Assembly: GCF_025602895.1 (NCBI RefSeq)
Contig: NW_026516335.1
Location: 1-64,000, forward strand
Length of the DNA stretch: 64,000 bases
Source of the DNA: Polychytrium aggregatum
Taxonomy: Eukaryota > Chytridiomycota > Chytridiomycetes > Polychytriales
Direction: 5' to 3'
Positions 1 to 64,000 of the stretch are shown in pieces (within the stretch, counting starts at the first letter, position 1; each line of letters opens with the position of its first letter). The position numbers and the translations under genes were made by a program. The notes beneath the pieces are model-generated. The model searched no databases. It was not told the origin of the DNA and worked only from the letters and a program-made list of their open reading frames with translations.

Positions 1-344
1 TAACCTAACCTAACCTAACCTAACCTAACCTAACCTAACCTAACCTAACCTAACCTAACCTAACCTAACCTAACCTAACCTAACCTAACCTAACCTAACC
101 TAACCTAACCTGACCTAACCTAACCTAACCTAACCTAACCTAACCTAACCCTAACCTAACCCTGACCTAACCCTAACCTAACCTAACCTAACCTAACCTA
201 ACCTAACCTAACCTAACCTAACCTAACCTAACCTAACCTAACCTAACCTAACCTAACCTAACCTAACCTAACCTAACCTAACCTAACCTAACCTAACCTA
301 ACCTAACCTAACCTAACCTAACCTAACCTAACCTAACCTAACCT
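1..344. repeat. Telomere, (TAACC)n C-strand
   Basis: Uninterrupted tandem TAACC units run from the first base, so the G-strand repeat is TTAGG. Variants occur at about 111 (TGACC) and at about 146-178, where several TAACCC hexamers and one CCTGACC unit are mixed in. The C-rich strand reads 5' to 3' into the chromosome, as expected for a left telomere. The pentamer is unusual: most fungi use TTAGGG, while TTAGG is best known from arthropods. Confidence 0.95.
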
Positions 345-395
345 TGGCTTGTCTTCTTGAATAAAGTTGACTATAGTAACAAAAAAAAAAAAAAA
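345..395 (+). mobile_element. Nano-copy: only the 3' tail of the family 1 LINE
   Basis: About 36 bp identical to the last bases of the family 1 LINE 3' UTR, including its AATAAA signal, followed by 15 A residues (381-395). It is flanked on both sides by TAACC repeats. It reads as an extreme 5'-truncated insertion whose 5' end was capped by telomere repeats. The 5' junction shares at most one base (T) with the telomere repeat. Confidence 0.9.
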
Positions 396-423
396 CCTAA
401 CCTAACCTAACCTAACCTAACCT
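396..423. repeat. Internal telomere-repeat tract between two LINE copies
   Basis: Five to six CCTAA units sit between the poly(A) of the nano-copy and the truncated 5' end of copy A. The last CCT overlaps element sequence as a 3-bp microhomology. The tract indicates that copy A once formed the chromosome end and received telomere repeats before the next element was attached. Confidence 0.9.
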
Positions 424-3073
424 GATCCCCGAGATGCGGCAGCTTCGCGAGAGGCGCCGCGATCTCATCTACCAGCTCAAGTTGCCCGGGCTCTCCCTCC
501 GCGTCGCCGAGGACAAGCGCGCCGAACTCCGCGCTGTCCGCAAACAAGAAAAGAACCTCATCGTCCAGTCCCGCCGAGCAGCCGAGACCCTGGCCATGAA
601 CAAGCTGCACTCCCTCAACGCTTCCGAGGTCGCCAAGTCCCTGGCCGCCATGAAGAAGCGCAAGGAGCTCGACGACGCCTTCCACTTTGACAACTCGGAC
701 GAGGCCCTCGAGCGACTTGTGGTCCACTACGGCAAGGTCTCCTCGCACTCCCAGGACACCCCCGGTGCCGCCTTTGACCGGACCGTCGGCCCAAGACCCC
801 TGGACACTGTTCCGCGCCTGCTCCCCGAGGACCGCTCCATTCCCCGATTGTCGTCGGACGAGGTGGCCGATGCCATCGTCAAGTCCCCCAAGCGCAAGTC
901 TTCCGGCCCGGACAAGATCAAGGCCGAGATGCTGCACCCTGTCGCTCCCGTGGTCGCTCCCTGGCTCCGGGCCATCCTGCTGGCCGCCCTCAAGGCCTCC
1001 GTCGTCCCGACCGAGTGGAACACTGTCCTGATCCACCCGGTCTACAAGAACAAGGGTTCGATCCTCGATCCGGCCATGTACCGGCCCATCGGGTTGACCC
1101 AGGTCCTCCGCAAGATCGCCGAGCGAGTCCTGCTGCCGTTCCTCACCCGCGAGATCGGCATCATGGACATTGCCCAGGGAGGCTTCCGCCCGGACCGAGG
1201 CACCCTCGACCAGGTGTACTCGCTCGACGCTCTTGTCCGCATGAACAAGATCCGCGACGACGAGTACAGCCTGGTCTTCCTCGACATCAAGGCCGCCTAC
1301 GACACTGTCTGGCGGGAGCGCCTCTGGGACAAGATCGCCACCCGAGGTGCTGGTCCGGTCGCCGTCGGGGTCCTCAGGGCCATGTTCGACCGCACTCTTG
1401 TCCGCGTCGCCAGCAAGGGCCGCACGTCGCAGCCTGTGTGGCTGCAGAAGGGTCTCATCCAAGGCTCGGTCCTGAGTCCCCTTCTGTTCAGTGCCCACAT
1501 TGACGACCTGCCTGGACTGCTCCGAGCCGAGGACGGACTTGTGCTTGCCTCGAGTCGCCACCACCGTCTCCGGGTCAACTCGCTCTGGTTTGCCGATGAC
1601 GGTGTCCTCATCTGTCCGGCTGGCCGCACCCAGGCCATGCTGGATATCTGCGAACGCCACAGCATCGACAACCGGTACCGCTTCTCGCCTCCCAAGTGCG
1701 AGGTGCTGTACTCGGCCTGCAACGTCGACCAGCTCCATCCCGCCAAGCTGTACGGCACCGAGCTGCCCAAGGTCCTCCAGTTCCGCTACCTCGGTGTCAT
1801 GGTCGACATTGACGGATTCCGCCCGGACCTCCAGTTCGACAAGCTCCTCCGCAAGGTCCACATGGTCACCGACACCGTGGTTGGACTCGGCATCACCCTC
1901 GGCAAGGTCTCGGCCAAGACCATCACCCAGGTCTACAAGACCTTTGTGCGGCCGACCCTCGAATACGGGATGGCCATGGACATCCCCGACCCAGCTCTGC
2001 GCGACCGCCTCGACGACGCCCAGATGACGGCCCTCCGCACCATGTTCCGCGTCGGCCCCGGCACTCCCGTCGGTGCCATGCACCTCAACTGCGGCCTTCC
2101 CAAGATGTCGGTCCGTGTCAAGATGCTGGCCCTGCAGAACTGGGCCCGCTGGGACGACCAAGTCTCTGACGGCGACAAGATGCTGTCGATGATCCTGCGC
2201 AACAAGATCATTGCGCCCTACCACCCCGACCAGTTCCTCGGCCAAGGAGTCCGAGCCGATCCGCACTGGGCCATGGTGGTCCGCCGACAAGAGGCCGACC
2301 ACTCCCTCACGGCCACGGAGATCTACCGAGGCAAGACCCGACACCAGCCGCCGCCGCCCGGACCGCCCCGACCCCAGCCCGTCCCGATCAAGACCCTCAT
2401 CTTCGAGGACCACATGAAGAACGGCTTCGACCGCTCCAAGCAGCTCACCGCCGCCTGCACCCCGTCGACCAAGATGTCGGGACTCTGGGAGGCTCGCGGG
2501 TACCAAGGATCCATGATCATGCTCATGTTCATGGTCCGATGGCGACTCGGTGCTCTCCCAGGCCACTTCAGATTTGGCTACCGCAAGTGCAAGAACCTGG
2601 CTCGACACGGATCCGGGATCGACTTGACCAGGACCCACGCACAGCAGTGTGTGGATCCGCATCAAGTCCTGGTCCGCAAGGTCGCAGCCCTCAAGACGGC
2701 CCACCCGACTTGGGTGGAAAGTGGTATAGCCGGAGTGGGACCAGTGGACAAGCTGCTGGACCTGCTCAGTTTCGATCGCACTCCCCCTCGCAGTCGCACC
2801 CCTCCCGCACTTGGATCACTTGCTGCTCATGTACCCGCTCCCCGCACTGCCTTCCGAGCATTCGCACTTGGTGCACACCCAGCACCACCACCCACTCCCA
2901 CACCCAGTGTAGTCCCACCCTTGCAGTCTCTCCCTGCACCCTCATCACAGCGTAGTATAGTGTCAGCACTTGTCATTCCTCCACCCCGACCCCCCCTCGA
3001 TCCTGCTGTTCCCTTGTGGGAACTGCTCGAAAATGTGTTCACCCGCTTGGTCTCAGACCTTGTGGGCAGCTGA
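422..3073 (+). pseudogene. LINE ORF2, 3' part (reverse transcriptase), copy A
   Basis: Open reading frame of about 883 codons matching residues ~342 to 1224 of the full ORF2 in copy B; the endonuclease and linker are missing through 5' truncation. Reverse transcriptase landmarks are motif A (FLDIKAAYDTVW, about 1277-1312), motif B (GSVLSPLLF) and motif C (WFADDG, about 1588-1605). After the RT there is a thumb-like region, a Pro-rich stretch (PPPPGPPRP) and a Cys/His cluster (CKNLARHG then THAQQC) resembling the C-terminal zinc-knuckle of many LINEs. No RNase H domain was recognised. The frame is intact to its TGA stop but lacks a promoter and start, so it is a dead 5' truncation. The antisense ORF over the same DNA is a GC-bias shadow. 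Confidence 0.9.
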
Positions 3074-3167
3074 GGCAGCACTAGGCTGCAACAGGAGTAA
3101 ATAGGCTTGCCTGTGTACTCAACGTGCCGGGGTACCAACCTGTTGGACCTGATGGCTTGTCTTCTTG

Positions 3168-3173
3168 AATAAA
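3168..3173 (+). promoter_or_regulatory. Polyadenylation signal AATAAA of the LINE 3' UTR
   Basis: AATAAA lies 15 nt upstream of the poly(A) tail of copy A. The same signal stands at the same distance in the nano-copy, copy B and copy C. It indicates a polymerase II type polyadenylated transcript as the retrotransposition template. Confidence 0.8.
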
Positions 3174-3199
3174 GTTGACTATAGTAACAAAAAAAAAAA

Positions 3200-4438
3200 C
3201 CCGTCGTCAAGGCCAAGACCCCTCCTCCGTCCCAGGCTCCCGTCCCTGCGATGAAACCCGAGGAGGCCCTCGCTATCCTCAAGCGAGAGGCTGACCGGGT
3301 GCAGTCCATCCTGTTCGAGGCACTCGTGGCCGACAACATGGATGCTGCCACCAAGGCCATGGTCCAGAAGATCGCCAAGTCCAATGTGGCAATCAGCCGT
3401 GCCACGGAGCAGCTCCGCAAGTCTGTTGCCAACAAGACTGCCACCCCCAAGACCCAGTCCCCCGGTTCCAAGACCCAGTCCTCCGGCTCCCTCCCTGGCT
3501 CTGCCCCTGTTTCCGCCCCGTCTCCCTCGTACAAGGCCGCTCTCTTGAAGAACGTTCGGGAGGCCGAGAGCCGTGTCGGCCGCATGTCCGAGGCCAGCCA
3601 GCTCGACGAATGGAAGAGGATGCTGACCACCGGCCGAATGCCAGGCTCCTCCAAGCCGATCCAGCCCAACCAGCACCGCCAGCCAGTCCTTGTCCCCGGG
3701 ACGGTCGCCAACTCTGAGCTCCGGAACGACAAGTTCAGGGAGGCCGTCACCAACATGGACTGGCTGTACGTCGAGGGCATCCGCTGTGGCGACCTCGGCA
3801 GTGTCCGCCGCAACCTCAAGCGATGCGGCATCGACACCAGGGAGTTGGCCGAGATCAACTTCCCTGAGGCCACGGTCATGGAGGTCCTTGTCCGCGACAA
3901 ATCCAACAAGGCCGACCTTGGTGCCCGTCTGGAGTCGCTGTCGTCCACACATGGCAGGGTCAGGGTCGTACCGGCCTACGACGTCATCCATGGTCTCAAG
4001 CACCATGGACTGGCCCTGTCCCGATCCGATGCCATCAAGAACTTTATGGCAAAGTCCCTCCGCCAGGCAGCCAAGGCCAAGACCGCCCCTGTCCGCCGCT
4101 GCATCCAGATGCGCATCCCCGAGGAGTACCGCGACGAGTACGACTCGCTCCTCAAGAAGGCCCTATCCGGCAAGGAGGTCAAGCGGGCGGACATCACCGC
4201 CGTCCCCAAGGTCCCTGGTTCTGCCGCTGCCGCTGCCTCGTCGTCTGCCTCTGCCGCTGCCGCTACCGCTGCCCCTGCCGTTGTCGTTGCTGTCGCTGCT
4301 GCTGCTGCCCCCGCCGCTGGTGCCTCGTCAAAGCCCAGCAAGCCTCACCCCGCCTACAGAGTCCCGCTGTCCGTCATGGACACTGACTCTGAAGGAGAGG
4401 GCCCCCGGGCCAGCAGCAGCGCTGCACGACTCCAATGA
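3200..4438 (+). CDS. LINE ORF1 protein (5'-partial), copy B
   Basis: Frame open from the upstream poly(A) junction to TGA at 4436-4438; the first in-frame ATG is at 3251, but the reading frame extends upstream, so the annotated N-terminus is probably missing. The protein has a Pro/Ser-rich N-terminal part, a central basic region likely to bind the element RNA, and an Ala-rich low-complexity C-terminal tail. No CCHC zinc knuckles are visible, unlike the ORF1 of many R1/I-type elements. Its stop codon overlaps the ORF2 start as ATGA. The role as an RNA-binding chaperone that forms an RNP is inferred from position in the element; no family was recognised with certainty. Copy C carries the C-terminal two thirds with a few substitutions. 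Confidence 0.8.
   Translation, partial: PVVKAKTPPPSQAPVPAMKPEEALAILKREADRVQSILFEALVADNMDAATKAMVQKIAKSNVAISRATEQLRKSVANKTATPKTQSPGSKTQSSGSLPGSAPVSAPSPSYKAALLKNVREAESRVGRMSEASQLDEWKRMLTTGRMPGSSKPIQPNQHRQPVLVPGTVANSELRNDKFREAVTNMDWLYVEGIRCGDLGSVRRNLKRCGIDTRELAEINFPEATVMEVLVRDKSNKADLGARLESLSSTHGRVRVVPAYDVIHGLKHHGLALSRSDAIKNFMAKSLRQAAKAKTAPVRRCIQMRIPEEYRDEYDSLLKKALSGKEVKRADITAVPKVPGSAAAAASSSASAAAATAAPAVVVAVAAAAAPAAGASSKPSKPHPAYRVPLSVMDTDSEGEGPRASSSAARLQ
4435..4438 (+). promoter_or_regulatory. ATGA stop/start overlap coupling ORF1 and ORF2
   Basis: The ORF2 ATG (4435-4437) overlaps the ORF1 TGA (4436-4438). The same arrangement occurs in copy C (19942-19945). Overlaps of this kind in other LINEs, for example Bombyx SART1, allow ORF2 translation by termination-reinitiation; that mechanism is inferred here. 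Confidence 0.75.
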
Positions 4439-5059
4439 ATCCACACCCCTCGCAGGGAGGCGGCAGGGCCCAGACATCCCTGACCGTCGCTTCCTTCAAT
4501 GTCTGTGGCATCAACGTCAACGACGTTGAACTCAAGAACCTCATCGACACCAACGACATCGACTTTGTCGGTGTCCAAGAAACCCTCGCCGACCTCGAAC
4601 CCCGCAGCCCTCTCTGTGGCTATGCCGTCAAGGTCCCTGGTCCCCGTTGCCGCGCCGGTAGAGGCATCGCCATCCTCTACAACCCGGCCAGGATCGACCC
4701 GCACGACTTCACCAACATTGAAGTCAGCGACAAGGGCGACGCCATGTGGGTGACATACAAACACGTCATCCACATCGGCAACTTCTACCTGTCCCCGAGC
4801 CTCAAGCTGGACGACTACCGCGAGGCCCTCCAGTCGATCCACACCAAGGCCGCCCTCCCCGACGCCCAGGTCATTGTGGTGGGTGACTTCAATGCCCACC
4901 TCAGTGCCCTGAGCGGACTGCCCACGCCGCTCCGTGGCAGGGAGAAGATCCTCGAGGACACTGTCTCCCGCGCCGGTCTCCGCGTTGTGCCTCCAGCTGT
5001 GATCCCGACCCACACCCGGCAGCGGGGTCCCAGCTGGACAACGATCGACTACATCTTTG
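4435..5059 (+). pseudogene. LINE ORF2, 5' part (APE-type endonuclease), copy B
   Basis: First 208 codons of ORF2, starting at the ATG that overlaps the ORF1 stop. It encodes an endonuclease/exonuclease/phosphatase-fold domain with the expected motifs: SFNVCG, VQET, GDFNAH and TTIDYIFV. The remaining catalytic motif (SDHFP) lies in the continuation after the gypsy insertion. The endonuclease would nick target DNA to prime reverse transcription. The reading frame is broken at 5060 by the gypsy LTR, so the complete ORF2 (1225 codons including stop when the insertion and one TSD copy are ignored) is no longer expressed from this copy. Confidence 0.9.
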
Positions 5060-5368
5060 TGTAACGTCCACTACTGGGACGTTGGGGCAAGACGGGGAGG
5101 GAGGGGGTACAAGACAAGACAGGACGGGGCAGAACAGGGCGGTGCTAGGCTACTCTAGCGGACGGGTGAGCTCGGGGAGCACTTACGTTTATTCACGATA
5201 AAACCGAACTCCAGACAAACGGGGGGAACGGGGGCAACCCGCAGGTATACCCTGCGGTGGCCTGCCTGCGGTGCGTGAAAACGCAAAGCGCAGCACAGGT
5301 CACGACCCACTGCGCCGCGCAGTACGCGCAGTACGCGCAGCACAGCGTCGGAGATACCATCTCCTACA
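5060..5368 (-). repeat. LTR of gypsy 1 (its 3' LTR)
   Basis: 309 bp, starting TGTAACG and ending CCTACA on the + strand (TG...CA termini). On the element strand it carries an AATAAA-type signal (GTGAATAAACG) downstream of a TATA-like TTTTATC. Both termini hold small inverted repeats: AACGTCC/GGACGTT at one end and GGAGAT/ATCTCC at the other. All complete LTRs in the window look identical. Confidence 0.95.
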
Positions 5369-5377
5369 CTCCCACAC

Positions 5378-8183
5378 TTAAGAAGGCTTCCTGCGAGGAG
5401 CCCTGCGTGTGCTCTTTATTTGGGGCTCCTCGAGGTGTTTACCGTATTTACTCAGCTCCTCGGGTGCATGGGACAAGTCCTCCAGTGTTTGCCATGTGTT
5501 GCCCGAGTGTGGGTAACCAACCCACTTGACATAAAACCGAAGTGACCCATCAGCCACTTTCTTGTGCCTCACGATCCTTTCGACTTCATATTCTTGAGTA
5601 TAGTATTGTCCGAGGTCGTCTTCCAGTGGTGCGTCGTCCGGGACACCTTCGTCGGCGTCGGGGAACTGTGCTGGACTGCGGGTCGTGTGGCGACGCAGCT
5701 TGGACACATGGAAGACAGGATGGAGCTTGCTTCCAGGTGGCAAGTCCAACAGGTAGTTGAGGGGACTGGGTCGGGCCGCTATCTTGAACGGTCCTCGGTA
5801 CTTGGGCAACAACTTCTTTGACTGGGCTTCGGGGACCTTGATGTTGTCGGCGTCCAGGTAGACAAGGTCTCCAACTTCAAAGGAGACATCCTGGTGTCGG
5901 CGGTCGTAGTACTTCGCCATCACTTGTTGCGCATCCGTGAGCGCGTCGGCGATCATCTTGTGTCGGACTTGATGATCTTTGACAAAGGCACTTGGTTTGG
6001 GAGGCAATCCAGCCGTGGACTCGGTCAGTGTCAAGGAGGTGGGAACATCAGGCTGGAATCCGTAGAGCGCCTCAAAGGGGCTCAAGCCAGTTGTGCTCGA
6101 CTTGGCGGTGTTGTATGCAAACTCTGCATGACTCAGCTGTATGTCCCAGTCGTCTTGGCTGGTCGAGGCGTATGTCCTCAGGTATTGCTCGAGGGTGCGG
6201 ATCGTCCGCTCGGACTGTCCATCCGTTTGTTGGTGGTGCGAGGTTGACATGTTCAGCTTGGTGCCGAGATGGTCGAACAGACTTGTCCAAAACAAGGAGG
6301 TGAATCGGGGGTCTCGATCACTGACGATGGACTTTGGGAGGCCGTGGTGCTTGAACACATGCTTGAAGAACAGCAGTGCAAGGTCAGGCGCGGAGCATGT
6401 CGTCTGGCACGGCACAAAGTGTGCCATCTTGCTGAACCTGTCGACAAAGACAGCGATTGCATCGTGGTCCAACTTGGTCGTCGGTAGATGCGTGATGAGA
6501 TCCATGGACATGCTGGTCCAGGGGCGGTCGGGAACAGGCAGGGGTTGCAGCAATCCTTGCTCTCGGGTCGTGCGTGACTTGACCATCTTGCAGGTATGGC
6601 AGGACTCGATGTACTTCTCGACGGTGCGCTTCATTCCAGGCCAGTATGCGACTTTGGCCAGTCGGTCGTATGTCTTCTCGACTCCAAAGTGTCCAGCGAG
6701 GGGCGAGTCGTGGACCTCTTGGAGCAACTTGGTCTTCAACGACGGAATGTCCGGCACACAGACACGGCTGTCCTTCTTCAGGAGGAGCAGGCCATCACGC
6801 ACTGTGTACTCGGATGATTCGTCGTCCTTGGGGAGCTTAGACACCTTTCGGAACAGTTCTCCGAACTGTTTGTCGTTGGCGATGTTGTCTCGGACAACAT
6901 CCAGCATCGTGTTGTCGACACTGACAGTCGACTCGTACAGTGACGCCAATTGGTAGTCGGGGCGTCGGGACAGTGCGTCAGGCACCACATTGAGTTTGCC
7001 TTTCTGGTATACAACCTCGTAGTTGTACTCGGCGAGGAACTCCATCCATCGCGCTTGGCGTCGGCTCAGGTTCTTCTTGGTGTCGAGGTAACGCAGTGAC
7101 TGGTGGTCCGTCACAATCTTGAAGGGCTTGGCGGTACCGTGGAGGTACACTCGGAACTTCTGCAGCGCGTAGATGATCGCAAGCTGCTCCTTCTCGTGCA
7201 CGGGATAGTTGATCTCGTGTTGGGACAGTTTGCGCGACTCGAAGGCAACGGGCCTTCCCTCCTGCATCAAAACAGCTCCCACCGCAAAGTCGGAGGCGTC
7301 GGTGTGCACGGAGACATCCGTGTTCGGGTCGAACACAGCGAGGACAGGAGCGTTCGTCAAGGCGTGCTTGAGGGTCTCGAACGCTTGGCGTTGTGGGTGG
7401 TCCCACACGAAGGGGCACTCTTTGCGGAGTAGGTCTGTGAGTGGACCGGCAGTGCGCGCCAGATCGGGGATGAATCGGCGGTAGTAGTTGACGAGACCGA
7501 GAAACGACTGCACGTCAGAGACGCATGCGAGCGGCGGCCACTCGACCACAGACTTGACCTTGGCGGGGTCGACTTCGATTCCTCTTCCTGAGACAACGTG
7601 TCCCAGGAACGGGACTTGATTCTTGAAGAACTCACACTTGGACAGTTTGGCATACAACTTGTGCTCGCGTAGCTTGGCCAGCACGCGGGCGACATGACCT
7701 TCATGGGTCGCTTCATCCTTGCTGTACACAAGGATATCATCCAGGTACACGATGACAGAGTTGTCGAGCTCTTGGCGGAACACATCGTTCATCAGCTGCA
7801 TGAACGTGGCAGGTGCGTTCGTCAATCCGAACGGCAGCACTAGGAACTCGTACAGTCCGTAGCGAGTCCTGAAGGCGGTCTTGTGGACATCATCCTCGTG
7901 GATGCGGATCTGATGGTAGCCTGAGCGGAGGTCTATCTTGCTAAAGACCTTTGCTCCACTCAGACGATCCATCAACTCGTCGATCCTGGGCAACGGGTAG
8001 GTGTTCTTGATGGTCTGTTTGTTTAGTGCGCGATAGTCGACGCACATCCTGAGATCACCTTCTTTCTTCTTGACAAAGAGCACTGGTGCACCATACGGTG
8101 ACTGGCTCGGGCGGATGAACCCATGGGCGAGGAGGTCATCCAACTGGCGCTTGAGTTCGTCCATCTCCGTCAGCGACAGTTGG
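5378..8183 (-). pseudogene. gypsy 1 pol, 3' part (RT, RNase H, integrase, chromodomain)
   Basis: The C-terminal ~935 codons of Pol from the outer element, separated from the upstream part (13656-14782) by the inner gypsy insertion. It contains RT (YLDD box), RNase H, integrase zinc finger, DDE core and C-terminal chromodomain, identical in translation to the intact copy at 8502-12434. Joined across the insertion, the frame would have the same length as that copy, so the only visible lesion is the nested insertion. Confidence 0.92.
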
Positions 8184-8492
8184 TGTAACGTCCACTACTG
8201 GGACGTTGGGGCAAGACGGGGAGGGAGGGGGTACAAGACAAGACAGGACGGGGCAGAACAGGGCGGTGCTAGGCTACTCTAGCGGACGGGTGAGCTCGGG
8301 GAGCACTTACGTTTATTCACGATAAAACCGAACTCCAGACAAACGGGGGGAACGGGGGCAACCCGCAGGTATACCCTGCGGTGGCCTGCCTGCGGTGCGT
8401 GAAAACGCAAAGCGCAGCACAGGTCACGACCCACTGCGCCGCGCAGTACGCGCAGTACGCGCAGCACAGCGTCGGAGATACCATCTCCTACA
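8184..8492 (-). repeat. LTR of gypsy 2 (3' LTR)
   Basis: 309-bp LTR, same sequence as 5060-5368 by eye. It is preceded by GTTGG of the target and followed on the + strand by the polypurine tract. Confidence 0.95.
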
Positions 8493-8501
8493 CTCCCACA
8501 C
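8493..8501 (-). promoter_or_regulatory. Polypurine tract of gypsy 2
   Basis: On the minus strand the nine bases GTGTGGGAG separate the pol stop codon (TAA) from the 3' LTR. The position and purine bias fit the plus-strand primer site. The same tract stands next to 5368 and 22163 in the other copies. Confidence 0.7.
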
Positions 8502-11500
8502 TTAAGAAGGCTTCCTGCGAGGAGCCCTGCGTGTGCTCTTTATTTGGGGCTCCTCGAGGTGTTTACCGTATTTACTCAGCTCCTCGGGTGCATGGGACAA
8601 GTCCTCCAGTGTTTGCCATGTGTTGCCCGAGTGTGGGTAACCAACCCACTTGACATAAAACCGAAGTGACCCATCAGCCACTTTCTTGTGCCTCACGATC
8701 CTTTCGACTTCATATTCTTGAGTATAGTATTGTCCGAGGTCGTCTTCCAGTGGTGCGTCGTCCGGGACACCTTCGTCGGCGTCGGGGAACTGTGCTGGAC
8801 TGCGGGTCGTGTGGCGACGCAGCTTGGACACATGGAAGACAGGATGGAGCTTGCTTCCAGGTGGCAAGTCCAACAGGTAGTTGAGGGGACTGGGTCGGGC
8901 CGCTATCTTGAACGGTCCTCGGTACTTGGGCAACAACTTCTTTGACTGGGCTTCGGGGACCTTGATGTTGTCGGCGTCCAGGTAGACAAGGTCTCCAACT
9001 TCAAAGGAGACATCCTGGTGTCGGCGGTCGTAGTACTTCGCCATCACTTGTTGCGCATCCGTGAGCGCGTCGGCGATCATCTTGTGTCGGACTTGATGAT
9101 CTTTGACAAAGGCACTTGGTTTGGGAGGCAATCCAGCCGTGGACTCGGTCAGTGTCAAGGAGGTGGGAACATCAGGCTGGAATCCGTAGAGCGCCTCAAA
9201 GGGGCTCAAGCCAGTTGTGCTCGACTTGGCGGTGTTGTATGCAAACTCTGCATGACTCAGCTGTATGTCCCAGTCGTCTTGGCTGGTCGAGGCGTATGTC
9301 CTCAGGTATTGCTCGAGGGTGCGGATCGTCCGCTCGGACTGTCCATCCGTTTGTTGGTGGTGCGAGGTTGACATGTTCAGCTTGGTGCCGAGATGGTCGA
9401 ACAGACTTGTCCAAAACAAGGAGGTGAATCGGGGGTCTCGATCACTGACGATGGACTTTGGGAGGCCGTGGTGCTTGAACACATGCTTGAAGAACAGCAG
9501 TGCAAGGTCAGGCGCGGAGCATGTCGTCTGGCACGGCACAAAGTGTGCCATCTTGCTGAACCTGTCGACAAAGACAGCGATTGCATCGTGGTCCAACTTG
9601 GTCGTCGGTAGATGCGTGATGAGATCCATGGACATGCTGGTCCAGGGGCGGTCGGGAACAGGCAGGGGTTGCAGCAATCCTTGCTCTCGGGTCGTGCGTG
9701 ACTTGACCATCTTGCAGGTATGGCAGGACTCGATGTACTTCTCGACGGTGCGCTTCATTCCAGGCCAGTATGCGACTTTGGCCAGTCGGTCGTATGTCTT
9801 CTCGACTCCAAAGTGTCCAGCGAGGGGCGAGTCGTGGACCTCTTGGAGCAACTTGGTCTTCAACGACGGAATGTCCGGCACACAGACACGGCTGTCCTTC
9901 TTCAGGAGGAGCAGGCCATCACGCACTGTGTACTCGGATGATTCGTCGTCCTTGGGGAGCTTAGACACCTTTCGGAACAGTTCTCCGAACTGTTTGTCGT
10001 TGGCGATGTTGTCTCGGACAACATCCAGCATCGTGTTGTCGACACTGACAGTCGACTCGTACAGTGACGCCAATTGGTAGTCGGGGCGTCGGGACAGTGC
10101 GTCAGGCACCACATTGAGTTTGCCTTTCTGGTATACAACCTCGTAGTTGTACTCGGCGAGGAACTCCATCCATCGCGCTTGGCGTCGGCTCAGGTTCTTC
10201 TTGGTGTCGAGGTAACGCAGTGACTGGTGGTCCGTCACAATCTTGAAGGGCTTGGCGGTACCGTGGAGGTACACTCGGAACTTCTGCAGCGCGTAGATGA
10301 TCGCAAGCTGCTCCTTCTCGTGCACGGGATAGTTGATCTCGTGTTGGGACAGTTTGCGCGACTCGAAGGCAACGGGCCTTCCCTCCTGCATCAAAACAGC
10401 TCCCACCGCAAAGTCGGAGGCGTCGGTGTGCACGGAGACATCCGTGTTCGGGTCGAACACAGCGAGGACAGGAGCGTTCGTCAAGGCGTGCTTGAGGGTC
10501 TCGAACGCTTGGCGTTGTGGGTGGTCCCACACGAAGGGGCACTCTTTGCGGAGTAGGTCTGTGAGTGGACCGGCAGTGCGCGCCAGATCGGGGATGAATC
10601 GGCGGTAGTAGTTGACGAGACCGAGAAACGACTGCACGTCAGAGACGCATGCGAGCGGCGGCCACTCGACCACAGACTTGACCTTGGCGGGGTCGACTTC
10701 GATTCCTCTTCCTGAGACAACGTGTCCCAGGAACGGGACTTGATTCTTGAAGAACTCACACTTGGACAGTTTGGCATACAACTTGTGCTCGCGTAGCTTG
10801 GCCAGCACGCGGGCGACATGACCTTCATGGGTCGCTTCATCCTTGCTGTACACAAGGATATCATCCAGGTACACGATGACAGAGTTGTCGAGCTCTTGGC
10901 GGAACACATCGTTCATCAGCTGCATGAACGTGGCAGGTGCGTTCGTCAATCCGAACGGCAGCACTAGGAACTCGTACAGTCCGTAGCGAGTCCTGAAGGC
11001 GGTCTTGTGGACATCATCCTCGTGGATGCGGATCTGATGGTAGCCTGAGCGGAGGTCTATCTTGCTAAAGACCTTTGCTCCACTCAGACGATCCATCAAC
11101 TCGTCGATCCTGGGCAACGGGTAGGTGTTCTTGATGGTCTGTTTGTTTAGTGCGCGATAGTCGACGCACATCCTGAGATCACCTTCTTTCTTCTTGACAA
11201 AGAGCACTGGTGCACCATACGGTGACTGGCTCGGGCGGATGAACCCATGGGCGAGGAGGTCATCCAACTGGCGCTTGAGTTCGTCCATCTCCGTCAGCGA
11301 CAGTTGGTACGTCGGTCTTGACGGAGGCGACGAGCCTGGTTCGATGTCGATGCGATGATCGACGGTGCGTTGGGGTGGCAGGCATTGTGGCAACTGGTCG
11401 GGGAATACGTCCTTGTACTCGTCGAGCAGCTTGGTCACCACAGGCGGGGGACCGGGACCGGCTTGGTCGGTGTCGTCGACCTCACGCACGACACAGAGGA

Positions 11501-12434
11501 ACGACGTGTCCTTCTTGATCAGCCTCTTGAATTGCATGGCTGAGAGGAGAGGTGGCATGTTGGGTGAGGCCATGCCCTGCAGGACAATGTCAGGGCCAAC
11601 ACGGACAGTGCGGCCTTTCCAGTCGACGACTGGAGTCGGCTCGGCACGAGCAAGCCAGCTCATGCCGAGGATGGCATCGAACTTGGTGTCGATCACTTGG
11701 AACAACAGGACAGGATGGTACTTGGGATGGAGGGCCACTCGCAGGACCACTTGGTGTGTGCACTGCTGCACACGATCGTCTGCAAGCGCCACACTCATCG
11801 GCGACTTCTTCTTGGTTGCATGTATGTTGAGCTCCTGGAGCAAGCGTCTGCTGACAAAGTTGCAGCTTGCTCCAGAGTCCACCATCATTCGGACGGTGTG
11901 ACCTTGGACGGTGGCAGGGAGGTACAGCAGGGACTCTTCATGGTCCTCCTGCACAGCCTCCTGCACCATGACTTGACTTGGGGGAACGGGCGACACTTGG
12001 TCTTGGTTGGCTTCATCACGGCCACTCGGACATTTTGGATAGGGTTCGGCCATTGCGGGGGCCTGCGGCGTCAGCACGCCATTGCACACGACGTCCACGG
12101 CTTGCGGACACATGTCGGAAGCATCCGACACACACGACTTGACAGGGGTGAGGGCACAGGCGGTCCTGTCCCTCAAGGGTTCTTGATTTTCTTTTTTGTT
12201 TTGGTTTTCAATTTTGGTTTTCTCTTCACGTTCGTGGAGAGGCAGGCGGCTTGCGCCACCATGCACCTCTCGCACGACGCACAACACTTGGTTTGTTTCT
12301 CCTTCGGGGGAGGGGGCGAGGTGAACTTCCTCTGGAGACGCGTGGACTGCATTGAGCAATCCACGGCGTTGGTCTCCTACTAGGGCTCCAGAGCCACCTA
12401 GTAGGGTCGGCCGTTTCCCGACTTCATGGGGCAC
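8502..12434 (-). CDS. pol: gypsy Pol polyprotein (intact copy)
   Basis: A 1310-codon frame; its first codon is a GTG, which does not matter if Pol is made by -1 frameshifting from Gag at 12413-12419. Domains in order: aspartic protease with active site DSGAS (about residue 182); RT ([19 protein letters not shown]); RNase H ([13 protein letters not shown]); integrase zinc-binding HHCC domain ending SCHTCK; DDE core with DLITHLP, SDRDPRF and QTDGQSERT; and a C-terminal chromodomain (FYVKWVGYP, about residue 1265). The chromodomain places it in the chromovirus clade, whose members are known to integrate in heterochromatin, which fits its three subtelomeric insertions. It overlaps the gag 3' end by 37 nt and stops 9 nt before the 3' LTR. 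No internal stops are visible. Confidence 0.96.
12376..12419 (-). promoter_or_regulatory. -1 ribosomal frameshift signal between gag and pol
   Basis: On the minus strand the heptamer GGGAAAC (12419-12413) is in the gag frame as G GGA AAC, a canonical X XXY YYZ slippery site. After a 7-nt spacer comes a hairpin: outer stem CCTACTAG/CTAGTAGG (12405-12398 with 12383-12376) and an inner GGCT/AGCC stem. Pol is in the -1 frame relative to gag. The gag stop codon lies inside the stem. The signal is repeated unchanged in the other two copies. Confidence 0.88.
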
Positions 12435-13219
12435 TCCTTGGCCTGGTGTCCCGGTCGGTGACAGAAGAAGCAGGAACCATGGCGGAGGTCCTCCTGCTTC
12501 TGTCTGTCCTTGGGGGAGACAGTGGCAGCTTGCTGGAACCGGGAGCGGGGAGGGCCACGAGCCTCCATGGCGTTGACGTCAACGTCCATGGGCTCAGGCA
12601 TGGGTCTTGCGGGCGGGGCCGGGCGAGGCGGACGGGCTGGGACGTGATGAGACCGATGGCCGCCTGCCAGCTGCGGGTAGAACTGGCGGCCATGGTACTG
12701 GACGTTGTCGAGGTTCTCGGCAACGTCCATCATCACGTCCAGGGACTTGCGGGCATCAGGGTTGCTGGCGATGTACTCTCTGATCTTGGGCTTGAGGCCC
12801 TTCTGGAAGAGGTACATCGCATCAGCAGAGCCCAGCTCCTCAATCTGGGAGGAGAGGTCTTCAAACTCCTCGATGTAGCGGGTCACAGAACCACGCTGCA
12901 CGAGAGAGTATAGCTTGTCACGGGCAATGAGTTCAGCATTGGGGCTGCCGAAGCGGCGACGGAGGCGGTCCTTGAAGTCGTCAAACACACCTTCGCTCTG
13001 CTCGTCGAACCCTTGGCGGCGGTACCAACGGTACGCCTGGTCCTTTAAGCAGAGCTTGGCGGCGACGATGTGGTGGGTGGGGGCGACTTGGGCAGCATCG
13101 AGGTAGTCCTCGAGTTGCTGCAGCCAGTCCTCCACCGAGGAGGAGCGGCTCTTCCCAGTAAACACTGGGGCACGGAAGGTCTTGAGGAAGGCTTCCGGAA
13201 GTGGGCGGGGGTTGCTCAT
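12398..13219 (-). CDS. gag: gypsy Gag protein (intact copy)
   Basis: 273 aa, ATG at 13219, TAG at 12398. It has a retrotransposon gag capsid-type region ([15 protein letters not shown] through [10 protein letters not shown] and [12 protein letters not shown], about residues 30-130), a Pro/Arg-rich stretch and one CCHC zinc knuckle near the C-terminus ([14 protein letters not shown], about 251-264). It forms the virus-like particle and packages RNA. The C-terminal codons contain the frameshift heptamer leading to Pol. The 122-bp leader between the ATG and the 5' LTR contains the primer-binding site. Confidence 0.95.
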
Positions 13220-13323
13220 GGCAGGGGCAGGCTCCAGGGACAGAGAGGAGAGTCGGTCGGCAAGAGAGGCGGGATCCAGCTTGAGGATCTAGAAAGAGGA
13301 CAAACAGGACGAAAACAAGACGA

Positions 13324-13341
13324 GGATTTCCGATGCTACCA
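13324..13341 (-). promoter_or_regulatory. tRNA primer-binding site of gypsy 2
   Basis: Immediately downstream of the 5' LTR on the minus strand the sequence starts TGGTAGCATCGG. TGG is complementary to a tRNA CCA end, and TGGTA is typical of sites for initiator methionine tRNA. The tRNA assignment is inferred from the first bases only. Confidence 0.7.
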
Positions 13342-13650
13342 TGTAACGTCCACTACTGGGACGTTGGGGCAAGACGGGGAGGGAGGGGGTACAAGACAAG
13401 ACAGGACGGGGCAGAACAGGGCGGTGCTAGGCTACTCTAGCGGACGGGTGAGCTCGGGGAGCACTTACGTTTATTCACGATAAAACCGAACTCCAGACAA
13501 ACGGGGGGAACGGGGGCAACCCGCAGGTATACCCTGCGGTGGCCTGCCTGCGGTGCGTGAAAACGCAAAGCGCAGCACAGGTCACGACCCACTGCGCCGC
13601 GCAGTACGCGCAGTACGCGCAGCACAGCGTCGGAGATACCATCTCCTACA
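13342..13650 (-). repeat. LTR of gypsy 2 (5' LTR)
   Basis: 309-bp LTR, identical by eye to 8184-8492. It is followed on the + strand by the second GTTGG and then by the interrupted pol of gypsy 1. Confidence 0.95.
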
Positions 13651-13655
13651 GTTGG

Positions 13656-14782
13656 TACGTCGGTCTTGACGGAGGCGACGAGCCTGGTTCGATGTCGATG
13701 CGATGATCGACGGTGCGTTGGGGTGGCAGGCATTGTGGCAACTGGTCGGGGAATACGTCCTTGTACTCGTCGAGCAGCTTGGTCACCACAGGCGGGGGAC
13801 CGGGACCGGCTTGGTCGGTGTCGTCGACCTCACGCACGACACAGAGGAACGACGTGTCCTTCTTGATCAGCCTCTTGAATTGCATGGCTGAGAGGAGAGG
13901 TGGCATGTTGGGTGAGGCCATGCCCTGCAGGACAATGTCAGGGCCAACACGGACAGTGCGGCCTTTCCAGTCGACGACTGGAGTCGGCTCGGCACGAGCA
14001 AGCCAGCTCATGCCGAGGATGGCATCGAACTTGGTGTCGATCACTTGGAACAACAGGACAGGATGGTACTTGGGATGGAGGGCCACTCGCAGGACCACTT
14101 GGTGTGTGCACTGCTGCACACGATCGTCTGCAAGCGCCACACTCATCGGCGACTTCTTCTTGGTTGCATGTATGTTGAGCTCCTGGAGCAAGCGTCTGCT
14201 GACAAAGTTGCAGCTTGCTCCAGAGTCCACCATCATTCGGACGGTGTGACCTTGGACGGTGGCAGGGAGGTACAGCAGGGACTCTTCATGGTCCTCCTGC
14301 ACAGCCTCCTGCACCATGACTTGACTTGGGGGAACGGGCGACACTTGGTCTTGGTTGGCTTCATCACGGCCACTCGGACATTTTGGATAGGGTTCGGCCA
14401 TTGCGGGGGCCTGCGGCGTCAGCACGCCATTGCACACGACGTCCACGGCTTGCGGACACATGTCGGAAGCATCCGACACACACGACTTGACAGGGGTGAG
14501 GGCACAGGCGGTCCTGTCCCTCAAGGGTTCTTGATTTTCTTTTTTGTTTTGGTTTTCAATTTTGGTTTTCTCTTCACGTTCGTGGAGAGGCAGGCGGCTT
14601 GCGCCACCATGCACCTCTCGCACGACGCACAACACTTGGTTTGTTTCTCCTTCGGGGGAGGGGGCGAGGTGAACTTCCTCTGGAGACGCGTGGACTGCAT
14701 TGAGCAATCCACGGCGTTGGTCTCCTACTAGGGCTCCAGAGCCACCTAGTAGGGTCGGCCGTTTCCCGACTTCATGGGGCAC
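13656..14782 (-). pseudogene. gypsy 1 pol, 5' part (linker and protease)
   Basis: N-terminal ~375 codons of the outer element's Pol, with the aspartic protease motif DSGAS and the region just before the RT. It is cut off at the GTTGG target site by the inner gypsy. The remaining part is at 5378-8183. Confidence 0.92.
14724..14767 (-). promoter_or_regulatory. -1 frameshift signal, gypsy 1
   Basis: Same GGGAAAC heptamer (14767-14761) and hairpin as in gypsy 2, offset by 2348 bp, at the gag/pol overlap of the outer element. Confidence 0.88.
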
Positions 14783-15567
14783 TCCTTGGCCTGGTGTCCC
14801 GGTCGGTGACAGAAGAAGCAGGAACCATGGCGGAGGTCCTCCTGCTTCTGTCTGTCCTTGGGGGAGACAGTGGCAGCTTGCTGGAACCGGGAGCGGGGAG
14901 GGCCACGAGCCTCCATGGCGTTGACGTCAACGTCCATGGGCTCAGGCATGGGTCTTGCGGGCGGGGCCGGGCGAGGCGGACGGGCTGGGACGTGATGAGA
15001 CCGATGGCCGCCTGCCAGCTGCGGGTAGAACTGGCGGCCATGGTACTGGACGTTGTCGAGGTTCTCGGCAACGTCCATCATCACGTCCAGGGACTTGCGG
15101 GCATCAGGGTTGCTGGCGATGTACTCTCTGATCTTGGGCTTGAGGCCCTTCTGGAAGAGGTACATCGCATCAGCAGAGCCCAGCTCCTCAATCTGGGAGG
15201 AGAGGTCTTCAAACTCCTCGATGTAGCGGGTCACAGAACCACGCTGCACGAGAGAGTATAGCTTGTCACGGGCAATGAGTTCAGCATTGGGGCTGCCGAA
15301 GCGGCGACGGAGGCGGTCCTTGAAGTCGTCAAACACACCTTCGCTCTGCTCGTCGAACCCTTGGCGGCGGTACCAACGGTACGCCTGGTCCTTTAAGCAG
15401 AGCTTGGCGGCGACGATGTGGTGGGTGGGGGCGACTTGGGCAGCATCGAGGTAGTCCTCGAGTTGCTGCAGCCAGTCCTCCACCGAGGAGGAGCGGCTCT
15501 TCCCAGTAAACACTGGGGCACGGAAGGTCTTGAGGAAGGCTTCCGGAAGTGGGCGGGGGTTGCTCAT
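14746..15567 (-). CDS. gag: gypsy Gag protein, outer element
   Basis: 273-aa Gag identical in translation to the copy at 12398-13219, with the capsid-like region and one CCHC knuckle. It is still adjacent to its own 5' LTR (15690-15998) and could be transcribed, although its pol is interrupted. Confidence 0.94.
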   Translation of the reverse strand: MSNPRPLPEAFLKTFRAPVFTGKSRSSSVEDWLQQLEDYLDAAQVAPTHHIVAAKLCLKDQAYRWYRRQGFDEQSEGVFDDFKDRLRRRFGSPNAELIARDKLYSLVQRGSVTRYIEEFEDLSSQIEELGSADAMYLFQKGLKPKIREYIASNPDARKSLDVMMDVAENLDNVQYHGRQFYPQLAGGHRSHHVPARPPRPAPPARPMPEPMDVDVNAMEARGPPRSRFQQAATVSPKDRQKQEDLRHGSCFFCHRPGHQAKECPMKSGNGRPY

Positions 15568-15689
15568 GGCAGGGGCAGGCTCCAGGGACAGAGAGGAGAG
15601 TCGGTCGGCAAGAGAGGCGGGATCCAGCTTGAGGATCTAGAAAGAGGACAAACAGGACGAAAACAAGACGAGGATTTCCGATGCTACCA

Positions 15690-15998
15690 TGTAACGTCCA
15701 CTACTGGGACGTTGGGGCAAGACGGGGAGGGAGGGGGTACAAGACAAGACAGGACGGGGCAGAACAGGGCGGTGCTAGGCTACTCTAGCGGACGGGTGAG
15801 CTCGGGGAGCACTTACGTTTATTCACGATAAAACCGAACTCCAGACAAACGGGGGGAACGGGGGCAACCCGCAGGTATACCCTGCGGTGGCCTGCCTGCG
15901 GTGCGTGAAAACGCAAAGCGCAGCACAGGTCACGACCCACTGCGCCGCGCAGTACGCGCAGTACGCGCAGCACAGCGTCGGAGATACCATCTCCTACA
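15690..15998 (-). repeat. LTR of gypsy 1 (5' LTR)
   Basis: 309-bp LTR of the outer element. It is preceded on the + strand by the primer-binding site (15672-15689) and followed by the second CTTTG, where LINE ORF2 resumes. Confidence 0.95.
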
Positions 15999-16003
15999 CT
16001 TTG

Positions 16004-19000
16004 TGTCGCATCGCCAGGCCAACAACGACCCGCTGCTGCAGGTCGACACTGCCGGTGCCTTCCGTGGCCAGTCCGACCACTTCCCCATCTGGGCGACTCT
16101 GCGGGTACAGCCAAAGTACTACCCAAAGGTCGACCAATGGCAGTGGAAGATCGCCCAGCTCGAGGATCCTGCCGTCCGCGCCCAGTACCTCTTGGCGCTG
16201 CTGGACGAGCGCGAACGCGGTCTGCAGCGCATCCAGGCTGCACTCCGGCCAATCTCAAGGGGATCGGTCATTCCGATCTCGGAGAGTGCGGCCCAGGACT
16301 GCATCGACCGCGCCTGGTCCATCATGATCGCCCTGATCACCACCGCTGCCGACTCCACCATCGGCAAGGCTTCCATCAAGACCGTCTGGAAGGACCCGGC
16401 CCTGATCCCCGAGATGCGGCAGCTTCGCGAGAGGCGCCGCGATCTCATCTACCAGCTCAAGTTGCCCGGGCTCTCCCTCCGCGTCGCCGAGGACAAGCGC
16501 GCCGAACTCCGCGCTGTCCGCAAACAAGAAAAGAACCTCATCGTCCAGTCCCGCCGAGCAGCCGAGACCCTGGCCATGAACAAGCTGCACTCCCTCAACG
16601 CTTCCGAGGTCGCCAAGTCCCTGGCCGCCATGAAGAAGCGCAAGGAGCTCGACGACGCCTTCCACTTTGACAACTCGGACGAGGCCCTCGAGCGACTTGT
16701 GGTCCACTACGGCAAGGTCTCCTCGCACTCCCAGGACACCCCCGGTGCCGCCTTTGACCGGACCGTCGGCCCAAGACCCCTGGACACTGTTCCGCGCCTG
16801 CTCCCCGAGGACCGCTCCATTCCCCGATTGTCGTCGGACGAGGTGGCCGATGCCATCGTCAAGTCCCCCAAGCGCAAGTCTTCCGGCCCGGACAAGATCA
16901 AGGCCGAGATGCTGCACCCTGTCGCTCCCGTGGTCGCTCCCTGGCTCCGGGCCATCCTGCTGGCCGCCCTCAAGGCCTCCGTCGTCCCGACCGAGTGGAA
17001 CACTGTCCTGATCCACCCGGTCTACAAGAACAAGGGTTCGATCCTCGATCCGGCCATGTACCGGCCCATCGGGTTGACCCAGGTCCTCCGCAAGATCGCC
17101 GAGCGAGTCCTGCTGCCGTTCCTCACCCGCGAGATCGGCATCATGGACATTGCCCAGGGAGGCTTCCGCCCGGACCGAGGCACCCTCGACCAGGTGTACT
17201 CGCTCGACGCTCTTGTCCGCATGAACAAGATCCGCGACGACGAGTACAGCCTGGTCTTCCTCGACATCAAGGCCGCCTACGACACTGTCTGGCGGGAGCG
17301 CCTCTGGGACAAGATCGCCACCCGAGGTGCTGGTCCGGTCGCCGTCGGGGTCCTCAGGGCCATGTTCGACCGCACTCTTGTCCGCGTCGCCAGCAAGGGC
17401 CGCACGTCGCAGCCTGTGTGGCTGCAGAAGGGTCTCATCCAAGGCTCGGTCCTGAGTCCCCTTCTGTTCAGTGCCCACATTGACGACCTGCCTGGACTGC
17501 TCCGAGCCGAGGACGGACTTGTGCTTGCCTCGAGTCGCCACCACCGTCTCCGGGTCAACTCGCTCTGGTTTGCCGATGACGGTGTCCTCATCTGTCCGGC
17601 TGGCCGCACCCAGGCCATGCTGGATATCTGCGAACGCCACAGCATCGACAACCGGTACCGCTTCTCGCCTCCCAAGTGCGAGGTGCTGTACTCGGCCTGC
17701 AACGTCGACCAGCTCCATCCCGCCAAGCTGTACGGCACCGAGCTGCCCAAGGTCCTCCAGTTCCGCTACCTCGGTGTCATGGTCGACATTGACGGATTCC
17801 GCCCGGACCTCCAGTTCGACAAGCTCCTCCGCAAGGTCCACATGGTCACCGACACCGTGGTTGGACTCGGCATCACCCTCGGCAAGGTCTCGGCCAAGAC
17901 CATCACCCAGGTCTACAAGACCTTTGTGCGGCCGACCCTCGAATACGGGATGGCCATGGACATCCCCGACCCAGCTCTGCGCGACCGCCTCGACGACGCC
18001 CAGATGACGGCCCTCCGCACCATGTTCCGCGTCGGCCCCGGCACTCCCGTCGGTGCCATGCACCTCAACTGCGGCCTTCCCAAGATGTCGGTCCGTGTCA
18101 AGATGCTGGCCCTGCAGAACTGGGCCCGCTGGGACGACCAAGTCTCTGACGGCGACAAGATGCTGTCGATGATCCTGCGCAACAAGATCATTGCGCCCTA
18201 CCACCCCGACCAGTTCCTCGGCCAAGGAGTCCGAGCCGATCCGCACTGGGCCATGGTGGTCCGCCGACAAGAGGCCGACCACTCCCTCACGGCCACGGAG
18301 ATCTACCGAGGCAAGACCCGACACCAGCCGCCGCCGCCCGGACCGCCCCGACCCCAGCCCGTCCCGATCAAGACCCTCATCTTCGAGGACCACATGAAGA
18401 ACGGCTTCGACCGCTCCAAGCAGCTCACCGCCGCCTGCACCCCGTCGACCAAGATGTCGGGACTCTGGGAGGCTCGCGGGTACCAAGGATCCATGATCAT
18501 GCTCATGTTCATGGTCCGATGGCGACTCGGTGCTCTCCCAGGCCACTTCAGATTTGGCTACCGCAAGTGCAAGAACCTGGCTCGACACGGATCCGGGATC
18601 GACTTGACCAGGACCCACGCACAGCAGTGTGTGGATCCGCATCAAGTCCTGGTCCGCAAGGTCGCAGCCCTCAAGACGGCCCACCCGACTTGGGTGGAAA
18701 GTGGTATAGCCGGAGTGGGACCAGTGGACAAGCTGCTGGACCTGCTCAGTTTCGATCGCACTCCCCCTCGCAGTCGCACCCCTCCCGCACTTGGATCACT
18801 TGCTGCTCATGTACCCGCTCCCCGCACTGCCTTCCGAGCATTCGCACTTGGTGCACACCCAGCACCACCACCCACTCCCACACCCAGTGTAGTCCCACCC
18901 TTGCAGTCTCTCCCTGCACCCTCATCACAGCGTAGTATAGTGTCAGCACTTGTCATTCCTCCACCCCGACCCCCCCTCGATCCTGCTGTTCCCTTGTGGG

Positions 19001-19053
19001 AACTGCTCGAAAATGTGTTCACCCGCTTGGTCTCAGACCTTGTGGGCAGCTGA
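16004..19053 (+). pseudogene. LINE ORF2, main 3' part, copy B
   Basis: Continuation of ORF2 after the gypsy insertion and its CTTTG duplication, in frame with 4435-5059. It supplies the last endonuclease motif (GQSDHFPIW), the linker, the reverse transcriptase with motifs FLDIKAAYDTVW, GSVLSPLLF and FADDG, and the C-terminal Cys/His region (CKNLARHG, THAQQC). It ends at TGA 19051-19053 with the C-terminal motif LWELLENVFTR. Apart from the insertion no lesion is visible. Reading through from the LTR gives an artificially extended frame starting at 15901. Confidence 0.92.
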
Positions 19054-19183
19054 GGCAGCACTAGGCTGCAACAGGAGTAAATAGGCTTGCCTGTGTACTC
19101 AACGTGCCGGGGTACCAACCTGTTGGACCTGATGGCTTGTCTTCTTGAATAAAGTTGACTATAGTAACAAAAAAAAAAAAAAC

Positions 19184-19945
19184 CGCCAGCCAGTCCTTGT
19201 CCCCGGGACGGTCGCCAACTCTGAGCTCCGGAACGACAAGTTCAGGGAGGCCGTCACCAACATGGACTGGCTGTACGTCGAGGGCATCCGCTGTGGCGAC
19301 CTCGGCAGTGTCCGCCGCAACCTCAAGCGATGCGGCATCGACACCAGGGAGTTGGCCGAGATCAACTTCCCTGAGGCCACGGTCATGGAGGTCCTTGTCC
19401 GCGACAAGGCCAACAAGGCCGACCTTGGTGCCCGTCTGGAGTCGCTGTCGTCCGCACATGGCAGGGTCAGGGTCGTACCGGCCTACGACGTCATCCATGG
19501 TCTCAAGCACCATGGACTGGCCCTGTCCCGATCCGATGCCATCAAGAACTTTATGGCAAAGTCCCTCCGCCAGGCAGCCAAGGCCAAGACCGCCCCTGTC
19601 CGCCGCTGCATCCAGATGCGCATCCCCGAGGAGTACCGCGACGAGTACGACTCGCTCCTCAAGAAGGCCCTATCCGGCAAGGAGGTCAAGCGGGCGGACA
19701 TCACCGCCGTCCCCAAGGTCCCTGGTTCTGCCGCTGCCGCTGCCTCGTCGTCTGCCTCTGCCGCTGCCGCTACCGCTGCCCCTGCCGTTGTCGTTGCTGT
19801 CGCTGCTGCTGCTGCCCCCGCCGCTGGTGCCTCGTCAAAGCCCAGCAAGCCTCACCCCGCCTACAGAGTCCCGCTGTCCGTCATGGACACTGACTCTGAA
19901 GGAGAGGGCCCCCGGGCCAGCAGCAGCGCTGCACGACTCCAATGA
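19184..19945 (+). pseudogene. LINE ORF1, 3' part, copy C
   Basis: The last ~253 codons of ORF1, truncated at the poly(A) junction. It carries the conserved basic core and the Ala-rich tail and stops at the ATGA overlap with ORF2. There are two or three amino-acid changes relative to copy B. Confidence 0.88.
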
Positions 19946-21854
19946 ATCCACACCCCTCGCAGGGAGGCGGCAGGGCCCAGGCATCCCTGACCGTCGCTTC
20001 CTTCAATGTCTGTGGCATCAACGTCAACGACGTTGAACTCAAGAACCTCATCGACACCAACGACATCGACTTTGTCGGTGTCCAAGAAACCCTCGCCGAC
20101 CTCGAACCCCGCAGCCCTCTCTGTGGCTATGCCGCCAAGGTCCCTGGTCCCCGTTGCCGCGCCGGCAGAGGCATCGCCATCCTCTACAACCCGGCCAGGA
20201 TCGACCCGCACGACTTCACCAACATTGAAGTCAGCGACAAGGGCGACGCCATGTGGGTGACATACAAACACGTCATCCACATCGGCAACTTCTACCTGTC
20301 CCCGAGCCTCAAGCTGGACGACTACCGCGAGGCCCTCCAGTCGATCCACACCAAGGCCGCCCTCCCCGACGCCCAGGTCATTGTGGTGGGTGACTTCAAT
20401 GCCCACCTCAGTGCCCTGAGCGGACTGCCCACGCCGCTCCGTGGCAGGGAGAAGATCCTCGAGGACACTGTCTCCCGCGCCGGTCTCCGCGTTGTGCCGC
20501 CAGCTGTGATCCCGACCCACACCCGGCAGCGGGGTCCCAGCTGGACAACGATCGACTACATCTTTGTGTCGCATCGCCAGGCCAACAACGACCCGCTGCT
20601 GCAGGTCGACACTGCCGGTGCCTTCCGTGGCCAGTCCGACCACTTCCCCATCTGGGCGACTCTGCGGGTACAGCCAAAGTACTACCCAAAGGTCGACCAA
20701 TGGCAGTGGAAGATCGCCCAGCTCGAGGATCCCGCCGTCCGCGCCCAGTACCTCTTGGCGCTGCTGGACGAGCGCGAACGCGGTCTGCAGCGCATCCAGG
20801 CTGCACTGCGGCCAATCTCAAGGGGATCGGTCATTCCGATCTCGGAGAGTGCGGCCCAGGACTGCATCGACCGCGCCTGGTCCATCATGATCGCCCTGAT
20901 CACCACCGCTGCCGACTCCACCATCGGCAAGGCTTCCATCAAGACCGTCTGGAAGGACCCGGCCCTGATCCCCGAGATGCGGCAGCTTCGCGAGAGGCGC
21001 CGCGATCTCATCTACCAGCTCAAGTTGCCCGGGCTCTCCCTCCGCGTCGCCGAGGACAAGCGCGCCGAACTCCGCGCTGTCCGCAAACAAGAAAAGAACC
21101 TCATCGTCCAGTCCCGCCGAGCAGCCGAGACCCTGGCCATGAACAAGCTGCACTCCCTCAACGCTTCCGAGGTCGCCAAGTCCCTGGCCGCCATGAAGAA
21201 GCGCAAGGAGCTCGACGACGCCTTCCACTTCGACAACTCGGACGAGGCCCTCGAGCGACTTGTGGTCTACTACGGCAAGGTCTCGTCGCACTCCCAGGAC
21301 ACCCCCGGTGCCGCCTTTGACCGGACCGTCGGCCCAAGACCCCTGGACACTGTTCCGCGCCTGCTCCCCGAGGACCGCTCCATTCCCCGCTTGTCGTCGG
21401 ACGAGGTGGCCGATGCCATCGTCAAGTCCCCCAAGCGCAAGTCTTCCGGCCCGGACAAGATCAAGGCCGAGATGCTGCACCCTGTCGCTCCCGTGGTCGC
21501 TCCCTGGCTCCGGGCCATCCTGCTGGCCGCCCTCAAGGCCTCCGTCGTCCCGACCGAGTGGAACACTGTCCTGATCCACCCGGTCTACAAGAACAAGGGT
21601 TCGATCCTCGATCCGGCCATGTACCGGCCCATCGGGTTGACCCAGGTCCTCCGCAAGATCGCCGAGCGAGTCCTGCTGCCGTTCCTCACCCGCGAGATCG
21701 GCATCATGGACATTGCCCAGGGAGGCTTCCGCCCGGACCGAGGCACCCTCGACCAGGTGTACTCGCTCGACGCTCTTGTCCGCATGAACAAGATCCGCGA
21801 CGACGAGTACAGCCTGGTCTTCCTCGACATCAAGGCCGCCTACGACACTGTCTG
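19942..21854 (+). pseudogene. LINE ORF2, 5' part, copy C (endonuclease and start of RT)
   Basis: About 637 codons from the ATG, giving the only uninterrupted endonuclease domain in the window: SFNVCG, VQET, GDFNAH, IDYIFVSH and SDHFPIW are all present. The frame continues through the linker to RT motif A (DIKAAYDTV), where the third gypsy is inserted. The remainder is at 27322-28789 with a gap. Confidence 0.92.
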
Positions 21855-22163
21855 TGTAACGTCCACTACTGGGACGTTGGGGCAAGACGGGGAGGGAGGG
21901 GGTACAAGACAAGACAGGACGGGGCAGAACAGGGCGGTGCTAGGCTACTCTAGCGGACGGGTGAGCTCGGGGAGCACTTACGTTTATTCACGATAAAACC
22001 GAACTCCAGACAAACGGGGGGAACGGGGGCAACCCGCAGGTATACCCTGCGGTGGCCTGCCTGCGGTGCGTGAAAACGCAAAGCGCAGCACAGGTCACGA
22101 CCCACTGCGCCGCGCAGTACGCGCAGTACGCGCAGCACAGCGTCGGAGATACCATCTCCTACA
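21855..22163 (-). repeat. LTR of gypsy 3 (3' LTR)
   Basis: Complete 309-bp LTR with TG...CA termini, followed by the polypurine tract and the pol stop. Confidence 0.95.
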
Positions 22164-22172
22164 CTCCCACAC

Positions 22173-25100
22173 TTAAGAAGGCTTCCTGCGAGGAGCCCTG
22201 CGTGTGCTCTTTATTTGGGGCTCCTCGAGGTGTTTACCGTATTTACTCAGCTCCTCGGGTGCATGGGACAAGTCCTCCAGTGTTTGCCATGTGTTGCCCG
22301 AGTGTGGGTAACCAACCCACTTGACATAAAACCGAAGTGACCCATCAGCCACTTTCTTGTGCCTCACGATCCTTTCGACTTCATATTCTTGAGTATAGTA
22401 TTGTCCGAGGTCGTCTTCCAGTGGTGCGTCGTCCGGGACACCTTCGTCGGCGTCGGGGAACTGTGCTGGACTGCGGGTCGTGTGGCGACGCAGCTTGGAC
22501 ACATGGAAGACAGGATGGAGCTTGCTTCCAGGTGGCAAGTCCAACAGGTAGTTGAGGGGACTGGGTCGGGCCGCTATCTTGAACGGTCCTCGGTACTTGG
22601 GCAACAACTTCTTTGACTGGGCTTCGGGGACCTTGATGTTGTCGGCGTCCAGGTAGACAAGGTCTCCAACTTCAAAGGAGACATCCTGGTGTCGGCGGTC
22701 GTAGTACTTCGCCATCACTTGTTGCGCATCCGTGAGCGCGTCGGCGATCATCTTGTGTCGGACTTGATGATCTTTGACAAAGGCACTTGGTTTGGGAGGC
22801 AATCCAGCCGTGGACTCGGTCAGTGTCAAGGAGGTGGGAACATCAGGCTGGAATCCGTAGAGCGCCTCAAAGGGGCTCAAGCCAGTTGTGCTCGACTTGG
22901 CGGTGTTGTATGCAAACTCTGCATGACTCAGCTGTATGTCCCAGTCGTCTTGGCTGGTCGAGGCGTATGTCCTCAGGTATTGCTCGAGGGTGCGGATCGT
23001 CCGCTCGGACTGTCCATCCGTTTGTTGGTGGTGCGAGGTTGACATGTTCAGCTTGGTGCCGAGATGGTCGAACAGACTTGTCCAAAACAAGGAGGTGAAT
23101 CGGGGGTCTCGATCACTGACGATGGACTTTGGGAGGCCGTGGTGCTTGAACACATGCTTGAAGAACAGCAGTGCAAGGTCAGGCGCGGAGCATGTCGTCT
23201 GGCACGGCACAAAGTGTGCCATCTTGCTGAACCTGTCGACAAAGACAGCGATTGCATCGTGGTCCAACTTGGTCGTCGGTAGATGCGTGATGAGATCCAT
23301 GGACATGCTGGTCCAGGGGCGGTCGGGAACAGGCAGGGGTTGCAGCAATCCTTGCTCTCGGGTCGTGCGTGACTTGACCATCTTGCAGGTATGGCAGGAC
23401 TCGATGTACTTCTCGACGGTGCGCTTCATTCCAGGCCAGTATGCGACTTTGGCCAGTCGGTCGTATGTCTTCTCGACTCCAAAGTGTCCAGCGAGGGGCG
23501 AGTCGTGGACCTCTTGGAGCAACTTGGTCTTCAACGACGGAATGTCCGGCACACAGACACGGCTGTCCTTCTTCAGGAGGAGCAGGCCATCACGCACTGT
23601 GTACTCGGATGATTCGTCGTCCTTGGGGAGCTTAGACACCTTTCGGAACAGTTCTCCGAACTGTTTGTCGTTGGCGATGTTGTCTCGGACAACATCCAGC
23701 ATCGTGTTGTCGACACTGACAGTCGACTCGTACAGTGACGCCAATTGGTAGTCGGGGCGTCGGGACAGTGCGTCAGGCACCACATTGAGTTTGCCTTTCT
23801 GGTATACAACCTCGTAGTTGTACTCGGCGAGGAACTCCATCCATCGCGCTTGGCGTCGGCTCAGGTTCTTCTTGGTGTCGAGGTAACGCAGTGACTGGTG
23901 GTCCGTCACAATCTTGAAGGGCTTGGCGGTACCGTGGAGGTACACTCGGAACTTCTGCAGCGCGTAGATGATCGCAAGCTGCTCCTTCTCGTGCACGGGA
24001 TAGTTGATCTCGTGTTGGGACAGTTTGCGCGACTCGAAGGCAACGGGCCTTCCCTCCTGCATCAAAACAGCTCCCACCGCAAAGTCGGAGGCGTCGGTGT
24101 GCACGGAGACATCCGTGTTCGGGTCGAACACAGCGAGGACAGGAGCGTTCGTCAAGGCGTGCTTGAGGGTCTCGAACGCTTGGCGTTGTGGGTGGTCCCA
24201 CACGAAGGGGCACTCTTTGCGGAGTAGGTCTGTGAGTGGACCGGCAGTGCGCGCCAGATCGGGGATGAATCGGCGGTAGTAGTTGACGAGACCGAGAAAC
24301 GACTGCACGTCAGAGACGCATGCGAGCGGCGGCCACTCGACCACAGACTTGACCTTGGCGGGGTCGACTTCGATTCCTCTTCCTGAGACAACGTGTCCCA
24401 GGAACGGGACTTGATTCTTGAAGAACTCACACTTGGACAGTTTGGCATACAACTTGTGCTCGCGTAGCTTGGCCAGCACGCGGGCGACATGACCTTCATG
24501 GGTCGCTTCATCCTTGCTGTACACAAGGATATCATCCAGGTACACGATGACAGAGTTGTCGAGCTCTTGGCGGAACACATCGTTCATCAGCTGCATGAAC
24601 GTGGCAGGTGCGTTCGTCAATCCGAACGGCAGCACTAGGAACTCGTACAGTCCGTAGCGAGTCCTGAAGGCGGTCTTGTGGACATCATCCTCGTGGATGC
24701 GGATCTGATGGTAGCCTGAGCGGAGGTCTATCTTGCTAAAGACCTTTGCTCCACTCAGACGATCCATCAACTCGTCGATCCTGGGCAACGGGTAGGTGTT
24801 CTTGATGGTCTGTTTGTTTAGTGCGCGATAGTCGACGCACATCCTGAGATCACCTTCTTTCTTCTTGACAAAGAGCACTGGTGCACCATACGGTGACTGG
24901 CTCGGGCGGATGAACCCATGGGCGAGGAGGTCATCCAACTGGCGCTTGAGTTCGTCCATCTCCGTCAGCGACAGTTGGTACGTCGGTCTTGACGGAGGCG
25001 ACGAGCCTGGTTCGATGTCGATGCGATGATCGACGGTGCGTTGGGGTGGCAGGCATTGTGGCAACTGGTCGGGGAATACGTCCTTGTACTCGTCGAGCAG

Positions 25101-26105
25101 CTTGGTCACCACAGGCGGGGGACCGGGACCGGCTTGGTCGGTGTCGTCGACCTCACGCACGACACAGAGGAACGACGTGTCCTTCTTGATCAGCCTCTTG
25201 AATTGCATGGCTGAGAGGAGAGGTGGCATGTTGGGTGAGGCCATGCCCTGCAGGACAATGTCAGGGCCAACACGGACAGTGCGGCCTTTCCAGTCGACGA
25301 CTGGAGTCGGCTCGGCACGAGCAAGCCAGCTCATGCCGAGGATGGCATCGAACTTGGTGTCGATCACTTGGAACAACAGGACAGGATGGTACTTGGGATG
25401 GAGGGCCACTCGCAGGACCACTTGGTGTGTGCACTGCTGCACACGATCGTCTGCAAGCGCCACACTCATCGGCGACTTCTTCTTGGTTGCATGTATGTTG
25501 AGCTCCTGGAGCAAGCGTCTGCTGACAAAGTTGCAGCTTGCTCCAGAGTCCACCATCATTCGGACGGTGTGACCTTGGACGGTGGCAGGGAGGTACAGCA
25601 GGGACTCTTCATGGTCCTCCTGCACAGCCTCCTGCACCATGACTTGACTTGGGGGAACGGGCGACACTTGGTCTTGGTTGGCTTCATCACGGCCACTCGG
25701 ACATTTTGGATAGGGTTCGGCCATTGCGGGGGCCTGCGGCGTCAGCACGCCATTGCACACGACGTCCACGGCTTGCGGACACATGTCGGAAGCATCCGAC
25801 ACACACGACTTGACAGGGGTGAGGGCACAGGCGGTCCTGTCCCTCAAGGGTTCTTGATTTTCTTTTTTGTTTTGGTTTTCAATTTTGGTTTTCTCTTCAC
25901 GTTCGTGGAGAGGCAGGCGGCTTGCGCCACCATGCACCTCTCGCACGACGCACAACACTTGGTTTGTTTCTCCTTCGGGGGAGGGGGCGAGGTGAACTTC
26001 CTCTGGAGACGCGTGGACTGCATTGAGCAATCCACGGCGTTGGTCTCCTACTAGGGCTCCAGAGCCACCTAGTAGGGTCGGCCGTTTCCCGACTTCATGG
26101 GGCAC
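22173..26105 (-). CDS. pol: gypsy Pol polyprotein, third copy
   Basis: 1310-codon frame with protease (DSGAS), RT (YLDD), RNase H, HHCC and DDE integrase and chromodomain, in translation the same as 8502-12434. It is joined to gag by the same frameshift signal (26047-26090). The protein-coding part appears functional even though the 5' LTR border is damaged by only two bases. Confidence 0.95.
26047..26090 (-). promoter_or_regulatory. -1 frameshift signal, gypsy 3
   Basis: GGGAAAC (26090-26084), 7-nt spacer and the same hairpin as in the other two copies. Confidence 0.88.
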
Positions 26106-26890
26106 TCCTTGGCCTGGTGTCCCGGTCGGTGACAGAAGAAGCAGGAACCATGGCGGAGGTCCTCCTGCTTCTGTCTGTCCTTGGGGGAGACAGTGGCAGC
26201 TTGCTGGAACCGGGAGCGGGGAGGGCCACGAGCCTCCATGGCGTTGACGTCAACGTCCATGGGCTCAGGCATGGGTCTTGCGGGCGGGGCCGGGCGAGGC
26301 GGACGGGCTGGGACGTGATGAGACCGATGGCCGCCTGCCAGCTGCGGGTAGAACTGGCGGCCATGGTACTGGACGTTGTCGAGGTTCTCGGCAACGTCCA
26401 TCATCACGTCCAGGGACTTGCGGGCATCAGGGTTGCTGGCGATGTACTCTCTGATCTTGGGCTTGAGGCCCTTCTGGAAGAGGTACATCGCATCAGCAGA
26501 GCCCAGCTCCTCAATCTGGGAGGAGAGGTCTTCAAACTCCTCGATGTAGCGGGTCACAGAACCACGCTGCACGAGAGAGTATAGCTTGTCACGGGCAATG
26601 AGTTCAGCATTGGGGCTGCCGAAGCGGCGACGGAGGCGGTCCTTGAAGTCGTCAAACACACCTTCGCTCTGCTCGTCGAACCCTTGGCGGCGGTACCAAC
26701 GGTACGCCTGGTCCTTTAAGCAGAGCTTGGCGGCGACGATGTGGTGGGTGGGGGCGACTTGGGCAGCATCGAGGTAGTCCTCGAGTTGCTGCAGCCAGTC
26801 CTCCACCGAGGAGGAGCGGCTCTTCCCAGTAAACACTGGGGCACGGAAGGTCTTGAGGAAGGCTTCCGGAAGTGGGCGGGGGTTGCTCAT
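26069..26890 (-). CDS. gag: gypsy Gag protein, third copy
   Basis: 273-aa Gag with capsid-like region and CCHC knuckle, identical in translation to the other two copies. The primer-binding site is at 26995-27012. Confidence 0.94.
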
Positions 26891-27012
26891 GGCAGGGGCA
26901 GGCTCCAGGGACAGAGAGGAGAGTCGGTCGGCAAGAGAGGCGGGATCCAGCTTGAGGATCTAGAAAGAGGACAAACAGGACGAAAACAAGACGAGGATTT
27001 CCGATGCTACCA

Positions 27013-27319
27013 TGTAACGTCCACTACTGGGACGTTGGGGCAAGACGGGGAGGGAGGGGGTACAAGACAAGACAGGACGGGGCAGAACAGGGCGGTGCTA
27101 GGCTACTCTAGCGGACGGGTGAGCTCGGGGAGCACTTACGTTTATTCACGATAAAACCGAACTCCAGACAAACGGGGGGAACGGGGGCAACCCGCAGGTA
27201 TACCCTGCGGTGGCCTGCCTGCGGTGCGTGAAAACGCAAAGCGCAGCACAGGTCACGACCCACTGCGCCGCGCAGTACGCGCAGTACGCGCAGCACAGCG
27301 TCGGAGATACCATCTCCTA
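27013..27319 (-). repeat. LTR of gypsy 3 (5' LTR, two bases short)
   Basis: Matches the 309-bp LTR except that the terminal CA is absent, replaced by GG before LINE ORF2 sequence resumes. This marks a deletion breakpoint rather than a normal integration border. Confidence 0.9.
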
Positions 27320-27321
27320 GG

Positions 27322-28789
27322 CCTCATCTGTCCGGCTGGCCGCACCCAGGCCATGCTGGATATCTGCGAACGCCACAGCATCGACAACCGGTACCGCTTC
27401 TCGCCTCCCAAGTGCGAGGTGCTGTACTCGGCCTGCAACGTCGACCAGCTCCATCCCGCCAAGCTGTACGGCACCGAGCTGCCCAAGGTCCTCCAGTTCC
27501 GCTACCTCGGTGTCATGGTCGACATTGACGGATTCCGCCCGGACCTCCAGTTCGACAAGCTCCTCCGCAAGGTCCACATGGTCACCGACACCGTGGTTGG
27601 ACTCGGCATCACCCTCGGCAAGGTCTCGGCCAAGACCATCACCCAGGTCTACAAGACCTTTGTGCGGCCGACCCTCGAATACGGGATGGCCATGGACATC
27701 CCCGACCCAGCTCTGCGCGACCGCCTCGACGACGCCCAGATGACGGCCCTCCGCACCATGTTCCGCGTCGGCCCCGGCACTCCCGTCGGTGCCATGCACC
27801 TCAACTGCGGCCTTCCCAAGATGTCGGTCCGTGTCAAGATGCTGGCCCTGCAGAACTGGGCCCGCTGGGACGACCAAGTCTCTGACGGCGACAAGATGCT
27901 GTCGATGATCCTGCGCAACAAGATCATTGCGCCCTACCACCCCGACCAGTTCCTCGGCCAAGGAGTCCGAGCCGATCCGCACTGGGCCATGGTGGTCCGC
28001 CGACAAGAGGCCGACCACTCCCTCACGGCCACGGAGATCTACCGAGGCAAGACCCGACACCAGCCGCCGCCGCCCGGACCGCCCCGACCCCAGCCCGTCC
28101 CGATCAAGACCCTCATCTTCGAGGACCACATGAAGAACGGCTTCGACCGCTCCAAGCAGCTCACCGCCGCCTGCACCCCGTCGACCAAGATGTCGGGACT
28201 CTGGGAGGCTCGCGGGTACCAAGGATCCATGATCATGCTCATGTTCATGGTCCGATGGCGACTCGGTGCTCTCCCAGGCCACTTCAGATTTGGCTACCGC
28301 AAGTGCAAGAACCTGGCTCGACACGGATCCGGGATCGACTTGACCAGGACCCACGCACAGCAGTGTGTGGATCCGCATCAAGTCCTGGTCCGCAAGGTCG
28401 CAGCCCTCAAGACGGCCCACCCGACTTGGGTGGAAAGTGGTATAGCCGGAGTGGGACCAGTGGACAAGCTGCTGGACCTGCTCAGTTTCGATCGCACTCC
28501 CCCTCGCAGTCGCACCCCTCCCGCACTTGGATCACTTGCTGCTCATGTACCCGCTCCCCGCACTGCCTTCCGAGCATTCGCACTTGGTGCACACCCAGCA
28601 CCACCACCCACTCCCACACCCAGTGTAGTCCCACCCTTGCAGTCTCTCCCTGCACCCTCATCACAGCGTAGTATAGTGTCAGCACTTGTCATTCCTCCAC
28701 CCCGACCCCCCCTCGATCCTGCTGTTCCCTTGTGGGAACTGCTTGAAAATGTGTTCACCCACTTGGTCTCAGACCTTGTGGGCAGCTGA
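27322..28789 (+). pseudogene. LINE ORF2, 3' part, copy C
   Basis: Resumes just after RT motif C (FADDG is lost) and runs to the ORF2 stop, with the Cys/His C-terminal region. Compared with copy A, bases equivalent to 1312-1605 (RT motifs B and C) are absent, so this copy could not encode an active RT even without the gypsy insertion. Confidence 0.9.
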
Positions 28790-28916
28790 GGCAGCACTAG
28801 GCTGCAACAGGAGTAAATAGGCTTGCCTGTGTACTCAACGTGCCGGGGTACCAACCTGTTGGACCTGATGGCTTGTCTTCTTGAATAAAGTTGACTATAG
28901 TAACAAAAAAAAAAAA

Positions 28917-29489
28917 GGTGGGGACTTAGTACCTCACTCCGACCAGAGTGTGGACTTAGTGCCCCACCACCCCGAACCGAGCTCAGACCTTGCCTCGGGG
29001 TCGAACTGGGGAGGAACCTCAGAGTCTGGCTCAGAGTCTGGCTCAGAGTACTCCCCTGATGGCAACCAAGACTCCCTCCCGAACCGAGACCGAAACCGGG
29101 CCAGGGAGACGAATAGAAACATAGTCTCTGGCCTCGAAACCATAGAGGTTCCCACGCCCTCCCAAGGACGAAGTACTGACCCGATCCCAGAGTCCGACGA
29201 TGACTTGGGACTGGGTCAGACCCCAGGATACGAGATAAATCCCGAGTACCCCTCCCACAGACAAACTCACACTCCTTTGAGGGCAAGTCCAGACCCAACA
29301 CCGCACAGCAAACCCTGGAGTGGGTTCGAGTTGATACTAGAGAGGGACTTGGAGAAACCAGCCCCTGACATCCCGGAGCGGGACTTGGAGACATGCGACT
29401 CCCTCTGGGAGTTATTAGAGGGAGTGTTCACCCGCATGGCTCGCCGTGTGGGCTGGAGAGTCGGCGAAGGCCGCAACAGGGGTGTATGA
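28917..29489 (+). pseudogene. LINE family 2 ORF2, C-terminal fragment
   Basis: Open frame truncated at the poly(A) junction, ending at TGA 29487-29489. It is rich in Ser, Pro, Asp and Glu, with repeats such as SESGSESGSE, and has no recognisable catalytic domain. Only the last ~20 residues resemble family 1 ORF2. It corresponds to the variable tail after the RT. Confidence 0.75.
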
Positions 29490-29588
29490 GCGAGCTTGGC
29501 CACCCACTGCCGGGTATCCTAGGATACTGATGGCATGTTGAATATTCTTGAATATACAACTATCAAAACAAAAACAAAAAAAAAAAAA
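28917..29588 (+). mobile_element. LINE family 2, 3' fragment (innermost element)
   Basis: Directly follows the poly(A) of copy C. It has about 190 codons of open frame, a short 3' UTR and an A-rich tail (29564-29588). The extreme C-terminus (LWELLEGVFTRM) matches LWELLENVFTRL of family 1, and the 3' UTRs share CTGATGGC and TTCTTGAATA near the tail, while the rest does not align. It is therefore a related but distinct family and the oldest layer of the stack. Unique chromosomal sequence starts at 29589. Confidence 0.82.
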
Positions 29589-29873
29589 CGACTATCGATT
29601 GTGAATGTCGAGTTGTCGTTGTCGAGTCATGGGATGGTTCTGTCGGTTGATCAACATCAGCAATTGTTATGGGACAGCACTATTGTATATTGTATGTATT
29701 GAATGTATCGAATATCAAATACAACATCACTCGGCCATTGCTGCTTCATCAAGTACACCTAACCTAATCCACACTTTGGAATCATGGTGTCTGATGGGTG
29801 ACGGCGGTGCAATTTGGTTGAATGTTGGATGTGGTAGCTTATTACTTTGGGAGTGGAACTCAAGGGATCAGGG
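29589..29873. other. Boundary between retroelement stack and unique DNA
   Basis: AT-richer spacer after the last A-tail and the probable 3' flank of the Sel1 gene. CCTAACCTAATCC at 29758-29770 resembles two telomere units, but it is too short to call an interstitial telomere. Confidence 0.5.
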
Positions 29874-31340
29874 TCACTTGCCGAGTTGTTTGAGCCAGAA
29901 GATGGCATCTTCGTGGCCCTGGTCAGCGGATTTGCGGTACCAGAAGACGGCGATGTCGATGTCCTTGAGGACACCCCAGCCCCATTGGTAGCAGTTGCCG
30001 AGCCGATCTTGTCCATATCGATTCCCTTGCTCGGCTGACTTGCGATACCACTCGACCGACTTGGTCCAGTCCTCGGTGACTCCCCCTCCATAGCAGTAGC
30101 ACTCTCCAATCCACAACTGGCTATCGCTGTGGCCTTCGTTGGCGAGTTGCTCAAAGATGCCCGCTGCCTTCTTCCGGTCTTGCATTATTCCGAATCCTCG
30201 GACCAGACACAAAGCCATCAAGTGTTTGCACAACCAGTTTTGGTCCGATCCGAGCTGGCAGAGTTTGAAGAACATGCAGGATGTGGGTGAATCGGATTTG
30301 CATTCGTCTGCCAACCACGCCAGACACTCGTGCTCTCCAAGCTTGAACTCATCCGATTTGTTATCTCGAATGATCTTGATGCCCTTCTGTTGGTTTTGTT
30401 GTGTGCCCCGGCCGAGGTAGTGCATCCACCCAACCATGTGGGTAGCGATGGACTTGATAATCGGATCGGTGGACAGGTTGCTGACTTCATGCCAGTGGTT
30501 GAAGGCATCAGCGTCGCTCTGTTCGACACCAAGGCCGATGAACGAGAACCATCCACGGAGGAACACGATATGGAGTCGGCCATCGTCACTGCCTTGATCT
30601 GCAGCCTTAGAGTACCACTCGATTGCGTTGTTATAATCTTGATCGACACCTTCGCCTGACTCGTAGTATCGACCGAGTGCAACTTGGGCTTGTGCCATTC
30701 CACATTCTGCAAGACTGCGAAACATATCGACAGCTTTGGTGTGGTCTTGGTCGACTCCAAGACCGTTGCGATAGCATCCAGCCAAGTGGAACTGTGACAT
30801 TGTGTGGCTTGTGTTGGCGGCGATCTCCAAATGGCGGAAGATTCGCTGGCGGATAGCTTGCTTCTTGGATTTCTCCAAAGACTGCCGGCCGGAGAGATCA
30901 ACCTGCAGTATTCTTGCCAGGAAGTATGATGCGGCAACATTGCCGTTATCGACTAGATATTCAAGCCAGGATCGGCTAGTTTTGACTGGATCCTCGCAGT
31001 GTATGGAGAGTACAATCTCGTCGCTCGGTGTGAGTTCGACCCGCATCTGTCCGTCTGGATGACACAGCCCTTCCTTCCGACACCAGCCGTGGAAGAGAGG
31101 CAGCTTGGAGCTCAGGAGGGGTCGGGCACGCCGGCACACTCGGAGCAGGGTCTTGATGGTGCTGTGATCGAGGGAGAGCTGGAAGCTGTCGTTGCAGCAG
31201 ATGATGGTGAAGATGTCTGGGTTGTGTTCGAGGGAGAGTTGGGTGATATTTGGCATCGACGAAGCTGTGCTGTCTTCAGCTTGGTTTTGGTGAGCGGCAG
31301 ATGATGCTGTGGTTGAGGCAGACTCGTTCATGCTGGCCAT
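29874..31340 (-). CDS. Sel1-like repeat (SLR) protein
   Basis: 488 aa from the ATG at 31340 (MASMNES). The frame is open further upstream to 31601, but that extension is low-complexity and less likely. The N-terminal ~150 residues have no recognised domain. From about residue 170 there are Sel1-like repeats with the usual pattern of a paired helix and G-x-G-V turns, e.g. GCYRNGLGVDQDHTKAVDMF, GRYYESGEGVDQDYNNAIEW, GECYCYGGGVTEDWTKSVEW and GNCYQWGWGVLKDIDIAVFW. SLR proteins are solenoid adaptors in signalling or ER quality control; the partner here is unknown. It appears to be a single exon, the first unique gene after the retroelement stack, and no signal peptide is evident. Confidence 0.85.
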   Translation of the reverse strand: MASMNESASTTASSAAHQNQAEDSTASSMPNITQLSLEHNPDIFTIICCNDSFQLSLDHSTIKTLLRVCRRARPLLSSKLPLFHGWCRKEGLCHPDGQMRVELTPSDEIVLSIHCEDPVKTSRSWLEYLVDNGNVAASYFLARILQVDLSGRQSLEKSKKQAIRQRIFRHLEIAANTSHTMSQFHLAGCYRNGLGVDQDHTKAVDMFRSLAECGMAQAQVALGRYYESGEGVDQDYNNAIEWYSKAADQGSDDGRLHIVFLRGWFSFIGLGVEQSDADAFNHWHEVSNLSTDPIIKSIATHMVGWMHYLGRGTQQNQQKGIKIIRDNKSDEFKLGEHECLAWLADECKSDSPTSCMFFKLCQLGSDQNWLCKHLMALCLVRGFGIMQDRKKAAGIFEQLANEGHSDSQLWIGECYCYGGGVTEDWTKSVEWYRKSAEQGNRYGQDRLGNCYQWGWGVLKDIDIAVFWYRKSADQGHEDAIFWLKQLGK

Positions 31341-33001
31341 GTTGATGGAGACAGGAGGGAGGCAAGTGGGTGACGGCGATGGACAGATGAAAGAGAGACA
31401 GATTGTGGCAAAGCAAGCCAAACGCTGGCAAGCCAAATACTGGCCATTGCGCACACACACACAAGCCTGGCTCGATCCGTTGGTTTGCTGGCTGGAGTCG
31501 TTGTTCCTCTTGCACTGCCACATGCACTGCCGCATCCATCGATCATGGAATCGATCATGGAATCGAACATCATGTCGAGTCCTGCATTCTCGCCAAGGCA
31601 AGATGTAACAGCCATTCCATCCAATTCCACATCGACTGCAACACTATGGCTCCAACTTGCTGCACCGAGTACCATCAAGCAGGACCTGAGAGTGTCCAAG
31701 GTTACCATTGCAGCGATTGTGAACGGGTGATACATTCGGTCCATCAAGAAACGTGGCAGTCACTTTCTGGCATCGGCGAACAAGTCCGCTGATCCATGTG
31801 CTCCAGCGAGCAAGCCGTGCGATAGTTTCCCGTCCTGTTTGGCAATCTCAGTGTGGTGCATTCACTCGACCCTCTGGGCAGTTCCATACTAAATCGATAG
31901 CATGATACTCGGCCTTCTCGAGTCGCTTGGCTTCCCGGCAATGTGAGCACACCGGGAGATCGAGTCGCTTGAATCGCCGTCGCAGGATCAGGCTGAAGTA
32001 CAGCTGTTTGTCCAGTACTCATCCATTACTGCAGACCAAGGACATTGTGGGTGCTCTGGATCCACTTGGTCGCCTGGGTGGCGTCTTTCGCTTGCGGTGA
32101 ACCATCCGAGCGAGACAGCATCCTTGATCCAGACCCAGAAACGCACCACTGAATGGTCACGACCAACGCGATGTTTTGAGGTAACAACGTATCTGTTCGA
32201 CGACCAAAATCCGAGGTGTCCTGTGTTTTATTGAATTGGGGGTAGTTGTGCTGCCCGCAGTCTGCCTGCGGGTCCTCTGGATGGGGCATTTGGCTCAATC
32301 AGAGACTTGCTTGCAACTCATTCCCTTCAAATGCAGCATCCAAGTCCCATGTCTGCGGAATCGCCATGACCCAGCGGGCTCGTACAAAACAGACATTAAA
32401 ACCACACCATTCTGTATTGTGTGGCTTGCCTTGAACCCAGTGGCGACATCAAGGGTGAGGGACGCATCCAAAGACAAATGCACCACACGACTAACTGCAA
32501 GATTCCCACATATGCCCGGCTCCTTCATGGATTACTGCTGTCCCGGTGGAAGCCGGCAAGCTGGCAAACGGAGATCCCATCGTGGAACATGCCACGATCA
32601 ACCTGTGGAGCTGATCTGGCATTGCTCATTCGCGCCTTGTAAAGTCTCCACGAACGACAAGTTTGATTCAGCGAGTCTGCGTTTGACCTCTGAGCAACCC
32701 AATCCAAACGATCGAGCTGGATGACGGAAATCAGATGATGGCCGGTGCCACCGTAATGCGAATACACAGCAGTGAAAGCAGCACAAGCTGAAGTGGAAAC
32801 CTCATTTTACCCTGCACGAGTTTCCAACATCGCTGTTGAGTGGTCGGCTGCAACCCATGCTTGTCGACAGGAAGTATCAACCAAGGGCTCTCCAGACATC
32901 CCCAACAATAACATCCCAACACCAACATCCAAGCCTGCTGCGCACGCTGTCGTCTCAAAACCCGCTTCTGCTCCGCCGTTCTTGCTCTGCTGCCGTCGTC
33001 C
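31341..33001. other. Intergenic region between divergent Sel1 genes
   Basis: About 1.66 kb holding the 5' flanks of both Sel1-repeat genes. Short ORFs on both strands show no recognisable domain or convincing codon pattern. No RNA gene was seen. Confidence 0.5.
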
Positions 33002-33832
33002 ATGCCTCCTCTGCGCAAGAACTTCCCCGCCTCCACAGACTACGTCGACAGGAAGCATGGCCCGCCGCCGAGCCCCGAGGAGCTCGATGCCCTCTGCGCC
33101 CGCGCCGACGAGCTGATCGCCAACCTCGACCTCGAGAAGGGCTATGCCGCCTTCAAGGTGGCTGCCTCCTGGAGCCATCCCCAGGGGCTGATGGGCTTGG
33201 GCCTCTGCTACCGGTTCGGCTTTGCTGTCGCCGTCGATCTGAAGCAAGCGTTCGAGCTCTTCTGGGACGCATCCAGAAAGGCGCACCCGCAGGCCATCTT
33301 CATGGTCGGCCACTGCTGCGAGGAGGGCATCGGCGTGGACCGCAACCTCGAGGCCGCCCTCCAGCACTATGTCGTCTCGGCGACCTTTGGCCACCTGGAA
33401 GGCATGCTCAAGGCTGCCGAGATGCACGAGGCCGGGCTCGGATGTGCCCACAACGAGGAGCGGGCGCTCTTCTTCTACAAGATGGCCGCCGAGGCCGACC
33501 ACGTCCCGTCGATCCTGCGGGTCGCCCGAGCATTCGACTATGGATTCATCTATCCCCAGCGACCCAGGGAGGCTTTTGCCTGGTATCTTCGGGCCGCCCG
33601 CCAGCACAGCGCCGAAGCCCAGATCCAGGTTGCATGCTGCTACTACACCGGCAACGGCGTGCCCAAAGACCTCAACCGATGCATCGAGTGGCTGAAGCAT
33701 GCCAACAGCCACGGATGCAGCTATGCGAGGAAGAACCTGGAGCTCCTGATGCACGAGGTCCAAGGCAAGCAGACTCTGGAGCCGCCTCCGAGCCACCTCA
33801 CCGACAGCAGCAACCACACAGCGCCGGAATAG
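33002..33832 (+). CDS. Small Sel1-like repeat protein
   Basis: 276 aa, single exon, ATG at 33002. After a short N-terminal region (residues 1-50) it consists of Sel1-like repeats of about 36 residues, with GLGLCYRFGFAVAVDLKQAF, GHCCEEGIGVDRNLEAALQH and ACCYYTGNGVPKDLNRCIEW as clear units. It ends in a polar tail. It is divergently oriented to the larger Sel1 gene and differs from it in sequence, so they are not a recent duplication. A role as a scaffold or regulator (Chs4/Skt5-like proteins in fungi carry such repeats) is possible but not shown. GC content and codon use are high-GC, unlike the AT-richer flanks. Confidence 0.88.
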   Translation: MPPLRKNFPASTDYVDRKHGPPPSPEELDALCARADELIANLDLEKGYAAFKVAASWSHPQGLMGLGLCYRFGFAVAVDLKQAFELFWDASRKAHPQAIFMVGHCCEEGIGVDRNLEAALQHYVVSATFGHLEGMLKAAEMHEAGLGCAHNEERALFFYKMAAEADHVPSILRVARAFDYGFIYPQRPREAFAWYLRAARQHSAEAQIQVACCYYTGNGVPKDLNRCIEWLKHANSHGCSYARKNLELLMHEVQGKQTLEPPPSHLTDSSNHTAPE

Positions 33833-35033
33833 CAACTTCAGCTTCGGCTTAGCGAAACAAACTGCTCTTTGGACGACCAGACTGCCACCAGTGCCACCCA
33901 CTGCCAGCTGAAACCACCTGCTGGTCCATCAGCGCATCGAATGCTTGTATCGAATGCCTCCATCAATGCTTGCATTGATTGCACACTGCAAGTCTCGCAG
34001 CGACCGTCCGAGCAGATGTCTTCTTCTCCAACGTTCACCCTCCGGAGCTGTGCGATCGATTGGTGCAGTTGAGACGGCTGTCCCGGCCTCGAAGAGGCAT
34101 AATGTCGCATCCATGAGTGGCCGTCCCTCCCGGCATCATGGTTGAATACACTGGCTGTGTCGTCCATGCGGCAGTCTGGACAAGCAAACGATACCTGGTG
34201 CATCTGGGCGAGCAACAGGAGTCATGGATCGGATCGGATGTGAGCAGCCGGGGGCTCATGGTGGTGCGCTGTCTCGGCTGCCTCTTGGCCCTCATTGTTG
34301 GTCTGCAGCATTATTCCTCCTTCAACCTCGCTTGTTCTGGACCTCGGACACTATTGAAGACTCATCCTGCCAGCGACGAGATCAGCAATAGACACAACCG
34401 AATGATGCATGGATTTGGGGCTATCTTCGATGCCTCGCAATGTCTACAAAGCACGATCAAAATTGGATCAGTATCATGCCGCTGATGCAAATGCTTGAGA
34501 TTGTGACGATGATCCTTTCGCCATCTCTTTGGAGTTAGAGCAAAAAACACGAATCGAGGCTTCGGAGACAGACCTTGGTTGGTATTTTGAACGGTTCTCT
34601 CCAGCTTGGAATAGTGGTGCGCTGTGGGAAAGGAAAACGCCCACGCCGAGTTGATGAAAACGCAGCACGAACGGGTTTTACTCATGGCCTCACCGGTGAT
34701 GGAGATTGCTCCATGTACCCAGGCAGAACACCGCTGGAGCGACATGAGTATCAAGCGTGTAGCCATGGGGAGTGATGAAGTGAATCTTGGTGGATCGATA
34801 ATACCAAATAGAGTAGCCTCATATCTCAAAGTGGTGTTTGATTCCTTCACTTTGTGACTCGGTGCGGGCCGGCAATTGACCAACTGGCAACGTATGACCA
34901 TCAGACGGGTTCTGATGACAAGGTCATTTTTCAAACAAATTTATTCAAACTTCTGTATAAAAACACTAATTTGATCTCAGAACACAGGTGTTCCCCGTTT
35001 GCATACTCAAGAACTGTCTAGAAACTGAAAAAT
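33833..35033. other. Intergenic region, no gene seen
   Basis: About 1.2 kb between two convergent genes. Only short ORFs without domains are present. The final part (34920-35030) is AT-rich and probably contains the 3' UTR of the minus-strand gene. Confidence 0.5.
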
Positions 35034-38000
35034 CTAACGAGCATTCGGAGTAGGAACAATGACTGGAATTGAGGCGGTCAAGATGGCGGCGCCGTTGGCT
35101 GCAACAAGAGACGCAGCCGTTGGCGCGATTGTCTCGGTAAGAGTCTCGGTGAAGGTGGCAGTGAATGTCGCGGTAATGATACCCGCAGTGATTGTGTCGG
35201 TAACTGTGGCGGTGGGAACAGCCGTGGAAGAAGTGATGGTTGTGGGTTTGATCGAGGTGGAAGATGCTGAGGAAGTGTGAGTTGAGGAAAATGTGGTGGA
35301 TGGGAACGTGGGGAATGCAGTTGTGGTCGAAGTGTGGGAAGTGCTAGCGCTGGTGATGGTACTGGGCTTGGCGGTGTTGGAGGCAGTCGACGAGGAGTGG
35401 GAGGTGCTGGCGCTAGTGATGGTGCTGGGCTTGGCGGTGTTGGAGGCAGTCGACGAGGAGTGGGAGGTGCTGGCGCTGGTGATGGTACTGGGCTTGGCGG
35501 TGTTGGAGGCAGTCGACGAGGAGTGGAAGGTGCTGGCGCTGGTGATGGTGCTGGGCTTGGCGGTGTTAGAGGCAGTCGACGAGGAGTGAGAGCTGCTAGC
35601 GCTGGTGATGGTACTGGGCTTGGCGGTGTTGGAGGCAGTCGACGAGGAGTGGAAGGTGCTGGCGCTGGTGATGGTGCTGGGCTTGGCGGTGTTAGAGGCA
35701 GTCGACGAGGAGTGAGAGCTGCTAGCGCTGGTGATGGTACTGGGCTTGGCGGTGTTGGAGGCAGTCGACGAGGAGTGGGAGGTGCTGGCGCTGGTGATGG
35801 TACTGGGCTTGGCGGTGTTGGAGGCAGTCGACGAGGAGTGGGAGGTGCTGGCGCTGGTGATGGTACTGGGCTTGGCGGTGTTGGAGGCAGTCGACGAGGA
35901 GTGGAAGGTGCTGGCGCTGGTGATGGTGCTGGGCTTGGCGGTGTTAGAGGCAGTCGACGAGGAGTGAGAGCTGCTAGCGCTGGTGATGGTACTGGGCTTG
36001 GCGGTGTTGGAGGCAGTCGACGAGGAGTGGGAGGTGCTGGCGCTGGTGATGGTACTGGGCTTGGCGGTGTTGGAGGCAGTCGACGAGGAGTGGGAGGTGC
36101 TGGCGCTGGTGATGGTACTGGGCTTGGCGGTGTTAGAGGCAGTCGACGAGGAGTGAGAGCTGCTGGCGCTGGTGATGGTACTGGGCTTGGCGGTGTTGGA
36201 GGCAGTCGACGAGGAGTGGGAGGTGCTGGCGCTGGTGATGGTACTGGGCTTGGCGGTGTTAGAGGCAGTCGACGAGGAGTGAGAGCTGCTGGCGCTGGTG
36301 ATGGTACTGGGCTTGGCGGTGTTGGAGGCAGTCGACGAGGAGTGGGAGCTGCTGGCGCTAGTGATGGTGCTGGGCTTGATGGTGTTGGAGGCAGTCGACG
36401 AGGAGTGAGAGCTGCTGGCGCTAGTGATGGTGCTGGGCTTGGCGGTGTTAGAGGCAGTCGACGAGGAGTGAGAGCTGCTGCTAGCGGTAGAAGCATGCGA
36501 AGTGCTGGAGCTGGAACTTGACTTGACAGTGGAAGCCGAAGCGGAGGTGTGAGTAATAGCGGTTGAAGTGTGGGGAGTGCTGGAAGCGGAGCTGGGTTTG
36601 ACCGTGGCAGTGGAAGTGTGAGATGTACTGGCGGAGGGAGTGTGGGAGATGCTCACGATCGAGCTGGAAAGAGTGGCGGTCGACGAGTTACGCGAAGTGA
36701 TAGTTGAGAAAACCGACTGGGTGGATGAAGGGGTGATACTGAAACTGGTAGTATGAGTAGAGAAGACACTGGAAAGTGTAGGGAAAGCGGTAGTGATGGG
36801 AAGAGTAGTAGAGGGATTGGTTTGGGAAGTAGTTGACGAAGCGATGGCCGAGGAAGTAACGACGGTGGAAGGAATAAAGGTGGACGAAGCGATGGCCGAG
36901 GAAGGAACAAAGGTGGAAGGAACAAAGGTGGAGGAAGGAATGGTGGAGGAAGGAATGGTGGAAGGAGCAGAGGTGGATGACGCGATGGCTGAGGAAGTAA
37001 CGACGGTGGACGAAGGAACGATGGAAGGAGCAAAAGTGGAAGAAGGAACGATGGAAGGAGCCCCGGTCGCACTTGTAGTGAAGGCTGATGACACAACTTC
37101 GGTGGTGGAAGTGGTGGGAATAGCTTCGGTGGTAGTGTTGACCGAGATAGAAGTGGTGGAAACGGGAAGAGTAGTACTGGTGGTCGCAGACTCGGTGGTA
37201 GTAGTGGTGGTGGCAATGGGCTCGGTGGTGGTGGTGGTAGTGGTGGTAGGCTCGGTGGTGGTGGTGGTGGTGGTAGTAGTGGTGGTGGTGGTAGGCTCGG
37301 TGGTGGTGGTGGTGGTGGCAATGGGCTCGGTGGTGGTGGTGGTAGTGGTAGTAGTGGCAATGGGCTCAGTGGTGGTGGTGGTGGTGGTGGTGGTGGTAGG
37401 CTCGGTGGCAGTAGTGGTGATGGTGGTGGTAGGCTCGGTGGCAGTAGTGGTGATGGTGGTGGTGGCAATGGGCTCGGTGGTGGTGGTGGTAGTGGTAGTA
37501 GTGGCAATGGGCTCAGTGGTGGTGGTAGTGGTGGTAGGCTCGGTGGTGGTGGTGGTAGTGGTGGTGGTGGTGGTAGGCTCGGTGGTAGTAGTGGTGGTGG
37601 TGGTAGGCTCGGTGGCAGTAGTGGTGATGGTGGTGGTGGCAATGGGCTCGGTGGTGGTGGTGGTGGTTGCTGTAGTTGTTGCCGTTGTATCCGCCAATGG
37701 GGCGAAACATCCATTCTCACCATTGGACCATAGCTTCTGAACAACATAGACACTTCCGTCGGTTCCCGTTACAGAACCCTGAATGTGATTGCACAGATCG
37801 CCAATCTCATTTCCCTGTCCATCAGTCCAAGAAGTCAAGGTCGGATCAGTAATGACGTCAGCGAGCTCAGCAGAGGCTACGGCCTGCAAGTTGTTCAGTT
37901 CCAAGGCATCGGCTCCACATCCAGTGGCGCAGCCGCTTGTACTGAGATCCGGAATGGCTCCGTAGTACAAGAATTGGGTTTGGGTGCCGGAAATGCTGCT

Positions 38001-38825
38001 GATGTCGACATAGCCGTGAAAGGCGCAGAAATCAATGCAAGATGTCTTTCCGCCGGTAGTGAGCGTATATCCGCTTGCAAAGTGGATGGGATAATAGCTG
38101 TTGGTTGTCGGTGCGATGGTTCCAGTGCTCACGAGGCTCAGCAGCCACGTCTGATTGATAGCCAAATAGACCTATGTGTCAGCAAAACTGCGTTCTGCGA
38201 TTGTACCTATTGGCACTCCGATCATGGTTGCTTCACCGAACCATGGCTTGGTGTTGGAACTTCACCATGACGTTAGCGTATTCACTGTACCTCGATGTCG
38301 CTCTTGTCGGAAGTGGCGGCGAGACTGCCACTCAAGCTGACGGAAGCGGTGAAACTGCCGGCACCGATAGCCGAGCCTTGAGGGCTATATTCGGCCACTG
38401 GCTCGGTTCACGGTTTGATTCATATATTCGAAGGCGGTGTTAGATTCCCGGGCATGCTCTCTGTTGCTGTCGGCACCAATGAGATTGTGGGATGTTCAGG
38501 GTAGCTTGCTCCAGCAGCAAAACGGCGAGCAGTACTTACGGCCAGAGACATAGGACGAGCCGGCAATGGCGCCGTAGAATGTGTCAAGTTGGCTCTGGTA
38601 GCTAACACTTCCGCCATAGTAAATTGGGCTGATATTGACACTGGAAAGGACGGGGCCGCTGCCAAAGACGAGATTGGCAGTGGTGGGAATGCTAGGTGTG
38701 TCGTTGATGACTTGGATGCTGCTCGCGGTGGCTGGGACTTGTCGAGTGAACAGCCGGACGACGGGAGCTGCCGCGGCGGTGCCGGCGAGAACAAGGGCAA
38801 GGAAAGATGATTTAGAGAATGTCAT
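35034..38825 (-). CDS. EXORDIUM/phi-1-like secreted protein with giant Ser/Thr mucin tail
   Basis: Three exons fit exactly: 38540-38825, 38291-38397 and 35034-38171, with GTAAGT and GTACAG donors and CAG and TAG acceptors, giving 1176 aa. An N-terminal signal peptide (LALVLAGTAAAA) is followed by a Cys-containing globular domain (about 35-290) with ISPIYYGG, IGAGSFTASVSLSG, CIDFCAFHGY, GCATGCG and SAELADVITDP-EIGDLC motifs. These resemble the fungal/bacterial relatives of plant EXORDIUM/phi-1 proteins. In those the SAEL position is, as recalled, usually SHEL, so a metal-ligand histidine may be lost. The remaining ~880 residues are Thr-rich (TTTTTEPIATTTT) and Ser/Thr-rich 21-residue repeats, probably O-glycosylated, ending in a hydrophobic C-terminal stretch. 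Likely a wall or surface protein. The family assignment is moderately sure; the gene structure is well supported. Confidence 0.82.
35340..36490. repeat. Coding minisatellite, 63-bp unit
   Basis: About 18 near-identical 63-bp units encoding a 21-residue Ser/Thr repeat with core TASNTAKPSTITSAS. Units differ at a few positions (AKP/IKP, STS/SSS/STF), in patterns suggesting unequal exchange. Long open frames on the opposite strand are shadows of this repeat. Confidence 0.95.
37195..37665. repeat. Coding microsatellite-like tract (Thr-rich)
   Basis: GGT/AGT-rich repeats encoding runs of Thr broken by EPIA or EPTT. They form the hinge between the globular domain and the 21-residue repeats of the surface protein. 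Confidence 0.9.
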
Positions 38826-40189
38826 GTTGGCGGACAATCCGAGCAGGGATATGGGGAGACGGAGACAGCAGTTGGGGTTTACGGTGCTGCCGAGAAGCGT
38901 CGTCTGCGAGAAAGAGGTGAAACAGCGGCAGCGGGCAGGATATATACGTTCGGAGCAAAGGCCAGCAAGACCAGGACCAAGCTGCAAGCTGAAACAGGAA
39001 TTGCGGAACGCCGGTGCGGTGCGGCCAACGACTGGCTGGAAACACAAACGTGCGCAAGCGGAGTGTTTCTTTGCAACAAGCTTGGTGGCGTAGCACATGT
39101 TGCAGAGGAAGGCAGCAAGGGGCGGCCGGGGCGGTGGAGCACAACGGGGCGATTGCGACAGGCCATGCGGCGAGCGTGCACGAGCGCCAGCACGTCACAT
39201 CATTGGTGATGCTTGCATGGCTTGGCGGCGGCCAAAGGCCGCTCTGGCTCTGTACCTTGGCACCACGACGGCACGTTCGTCGAGTGGGCAACGTGGCACG
39301 GAACGTTTCGCGCGCACCAACCAAGACAAAGGGCGCTCCACCGGCAGAGCCCGAGCCAGAATGCCAGCCCGAACGTGCCTGGTGCCTCGAACTGCCAATA
39401 TATTGGTCAATCGAAGTGCACTGCTTGGTACGACGCCGACTCGACCAGGCCTGCGGCAAGTCCATCTCCCTTTGTGCAGGCCCCGCATCGCTGTCGCCAC
39501 CCCAGGCCCCCTCCCGTCATTGCTGGCGGACGCATCCTCGTCCCCCGCCCTCCAACTTGGGCGCTCCTGGGTCGCGGAGGTGGCAAATTTGCTCCGTGTC
39601 TGAGCCAGACGGGAGGTGCTCGCATCGGGGGGGGGGAGGGATCATCCCCGATATGTCGGAAACAGATTCCTGATGGCAACAGCAGCAGAGCGGAAAGGGA
39701 TTGTCAAAGACGGCGGCGCCGAGATACGACTTCACAAGTTGCGAATGCATCACCCATCCAGACTCCTCTAGGCCTCGGATCATGCATTTGACTGCCACAG
39801 CGCGATACAAGTGCACTTTGTTATAAAGCATCAATATATTGTGGGCTCTCGGTCAAATATCAGCAGTTACGAATCAAATCGTCCTCCATCAAAGTGACAG
39901 CTGAGGCAATTGGCCAGAAAAGCGAACAAGTTGCAAAATTTAATGATGGAGCATTAACAAAGGGCAGGGGAGAGTGAGCTAGTCGATCGGGGTTCCCCCA
40001 CGAGCACTAAAATCCATATCGAAGCCAGGGAAGAGTGAAAGGAGCTTAGAGAACATATTCTGTGATGCAAATCGAAACGCTTCCAAGACAGAAAGACTGA
40101 AGGACTGAAGATCGCAGTGGGTTGAACTGATTCGACTTTATAATCGAGGTCGGCGAGTCGGACTGGCGCGCCATGGATGGTGGGGACAC
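38826..40189. other. Intergenic region, no gene seen
   Basis: 1.36 kb between two minus-strand genes. It contains the 5' flank of the EXORDIUM-like gene and the 3' flank of the next gene. High GC around 39080-39600 creates overlapping ORFs on both strands with no domain. Confidence 0.5.
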
Positions 40190-41069
40190 TTAAGGGCCAG
40201 GAGCGCCGGCGGTGGTGGTGGTGGCAACGGGAACGACAGTGGTAGTGGTGACAACGGGAACGGTGGTAGTGGTGACAACGGGAACGGTAGTAGTGGTGAC
40301 AACGGGAACGGTGGTAGTGGTAACAACGGGAACGGTAGTAGTGGTGACAACGGGAACGGTAGTAGTGGTGACAACGGGAACGGTAGTAGTGGTGACAACG
40401 GGAACGGTAGTAGTGGTGACAACGGGAACGGTAGTAGTGGTGACAACGGGAGCAATAGTAGCCGAGGAAGAAGCAACGTATCCAGAGGTGGAGGCCGAGG
40501 AAGAAGCAACATATCCAGAGGTGGAGGCCGAGGAAGAAGCAACATATCCAGAGGTGGAGGCCGAGGAAGAAGCAACGTATCCAGAGGTGGAGGCCGAGGA
40601 AGAAGTTGAAGACGAGGCGACGTAGCCGGAGGGGGAGGCAGAGGCAGAGTAAGCAGCCGAGGAGCTCGAGACGGGATATCCGGTCGTAAGGGGAATGCAC
40701 TTGTAGACCGAGCTAGCCGTAGCAGCGACCGAAGAGCTGGCGGTGGTGGTGGGAAGTCCGTACGCGTTGACGGTCGCTGTTATCGTCACGGAAAAGTGAT
40801 GAATGTGGGAATCAGCGGAGTTGGTGCAATACGATGTAAAGTTGCGATATGCCGCGACAACCGATATCGATGCATTCCACAGCAAGCAATGTCGGTTGAC
40901 TGGTACCGCCCCTCAAAGCCCAGTGAGGTTTCTGGAGAATGTCGCCTTCAAGAAATACAAGTGACATGGAATCTAAGGAGTACTTACAGGACTGGACATA
41001 GGGGGGAATGTAGGCGGCGTTGACGGCGGCAACAGCCAGGAGCGAGGCAGCGAACAGGGAAAGCTTCAT
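40190..41069 (-). CDS. Secreted mucin-like Ser/Thr-rich protein
   Basis: Two exons: 40988-41069 (27 codons plus one base; signal peptide LFAASLLAVAAVNAA) and 40190-40899, joined by a GTAAGT...CAG intron, giving 263 aa. After cleavage there is a ~75-residue N-terminal part with potential N-glycosylation sites (WNAS, RNFT) and two or three Cys. It is followed by an 11-residue repeat (SASTSGYVASS, 4-5 copies) and an 8-residue repeat (VPVVTTTT, about 10 copies), ending AGAPGP. No catalytic domain is visible. It is probably an O-glycosylated wall or extracellular-matrix protein. The second-exon acceptor is the best frame-compatible choice but is not proven. Confidence 0.75.
40205..40600. repeat. 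Two coding minisatellites (24-bp and 33-bp units)
   Basis: 40205-40450 holds about ten 24-bp units encoding VPVVTTTT; 40465-40600 holds four 33-bp units encoding the SGYVASS repeat. Both lie in the mucin-like gene. Confidence 0.9.
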
Positions 41070-42727
41070 TTTGGCGGATTCGAGTGGTGTTTCAAAAATG
41101 GAAAGGCGGGCGTTGGCGGACCTTGCGAGGAGGTTTCTACGATCTATGCTCAAGGCAGAATCTAGCGATCTCGGCGTGAAGATGCGGAATTGAGTAGTCA
41201 GGGCGCACGGAGGCTTTATATCGTTTCGCTGTGGAGATTTTAGGTTTTGTGTCCCAGTGATGCAGAAAGCCGCATAATTTGTGCTGGAACCATCAAACGT
41301 GCCTCCGCGCGGAACGAGAATGCCGGTCTCGCGGTTCAGCCATTGGACACAAGTGTCGCGAGCGGCGTCAGAGCAGAAGCCAAGTGGCTGTCGAGATGGA
41401 GGACAATGGCAACAGGCAATGAGCACGCCGCGGCAGCTGGGCTTGAATGGCGATGGAGGGGATAGGTTGAGTGGGTGAACTGGGCGAGTCGACTCGAGTC
41501 GGAGCGCGATGCAACGACTCGGGGCATGGAAGAAAGGGTGGAGCAAGTGAGCTGCATCAGCAAGGAATGAGGCCTTGACCTGATTTGATGGCATGAGACG
41601 CGACAGCGCGCCGACAGAGATTCGTCGGCGGTGACAGGCCACGGGCTTCAATCCGATTGGCGGACCAGCGCCATGGGCAGCCAAGCGGCAGAGGTCCAGC
41701 CCGAAGCAGGACGTTCCCGAGAACGTGCGGCCGTTCGGCTGTGCCAGGGGTGCAACGCGGCCATGCGCGGCTGGTCGCGGTCGGGGAATCAGCCAAGAGC
41801 CGATTAAGGAGCCGGGGCGTGGTGGCGGCGGCGGTGCCATGAGTCTGCCGCGACGTTGCCAGTATCACTGCGGGTCGGTTGCGGAGCCGCGAACCGGCTC
41901 TCAGCAAGTCCGGCACGCCGGGTTACAGGCAGATCGAGTCAGTCACATCGCGCTTGCATGATGGATCGCTGGAACGAGTACTCCGTCGAGGATGTCGCTG
42001 GGGGTGCCGTCGAGGATGTCGTCGAGGATGCCGGTTGCTTGCTTGGGCTCGCTCGTCACTGGCACACCGACACGCATCCCCCGCTATTCTCGATGGCCGA
42101 AACGCAACCTGCCCGCTGCGACCAAGGTCTCCACGTTTCTCCCGCAGGCACGTTGGTTGCGTGTTTCCAACTGGGGGGGGGCAGTTGTGTCTGAGCTTCT
42201 GCCTGGCAACTGTTGGGCTTCTGTTGGGCTTCTGTTGGGCTACTGTTGGGCTTCTGGTGGTCTGCAGCTGCCTTTGTCAAGCCGCATGGGCCCGCCGGTG
42301 GGGAAAGCCGCTCTTGCCACCTGGCCGCCGCCGCCGCCACCGCCCTGCGGCCTGTGCTCTTGGCTTGCAGCCCATGTCCTTGCTTCCAGGCGTGCCTTCG
42401 AAATCACCCTTCGGATTGCGTGACCGTCACAGCGCCTCCGGGCACCGGCTTCGGTCCGGCTCGAGGCCCGATGTCGCCCAAGCCTATCCGCCTCCTCCCT
42501 CTCCTCCGCCTGCGTTTCCCCCCCCCGTCAAGTCCACAGCACCATCAAAGAGTGCAGGACCACCAATCCTCTGGAACGTGCAAATGTGTCCTATTGCAGG
42601 CCAGTCCACAGATACGAGAAAGCACGGACTTTGCCCGTCTCTCCTCACCCCCCGCTCTCGCATCAGAGGAATCCACGACCCGGGATCTTTGAGCAATCCA
42701 CCCGCCGAATGCCAGGATGCAAACCCG
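41070..42727. other. Intergenic region, no gene seen
   Basis: 1.66 kb upstream of the mucin gene and downstream of the sulfate permease. A short tandem repeat of GTTGGGCTTCT type stands at 42205-42255. ORFs here are GC-driven and lack domains. Confidence 0.5.
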
Positions 42728-45700
42728 CTAGTTTGGTGTGATTGTGACAGCGTGGCCGAGCTGGAGCATGACTCTGTTGCCGGCAGCGGCATCCTTGTCC
42801 TCCGGCTCGTCGTCGGGCTGGTCGAACGGATTGGTAGGCGGGTTGTTGCCCCTGGCTCGCTCTTCCTCCTCGACCTCCCGGTCGATTGCGTGGATGCCCT
42901 CTTGGATCGTGTCAAAGATGTGCTCCGATCCAACGAGGTCCAGGAGCCCCGAGCGCCGGAAGAGCACAATGTGGAAATCGTGCAGACCGGTAAAGTAGAT
43001 GGGGAACTTGCGTCGCTTGAACGAGCGTGTGATAACCTTGAGCATATGGATTGCCGCCGAGTCCTAAACGATGAGCGAGGCAGGTTAGGTACGCCGCAGA
43101 TTGCCGAGCCCTGAGCGAGTAACGAACGGGCAGGCCGACGGGGCCAGCGATGCATTTCCCTCCGTTCACCACCACAGCCAATGGCTACACCTATGTGTGT
43201 GTCAGTTCGAGATGCCACCCAGTCCCACCATCATCCGCGCATGACTTTATGGCAGTAAACGGCCCGCCGACTCACCATGTCGGTGCTGTTCTTCAGATCA
43301 ATCAAAATGTAGTGCGGGTTATGTCCGCCGTGGTCGTCACCAGTGACTTGGACGGTGCCGAGATCGGTGTCGCTGCCGCGCAGATCTGTGTCTCCGCCAA
43401 GTGTGCTGTCGCCACCAACCAACACTGGGTTGACCTCGCGGGCGTGCTGCAGCGCCAGTTTCTGTTCGGCTCGGATCAGCAAGTCAATCTTGCGCTGGAG
43501 GGTACCGCAGTTGTAAAACATGATCGGTGCCTCGATCTTCATGATCAGGACATTGTCAAACAACTCAGCCTCAGGGTGCTCCTTGGTGTCGACAAAGTAG
43601 CCACTGTCGTTCGTGATGCCGTTCGGCACCCAACCGAGGACGGACATGTTGACGATGGTGGTGTGTCTGAAGATGATGAGAGAGGCCAGGAGCAGGCACA
43701 GCACAATGCCATCACTGATCGTCGTGGCCAGGGTGAGGGCCCAGGCAATCAGAAACAGGGCCACCTCGATCCAGCCCTGCCGTTGAAACGAGAACCGGTG
43801 ACAGATCAGCATCGAAGTGAAGGGTATGCGAGACGAGAGGGTGCCTGCCAACTTCCTCCTCCGATCTACTCTCGGGCACATGCCGACGACACTTTGCTGG
43901 TATCATCAAGCTCATCCAACCACGCATCATGGTCCCCAGCCTGACCTCGTCAGCCACACAAGACCTACCCGAATCTTGAACACAAAGATAATCTCGCCCC
44001 ATTCGATCAGGTTGTATGCAGCCACAAACACAATGGACGCCAGTGTGCTCTTGGGCAGGAACTGGAGCACCGGGACCAGCGTGACGAACGCTATCAGCAC
44101 CAGAATCGCTGCAAAGAGGCCCGCGAGAGTGGTGCGTCCACCAGCCACCGCCAAGATCTTGGATCTGGGTAGCGAGCCAAAGGTGACATAGCATCCCATA
44201 AATGATCCCACGAGGTTGGCTATGCCAAGGGCAAAGAGCTCGCGGTTACCCGAGGGCGAATACTCGTTCTTGAGACCAAACTTCTTTGTGACCGTCTGGG
44301 ACTCGACAAACCCGACGATGGTCAGGATGATGGTTGGATAGACCAGTCGCTGGATCATGGGAAAGCTGAGAGGCGGCAGGGTCGGCGGCGAGATTTGGTT
44401 GTTGAACCGACCCAGAATGTGGATTCCCATTGAGTTGAAATCGGCCGCGGCCGAGACCGAGATCATGATGATAACAAGCAGCAGGATTTGCGGCATGAGA
44501 CGAAGGGCACCGCTCTTGTGGCCGTATTTTTTCTTGATCGTTTGGATGCTCAGCAGGAAGGCGATGCTGACGATGCTGCAGGCCAGGGTCTTGAAGTTGG
44601 TCGTCGACAGGTAGTTACACACCTCGGTGAGCTTCTGGATGGTCGAGAGCTCGCCAGCGGGATGGTCGTTGATGCCGAGCAGTTCGGGAAGCTGCTCGAC
44701 CATGATCAAAGATGCTACACCCGTGACAAATCCAGTCTGGCATGAGGGTGTGAGAGTGTGAGGGTGTGAGAGTGTGAGAGCGTGAGAGTGTGGAACAGAG
44801 GCCGAAAGCAGTTCCCGGATCAATGGCAGTACAACCACAGTCGCAGCCACACACTGACACAACCACAGCCATAGTCACACACTGACACCGACACTGACAC
44901 TGACACATACGACTCGCGTGGCCAGCGCAGCGGCACCAAAGCAGCCATCCGGCCCCGATCCGCCCACAGCGCGGTATCGGCAGACATACCAGCAAATAGC
45001 CGGACAGGATATTGTCGATGAAGCCGGCTTGCAGGGCCGAGAGGATGAGCAGAAAGACGCCAACCAGAAAGGCGAGACTGGAGGCGAGCTGGTCCGTGCT
45101 GTAGCCGTTTTGCGACTCCTGCAGCACAGTGACGCCGACGAGAACACTCGACAGAGCTTCTGGGCCTACAGAGCGGTCGCAGCAACGAGGGTGTCAACAA
45201 AAAAACAACCAACAAACCAAGAAGCATGGTCGGGCACGAGCTGCGTGCTGGCTGCTGCTCATTCGTACCAACGGAGAGTTGTCGCGACTGGCCAAAGATG
45301 GCATAGATAACGACTGGGAAGACGGACGAGAGCAGCGCACGAATCGGCTGAACCTGAGCAAGCGTGCTGTAGGCGATGGACTTTTGTGGGGCAAAGAATC
45401 ATGTGTGAGGCTGGGAGACAGGCTGTTGGCTGAAAGGCCCATCGTTGGCCGACCTGGTTTCGAGCGGCGTTTCGAGAACAACCGGGCATGGAGCAATCTG
45501 CTCGAACAGACGAACCTGCGGAATCAGGACAAACGCGATGGTCACGGCAGCAACAATGTCTTCGCCAAAGAGCTTTAGATTGTACGACAGGATCTGCGGG
45601 ATGATGGGAAACGAAGTGTAGACCCAGGAGCGGATGTGCTCTCGGGTAAAGCTGCTGCGAAGAGCCCGGAGCTTTTCTTCCAAGGCGCCGACCTGGTGGC

Positions 45701-45800
45701 TGCCGTAGGATTCATGGATAGAGGCGATGGCCTGGCGGCGTTGGTCGGTCGTGACGGTGCTGAGGCGGCTGGAGCGCTTGCGCAGCGCCTGGCTAACCAT
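42728..45800 (-). CDS. SulP/SLC26-family sulfate permease with STAS domain
   Basis: Six exons keep frame throughout: 45516-45800, 45269-45380, 44990-45165, 43969-44736, 43276-43776 and 42728-43063, giving 725 aa. The N-terminus is cytoplasmic and basic. The transmembrane core includes the SulP signature region (SIAYSTLAQVQPIRALLSS, then SRQLSVG, VLVGVTVLQE), a long hydrophobic exon 4 with VESQTVTKKFG and GSLPRSKILAVAGGRTT, and a C-terminal STAS domain (exons 5-6: LIDLKNSTDM-DSAAIHMLK, FTGLHDFHIVLF). It imports sulfate or a related anion across the plasma membrane. The acidic C-terminal tail after the STAS domain is variable. Donors are GTTCGT, GTACGA, GTATGT, GTAGGT and GTGAGT. Intron 3 holds a short-unit tandem repeat. 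It is divergent from the chitinase across 1.6 kb. Confidence 0.92.
44743..44905. repeat. Tandem repeats in intron 3 of the sulfate permease gene
   Basis: GTGTGAGA-type units at 44744-44792 and CACTGACA-type units at 44870-44905. They lie wholly within the intron, next to its acceptor. Confidence 0.85.
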
Positions 45801-47409
45801 GACTGTCGAGCTTGCTGGCGAGGGTCGGGTCGGGTCGAGGCGGTGAAGGCCCTTGGTTGAGCGGGCCAAGTAGGATTTATGCGACGAGGGCTTGCAAGGG
45901 CGAGACCAAGGGCAGGAGGCGAACGTGGGGCTCGTGGGAGAAGACGTGTCCCTGCGTGCAAGCATGCATGAATGTACAGGGATATCACCTGGCCGCCACC
46001 GGTGCGACACCGGGAGCGCACCGGGAGCGGCGTGTTTGTGCATGGGTCTGACGAGCCAGTACAGAGCCCCAGATTCCAGCAGCGGTGCTGGATCGTTACT
46101 GTAGACGCAAGTTTCAGTTGCAGTTCCCGGTGCGTCGTCTGTGGGCTCTGACGAGCCAATGTCGTTGGCGGGGTTCTGGTCGGTGTGGAGAGACAGGGTT
46201 GTTTGTGCTCTCGATTAACATTGCACACCTCGATTGGAGATGCACATTGCATCACAGCTCGGCTCTGCTGGATCTGCTGGCTCTGCTGGATCTGCTGGTT
46301 TTCAGACACGGACGCGCTGTTGTCTGTATGCAATTGAGGACACGTCCGTCCGCTCGGGGCGGGACACAGCACGCACACGGGCTGTGACTGTGGACATGCA
46401 GGCGCTCGCAGGAGTTTTATTCGGCCGGGTCGGGCCAGTGTTGCGCCGCGAGGCGCGGCCATGTTCATGGAGTCGAGCCGCACGAGGACCAGCACAAGCC
46501 ACCGCGGTCCCTGCGGCAAGAATGCGCCCCTGCGGTCGAATGCATGCATCCGGAAGGGCGAGTGGCCGATTCGCAAAGAATACACCGCGTGGATGGTTTA
46601 GTGTGGATTGGCGACAGAGGCTTGCACCAGAGGCATCGTGCGGCCGCAAGACATGCCTGGGTCGGGCGCTCCAGCTGTGACCTTCCCGCGAACGACCGCC
46701 GTGAAGGGGGAACACATCCGGCCTCCAAAGCCCAGGGCAGTCCACGTCCTTAAGCCCGTTACCCAAAGAGCGTGACCGATCGCTCGTGGCAAATATGGCA
46801 TGTCCAAGACCGCATGCACAATCCTATAACAGTCCGCCCGCTGCTGCGCATAGCACGCCTCTTTGGTTTCAGGTTTGTGCTGGCGCTCAGCCCAGGCAAT
46901 AGAGCAGCGCGCACCGATTGGCCGGGCAGTGCTGGGCTGCGATTGGTGCTGGACACGGCACCATGCGCGTCTGTGCAACAGGCACTCCGCTGGGGAGCCG
47001 CGTCTGCTCTTGTCGCAGCCAGCGGCCGCCACTGCCACCAACGCAGCAGTCCAGCCGGCGCAGCGTTCACCCACCCCCGACAAAGAGGCGCGCCGTGGAC
47101 AGCAATCAACGCGAACCTGGCTCTGCGCGACCACAGAGCAAGGCACAAGGCGTTCTGTGCTCACCGCAAATGCATAAGCAACACCATATGCTCGTAGGCT
47201 CGATACACAACGCTGTGTGCTCAGCATGACCCCACCCGCGTCAACGGCGCAACTGTGTCGACAATGTGCACCGCCACGGCAGACGGCCGCGTCCCCTTGC
47301 TGCTGAGCGAGCCAATCACTCCATGTCAGCTTGTTCGGCCTGCGATAAAAAGCCAGCCAGCCTCTTCCCCCCCCCCTGTCGTTCTTCGTCTCCATCGAAC
47401 TCTGCAGCG
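45801..47409. other. Intergenic region between divergent permease and chitinase genes
   Basis: 1.6 kb containing both promoters. CTGCTGGAT-type repeats occur at 46265-46300 and there is a C-rich pyrimidine run at 47366-47378 shortly before the chitinase ATG. No gene recognised. Confidence 0.5.
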
Positions 47410-50400
47410 ATGGTCTCGCTTCTTGCCCTTGGCACCCTGCTGCTCGCCCTTGGGCCAGCCAGAGGCGCTCATCTCGTTGGCTACCATCTCGGATGGTATT
47501 ACCAAGAACTGGCCAGCAAGCAACCCTTCCAGGTTGGCACATCGGTCCATTTCCGCCCTCGTCGGTCTCACCCAGGCCGCGCTTCTATCCACTGCCCAGA
47601 CCATCTGCCTCTCCGTCTGTTATCATTGGTGCTCCTTCTCCAGCTCCATGCTCATCCGCTCCATCTCCCTTTGCTCATCCGTGCCCGACCCCGCTCGTAC
47701 GGCACCATGCTCTCCAGTACACCCAAGCCGTCACCGATCGCTACACCCACATCAACTATGCCTTTGCCACCATCGAGTATCACGCCACTCTGGACCAGTA
47801 CTATGTCAGCTTCATGGACGAAACCACCGATTATGTGAGTGCCCTTGAGATTGTGCAGTGAGCCCCAGCGTCGCCCAGGATGTCCACTGACGTTGACAGA
47901 CGTCCGGCGATATGAACTCCATTCCTGACCGCCTCCCGCTCCACAGACCGACTTTGTCGGAACTCAGGACACCAGCGGCTGCATTGCTGTCCCTGCTAAC
48001 CAGCAGTGCAGCACCGGCGCCAACCCCCTCTTGGCTATGGTTCCCTACAGTAAGACAGCTCGCCACCGCCAGCCTCGCTGCATCCATCTGCTGCATCCAT
48101 CTGCTGCATCCATCTGCTGCTCCACACGACGCATCTTCGGCAGCAAGCCCCAATCCTGTCCTTCTGCCTGAACCCAACGTCATTCCCATCTCCCCAGTCG
48201 GCGCCAGCGGCAACTGCCCTGATTCCAGCTGCTTCAACCCCAATGGCCAATGCACGTCTGTTGCCAACAGCGTACGACATCTGCCTCCGCCTGGTGCTGC
48301 TCCTGGCTGCGGCGCTGCTATCGCCTCGTTGCTTCGTCGCTCTTCTACCTCTCGCCGCTCTATTAATGCCTCCCATGTTCTCAGGGCAAGTTCATCAACG
48401 GCAACACCCCGGTGATCTGCGGCAGCTATGCGTATCTGTAAGCCGCTGACTCTGCTCATCCAACTTGCCTCGACAATGTTCATGGCACCAGTCGCTAATT
48501 GACTCGATCTGTATCAACTGGCTCTCTTCCACACTGATACCCATGCAAATCTTCCATGCTGATACCCATGGCAAACCTCTGCCCTGATACTGCGCTCATT
48601 CTCGTCCACTCTCTAGGATGAAGCAGGTCAAGAGCGCTTCGCCCAACCTCCGATTCCTTATCAGCATCGGTGGTTGGACCGACTCCAACCTCTTTTCGCC
48701 TGCCACCGAAGCCAAGTACATTGACAAGTTTGTCACCAGCATCGTCAAGTTTGTCCAGTTCTTTGGCTTCGATGGCGTCGACTTTGACTGGGAGTACCCT
48801 GTCTTTGAGCATGGCGGTCAGGCCGTCACCGCCTCTTCACCTGTTCCCGGCGGCACCGTTGACTCGGTCTCGGACTGCTCTTCAAGCGGCTGTGCCTATC
48901 CTGGACGTGTTAACGACCGTGCCAAGTTCAACAACCTGCTCTCCAAGACCCGTGCTGCCTTCAATGCCATCGGCAAGACTGCCAACAACGAAAACTACCT
49001 GATCAGTATTGCCGCCCCTGCCGGAGACGAGAGCTCCAAAATGGATCTCCCGACCGTCTGTGGCATCGTGGACTATGTCAACGTGGGTGGTTCTTGGGCC
49101 CCATTCACCTTGTATCGGCAACATGCGCTACTGCACTGCACTGCTGGCTCTGATGACATGAGTGTATCGCGTTGCTCGCCGACCCGTTCACTGAGCAAGC
49201 TCGTGTTGTTTGTCGCCCGCAATTTCACCGTTCGCTGATCCAAACTGCATCACCTGCTCTGTCTGTTGCAGCTGATGACCTACGACATGGCTGGATCTTG
49301 GGACTCCAACACTGGGCACCACGCTCCTCTGTATTCAAGTACGTCTTGCTTCCACCGCAACGTACTCGTGCATTCCCTATTCTGTATTCCCTAGCTGTCG
49401 CCACAGACGCTGCACTCCCTATGGCCTCGCCTCTACAGCCGTTGCATGTGCCGTGCGCTCCTCTCGTTGAATGTAAGCTGATATGAATCCACCTACTTTC
49501 GCTGCGGGCATATCCATCAGCCGGTGGCAGTCTCTCCGTCGACACTACGGTCTCGACTTACCTCTCCCAAGGCTGTCCCTCCAACAAGCTTGTTGTCGGC
49601 ATTCCGTTCTATGGCCATGCCTGGTGAGTACCGCATCTCATTGTCTACTTGAGAGCTCGTGTCTTGCGTCCTGGCTTGCCGCTGGCAACACCAAACCAAG
49701 AATATTGACATGCCCATTAACACATTACCCCTATCATCGTTTAGGTTTGGCGTGGCCGATGGCGGAACTCACGGCCTCGGTCAAGCGGGTACCTCTCCAC
49801 CCGCCTCGCTCAACTGGGACTATCACAGCATTATCGCAGATACCACCTACTCGACGTACTGGGACAATCAAGCCTACGCCAGTTTTGGATACAGCGCGGC
49901 CGAGTCGCGGTTTGTCTCGTTCGATGACACGGAGGCAATCACGGGCAAAGTTCAATACTCGAACGCCAGAAACCTCGGGGGCTTCATGGTGAAGTATCGT
50001 CGGCGGCTGCCACCCCATATCTCAACCCTCGGACACACTGTAGAGTCGCTACTATGCTGACAGTCAGTGCATCCCTTCATTCCAGATCTACCCCAACAAC
50101 GGCGATGACGCATCGAACACCTTGCTGTCTGCTCTTCCGGGCCGTTACGCCGGGTGCTATGTTGACGGTCCCACTCGCGTCCTGTCGTACTCTGCTGGGG
50201 TATGGTGCTCGAACAGCATATGTGGCTGTTGTATAGGATTGCAGCCATACAGCGGTACAGCGATACAGCGGTACAGCGATACAGCCATACAGCCATACAG
50301 CCATACAGCCATACAGCCATACAGCCATACAGCCATACAGCCATACAGCCATACAGCCATACAGCCATACAGTGGATTAGAAGAGCGAACTTTGGAAAAA

Positions 50401-52890
50401 TGATCTTTGTGCTCGTACTGACCGATTGCCAATACGTATACCCACACAGCAATCGTCCTCGATGACACTCCAATCCTGTTCCAGCATCTGCTCCAGCAAC
50501 GGATACAAGTAAGTGCGACAGCATGCCTGCAAGCACAACATGGACTCGTTCCGTTGTCGTGACGGCTCACCATGGGACATTTAGTTGATGCTAAATGATC
50601 CAATCTCTATCGCCAGACTCTTTGGAGTTGAAAACGGCAGCGAGTGCTATTGTGGCAACAGCATCGTCTCGGGCACTGCTGGCGGCAACGGCGGAGTCGC
50701 CGGCACCTTGGCTCCGACCAGCGACTGCAACACGCCCTGCAGTGGAAGCTCCAGCGACATGTGTGGAGGTGGCTGGCGAATGTCTGTCGACTTGGTTGCT
50801 GCACCTCTACAGATTCCTGGTTGCTTCGTCGACGGTAGCAGCCGCGTCCTCTCTGGATACAGCACGGTGAGTAGGATGTCAATCCGTTCTATCATGATCA
50901 GAGACAGGTGTGACCATGCAATATGATGACGGGTACTTGCACCGCAGTGCCATGATGCTTATCGACTCCTTTTCTTCCTGCACTGCCAGACATTGAGCTC
51001 GATGACTCCATCTTCGTGCAGTCAAATCTGCGCCGGCAAGTCTTTCAAGTATGCGCATTACGAGTCATTTGGGTTTAGCAACGTCGAGCGATCGACTGCA
51101 ATCGCTGCCACTTGGTCGCTGTCTCACTGCAATCCAACAGATTCCATGCCACTAACACAACTCCCTTCGCGATTACATAGGTACTATGGCGTCGAGTATG
51201 GATCCGAATGCTACTGCGGCAACTCCATCAACTCAGGCAGTCCTGGTGGCGATGGTGGCGTCGAAGGTGTCAATGTTGCCACCTCGCAGTGCAACGTTGC
51301 ATGTTCTGGTGATTCCACCCAAGCTTGTGGAGGCTCCTGGAGAGTGTGGGTTGCCCCTGTCTCCTCCACGCCTCCTCCGCCTCCCCCGCCACCTCCGCCG
51401 CCGCCGCCGCCGCCTCCTCCAACCAACAATCCGATTCCTGGATGCTACATCGACGGTTCGGCCCGAGTTTTGAAGGACTTTTCTACGGTACGCTGCCTCC
51501 TCGGATATCGAACGCATCCCACACAGCATGTCATCAACTAACCTTCGTGTCTCCCCCCCTCCTTCCTTCCAGCAATCCTCCTCGATGACGCCAGCAACCT
51601 GCAACAGCTTCTGCGCCAGCAAGGGATCCACGTGAGTTGAGCCACACCTATTCAGCGTTTGTACACGTCAGTCATATTCATTGCACTCACAGTCGACGTT
51701 CTAACCTCCATCAGGTACTACGGCGTTGAATACGGAGTGGAATGCTACTGTGGCAGTACCATTACTTCTGGTTCAGCCGGCGGCAACGGCGGCACCACTG
51801 GAACCAACGTTGCCTCGAGCCAGTGCAACACGGCTTGTGCCGGCGACTCAACCAAGACTTGCGGCGCTGCATGGAGAGTTTGGATCGCTCAAGTATCCTC
51901 GACGCCACCTGCGCCGCCGCCTCCCCCCACCAACAATCCGATTCCTGGATGCTACATCGACGGTTCGGCCCGAGTTTTGAAGGACTTTTCTACGGTACGC
52001 TGCCTCCTCGGATATCGAACGCATCCCACACAGCATGTCATCAACTAACCTTCGTGTCTCCCCCCCTCCTTCCTTCCAGCAATCCTCCTCGATGACGCCA
52101 GCAACCTGCAACAGCTTCTGCGCCAGCAAGGGATCCACGTGAGTTGAGCCACACCTATTCAGCGTTTGTACACGTCAGTCATATTCATTGCACTCACAGT
52201 CGACGTTCTAACCTCCATCAGGTACTACGGCGTTGAATACGGAGTGGAATGCTACTGTGGCAGTACCATTACTTCTGGTTCAGCCGGCGGCAACGGCGGC
52301 ACCACTGGAACCAACGTCGCCTCGAGCCAGTGCAGCATGGCTTGCTCTGGCGATTCGACCAAGACCTGCGGCGCTGCATGGAGAGTTTGGATTGCCCAAG
52401 TCACTGTCGCCCCGCCTCCGACCAATCCCGTTCCCGGCTGCTATATCGATGGCTCGGCTCGTGTTTTGGCCGACTACAGCGAGGTAATGCTCCTTCCCCA
52501 TAGCTTGCCATCCATGTTGTGTTGATGGCTGGAAAGTTGATCGGACGGCCTCTCTTGCTTCAGGTCTCGAGCTCTATGACTCCCGCAGTTTGCAACAGCT
52601 TCTGTTCGAGCAAAAAGTCCAAGTAAGTGCCATCCATGTTGAGCGCTTTCTGGTAATCGGATGCTGAGCACGATCATTGACGATGAGCAATCGTGCGGAT
52701 TAGGTACTACGGCCTGGAGTACGGCTCGGAGTGCTACTGTGGCAACACCATCACCTCTGGCTCAGCCGGCGGCAACGGCGGCACCACCGGCACCAACGTT
52801 GCCTCGAGCCAGTGCAACATGGCTTGCTCTGGCGATTCGACCAAGACCTGCGGTGCTGCATGGAAAGTGTGGATTGCAACGGTTGCATAA
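47410..52890 (+). CDS. GH18 chitinase with five C-terminal WSC domains
   Basis: A 20-exon model keeps frame at every GT-AG junction and gives 1014 aa. Exons 1-9 (47410-47532, 47718-47834, 47947-48049, 48198-48271, 48385-48437, 48617-49082, 49272-49338, 49521-49623, 49745-49988) encode a signal peptide and the glycoside hydrolase 18 barrel: HLVGYHLGW, THINYAFA, FLISIGGWTD, the catalytic DxxDxDxE motif FDGVDFDWE (E216), LMTYDMAGSW and IPFYGHAW. Exons 10-20 (50086-50199, 50450-50508, 50617-50866, 50990-51048, 51181-51487, 51573-51631, 51715-51994, 52080-52138, 52222-52483, 52564-52622, 52704-52890) encode five WSC modules (GCYxDG...RVL, SECYCGN, CSGDST), with a poly-Pro linker after the second. 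Each module uses an identical-length 59-bp exon. It hydrolyses chitin; the WSC modules probably bind wall or host glycans. Confidence 0.92.
48078..48122. repeat. CATCTGCTGCATC repeats in chitinase intron 3
   Basis: Three to four 13-bp units (CTGCTGCATCCAT) in the intron between exons 3 and 4. Confidence 0.85.
50241..50373. repeat. 8-bp minisatellite (CATACAGC)n in a chitinase intron
   Basis: About 15 units, the first few with CGGT/CGAT variants, within the intron separating exons 10 and 11 (50200-50449). Frames opening through it on both strands are repeat artefacts. Confidence 0.95.
51424..52437. repeat. 507-bp tandem duplication of a WSC module with its introns
   Basis: 51424 onward and 51931 onward are near-identical, including the two introns (51488-51572 equals 51995-52079; 51632-51714 equals 52139-52221). 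The unit is 507 bp, a multiple of three. Past about 52320 the second copy instead resembles the fifth module, so it is a mosaic from unequal crossing-over or gene conversion. Confidence 0.93.
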
Positions 52891-53914
52891 GCGGTGCGCT
52901 TCGGAAAGTCTCTATGGTGATTGTGTTGTGAAGTATCTATGCGAGTATTTTGACTCTCCGACGTTTGCGTCGGTAGTCGGTTGGTGTTACGCTATTCAGA
53001 AAAGCAAAATGGGACACGTCCATACGAAATGAACATGTATTCTGCGATAGGCTGAGCCCGACAAAGCCATATACAATGAAAACTGATCACCTTGGCGAAT
53101 CCCTTGGCCCGGCGCATGCCTGCACACCACAGCGCATTTGGATGTCGTGAGATGGCTCCATTTTCAAGAGCCGCCGGCCCATTGAGCATCCTTGCAGTGC
53201 ACCCGGCATGCATCCGCGACTGGCCGACGAAATGGTCTCCGCCGCTGGGCCGACCCAAAGATACCCAACACCGCCGATGGCGTCGCCCCCCAGCCGTCCT
53301 GGGCGGGCGCAGCGGCGGGGTATCCGCATCATGCCTCATGATTCGTCACCTGCACCGTCACATCCTTCGGGCCGGTTGCGCCCAGAGTCGCTGTCAAACC
53401 CAGCCAGATGGCTGCGTTATGCGGGCTTTTGCTGCGATGCAGGGCATATCAATCACCGCGAGCTTGTTCGCTGCACATCTGGCCAGCAACAACGGATCTG
53501 CTCACAGGCGGGCCCAGACGGCGGTGCTGCTCCGTCGGCGGGCTTTGGCTGGTCATCATCGGCGGCCGACCTCCGAGCAGCGGCCGTCGCCACCGCTTCC
53601 GCCCTTGGTGGGTTGGCGGCGTTGAAACCTTCCTCTCTTGTGGCTCTTCTGGTTGCTCTGGTGATACCCATCCAGCGAACGAACGAAATGCTCCAGAGAA
53701 GCTTGATGTCGCTATAAGAAGCGCCATCGCCGGCCTGACGCTTGCCCAGCAACGCCCTGCCTCCCGTCTTCCTCGGCTTTCTGACCGCACACCCGCCTGT
53801 CCTTGCGTCTTGCTCCTTGGCCCGTTTGCAGAAGCTTCTCTCTCTGCTCCCCTTGCCTGATCATCCCTTTGCTCTCGGAGCCCAAGCACTGGGCTGCCTC
53901 GCCTATCGTTCACC
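52891..53914. other. Intergenic region between chitinase and channel genes
   Basis: 1.0 kb. GC-rich stretches give overlapping ORFs on both strands without domains. The pyrimidine-rich segment at 53750-53910 is probably the promoter/leader of the next gene. Confidence 0.5.
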
Positions 53915-56900
53915 ATGAGCGGCGACCTCGACCTTACCCAAACTTCAGGTGGGTGGCACTCGGTTTCCAACGGTCGCGCGGACCTGACTCCCAGAGTCAA
54001 CGAATCCCTCGGGCTGGCTCTGTTGAGATGCCGCTGGCGGATGCAGCAACTGAGATCTGATCTTGCTTGATCGAACGCTGCACACCCAGCATTCGAGCAA
54101 TTTTATCGCCTCACGCAGCCAAACTCCATCTGGGACGACATACAGGCAGGAGATGAGGCCGCCGTATCCACAAAGATCAAGAGCCACTATATTACCTTTG
54201 ATACCGTCGGCAAAGAAGGCGAAAGCCCACTCCACTTTGCCATTTTGAGCAACAGAGATGCAACGAAGGATTCGCCTTGGTACAAGATAGCCGTGATGCT
54301 CATCAAAGAATTCCCCGACCTCGTTCACAAGCCCTACGGCGTTGGGCGATACCAAGGCGAAACTGCCCTCCATCTCGCTGCCGCGAAGAACCAACCCCGC
54401 ATGTTTGATTTGTTGATCAATAACGGTGCCGTGGAGACGATATGCTCCGGTGCCCCGGCGTGTCTCAGGAACGACTCGAACGCCGATGCCGCCTCAATCA
54501 CCAGAATCCATTCCCCTGATCAGCTGTGCGGCAGCGCCTTCAAACCAGATGAAGAGAACGGCTACATGTATTATGGGTAACTCCGAAACACTGTCGCAAT
54601 GGCTTCGAAGACCCGGCTCTTGCTTGGTCCAAGTTGTGGGCCCTCGACACTCATATTCTCCACGATCTATTCCCTGTGGCTCGCTATCTCTCCGCTCCTC
54701 TGTCCACTTGGCGTCGCTACCGGATCACAGCAAATCGGTTCTGTAAGTGTCGGCTCCCCGTAAACAACAAGAGGCTCCTGACTCCCAGTTTCCTGTCCGG
54801 GCCATGTCATCCGCATTGTACACCAGATTTGGCCTTGTTCTTGGATCTGGCTAACGTCAGTGTACTCTTCACCTGATAGCTCCTTTGCCGCAGTCGTCGG
54901 GTCAACCGAACTCGTCCAACTCCTGCTGGAAAGACACAAGGGGAGTGTGAAGCAGGATACAGATGTTACTGTCGGTCCATCATGCCCAGTCGAAGGGAAC
55001 GGTACGTGTTGCTGGACACACAGTCGATTCGATTAGAGTATCGCCCGCCTTCGTCCTCGATCTTATCGACCGATTGGATCGAGAGTCGCGGCGCGCTCAC
55101 CCTGGATGGTAGAGTTGGCTGACGTGGATCCTCTTGGATGTCTGCTCGGGGTTCTCCACCCTACTACCGACACCACCGTCCAGGCAACACGGTTCTACAC
55201 GTAAGTGACATCCACCAGCCTGCCATTGCCGCAGCAGTCGACCAATAGGCTACAGTCATATGCTTACAGGGGATGGAGATTCGGTTGATCAGTGATGTGC
55301 CGCTGCGCTGTGATGGTCGCATGCACATGCTCACTCTGATTGTGGGTATACTGCAACGACAGGTTCTTGCCTATTGGGGGCTATTCCAGTCCAATTGCAT
55401 CGACCAGCAATCTTGCTGGGACATCATCGTCGCCTTTTGCGACAAAGAGTATGGCCGCGGATCCGATCAACACCCCTTCAATATCTGCAACCATGATGAC
55501 TATACCCCGTTCCGCCTCGCGATTAAGCGTGGCCATGTTGGTGCCATGGACACCATCAAGACCCAAATGTGGGAGGTAAGCCGACGCGATCGAGCCCCTG
55601 ACACCAGGCTTGCCTCGTACCAAATCAGAGATTGTGCTGCAATCGACCATGTCAACCGCCGGCGTTCCACCCGCCCGGCTGATGGCTGATGGCTGATGGC
55701 TGATGGCTGATGGCTGATGGCTGATGGCTGATGGCTGATGGCTGATGGCTGATGGCTGATGGCTGATGGCTGATACCAAATGAGCGCCGTCTCCATAGTT
55801 TGGCATGTCGAGATCAATCCTCTACCGAGTCGATGAGATTGACACGACGAGAATCGAATTCGGGCCCACCACACGCGGCGATCAAACCCCAGTCGATGAA
55901 TTCAGCTCGCTGCACTACAAGCGCAACATATTCTCGCCCACGGTTGGGCAGAAATCCGCTCTCCAGATTGCTGTTGAGCACAAGCACCATCACATTCTCA
56001 CGCATCCGATCATGCATATCCTCCTGCGAATCAAATGGGAGACTCATGTCCGCAGAGCCTACCTTTTCGAGCTTGCCCTCCAAGTGCTCATGATGGTTTC
56101 CATCACCGTGGCATTCATGCTCCTGCCATCGGCGTATAGTACATGGAAGGACGTTGACGTCAACCTTCATCCCAACATCACGGCGATCCTCGCTCCAAAT
56201 ATGACCGTCAGCGTCGATCCCAACATCTTCGATCCCAGTGCCAACTTCACCACCAGCATCAGCTCCAACTCCACCGCCAGCTTACTTTCGAGTATTTACG
56301 CAAAGAACTCCCGTGAAATCGCGCGAGCATCATTCGAATGTGTGATATGTGTCACCATCATCATCATCACTTTCCGCGAGGTTATGTTCACCGCTGCTCG
56401 CTTCACTTGGCCCTACTACAAGGAAGCAAAGCCAAAGAAGAATGACGATGCGGTCGTGGGAGCCACAGCGATCAAGGCTCCACTCAGCCGAGTTGCCGTC
56501 AATCCCTTGGTTGTGTTCTACAACATTACGACCTGGTCTCTTCTTCCTTTGCTTTTGCTCAGCACTACCATCCGCCGCGCTCCCATTTCTCTCGATCAGC
56601 CGACCCGATATCTAATCGATAGCATCGCCATTGGTCTTCTTGCCCTCTTGGGCTGGCTGCGCGCTTTCTACTTTGCCAACGGCTTCTCAAGCCTCGGAAC
56701 GTTGGTCATCGTGATATGGACTTGCATTACCAAGGATTTGTTGATCTGGTCGACCATCTATGGCATCGTGCTCTTCTCCAGCGCACAGATCTTTAGTCTT
56801 CAGATGCGAAGCAGCATGGGCGACAACCAAAACGTGACGCACTGGTCCAGGGCATCCTCGGCCCTGCTGTCGCAGTTTGGGTATGTCTTCTCTCCCTCGG

Positions 56901-58543
56901 AACTGAAGGGTGGTGGTGTCCATGTTTGATCATCCCGCCCATGCAGGACCGCTGCTTGTTGCTGACTCTGCTCTCGAATCACCACCTCAGGTTTCTGTTT
57001 GGCCAAGGCTCGCCGCTCGACGACTTTTCCAACTCCCCGACTGAGCCCTTCATCCTGACCGCCTATGTCCTCTACCAAATCATAACAGGTTCGTCTTGCT
57101 CCTTGCATGACCATGCCATCGGTTATCTACTATCTGCCATATGCTATCGCTTGGTGTGCTCTCACTGCACGACCGAACGGCTCTAGTGCCCGCGATCATC
57201 AGGACGGATGCGGGCAACAATCCATCTGATTGAGTATCGCGGTGCACCTTCCGATCGATATCCAATTCGAGCAATCCTTTGATTCTCATTACGGCCCTCG
57301 GCCCCATATCGATTGCTGTCATTTTCCCAAACTATGTAGCCATCTTGCTTCTGAACATCTTCATTGCGCAGCTGAACAAGACCTTTGAGGACATTTATGA
57401 TCGGGCTGAGCTTTATTGGCACTACCAATGGGCAAGGTATCCTGCCTGACATCCGGGCTTGCACATGTACACAAACCCCTTCCAGCTGATCTGATGCGGC
57501 AGGGACATGGTCCTTGATTGCGTGAGGTTCAATATCGCTCACGACTCTGTCTATCATGCTCGTTCAGCTTGGTCATGCACTTTGACAGTCGAACGCCCGT
57601 CCGGACATTGAGCCATGGCAAAGATTCACTTGCTGCCAAGATTCTTCGATGGATCTTTCTTTCGTTGAGGCTTGCGACCAAAGCATCCCTCCGAATGCCT
57701 ACTGGTGTCCCGCTTCCACTCAACAGAGTTGCCAATTGGGCCTCGCGGACGTCTGCTTCAGGAGGCATTGCCTCTGCGACGCCGATATCAGGAACATCAG
57801 CGGCATCGACAGCATCGACAGCATCAACAGCATCGACAGCATCGACAGCGTCGGCTACCCATGCTGCTGGTCAATCGACTCACGAGAACCATTCAGCCAT
57901 CGGCTCTTCGTCTGGATCCGACCTCGCTCCACGACCTGAATCCTCCGCTAGCACCGTATCAAACGACGTTCGCGGTTCTCACCCCTCCCTCTCCCCCTTG
58001 GCCGCCCATAATCCAAGCGCACTAAGCCCAAGCACGATCAACGTGCACACACACCCATCAAACGCAGCCCGTTTGTCAACGTCCGGCTCGAATAACCAGG
58101 GCCTGACTGACGACTGGACAACTGCCAATTACCTGATCATCCGTGAGCGGAAAGAGCCAAGTGGCTCCCAAATCGAATCTCCGGACTGCAAAGACGACAC
58201 AACCACGGCCAAGTCCAAGCCTAAGTTTAAGCCGGTTAAACTTCTTACAGGCCGAGCCGAGTACCGCATCGAAGGATTCAGTCCGTCGCGAATATGGTGG
58301 CGCTGGCAGGAAACAAGCGACGAGGCCTCCAGCGATAACCGGCCAGACCAAAGCGGAAGCCTCGAGCCGACCTCCGATGCCGGGGTAATCCCAGGCGCGA
58401 CCACGGCTCCAAGCAGTGTGTCCATATCTATTGGGGAAATGAGGGCCACACCCAGTCCTCCCGGACTGGATAATCGACTTTCTCCTCACACCGACGCCAA
58501 AGATGGACAAGCCCTGCGCGAGAACGCCGGGCAAACCGCTTGA
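53915..58543 (+). CDS. Ankyrin-repeat TRPV-like cation channel
   Basis: A ten-exon model keeps frame: 53915-53948, 54090-54576, 54880-55001, 55184-55200 (17-bp microexon, completes GNTVLH), 55270-55575, 55799-56880, 56991-57088, 57235-57436, 57503-57526 and 57589-58543, giving 1108 aa. The N-terminal half has ankyrin repeats (ESPLHFAI, ETALHLAAAKNQ, SFAAVVGSTELVQLLLE, GNTVLH, YTPFRLAIKRGH), then the TRPV-like pre-S1 segment, a first membrane helix (MMVSITVAFMLLP, about 415), an extracellular loop with several N-glycosylation sites, further helices, and the last helix followed by LLLNIFIAQLNKTFEDIY, the hallmark of TRP channels. The cytoplasmic tail is Ser/Thr-rich. Probably a Ca2+-permeable sensory channel. 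Exons 3-5 and 9 are the least certain; a further microexon around 54577-54879 cannot be excluded. Confidence 0.8.
55677..55774. repeat. 7-bp minisatellite (GCTGATG)n in a TRPV-like gene intron
   Basis: About 13 perfect units inside intron 55576-55798, between the ankyrin and membrane parts of the gene. Confidence 0.95.
57795..57850. repeat. 9-bp coding repeat in the channel C-terminal tail
   Basis: GCATCGACA-type units encoding STA repeats (STASTASTAS). Confidence 0.85.
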
Positions 58544-58897
58544 GTCTCGATCCGAGGGGTGGGGTGGGTGGTTGCTCTATAGCCATCGGAGTTCAGAGTC
58601 GGAATTCCGTGCGAGGCAGTGGTTCAGAAATATACAGCACTATCATATACAGCACATTCATAGAAGGTATGGGGGATTTATTTGAGACGGTGGGCAAACA
58701 TTCATTGCTTCCAGCTCCGATTGCACAGCAGAGGGAGAGAAGGAACGGAAGGAGCCATAGACAGTGGAAATTACACCATCTCTACTGCATTATTGTCTGA
58801 GCAATGCGGGGAGGTGTGTTTCTCGTGAGTGGGAAGGGGGTGTGGGAAGGGCGTGTTGGATGGATGGATCCGGTGAATGCCAGCAGCAAGGACCTCT
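58544..58897. other. Convergent 3' intergenic region
   Basis: About 350 bp holding the 3' flanks of the channel and protease genes. No other feature seen. Confidence 0.5.
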
Positions 58898-60271
58898 TTA
58901 CTGGGTCTTGGGCTTCTTGGTCTTAGGCTTCTTGGTCTTGGTGGTCTTGGTCTTGGTGGTCTTGGTCTTCTTGGTGTGGGTGACAGGGACGGTGGTGGTG
59001 GCGGGCGGGGGAGGGGCAGGGCCGGAGGGAGGAATGACACCGAGGGTCTCGCTGAGCGAGTTGATGCCGGCCTCACCATAGCCGATCCAGAAGAAGCCGT
59101 TGGTACCCCAGGTGGCGGTCCAGTGGTTGCGGCAGAGCCAAGCCTTCTTGCTGTCGTCCCAGCCGATGATGGAGACGGCGTGGCCACCGAGCTGCTTGCT
59201 GGAGGTCTTGTGGTAGACGGCGTTGTTGGTGCAGCAGTGGGGGAAGTCATCGTAGACGGTGAAGGCAGTGATGGCCGAGCCGTAGACAGCGACGTGCTGC
59301 TTGATGTCGTTGATCGAGGCAAAGTTGGCCTCCTGGAGACCAGTGTGGCGCGAGCAGCCCTTCTTGCAGGGCAGATCCTGGCCAGAGAGGGCGGCGCCGT
59401 AGGGGAAGCACGAGTCGTCGACCCAGCCCTGAGAAGAGACATCGGCGACGGCGTGGCTGGGGTACCAGCCGGTGGAGCACGAAGCCTGGTCGGCGGCGCC
59501 AAGGCAGAAGAAGAGGTCGGCCTCGGAGACGGAGACGGTCTCGCCCTTGGTGGCAAGAGCAACCTCAACAATCTCGGCGGTGGAGAAGGCGACACAGCTG
59601 CCGCACTGGCCCTGGTTCTTGATGGCGCCAACCCAGCCCTTGGTGCGGGCGTCGAAGGAGGAGGGGAGGACAGCAGAGAGGACAGCCTCGCGCTGAGTAT
59701 CGGTGCCATCGGCGGTGACACTGTCGCCCTACATAACCAGATCGATGCGAGAGGTCAGCATTCAGTTCCAACCAGGATGGCGTGGAACATGCCAGCGGGT
59801 CCAAGTGAACGAGCCAGCAACCAGGGCAGGGATATGCCGGGATGGCACATTTGCCGATGAACAGGTGTGGCCCGCTCCCGCCACCACCTTCGCTGCCACC
59901 GCCACAAGATATACACAGAGCCAGGAACAGCGCGGGCAAGACAGGACAGCGAATCAAGAACTTACAAAGACGGTGCCGATGAGGCTCGAGATGCTCTCAT
60001 CGGAGTAGAGGTCCATCTCGTCATCAACGAGGTGGTTCTCGGAGTCGACGTGGTCCTTGACCTTCTGGACGAGGCCCTGGAAGGTCGAGTCGTTGGACTG
60101 GTCGACGTGAGCCTGGTAGGCACCCGAGGCATCGGTGTTCAGCTGCTCGGTGATGGAGCCGATGCGGGCATCGAGGTACTTGGTGTACTGGGAGAACTTG
60201 GTGCCGCGAGCAAAGGTGCTGCTGGCAAAGGTCAGGGCCAGACACAGGGTTGTGCAGGACTTGAAGAGCAT
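58898..60271 (-). CDS. Secreted papain-family (C1A) cysteine protease with Lys/Thr tail
   Basis: Two exons, 59966-60271 and 58898-59728 (GTAAGT...TAG intron), give 378 aa. A signal peptide (LCLALTFASSTFA) and a propeptide-like region (about 22-120) precede the mature enzyme from about LPSSFDART. The catalytic residues are visible: oxyanion Gln in NQGQCGSC, Cys147, His285 in GGHAVSIIGW and Asn303 in CRNHW (most papains have NSW). Extra Cys residues suggest disulphides. A Pro-rich linker (GPAPPPP) leads to a strongly basic tail of KTKT/KKPKT repeats (353-377), which could tether the enzyme to acidic wall polymers. It degrades proteins outside the cell or in the vacuole. The strand is convergent with the channel gene, and the stops lie about 350 bp apart. 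Confidence 0.9.
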
Positions 60272-63149
60272 GGCGGGCACGGTAAGAGGCTGAGGAGGAA
60301 GATTTGCCGGTGGTGGTGGTGGTGGGGGATATGGGAGGGCGGGCGTCCTCGAAGAGTCGGATGGTGATGTACATGGCGAGGGCGACGCCAGGACATTTAT
60401 AGACCTGGTCGAGGGCGCAATGGGCCCCCGATGCAAGTTGGGCTGGGAGTGCCGCCAACAAGCGCAGGGTGGATTGCCCACAAGGTCTTTTCTTTTTCGA
60501 CGCGTCCCTTTCTTTTCTGTTTGGCGACGAATGCCGCTTATGGACTGCCGATCGACAAGGAGACGGACCACCGATGGACAAGCGACGGGTGGGCAATGGA
60601 TCATTAACGAACAAGCGGTGGAGCGCCGATGCACAAACAACAAACGAGTGACGACCCACCGACGGACAAGCAGAGGTTGTGCGCTGTCCCCACCAGCCCC
60701 CTTGGTCGCCACAAGGGGTGGGGCAGTGCTTGGGCGGCGCGGACAGGGCGCTCTGGGGACATGCGAGCGCTTGCCCTGCGAAGACAGGGTGCCGCAAGCA
60801 GGCGACTGGGGACTGTGTGCCAATGTTCTTTGGTGCAGAAAGATGGGGGGGGACTGAGGATACATTATGTGGATGTTCATCGCCGATGGTGATAACAAGT
60901 GCATGCGATCGATATCGACCACAGACGGACGCTGTCGGTGGATGCTGTTGTTGCATGCTGTCGGTGCTGTCGGTGCTGTCGGTGCTGTCGGTGCTGTCGG
61001 TGCTGTCGGTGCTGTCGGTGCTGTCGGTGCTGTCGGTGCTGTCGGTGCTGTCGGTGCTGTCGGTGCAAGCCGCACACACACTGCCCAACCGCCGCTCGCA
61101 TACAGGTCTTTCTCATGACCGGCCTCGTGATCCGCGTGCATACAGTGGGCCGCGCTGGTTGGCGTCGTTGGCGGCCTCCGGGTTCCATGGTGGGTCCTTG
61201 TGTGGGTCCACGAGCACCCTCAGCCCAGCGACCGAGCGATGTGTGCGGCCGTGGCCCTGCGTTTCAGGCAAGGGCCGTGCGTGTCGGCAACCGGCGGTGT
61301 TGAAAAGTGTGGCTCCTCCGCCGAGATGCTCGTTCCGCCAACTCTAATCGACGGCTTCGATCCACACCTTTGGCGAGAAACACCCGAGCGCTGTCTCGCC
61401 GTCGATAGCAACATTGCCTGCTTTTGAGTTCATGTTGCGACCAGCACCGCCTGGGGAGATGCGGGCCGCAACCAGCACCGCCTGCCTCCCTGCCTGCACC
61501 GCCCGGCCCAGACCATCGCCTGGCTCGGCCACGGCCAAAAGGGAAAGGAAAAGGAAAGATCGCCAGCCCGAATGACCAATGTCCCTCCCTTTCCTGGCGG
61601 CGCGCTGGTCCCTGGCCCATCTCAAGCGCACGGAAGACACGCTCCCGATTCCCACGCAGCAGTTCAATCAACCATCTCCGTCACACCCCCCCCCTCATCC
61701 AATCACAATCATCTGATCACCCTGTCTGAGATCCGTCAGCACCTCGGCACTCGCTCTGGTCCGTCTCAGTTGCCATCCCTCAGCCACCGGCTCGCCACTG
61801 GCCGGATCATCCGACATTTCACGATGCCCCCATTCCCGGCCATCTCCATCGATGCCGCCCAATGTCGCAGAGGCCCCATCTTCGCCACCCGCAGGGAGCC
61901 ATGGTGGCATGCCGTCAGCTGAGAACGGAGCTTGCTCTTCCACGGCCCATGGCCCGATGCACCGTCGCTCGCCGCTACTGGCTTATCGAGGCTGCTTATC
62001 CATCGAGGGCCGCGGGCGTGTCGAGGCCACCGGTCGTTCAGCGTCGTCCCGAACGAAAGCACCAGTATCCCAAGGAGAGGCGGGGTCTCAGCAGGCGTGA
62101 TTTGAGCTCATCACCTTTTCGAGCGCAAGCCCAGCTTGTCGGGGGTGAGGCGAGGCCCGTAACGGACCTGGTTGAAGCTTCCAACAACTCTATGTCTGAG
62201 AACCAGGTCAACATTGATGCCCTGCCTCGTCTGTGAGTCCAACAACAATACCCCGGCCGATGACCGTAATCGGAGCCCAATGCCGCTGGGGCTTGACTCG
62301 AGCTCATCGGCAGACTCTGCGCCCAGCCACCGCTCGGAACACAGTACAAGCGCTCTCCCAAACAAACCATCTGCCTCCGGAGCCGCCACCACTCGATCGC
62401 CCACCACTCCGCCAGCTTAGTGGCTCCCGTCTCATCATTCGCACTGCTACAAGTATCTCTTGCCGTTCAGGCGGGTGCTGAGATTTGTTTTGCTGGGGCT
62501 GCCCCTCCAGACCATTGGCTACCCTGCATATCAATCGATCCAACCCTATGTCAACCATTCCCACGCCGCTTGCAGGCCTATAGACAGTGTTCTCCCTACA
62601 GATCAGTTCCTGTCGATGCCATATGACACACATTTACGCGCAAAGGGATGCCTTTGAAACTTGCACACGACGCCAAGTGTGCTCTGTTGCCTTTGTAAAC
62701 ATCGCCTCTCGATGATAAGAAGATGTTTTCCCTGCTGCTGCTGGGGCTGCTGGACCTCGGTTGTATTTGTCTTCACCGCGACCGACCATCTTCACCAATC
62801 TCACATCGTTTCAAATTCCACTTGTCTGTATCCGCTCCCGGTCTGGTGTTGTTTCGCGCATGAGTGGATTCAGATGGAGGAATGAATGGAGTTGCTTCGG
62901 ATGGAGGGACAGAGGGGCGAATCCAGATGGAGGAGTGAATGGAGCGATCTGGATGGAACGCTCTGGATGGAGGAATGAATGAGTTGGATGCGATGGATGA
63001 GTTGGATGCGATGGATGCGGATGCCCTCTTCGCCTCGACCCACCAGGGACCGCAATCGGTCAATTGTCGCCGCCGATTGGGAGCAAATCACAGATTCTAA
63101 TTGAACGTACACTTCTTCTTTCCCCCGTCACTCAAACGCACCTTTCCTG
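60272..63149. other. Intergenic region, possible unresolved gene at 61560-62420
   Basis: 2.9 kb. The first part is the promoter side of the protease gene plus the 9-bp minisatellite. Between about 61825 and 62420 the + strand has several open segments with donor-like sites (e.g. CTGTGAGTCC at 62231), which could be exons of an unrecognised protein. No domain supports this. 62875-63020 has GGATGGAGGAATGA and GTTGGATGCGATGGATGA repeats. Confidence 0.35.
60957..61065. repeat. 9-bp minisatellite (GTCGGTGCT)n
   Basis: About 12 perfect units, roughly 0.7 kb upstream of the protease start. All frames through it are open, which creates Cys/Arg or Ser/Thr-Asp repeat ORFs that should not be called as genes. 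Confidence 0.95.
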
Positions 63150-63746
63150 TTGGATGCGCTTGAATCCGAATGCGTCTCGGTGACTCCACCGATTCGCCCT
63201 CGTCTCCAAACCAGTCGCACGCAATTGAGACTGGCTACCTCGCTTGTCCGCCCTGCATCTACCGCCACGTTGCAAAAAATGGACCCGTCGCAATTCGACG
63301 ACGACTTCACTCCCCTCTTGAGTATCTCTGCGGAACACTGTCTTATCGAATACGAACTGGAGGTGTCCCTTCAGGTCAACTACGTCAAGGCCTATCGAAT
63401 GCTGCAAAACTCGGAAGAGCCGGCTGATTCGGATCCGCTTGAGCTACGGACGGCTTTCAACACCATGGTCAATAGCGCATACTTTGGCACGACCTTGTCA
63501 CGGATAACATCCGACCCACTCCTGTCGATGACCCCGCTCTCCACATACGGAAATAGCGAAGAACGGCGAGTGGCTTTCCAAGACGAGACCCTGGGCCACC
63601 GCAACAAGCGGCTCTTTCTCATCCGGCTCAGCCGGTCCAGGATCGGTGCGTTTCTGATCAGGCTCGTCAGCAGGTTCACCTGCTACGGGTCACTTCCGTG
63701 CACTCGGCGGTGGTCCCGCCAGAGCGAGTATGTGCCCGTGGAGTGA
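63150..63746 (+). CDS. Hypothetical protein
   Basis: Single open frame of 198 codons. The ATG at 63279 (context AAAATGGAC) gives a 155-aa protein starting MDPSQFDDDFTPLL and seems the better start, since the upstream extension is Arg/Thr/Pro-rich. It is acidic at the N-terminus and basic at the C-terminus, with no signal peptide, membrane helix or known domain. Composition is not low-complexity, which supports a real gene, but an intron or continuation past 63746 cannot be excluded. Confidence 0.45.
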   Translation: MDALESECVSVTPPIRPRLQTSRTQLRLATSLVRPASTATLQKMDPSQFDDDFTPLLSISAEHCLIEYELEVSLQVNYVKAYRMLQNSEEPADSDPLELRTAFNTMVNSAYFGTTLSRITSDPLLSMTPLSTYGNSEERRVAFQDETLGHRNKRLFLIRLSRSRIGAFLIRLVSRFTCYGSLPCTRRWSRQSEYVPVE

Positions 63747-64000
63747 CGCTCACGCCAACGCGATATTGGCATCTGTGGGCGAGGGGGATTGTACAAAGCT
63801 GTCACGCTGTGGGATCTCCTGGTGGCACCGAGCCGACAACAGGAGCCAAGCACAGGACCGGAATCGCTCATGAACCCTTGGGCACTCGGGTTCTTGGTGG
63901 CCTGCCGCAATGTCCAAAGATCCAAGGTCGGTGCTCCGAATAGATCCCCAGTATGACCGATCTCGTCCGAGTGGCCGAGAATGGCGCTTTCTGGACCCCC
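63747..64000. other. Right window edge, no gene seen
   Basis: 254 bp without a recognisable feature. The window ends in open sequence. Confidence 0.4.

Follow-up and report, generated by a model that had tools for sequence, protein, structure and literature searches.

At one end of a contig that is probably fungal, pieces of non-LTR retrotransposons (LINEs) lie between telomere repeats and host DNA, all in one orientation. How did they come to be stacked there? An earlier, sequence-only reading of this locus proposed that they were added end-on, with the 3' end of the chromosome priming reverse transcription, as for HeT-A and TART of Drosophila. We analyzed the first 64,000 bases (hereafter, the window) of contig C39, which is 111,867 bp long, as well as copies of the same elements across the genome (64.7 Mb in 418 contigs).

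The stack of elements in the window

From the tip inward, the window runs from the telomere through five LINE pieces of two families, with every A-tail toward the centromere, and into host DNA, which starts at 29589, right after the family 2 fragment (Table 1). This agrees with the sequence-only reading, which had five head-to-tail non-LTR copies in one orientation: the nano-copy, copies A, B, and C, and the family 2 fragment could all be mapped. It had also described A-tails that directly abut the truncated end of the next copy, with a short telomere tract as the one exception. Indeed, the A-tails of copies A, B, and C (11, 14, and 12 A) are followed by the next piece with nothing between and zero telomere repeat, and the exception is the 27 nt of CCTAA repeats between the nano-copy and copy A. 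(The first 2 nt of copy A, 421-422, are common to this tract.)

Table 1. Features of the window, from the telomere inward
Feature	Position	Strand	Basis or remarks
Terminal telomere tract, (CCTAA)n = TTAGG repeats	1-344	.	Tandem repeat finder; few CCCTAA/CCTGA variants (counted)
LINE family 1 nano-copy, final 36 nt of element + A15	345-395	+	Joint reading, frame mapping
Internal telomere tract, 27 nt, nano-copy to copy A	396-422	.	Joint reading
Family 1 copy A, 5'-truncated, A11 tail	421-3199	+	Frame 3567-6334, RT part of ORF2
Family 1 copy B, 5' part	3200-5059	+	Starts at frame position 1310; adjoins copy A's A-tail
Ty3/gypsy chromovirus (outer), within copy B	5060-15998	-	5-bp duplication CTTTG; self-comparison, joints
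Ty3/gypsy chromovirus (inner, nested)	8184-13650		Duplication GTTGG; inside the 5060-15998 element, copy B
Family 1 copy B, 3' part, A14 tail	15999-19182	+
Family 1 copy C, 5' part	19183-21854	+	Starts at frame position 1786, APE domain; adjoins copy B's A-tail
Third Ty3/gypsy chromovirus, within copy C	21855-27319	-	Chromodomain; self-comparison, Pfam
Family 1 copy C, 3' part, A12 tail	27320-28916	+
LINE family 2 3' fragment with A-tail	28917-29588	+	Adjoins copy C's tail
Host stretch within Sel1-repeat ORF	30643-30975	.	333/333 identical to contig C198

The three Ty3/gypsy elements that interrupt copies B and C were absent from the earlier reading. Pfam found the chromodomain in the third of these, and the other two are near-identical to it by self-comparison. 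The third element's LTR lacks its final 2 nt, and about 294 bp of the adjoining LINE are gone. With its 5-bp duplication, each of the two nested elements in copy B shows what ordinary internal insertion looks like in the window, and this is different from the LINE joints. When we ran Pfam on 10 host ORFs of the window, a family was found in just one (Sel1). The evidence that the LINE stack is more than a chance arrangement comes from the genome-wide survey, not from the window alone.

Family 1 across the genome

ORF2 of family 1 encodes an APE endonuclease and a reverse transcriptase (Pfam PF03372, PF14529, and PF00078). The Pfam search of ORF2 found the N-terminal APE domain and the reverse transcriptase (RT) and zero other families, and the GDFN and SDH motifs of the APE domain and the FADD motif are present. 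The best match of the element's protein in PDB is human L1 ORF2p. The ORF1 portion present in copy B had zero Pfam matches. Overall, the general features of APE-type LINEs (APE nuclease, LINE-type RT, poly(A) tail, and 5' truncation) are all present. When we compared the RT half to the genome, the best 51 of 570 candidates were scored, and all 51 were 100% identical (rounded) and free of stop codons; 29 of these lie within an open frame of 1238 amino acids. Judging by these sequences, family 1 is apparently an active APE-type LINE.

The 3' end of family 1 has 106 forward and 94 reverse matches (about 200), as compared to 0 for a reversed control. (Beyond contig C232, those listed are incomplete for tails of 12 and 13 A.) The sequence-only reading had called for a survey of chromosome ends and expected the same polarity and restriction to the termini. 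We listed 76 3' ends on contigs of 100 kb or longer, and 71 of these were within 62 kb of the contig end that is faced by their 5' side, so that the A-tail points inward; these 71 sites are spread over 26 contig ends. When contigs had to be 200 kb or longer, 50 of the 54 listed were near-terminal, versus 7.7% by chance (p = 5e-51, with sites that are not independent). In both cases, the 62-kb limit was chosen after inspecting the data.

The earlier reading had also argued that this is not random internal insertion. Of the five exceptions among the 76, four are internal copies or relics and one is inverted. Contigs C112 (at 710 kb) and C375 (at 462 kb) have intact-looking copies in their interiors. 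The 5' flank of the C375 copy, traced outward, runs into nested LTR elements. C68 and C377 have diverged relics that end in AAAT, with the same flank in both. The fifth exception is an inverted copy at the tip of C28. For family 2, we found 44 matches (40 of 83 candidates were scored). Near many contig ends, their polarity is that of family 1, but others are far inside contigs, such as those on C46 at 454 kb and on C377 at 137-141 kb.

The genome also contains telomerase: the RNA-binding domain of TERT matches in three pieces at 433.5-434.1 kb of C408, each above the cut-off. Another host gene with a match is alpha-aminoadipate reductase, which is a fungal trait, and the host is thus likely a fungus. 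The reductase-like match on C57 is in five pieces that cover 101-1379 of 1390, with about 1580 bits summed; each piece is below the cut-off, and 12 of 14 prokaryote controls had weaker matches.

What the A-tails adjoin, and what primed them

To characterize the joints, we read 110 of the approximately 200 3' joints of family 1. At 27 of the 110, the A-tail is followed by 9 nt or more of telomere tract, and the other 83 are without one, aside from a 7-nt case. Direct joints onto another family 1 copy account for 39, at 31 distinct positions. The other 44 are joints onto other sequence, including the two relics, the C112 case, related LINEs, a long 5' leader of family 1 (C1, C13, and C57), and C215, where a short piece of family 1 is cut off by a gypsy element. 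(On C183, CCTA units sit between the tail and the leader.) Among 47 rows listed with a pattern that was open to any register, all of the tracts start with CCTAACC after the A's. The internal tracts are uninterrupted runs of 22-58 nt, whereas two of the tips have 344 and about 354 nt. We rejected telomere-specific insertion as the sole route, since 83 of 110 joints are without a tract.

If a copy was joined to the broken end of another copy, then the last base lost from the underlying copy can be compared with the element's sequence. This base was A at 27 of the 31 distinct family 1 joints, versus an expected proportion of 0.329 for random breakpoints, with absorbed A's allowed for (p = 6e-10). 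The A was missing at the other 4. The joints at 4083 and 4084 are perhaps one event, and if either is dropped, the p-value is still under 2e-9. Outside of these 31 joints, A was also found at seven comparison sites where the uninterrupted sequence is in hand (C13/C57, C46, C79, C193, C195, C198, and C224, with an extra C in C224). This overlap of an A indicates a priming strand with a T at its end, which could pair with the poly(A) of the LINE RNA. On the kept side of the joint, the bases were YC in 18 of 27 cases, versus an expectation of 0.28 (p = 3e-5, unadjusted for the choice of motif). On the lost side of these 27 joints, no column would survive correction. Two joints have unusual bases. 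On C112, AGG was added to the native GGTT of the primer strand, ahead of the poly(A), which is what a first telomerase step would leave. On C1, the joint has CC where two other joints read CG.

One of the comparison sites involves the window itself. Contig C198 is identical to the window from base 30643 onward, over all 333 bases read, and in C198 the A-tail of a family 1 copy is joined straight to this base, inside the Sel1-repeat ORF. In the window, the preceding base is A, and the host sequence extends another 1,054 bp beyond C198's joint before reaching family 2. We also compared the first 120 bases of C198, which lie about 1.3 kb outward, to family 1 and to the window, and they matched neither. 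To judge from the shared host sequence, the window and C198 represent one end in two forms, capped by LINEs at different host positions; these might be either haplotypes or assembly versions.

The 5' sides of the copies are informative as well, because addition to a terminus leaves the 5' end facing outward, while after insertion into intact DNA, the outer part of the target should still be found beyond the new copy. The 5' side was readable for 60 family 1 segments: 24 are preceded by an A-tail, 19 by telomere repeats, 13 by the LTR or LTR-like end of an interrupting element (the window's two and L017 match the gypsy LTR and the rest were judged by eye), and 4 by a longer leader. (Another 36 segments ran off their locus and are not counted among the 60; the loci overlap.) In none of the 60 cases was the lost part of a truncated target found outside the overlying copy, so we rejected insertion into intact DNA.

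We believe that the 3' end of the chromosome probably primes the reverse transcription of family 1, that telomerase may recap the ends, and that recombination spreads the arrays. The chromosome end would have lost its telomere or kept just a few TTAGG repeats. The terminal T of this primer (often ...GGT or ...GAT) would pair with the poly(A) of the LINE's RNA and prime reverse transcription. The A-tail of the new copy would then point inward, and the 5' end, often truncated, would face outward. The new tip could then receive another LINE or a telomerase cap, and afterwards recombination could copy blocks of the array from end to end. Recurrence of the same joints on different contigs, along with a two-unit block that is repeated on C207, implies that the arrays also grow by recombination.

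As to the end-on addition in the sequence-only reading, the A at 27 of 31 joints is in line with a DNA 3' end as the primer. That this primer was the terminus itself rather than a nick made by the enzyme, and the order of events, we infer. We prefer the terminus because there are few internal copies among those listed, because the internal telomere tracts are short, and because the base preference is on the kept side, although this preference for the terminus over a nick is based on a small sample. Several observations go against this explanation: the APE endonuclease has kept its motifs, though pure terminal priming would not need it; the preferred base before the joint is equally expected from a nick after T; the A is missing at 4 of the 31 joints; and there are the intact-looking internal copies, the relics, and the inverted copy.

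One alternative is that the APE domain cuts subterminal DNA or telomere repeats after T (GRT) and primes from the nick, and that the outer piece is lost, so that the copy becomes the new end. The domain is intact by Pfam, with both of its motifs, and the T-ended primer and the preference for GR could be its cutting rule. We consider this unlikely: such sites are common everywhere, yet nearly all of the listed copies are near-terminal; the internal telomere tracts are short, which looks more like the use of short ends than like random cuts in full telomeres; and the base preference is on the kept side only (27 joints). Another potential explanation for the direct joints is that the enzyme leaves one LINE RNA and restarts on the A-tail of the next, so that one event yields several head-to-tail copies. 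LINE-type (R2-type) enzymes do jump end to end, which gives direct joints with an overlap of 1 nt, as seen here. But 27 of 110 joints have telomere repeats between the copies, which points to separate events, as does the confinement of gypsy elements to single copies, and template jumping seems quite improbable.

It also seems very improbable that recombination did nearly all of the work, with one ancestral array being spread by break-induced replication or unequal exchange and little new retrotransposition. Identical joints do occur across contigs (for example, the 6147 joint is found on C20, C170, and C309), and two-unit repeats are found on both C207 and C38, but there are 31 distinct joint positions in family 1 alone, and recombination does not explain their bias towards A. 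Finally, the repeats might have been mis-assembled into chains of copies: many contigs stop inside arrays, the copy at the tip of C28 is inverted, and C262 has copies with A-tails toward both of its ends. We think that this is hardly credible, as mis-joins would not favor A at the breakpoint, and C39 and C40 finish in telomere repeats that form their tips.

Besides terminal priming, it is possible, but doubtful, that the element brings along a telomere seed of its own, with the RNA of its short-leader form starting with about five CCUAA units. The basis for this idea is that seven short-leader 5' ends (on C2, C20, C40, C59, C309, and twice on C170) have a telomere run of 28 nt before the overlying A-tail, with at least three different overlying copies among them. 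If so, each complete reverse transcription would leave a TTAGG 3' end for telomerase or for the next LINE. On the other hand, tracts of about 31 nt (C195) and 63 nt (C40 and C284) precede the same 5' end, some copies have another, longer leader (C1, C13, C57, and C375), and there is a chance that a single 28-nt tract was spread by recombination.

Comparison to other telomeric elements

Flies lack telomerase, and the arrays of HeT-A, TART, and TAHRE are the telomere, as these elements are described in parts of PMC5537684. According to the same parts, those elements resemble family 1 in being head-to-tail, with poly(A) toward the centromere, 5' truncation, and addition to ends, and TART and TAHRE have an APE-type endonuclease, as family 1 does; they are never found in the interior, while family 1 has a few internal copies. 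Furthermore, the host of family 1 has telomerase and TTAGG caps. The analogy to HeT-A and TART in the sequence-only reading stands for the layout of the arrays and probably for addition to ends, but telomerase and telomere caps are present. Family 1 works like HeT-A but is not that system, and it seems to share the ends with telomerase rather than replacing telomerase as in Drosophila.

Among fungi, excerpts from work on MoTeR elements of Pyricularia (Magnaporthe) oryzae (PMC7367193) describe copies whose 5' ends face the chromosome end, arrays with truncated copies, insertions of a chromodomain gypsy element (MAGGY), spread by break-induced replication, and internal relics, all of which are shared with family 1. 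In those excerpts, MoTeR1 has a restriction-like (REL) endonuclease, where family 1 has APE, and telomere or variant repeats lie between the copies, while 83 of 110 family 1 joints have no tract of 9 nt or more. FoTeR of Fusarium oxysporum is also a telomere-confined fungal LINE with tandem repeats in its 5' region, like family 1; as presented in sections of PMC12857005, it has a REL endonuclease and is grouped with Cnl1, SLACS, and CRE, and all of its 3' ends are followed by 3-7 telomere repeats, as compared to a tract at just 27 of 110 family 1 joints. The APE endonuclease would separate family 1 from MoTeR and FoTeR. Among the papers listed by our literature searches, which covered few subscription journals, we saw no description of fungal chromosome ends with stacks of an APE-type LINE.

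The layout of family 1 arrays is also similar to that of GilT, GilM, and GilD of Giardia, which are head-to-tail and unidirectional, with 5' truncation and with telomere repeats outside the array (portions of PMC5537684). Giardia is a diplomonad, not a fungus, and the likeness concerns the layout of the arrays. In insects, the telomere repeat is of the TTAGG type. Like family 1, the insect elements TRAS and SART are LINEs at telomeres beside telomerase, but as outlined in passages of PMC10088271, they insert into telomere repeats, and in opposite orientations, while direct, repeat-free joints dominate among the family 1 joints that we read. The TRAS/SART-like arrangement, with telomere repeats on the 3' side, is found at 27 of the 110 and is lacking at 83.

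Zepp of Chlorella is a LINE that has accumulated at telomeres, and in endonuclease-independent retrotransposition of LINE-1, an APE-type LINE uses an uncapped chromosome end, in cells with mutated telomere function. Zepp is named among the telomeric LINEs in parts of PMC10088271 and PMC5537684; its host is a green alga. The use of dysfunctional telomeres by LINE-1 is mentioned in portions of PMC4700185. For LINE-1, this is reported in cells with a mutated telomere function, whereas for family 1, such ends are the main habitat.

The reverse transcriptases of telomerase and of LINEs are related, and the takeover of chromosome ends by LINEs is known mainly from flies, which lack telomerase. Family 1 would add a different kind of telomere element to the fungi, beside the REL-type MoTeR and FoTeR. 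With family 1 seemingly at the same ends as telomerase, and with joints that preserve a record of the 3' ends used, a competition of the two for chromosome ends would become directly testable.

Internal sites and opposed orientations

Two internal sites of family 1 (the APE-type LINE of the terminal stacks) look intact, L099 on contig C112 and L160 on C375, and both are surrounded by Ty3/gypsy pieces. The pieces at the two loci share 301 bp of sequence that is 99.7% identical. These surroundings are perhaps centromeric, or perhaps they were once chromosome ends.

On contig C262 (25,471 bp), the A-tails of the copies face both ends of the contig, and at the right end of C28, the terminal copy is inverted. 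These arrangements may be either end-to-end fusions or palindromes from the assembly.

Leaders, variant units, and other features

At five loci (L009, L013, L014, L034, and L155), family 1 copies lack the telomere-joined 5' end and have a longer 5' leader instead, at least ~790 bp in length. At another locus, L115, about four CCTA units separate an A-tail from a LINE leader; these units resemble a variant telomere repeat, TAGG.

Locations of individual features
Feature	Sequence	Positions	Strand
Open frame, 1045 codons	window	35034-38171	minus
18 copies of a 63-bp unit, within the open frame	window	35334-36480	
Third gypsy (Ty3/gypsy chromovirus in family 1 copy C)	window	21855-27319	minus
L115	C183	8400-8800	

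The open frame possibly encodes a repetitive surface protein. At the third gypsy, 2 nt of its LTR and ~294 bp of the adjoining LINE are missing; this is not a clean insertion but one with an edge deleted.

Growth of the arrays

On C207, a block of two units (~2.81 + 2.96 kb) with identical joints, where A-tail meets next sequence, is repeated along the contig, and the same block is found again on C38. This repetition is a sign that the arrays grow by recombination.
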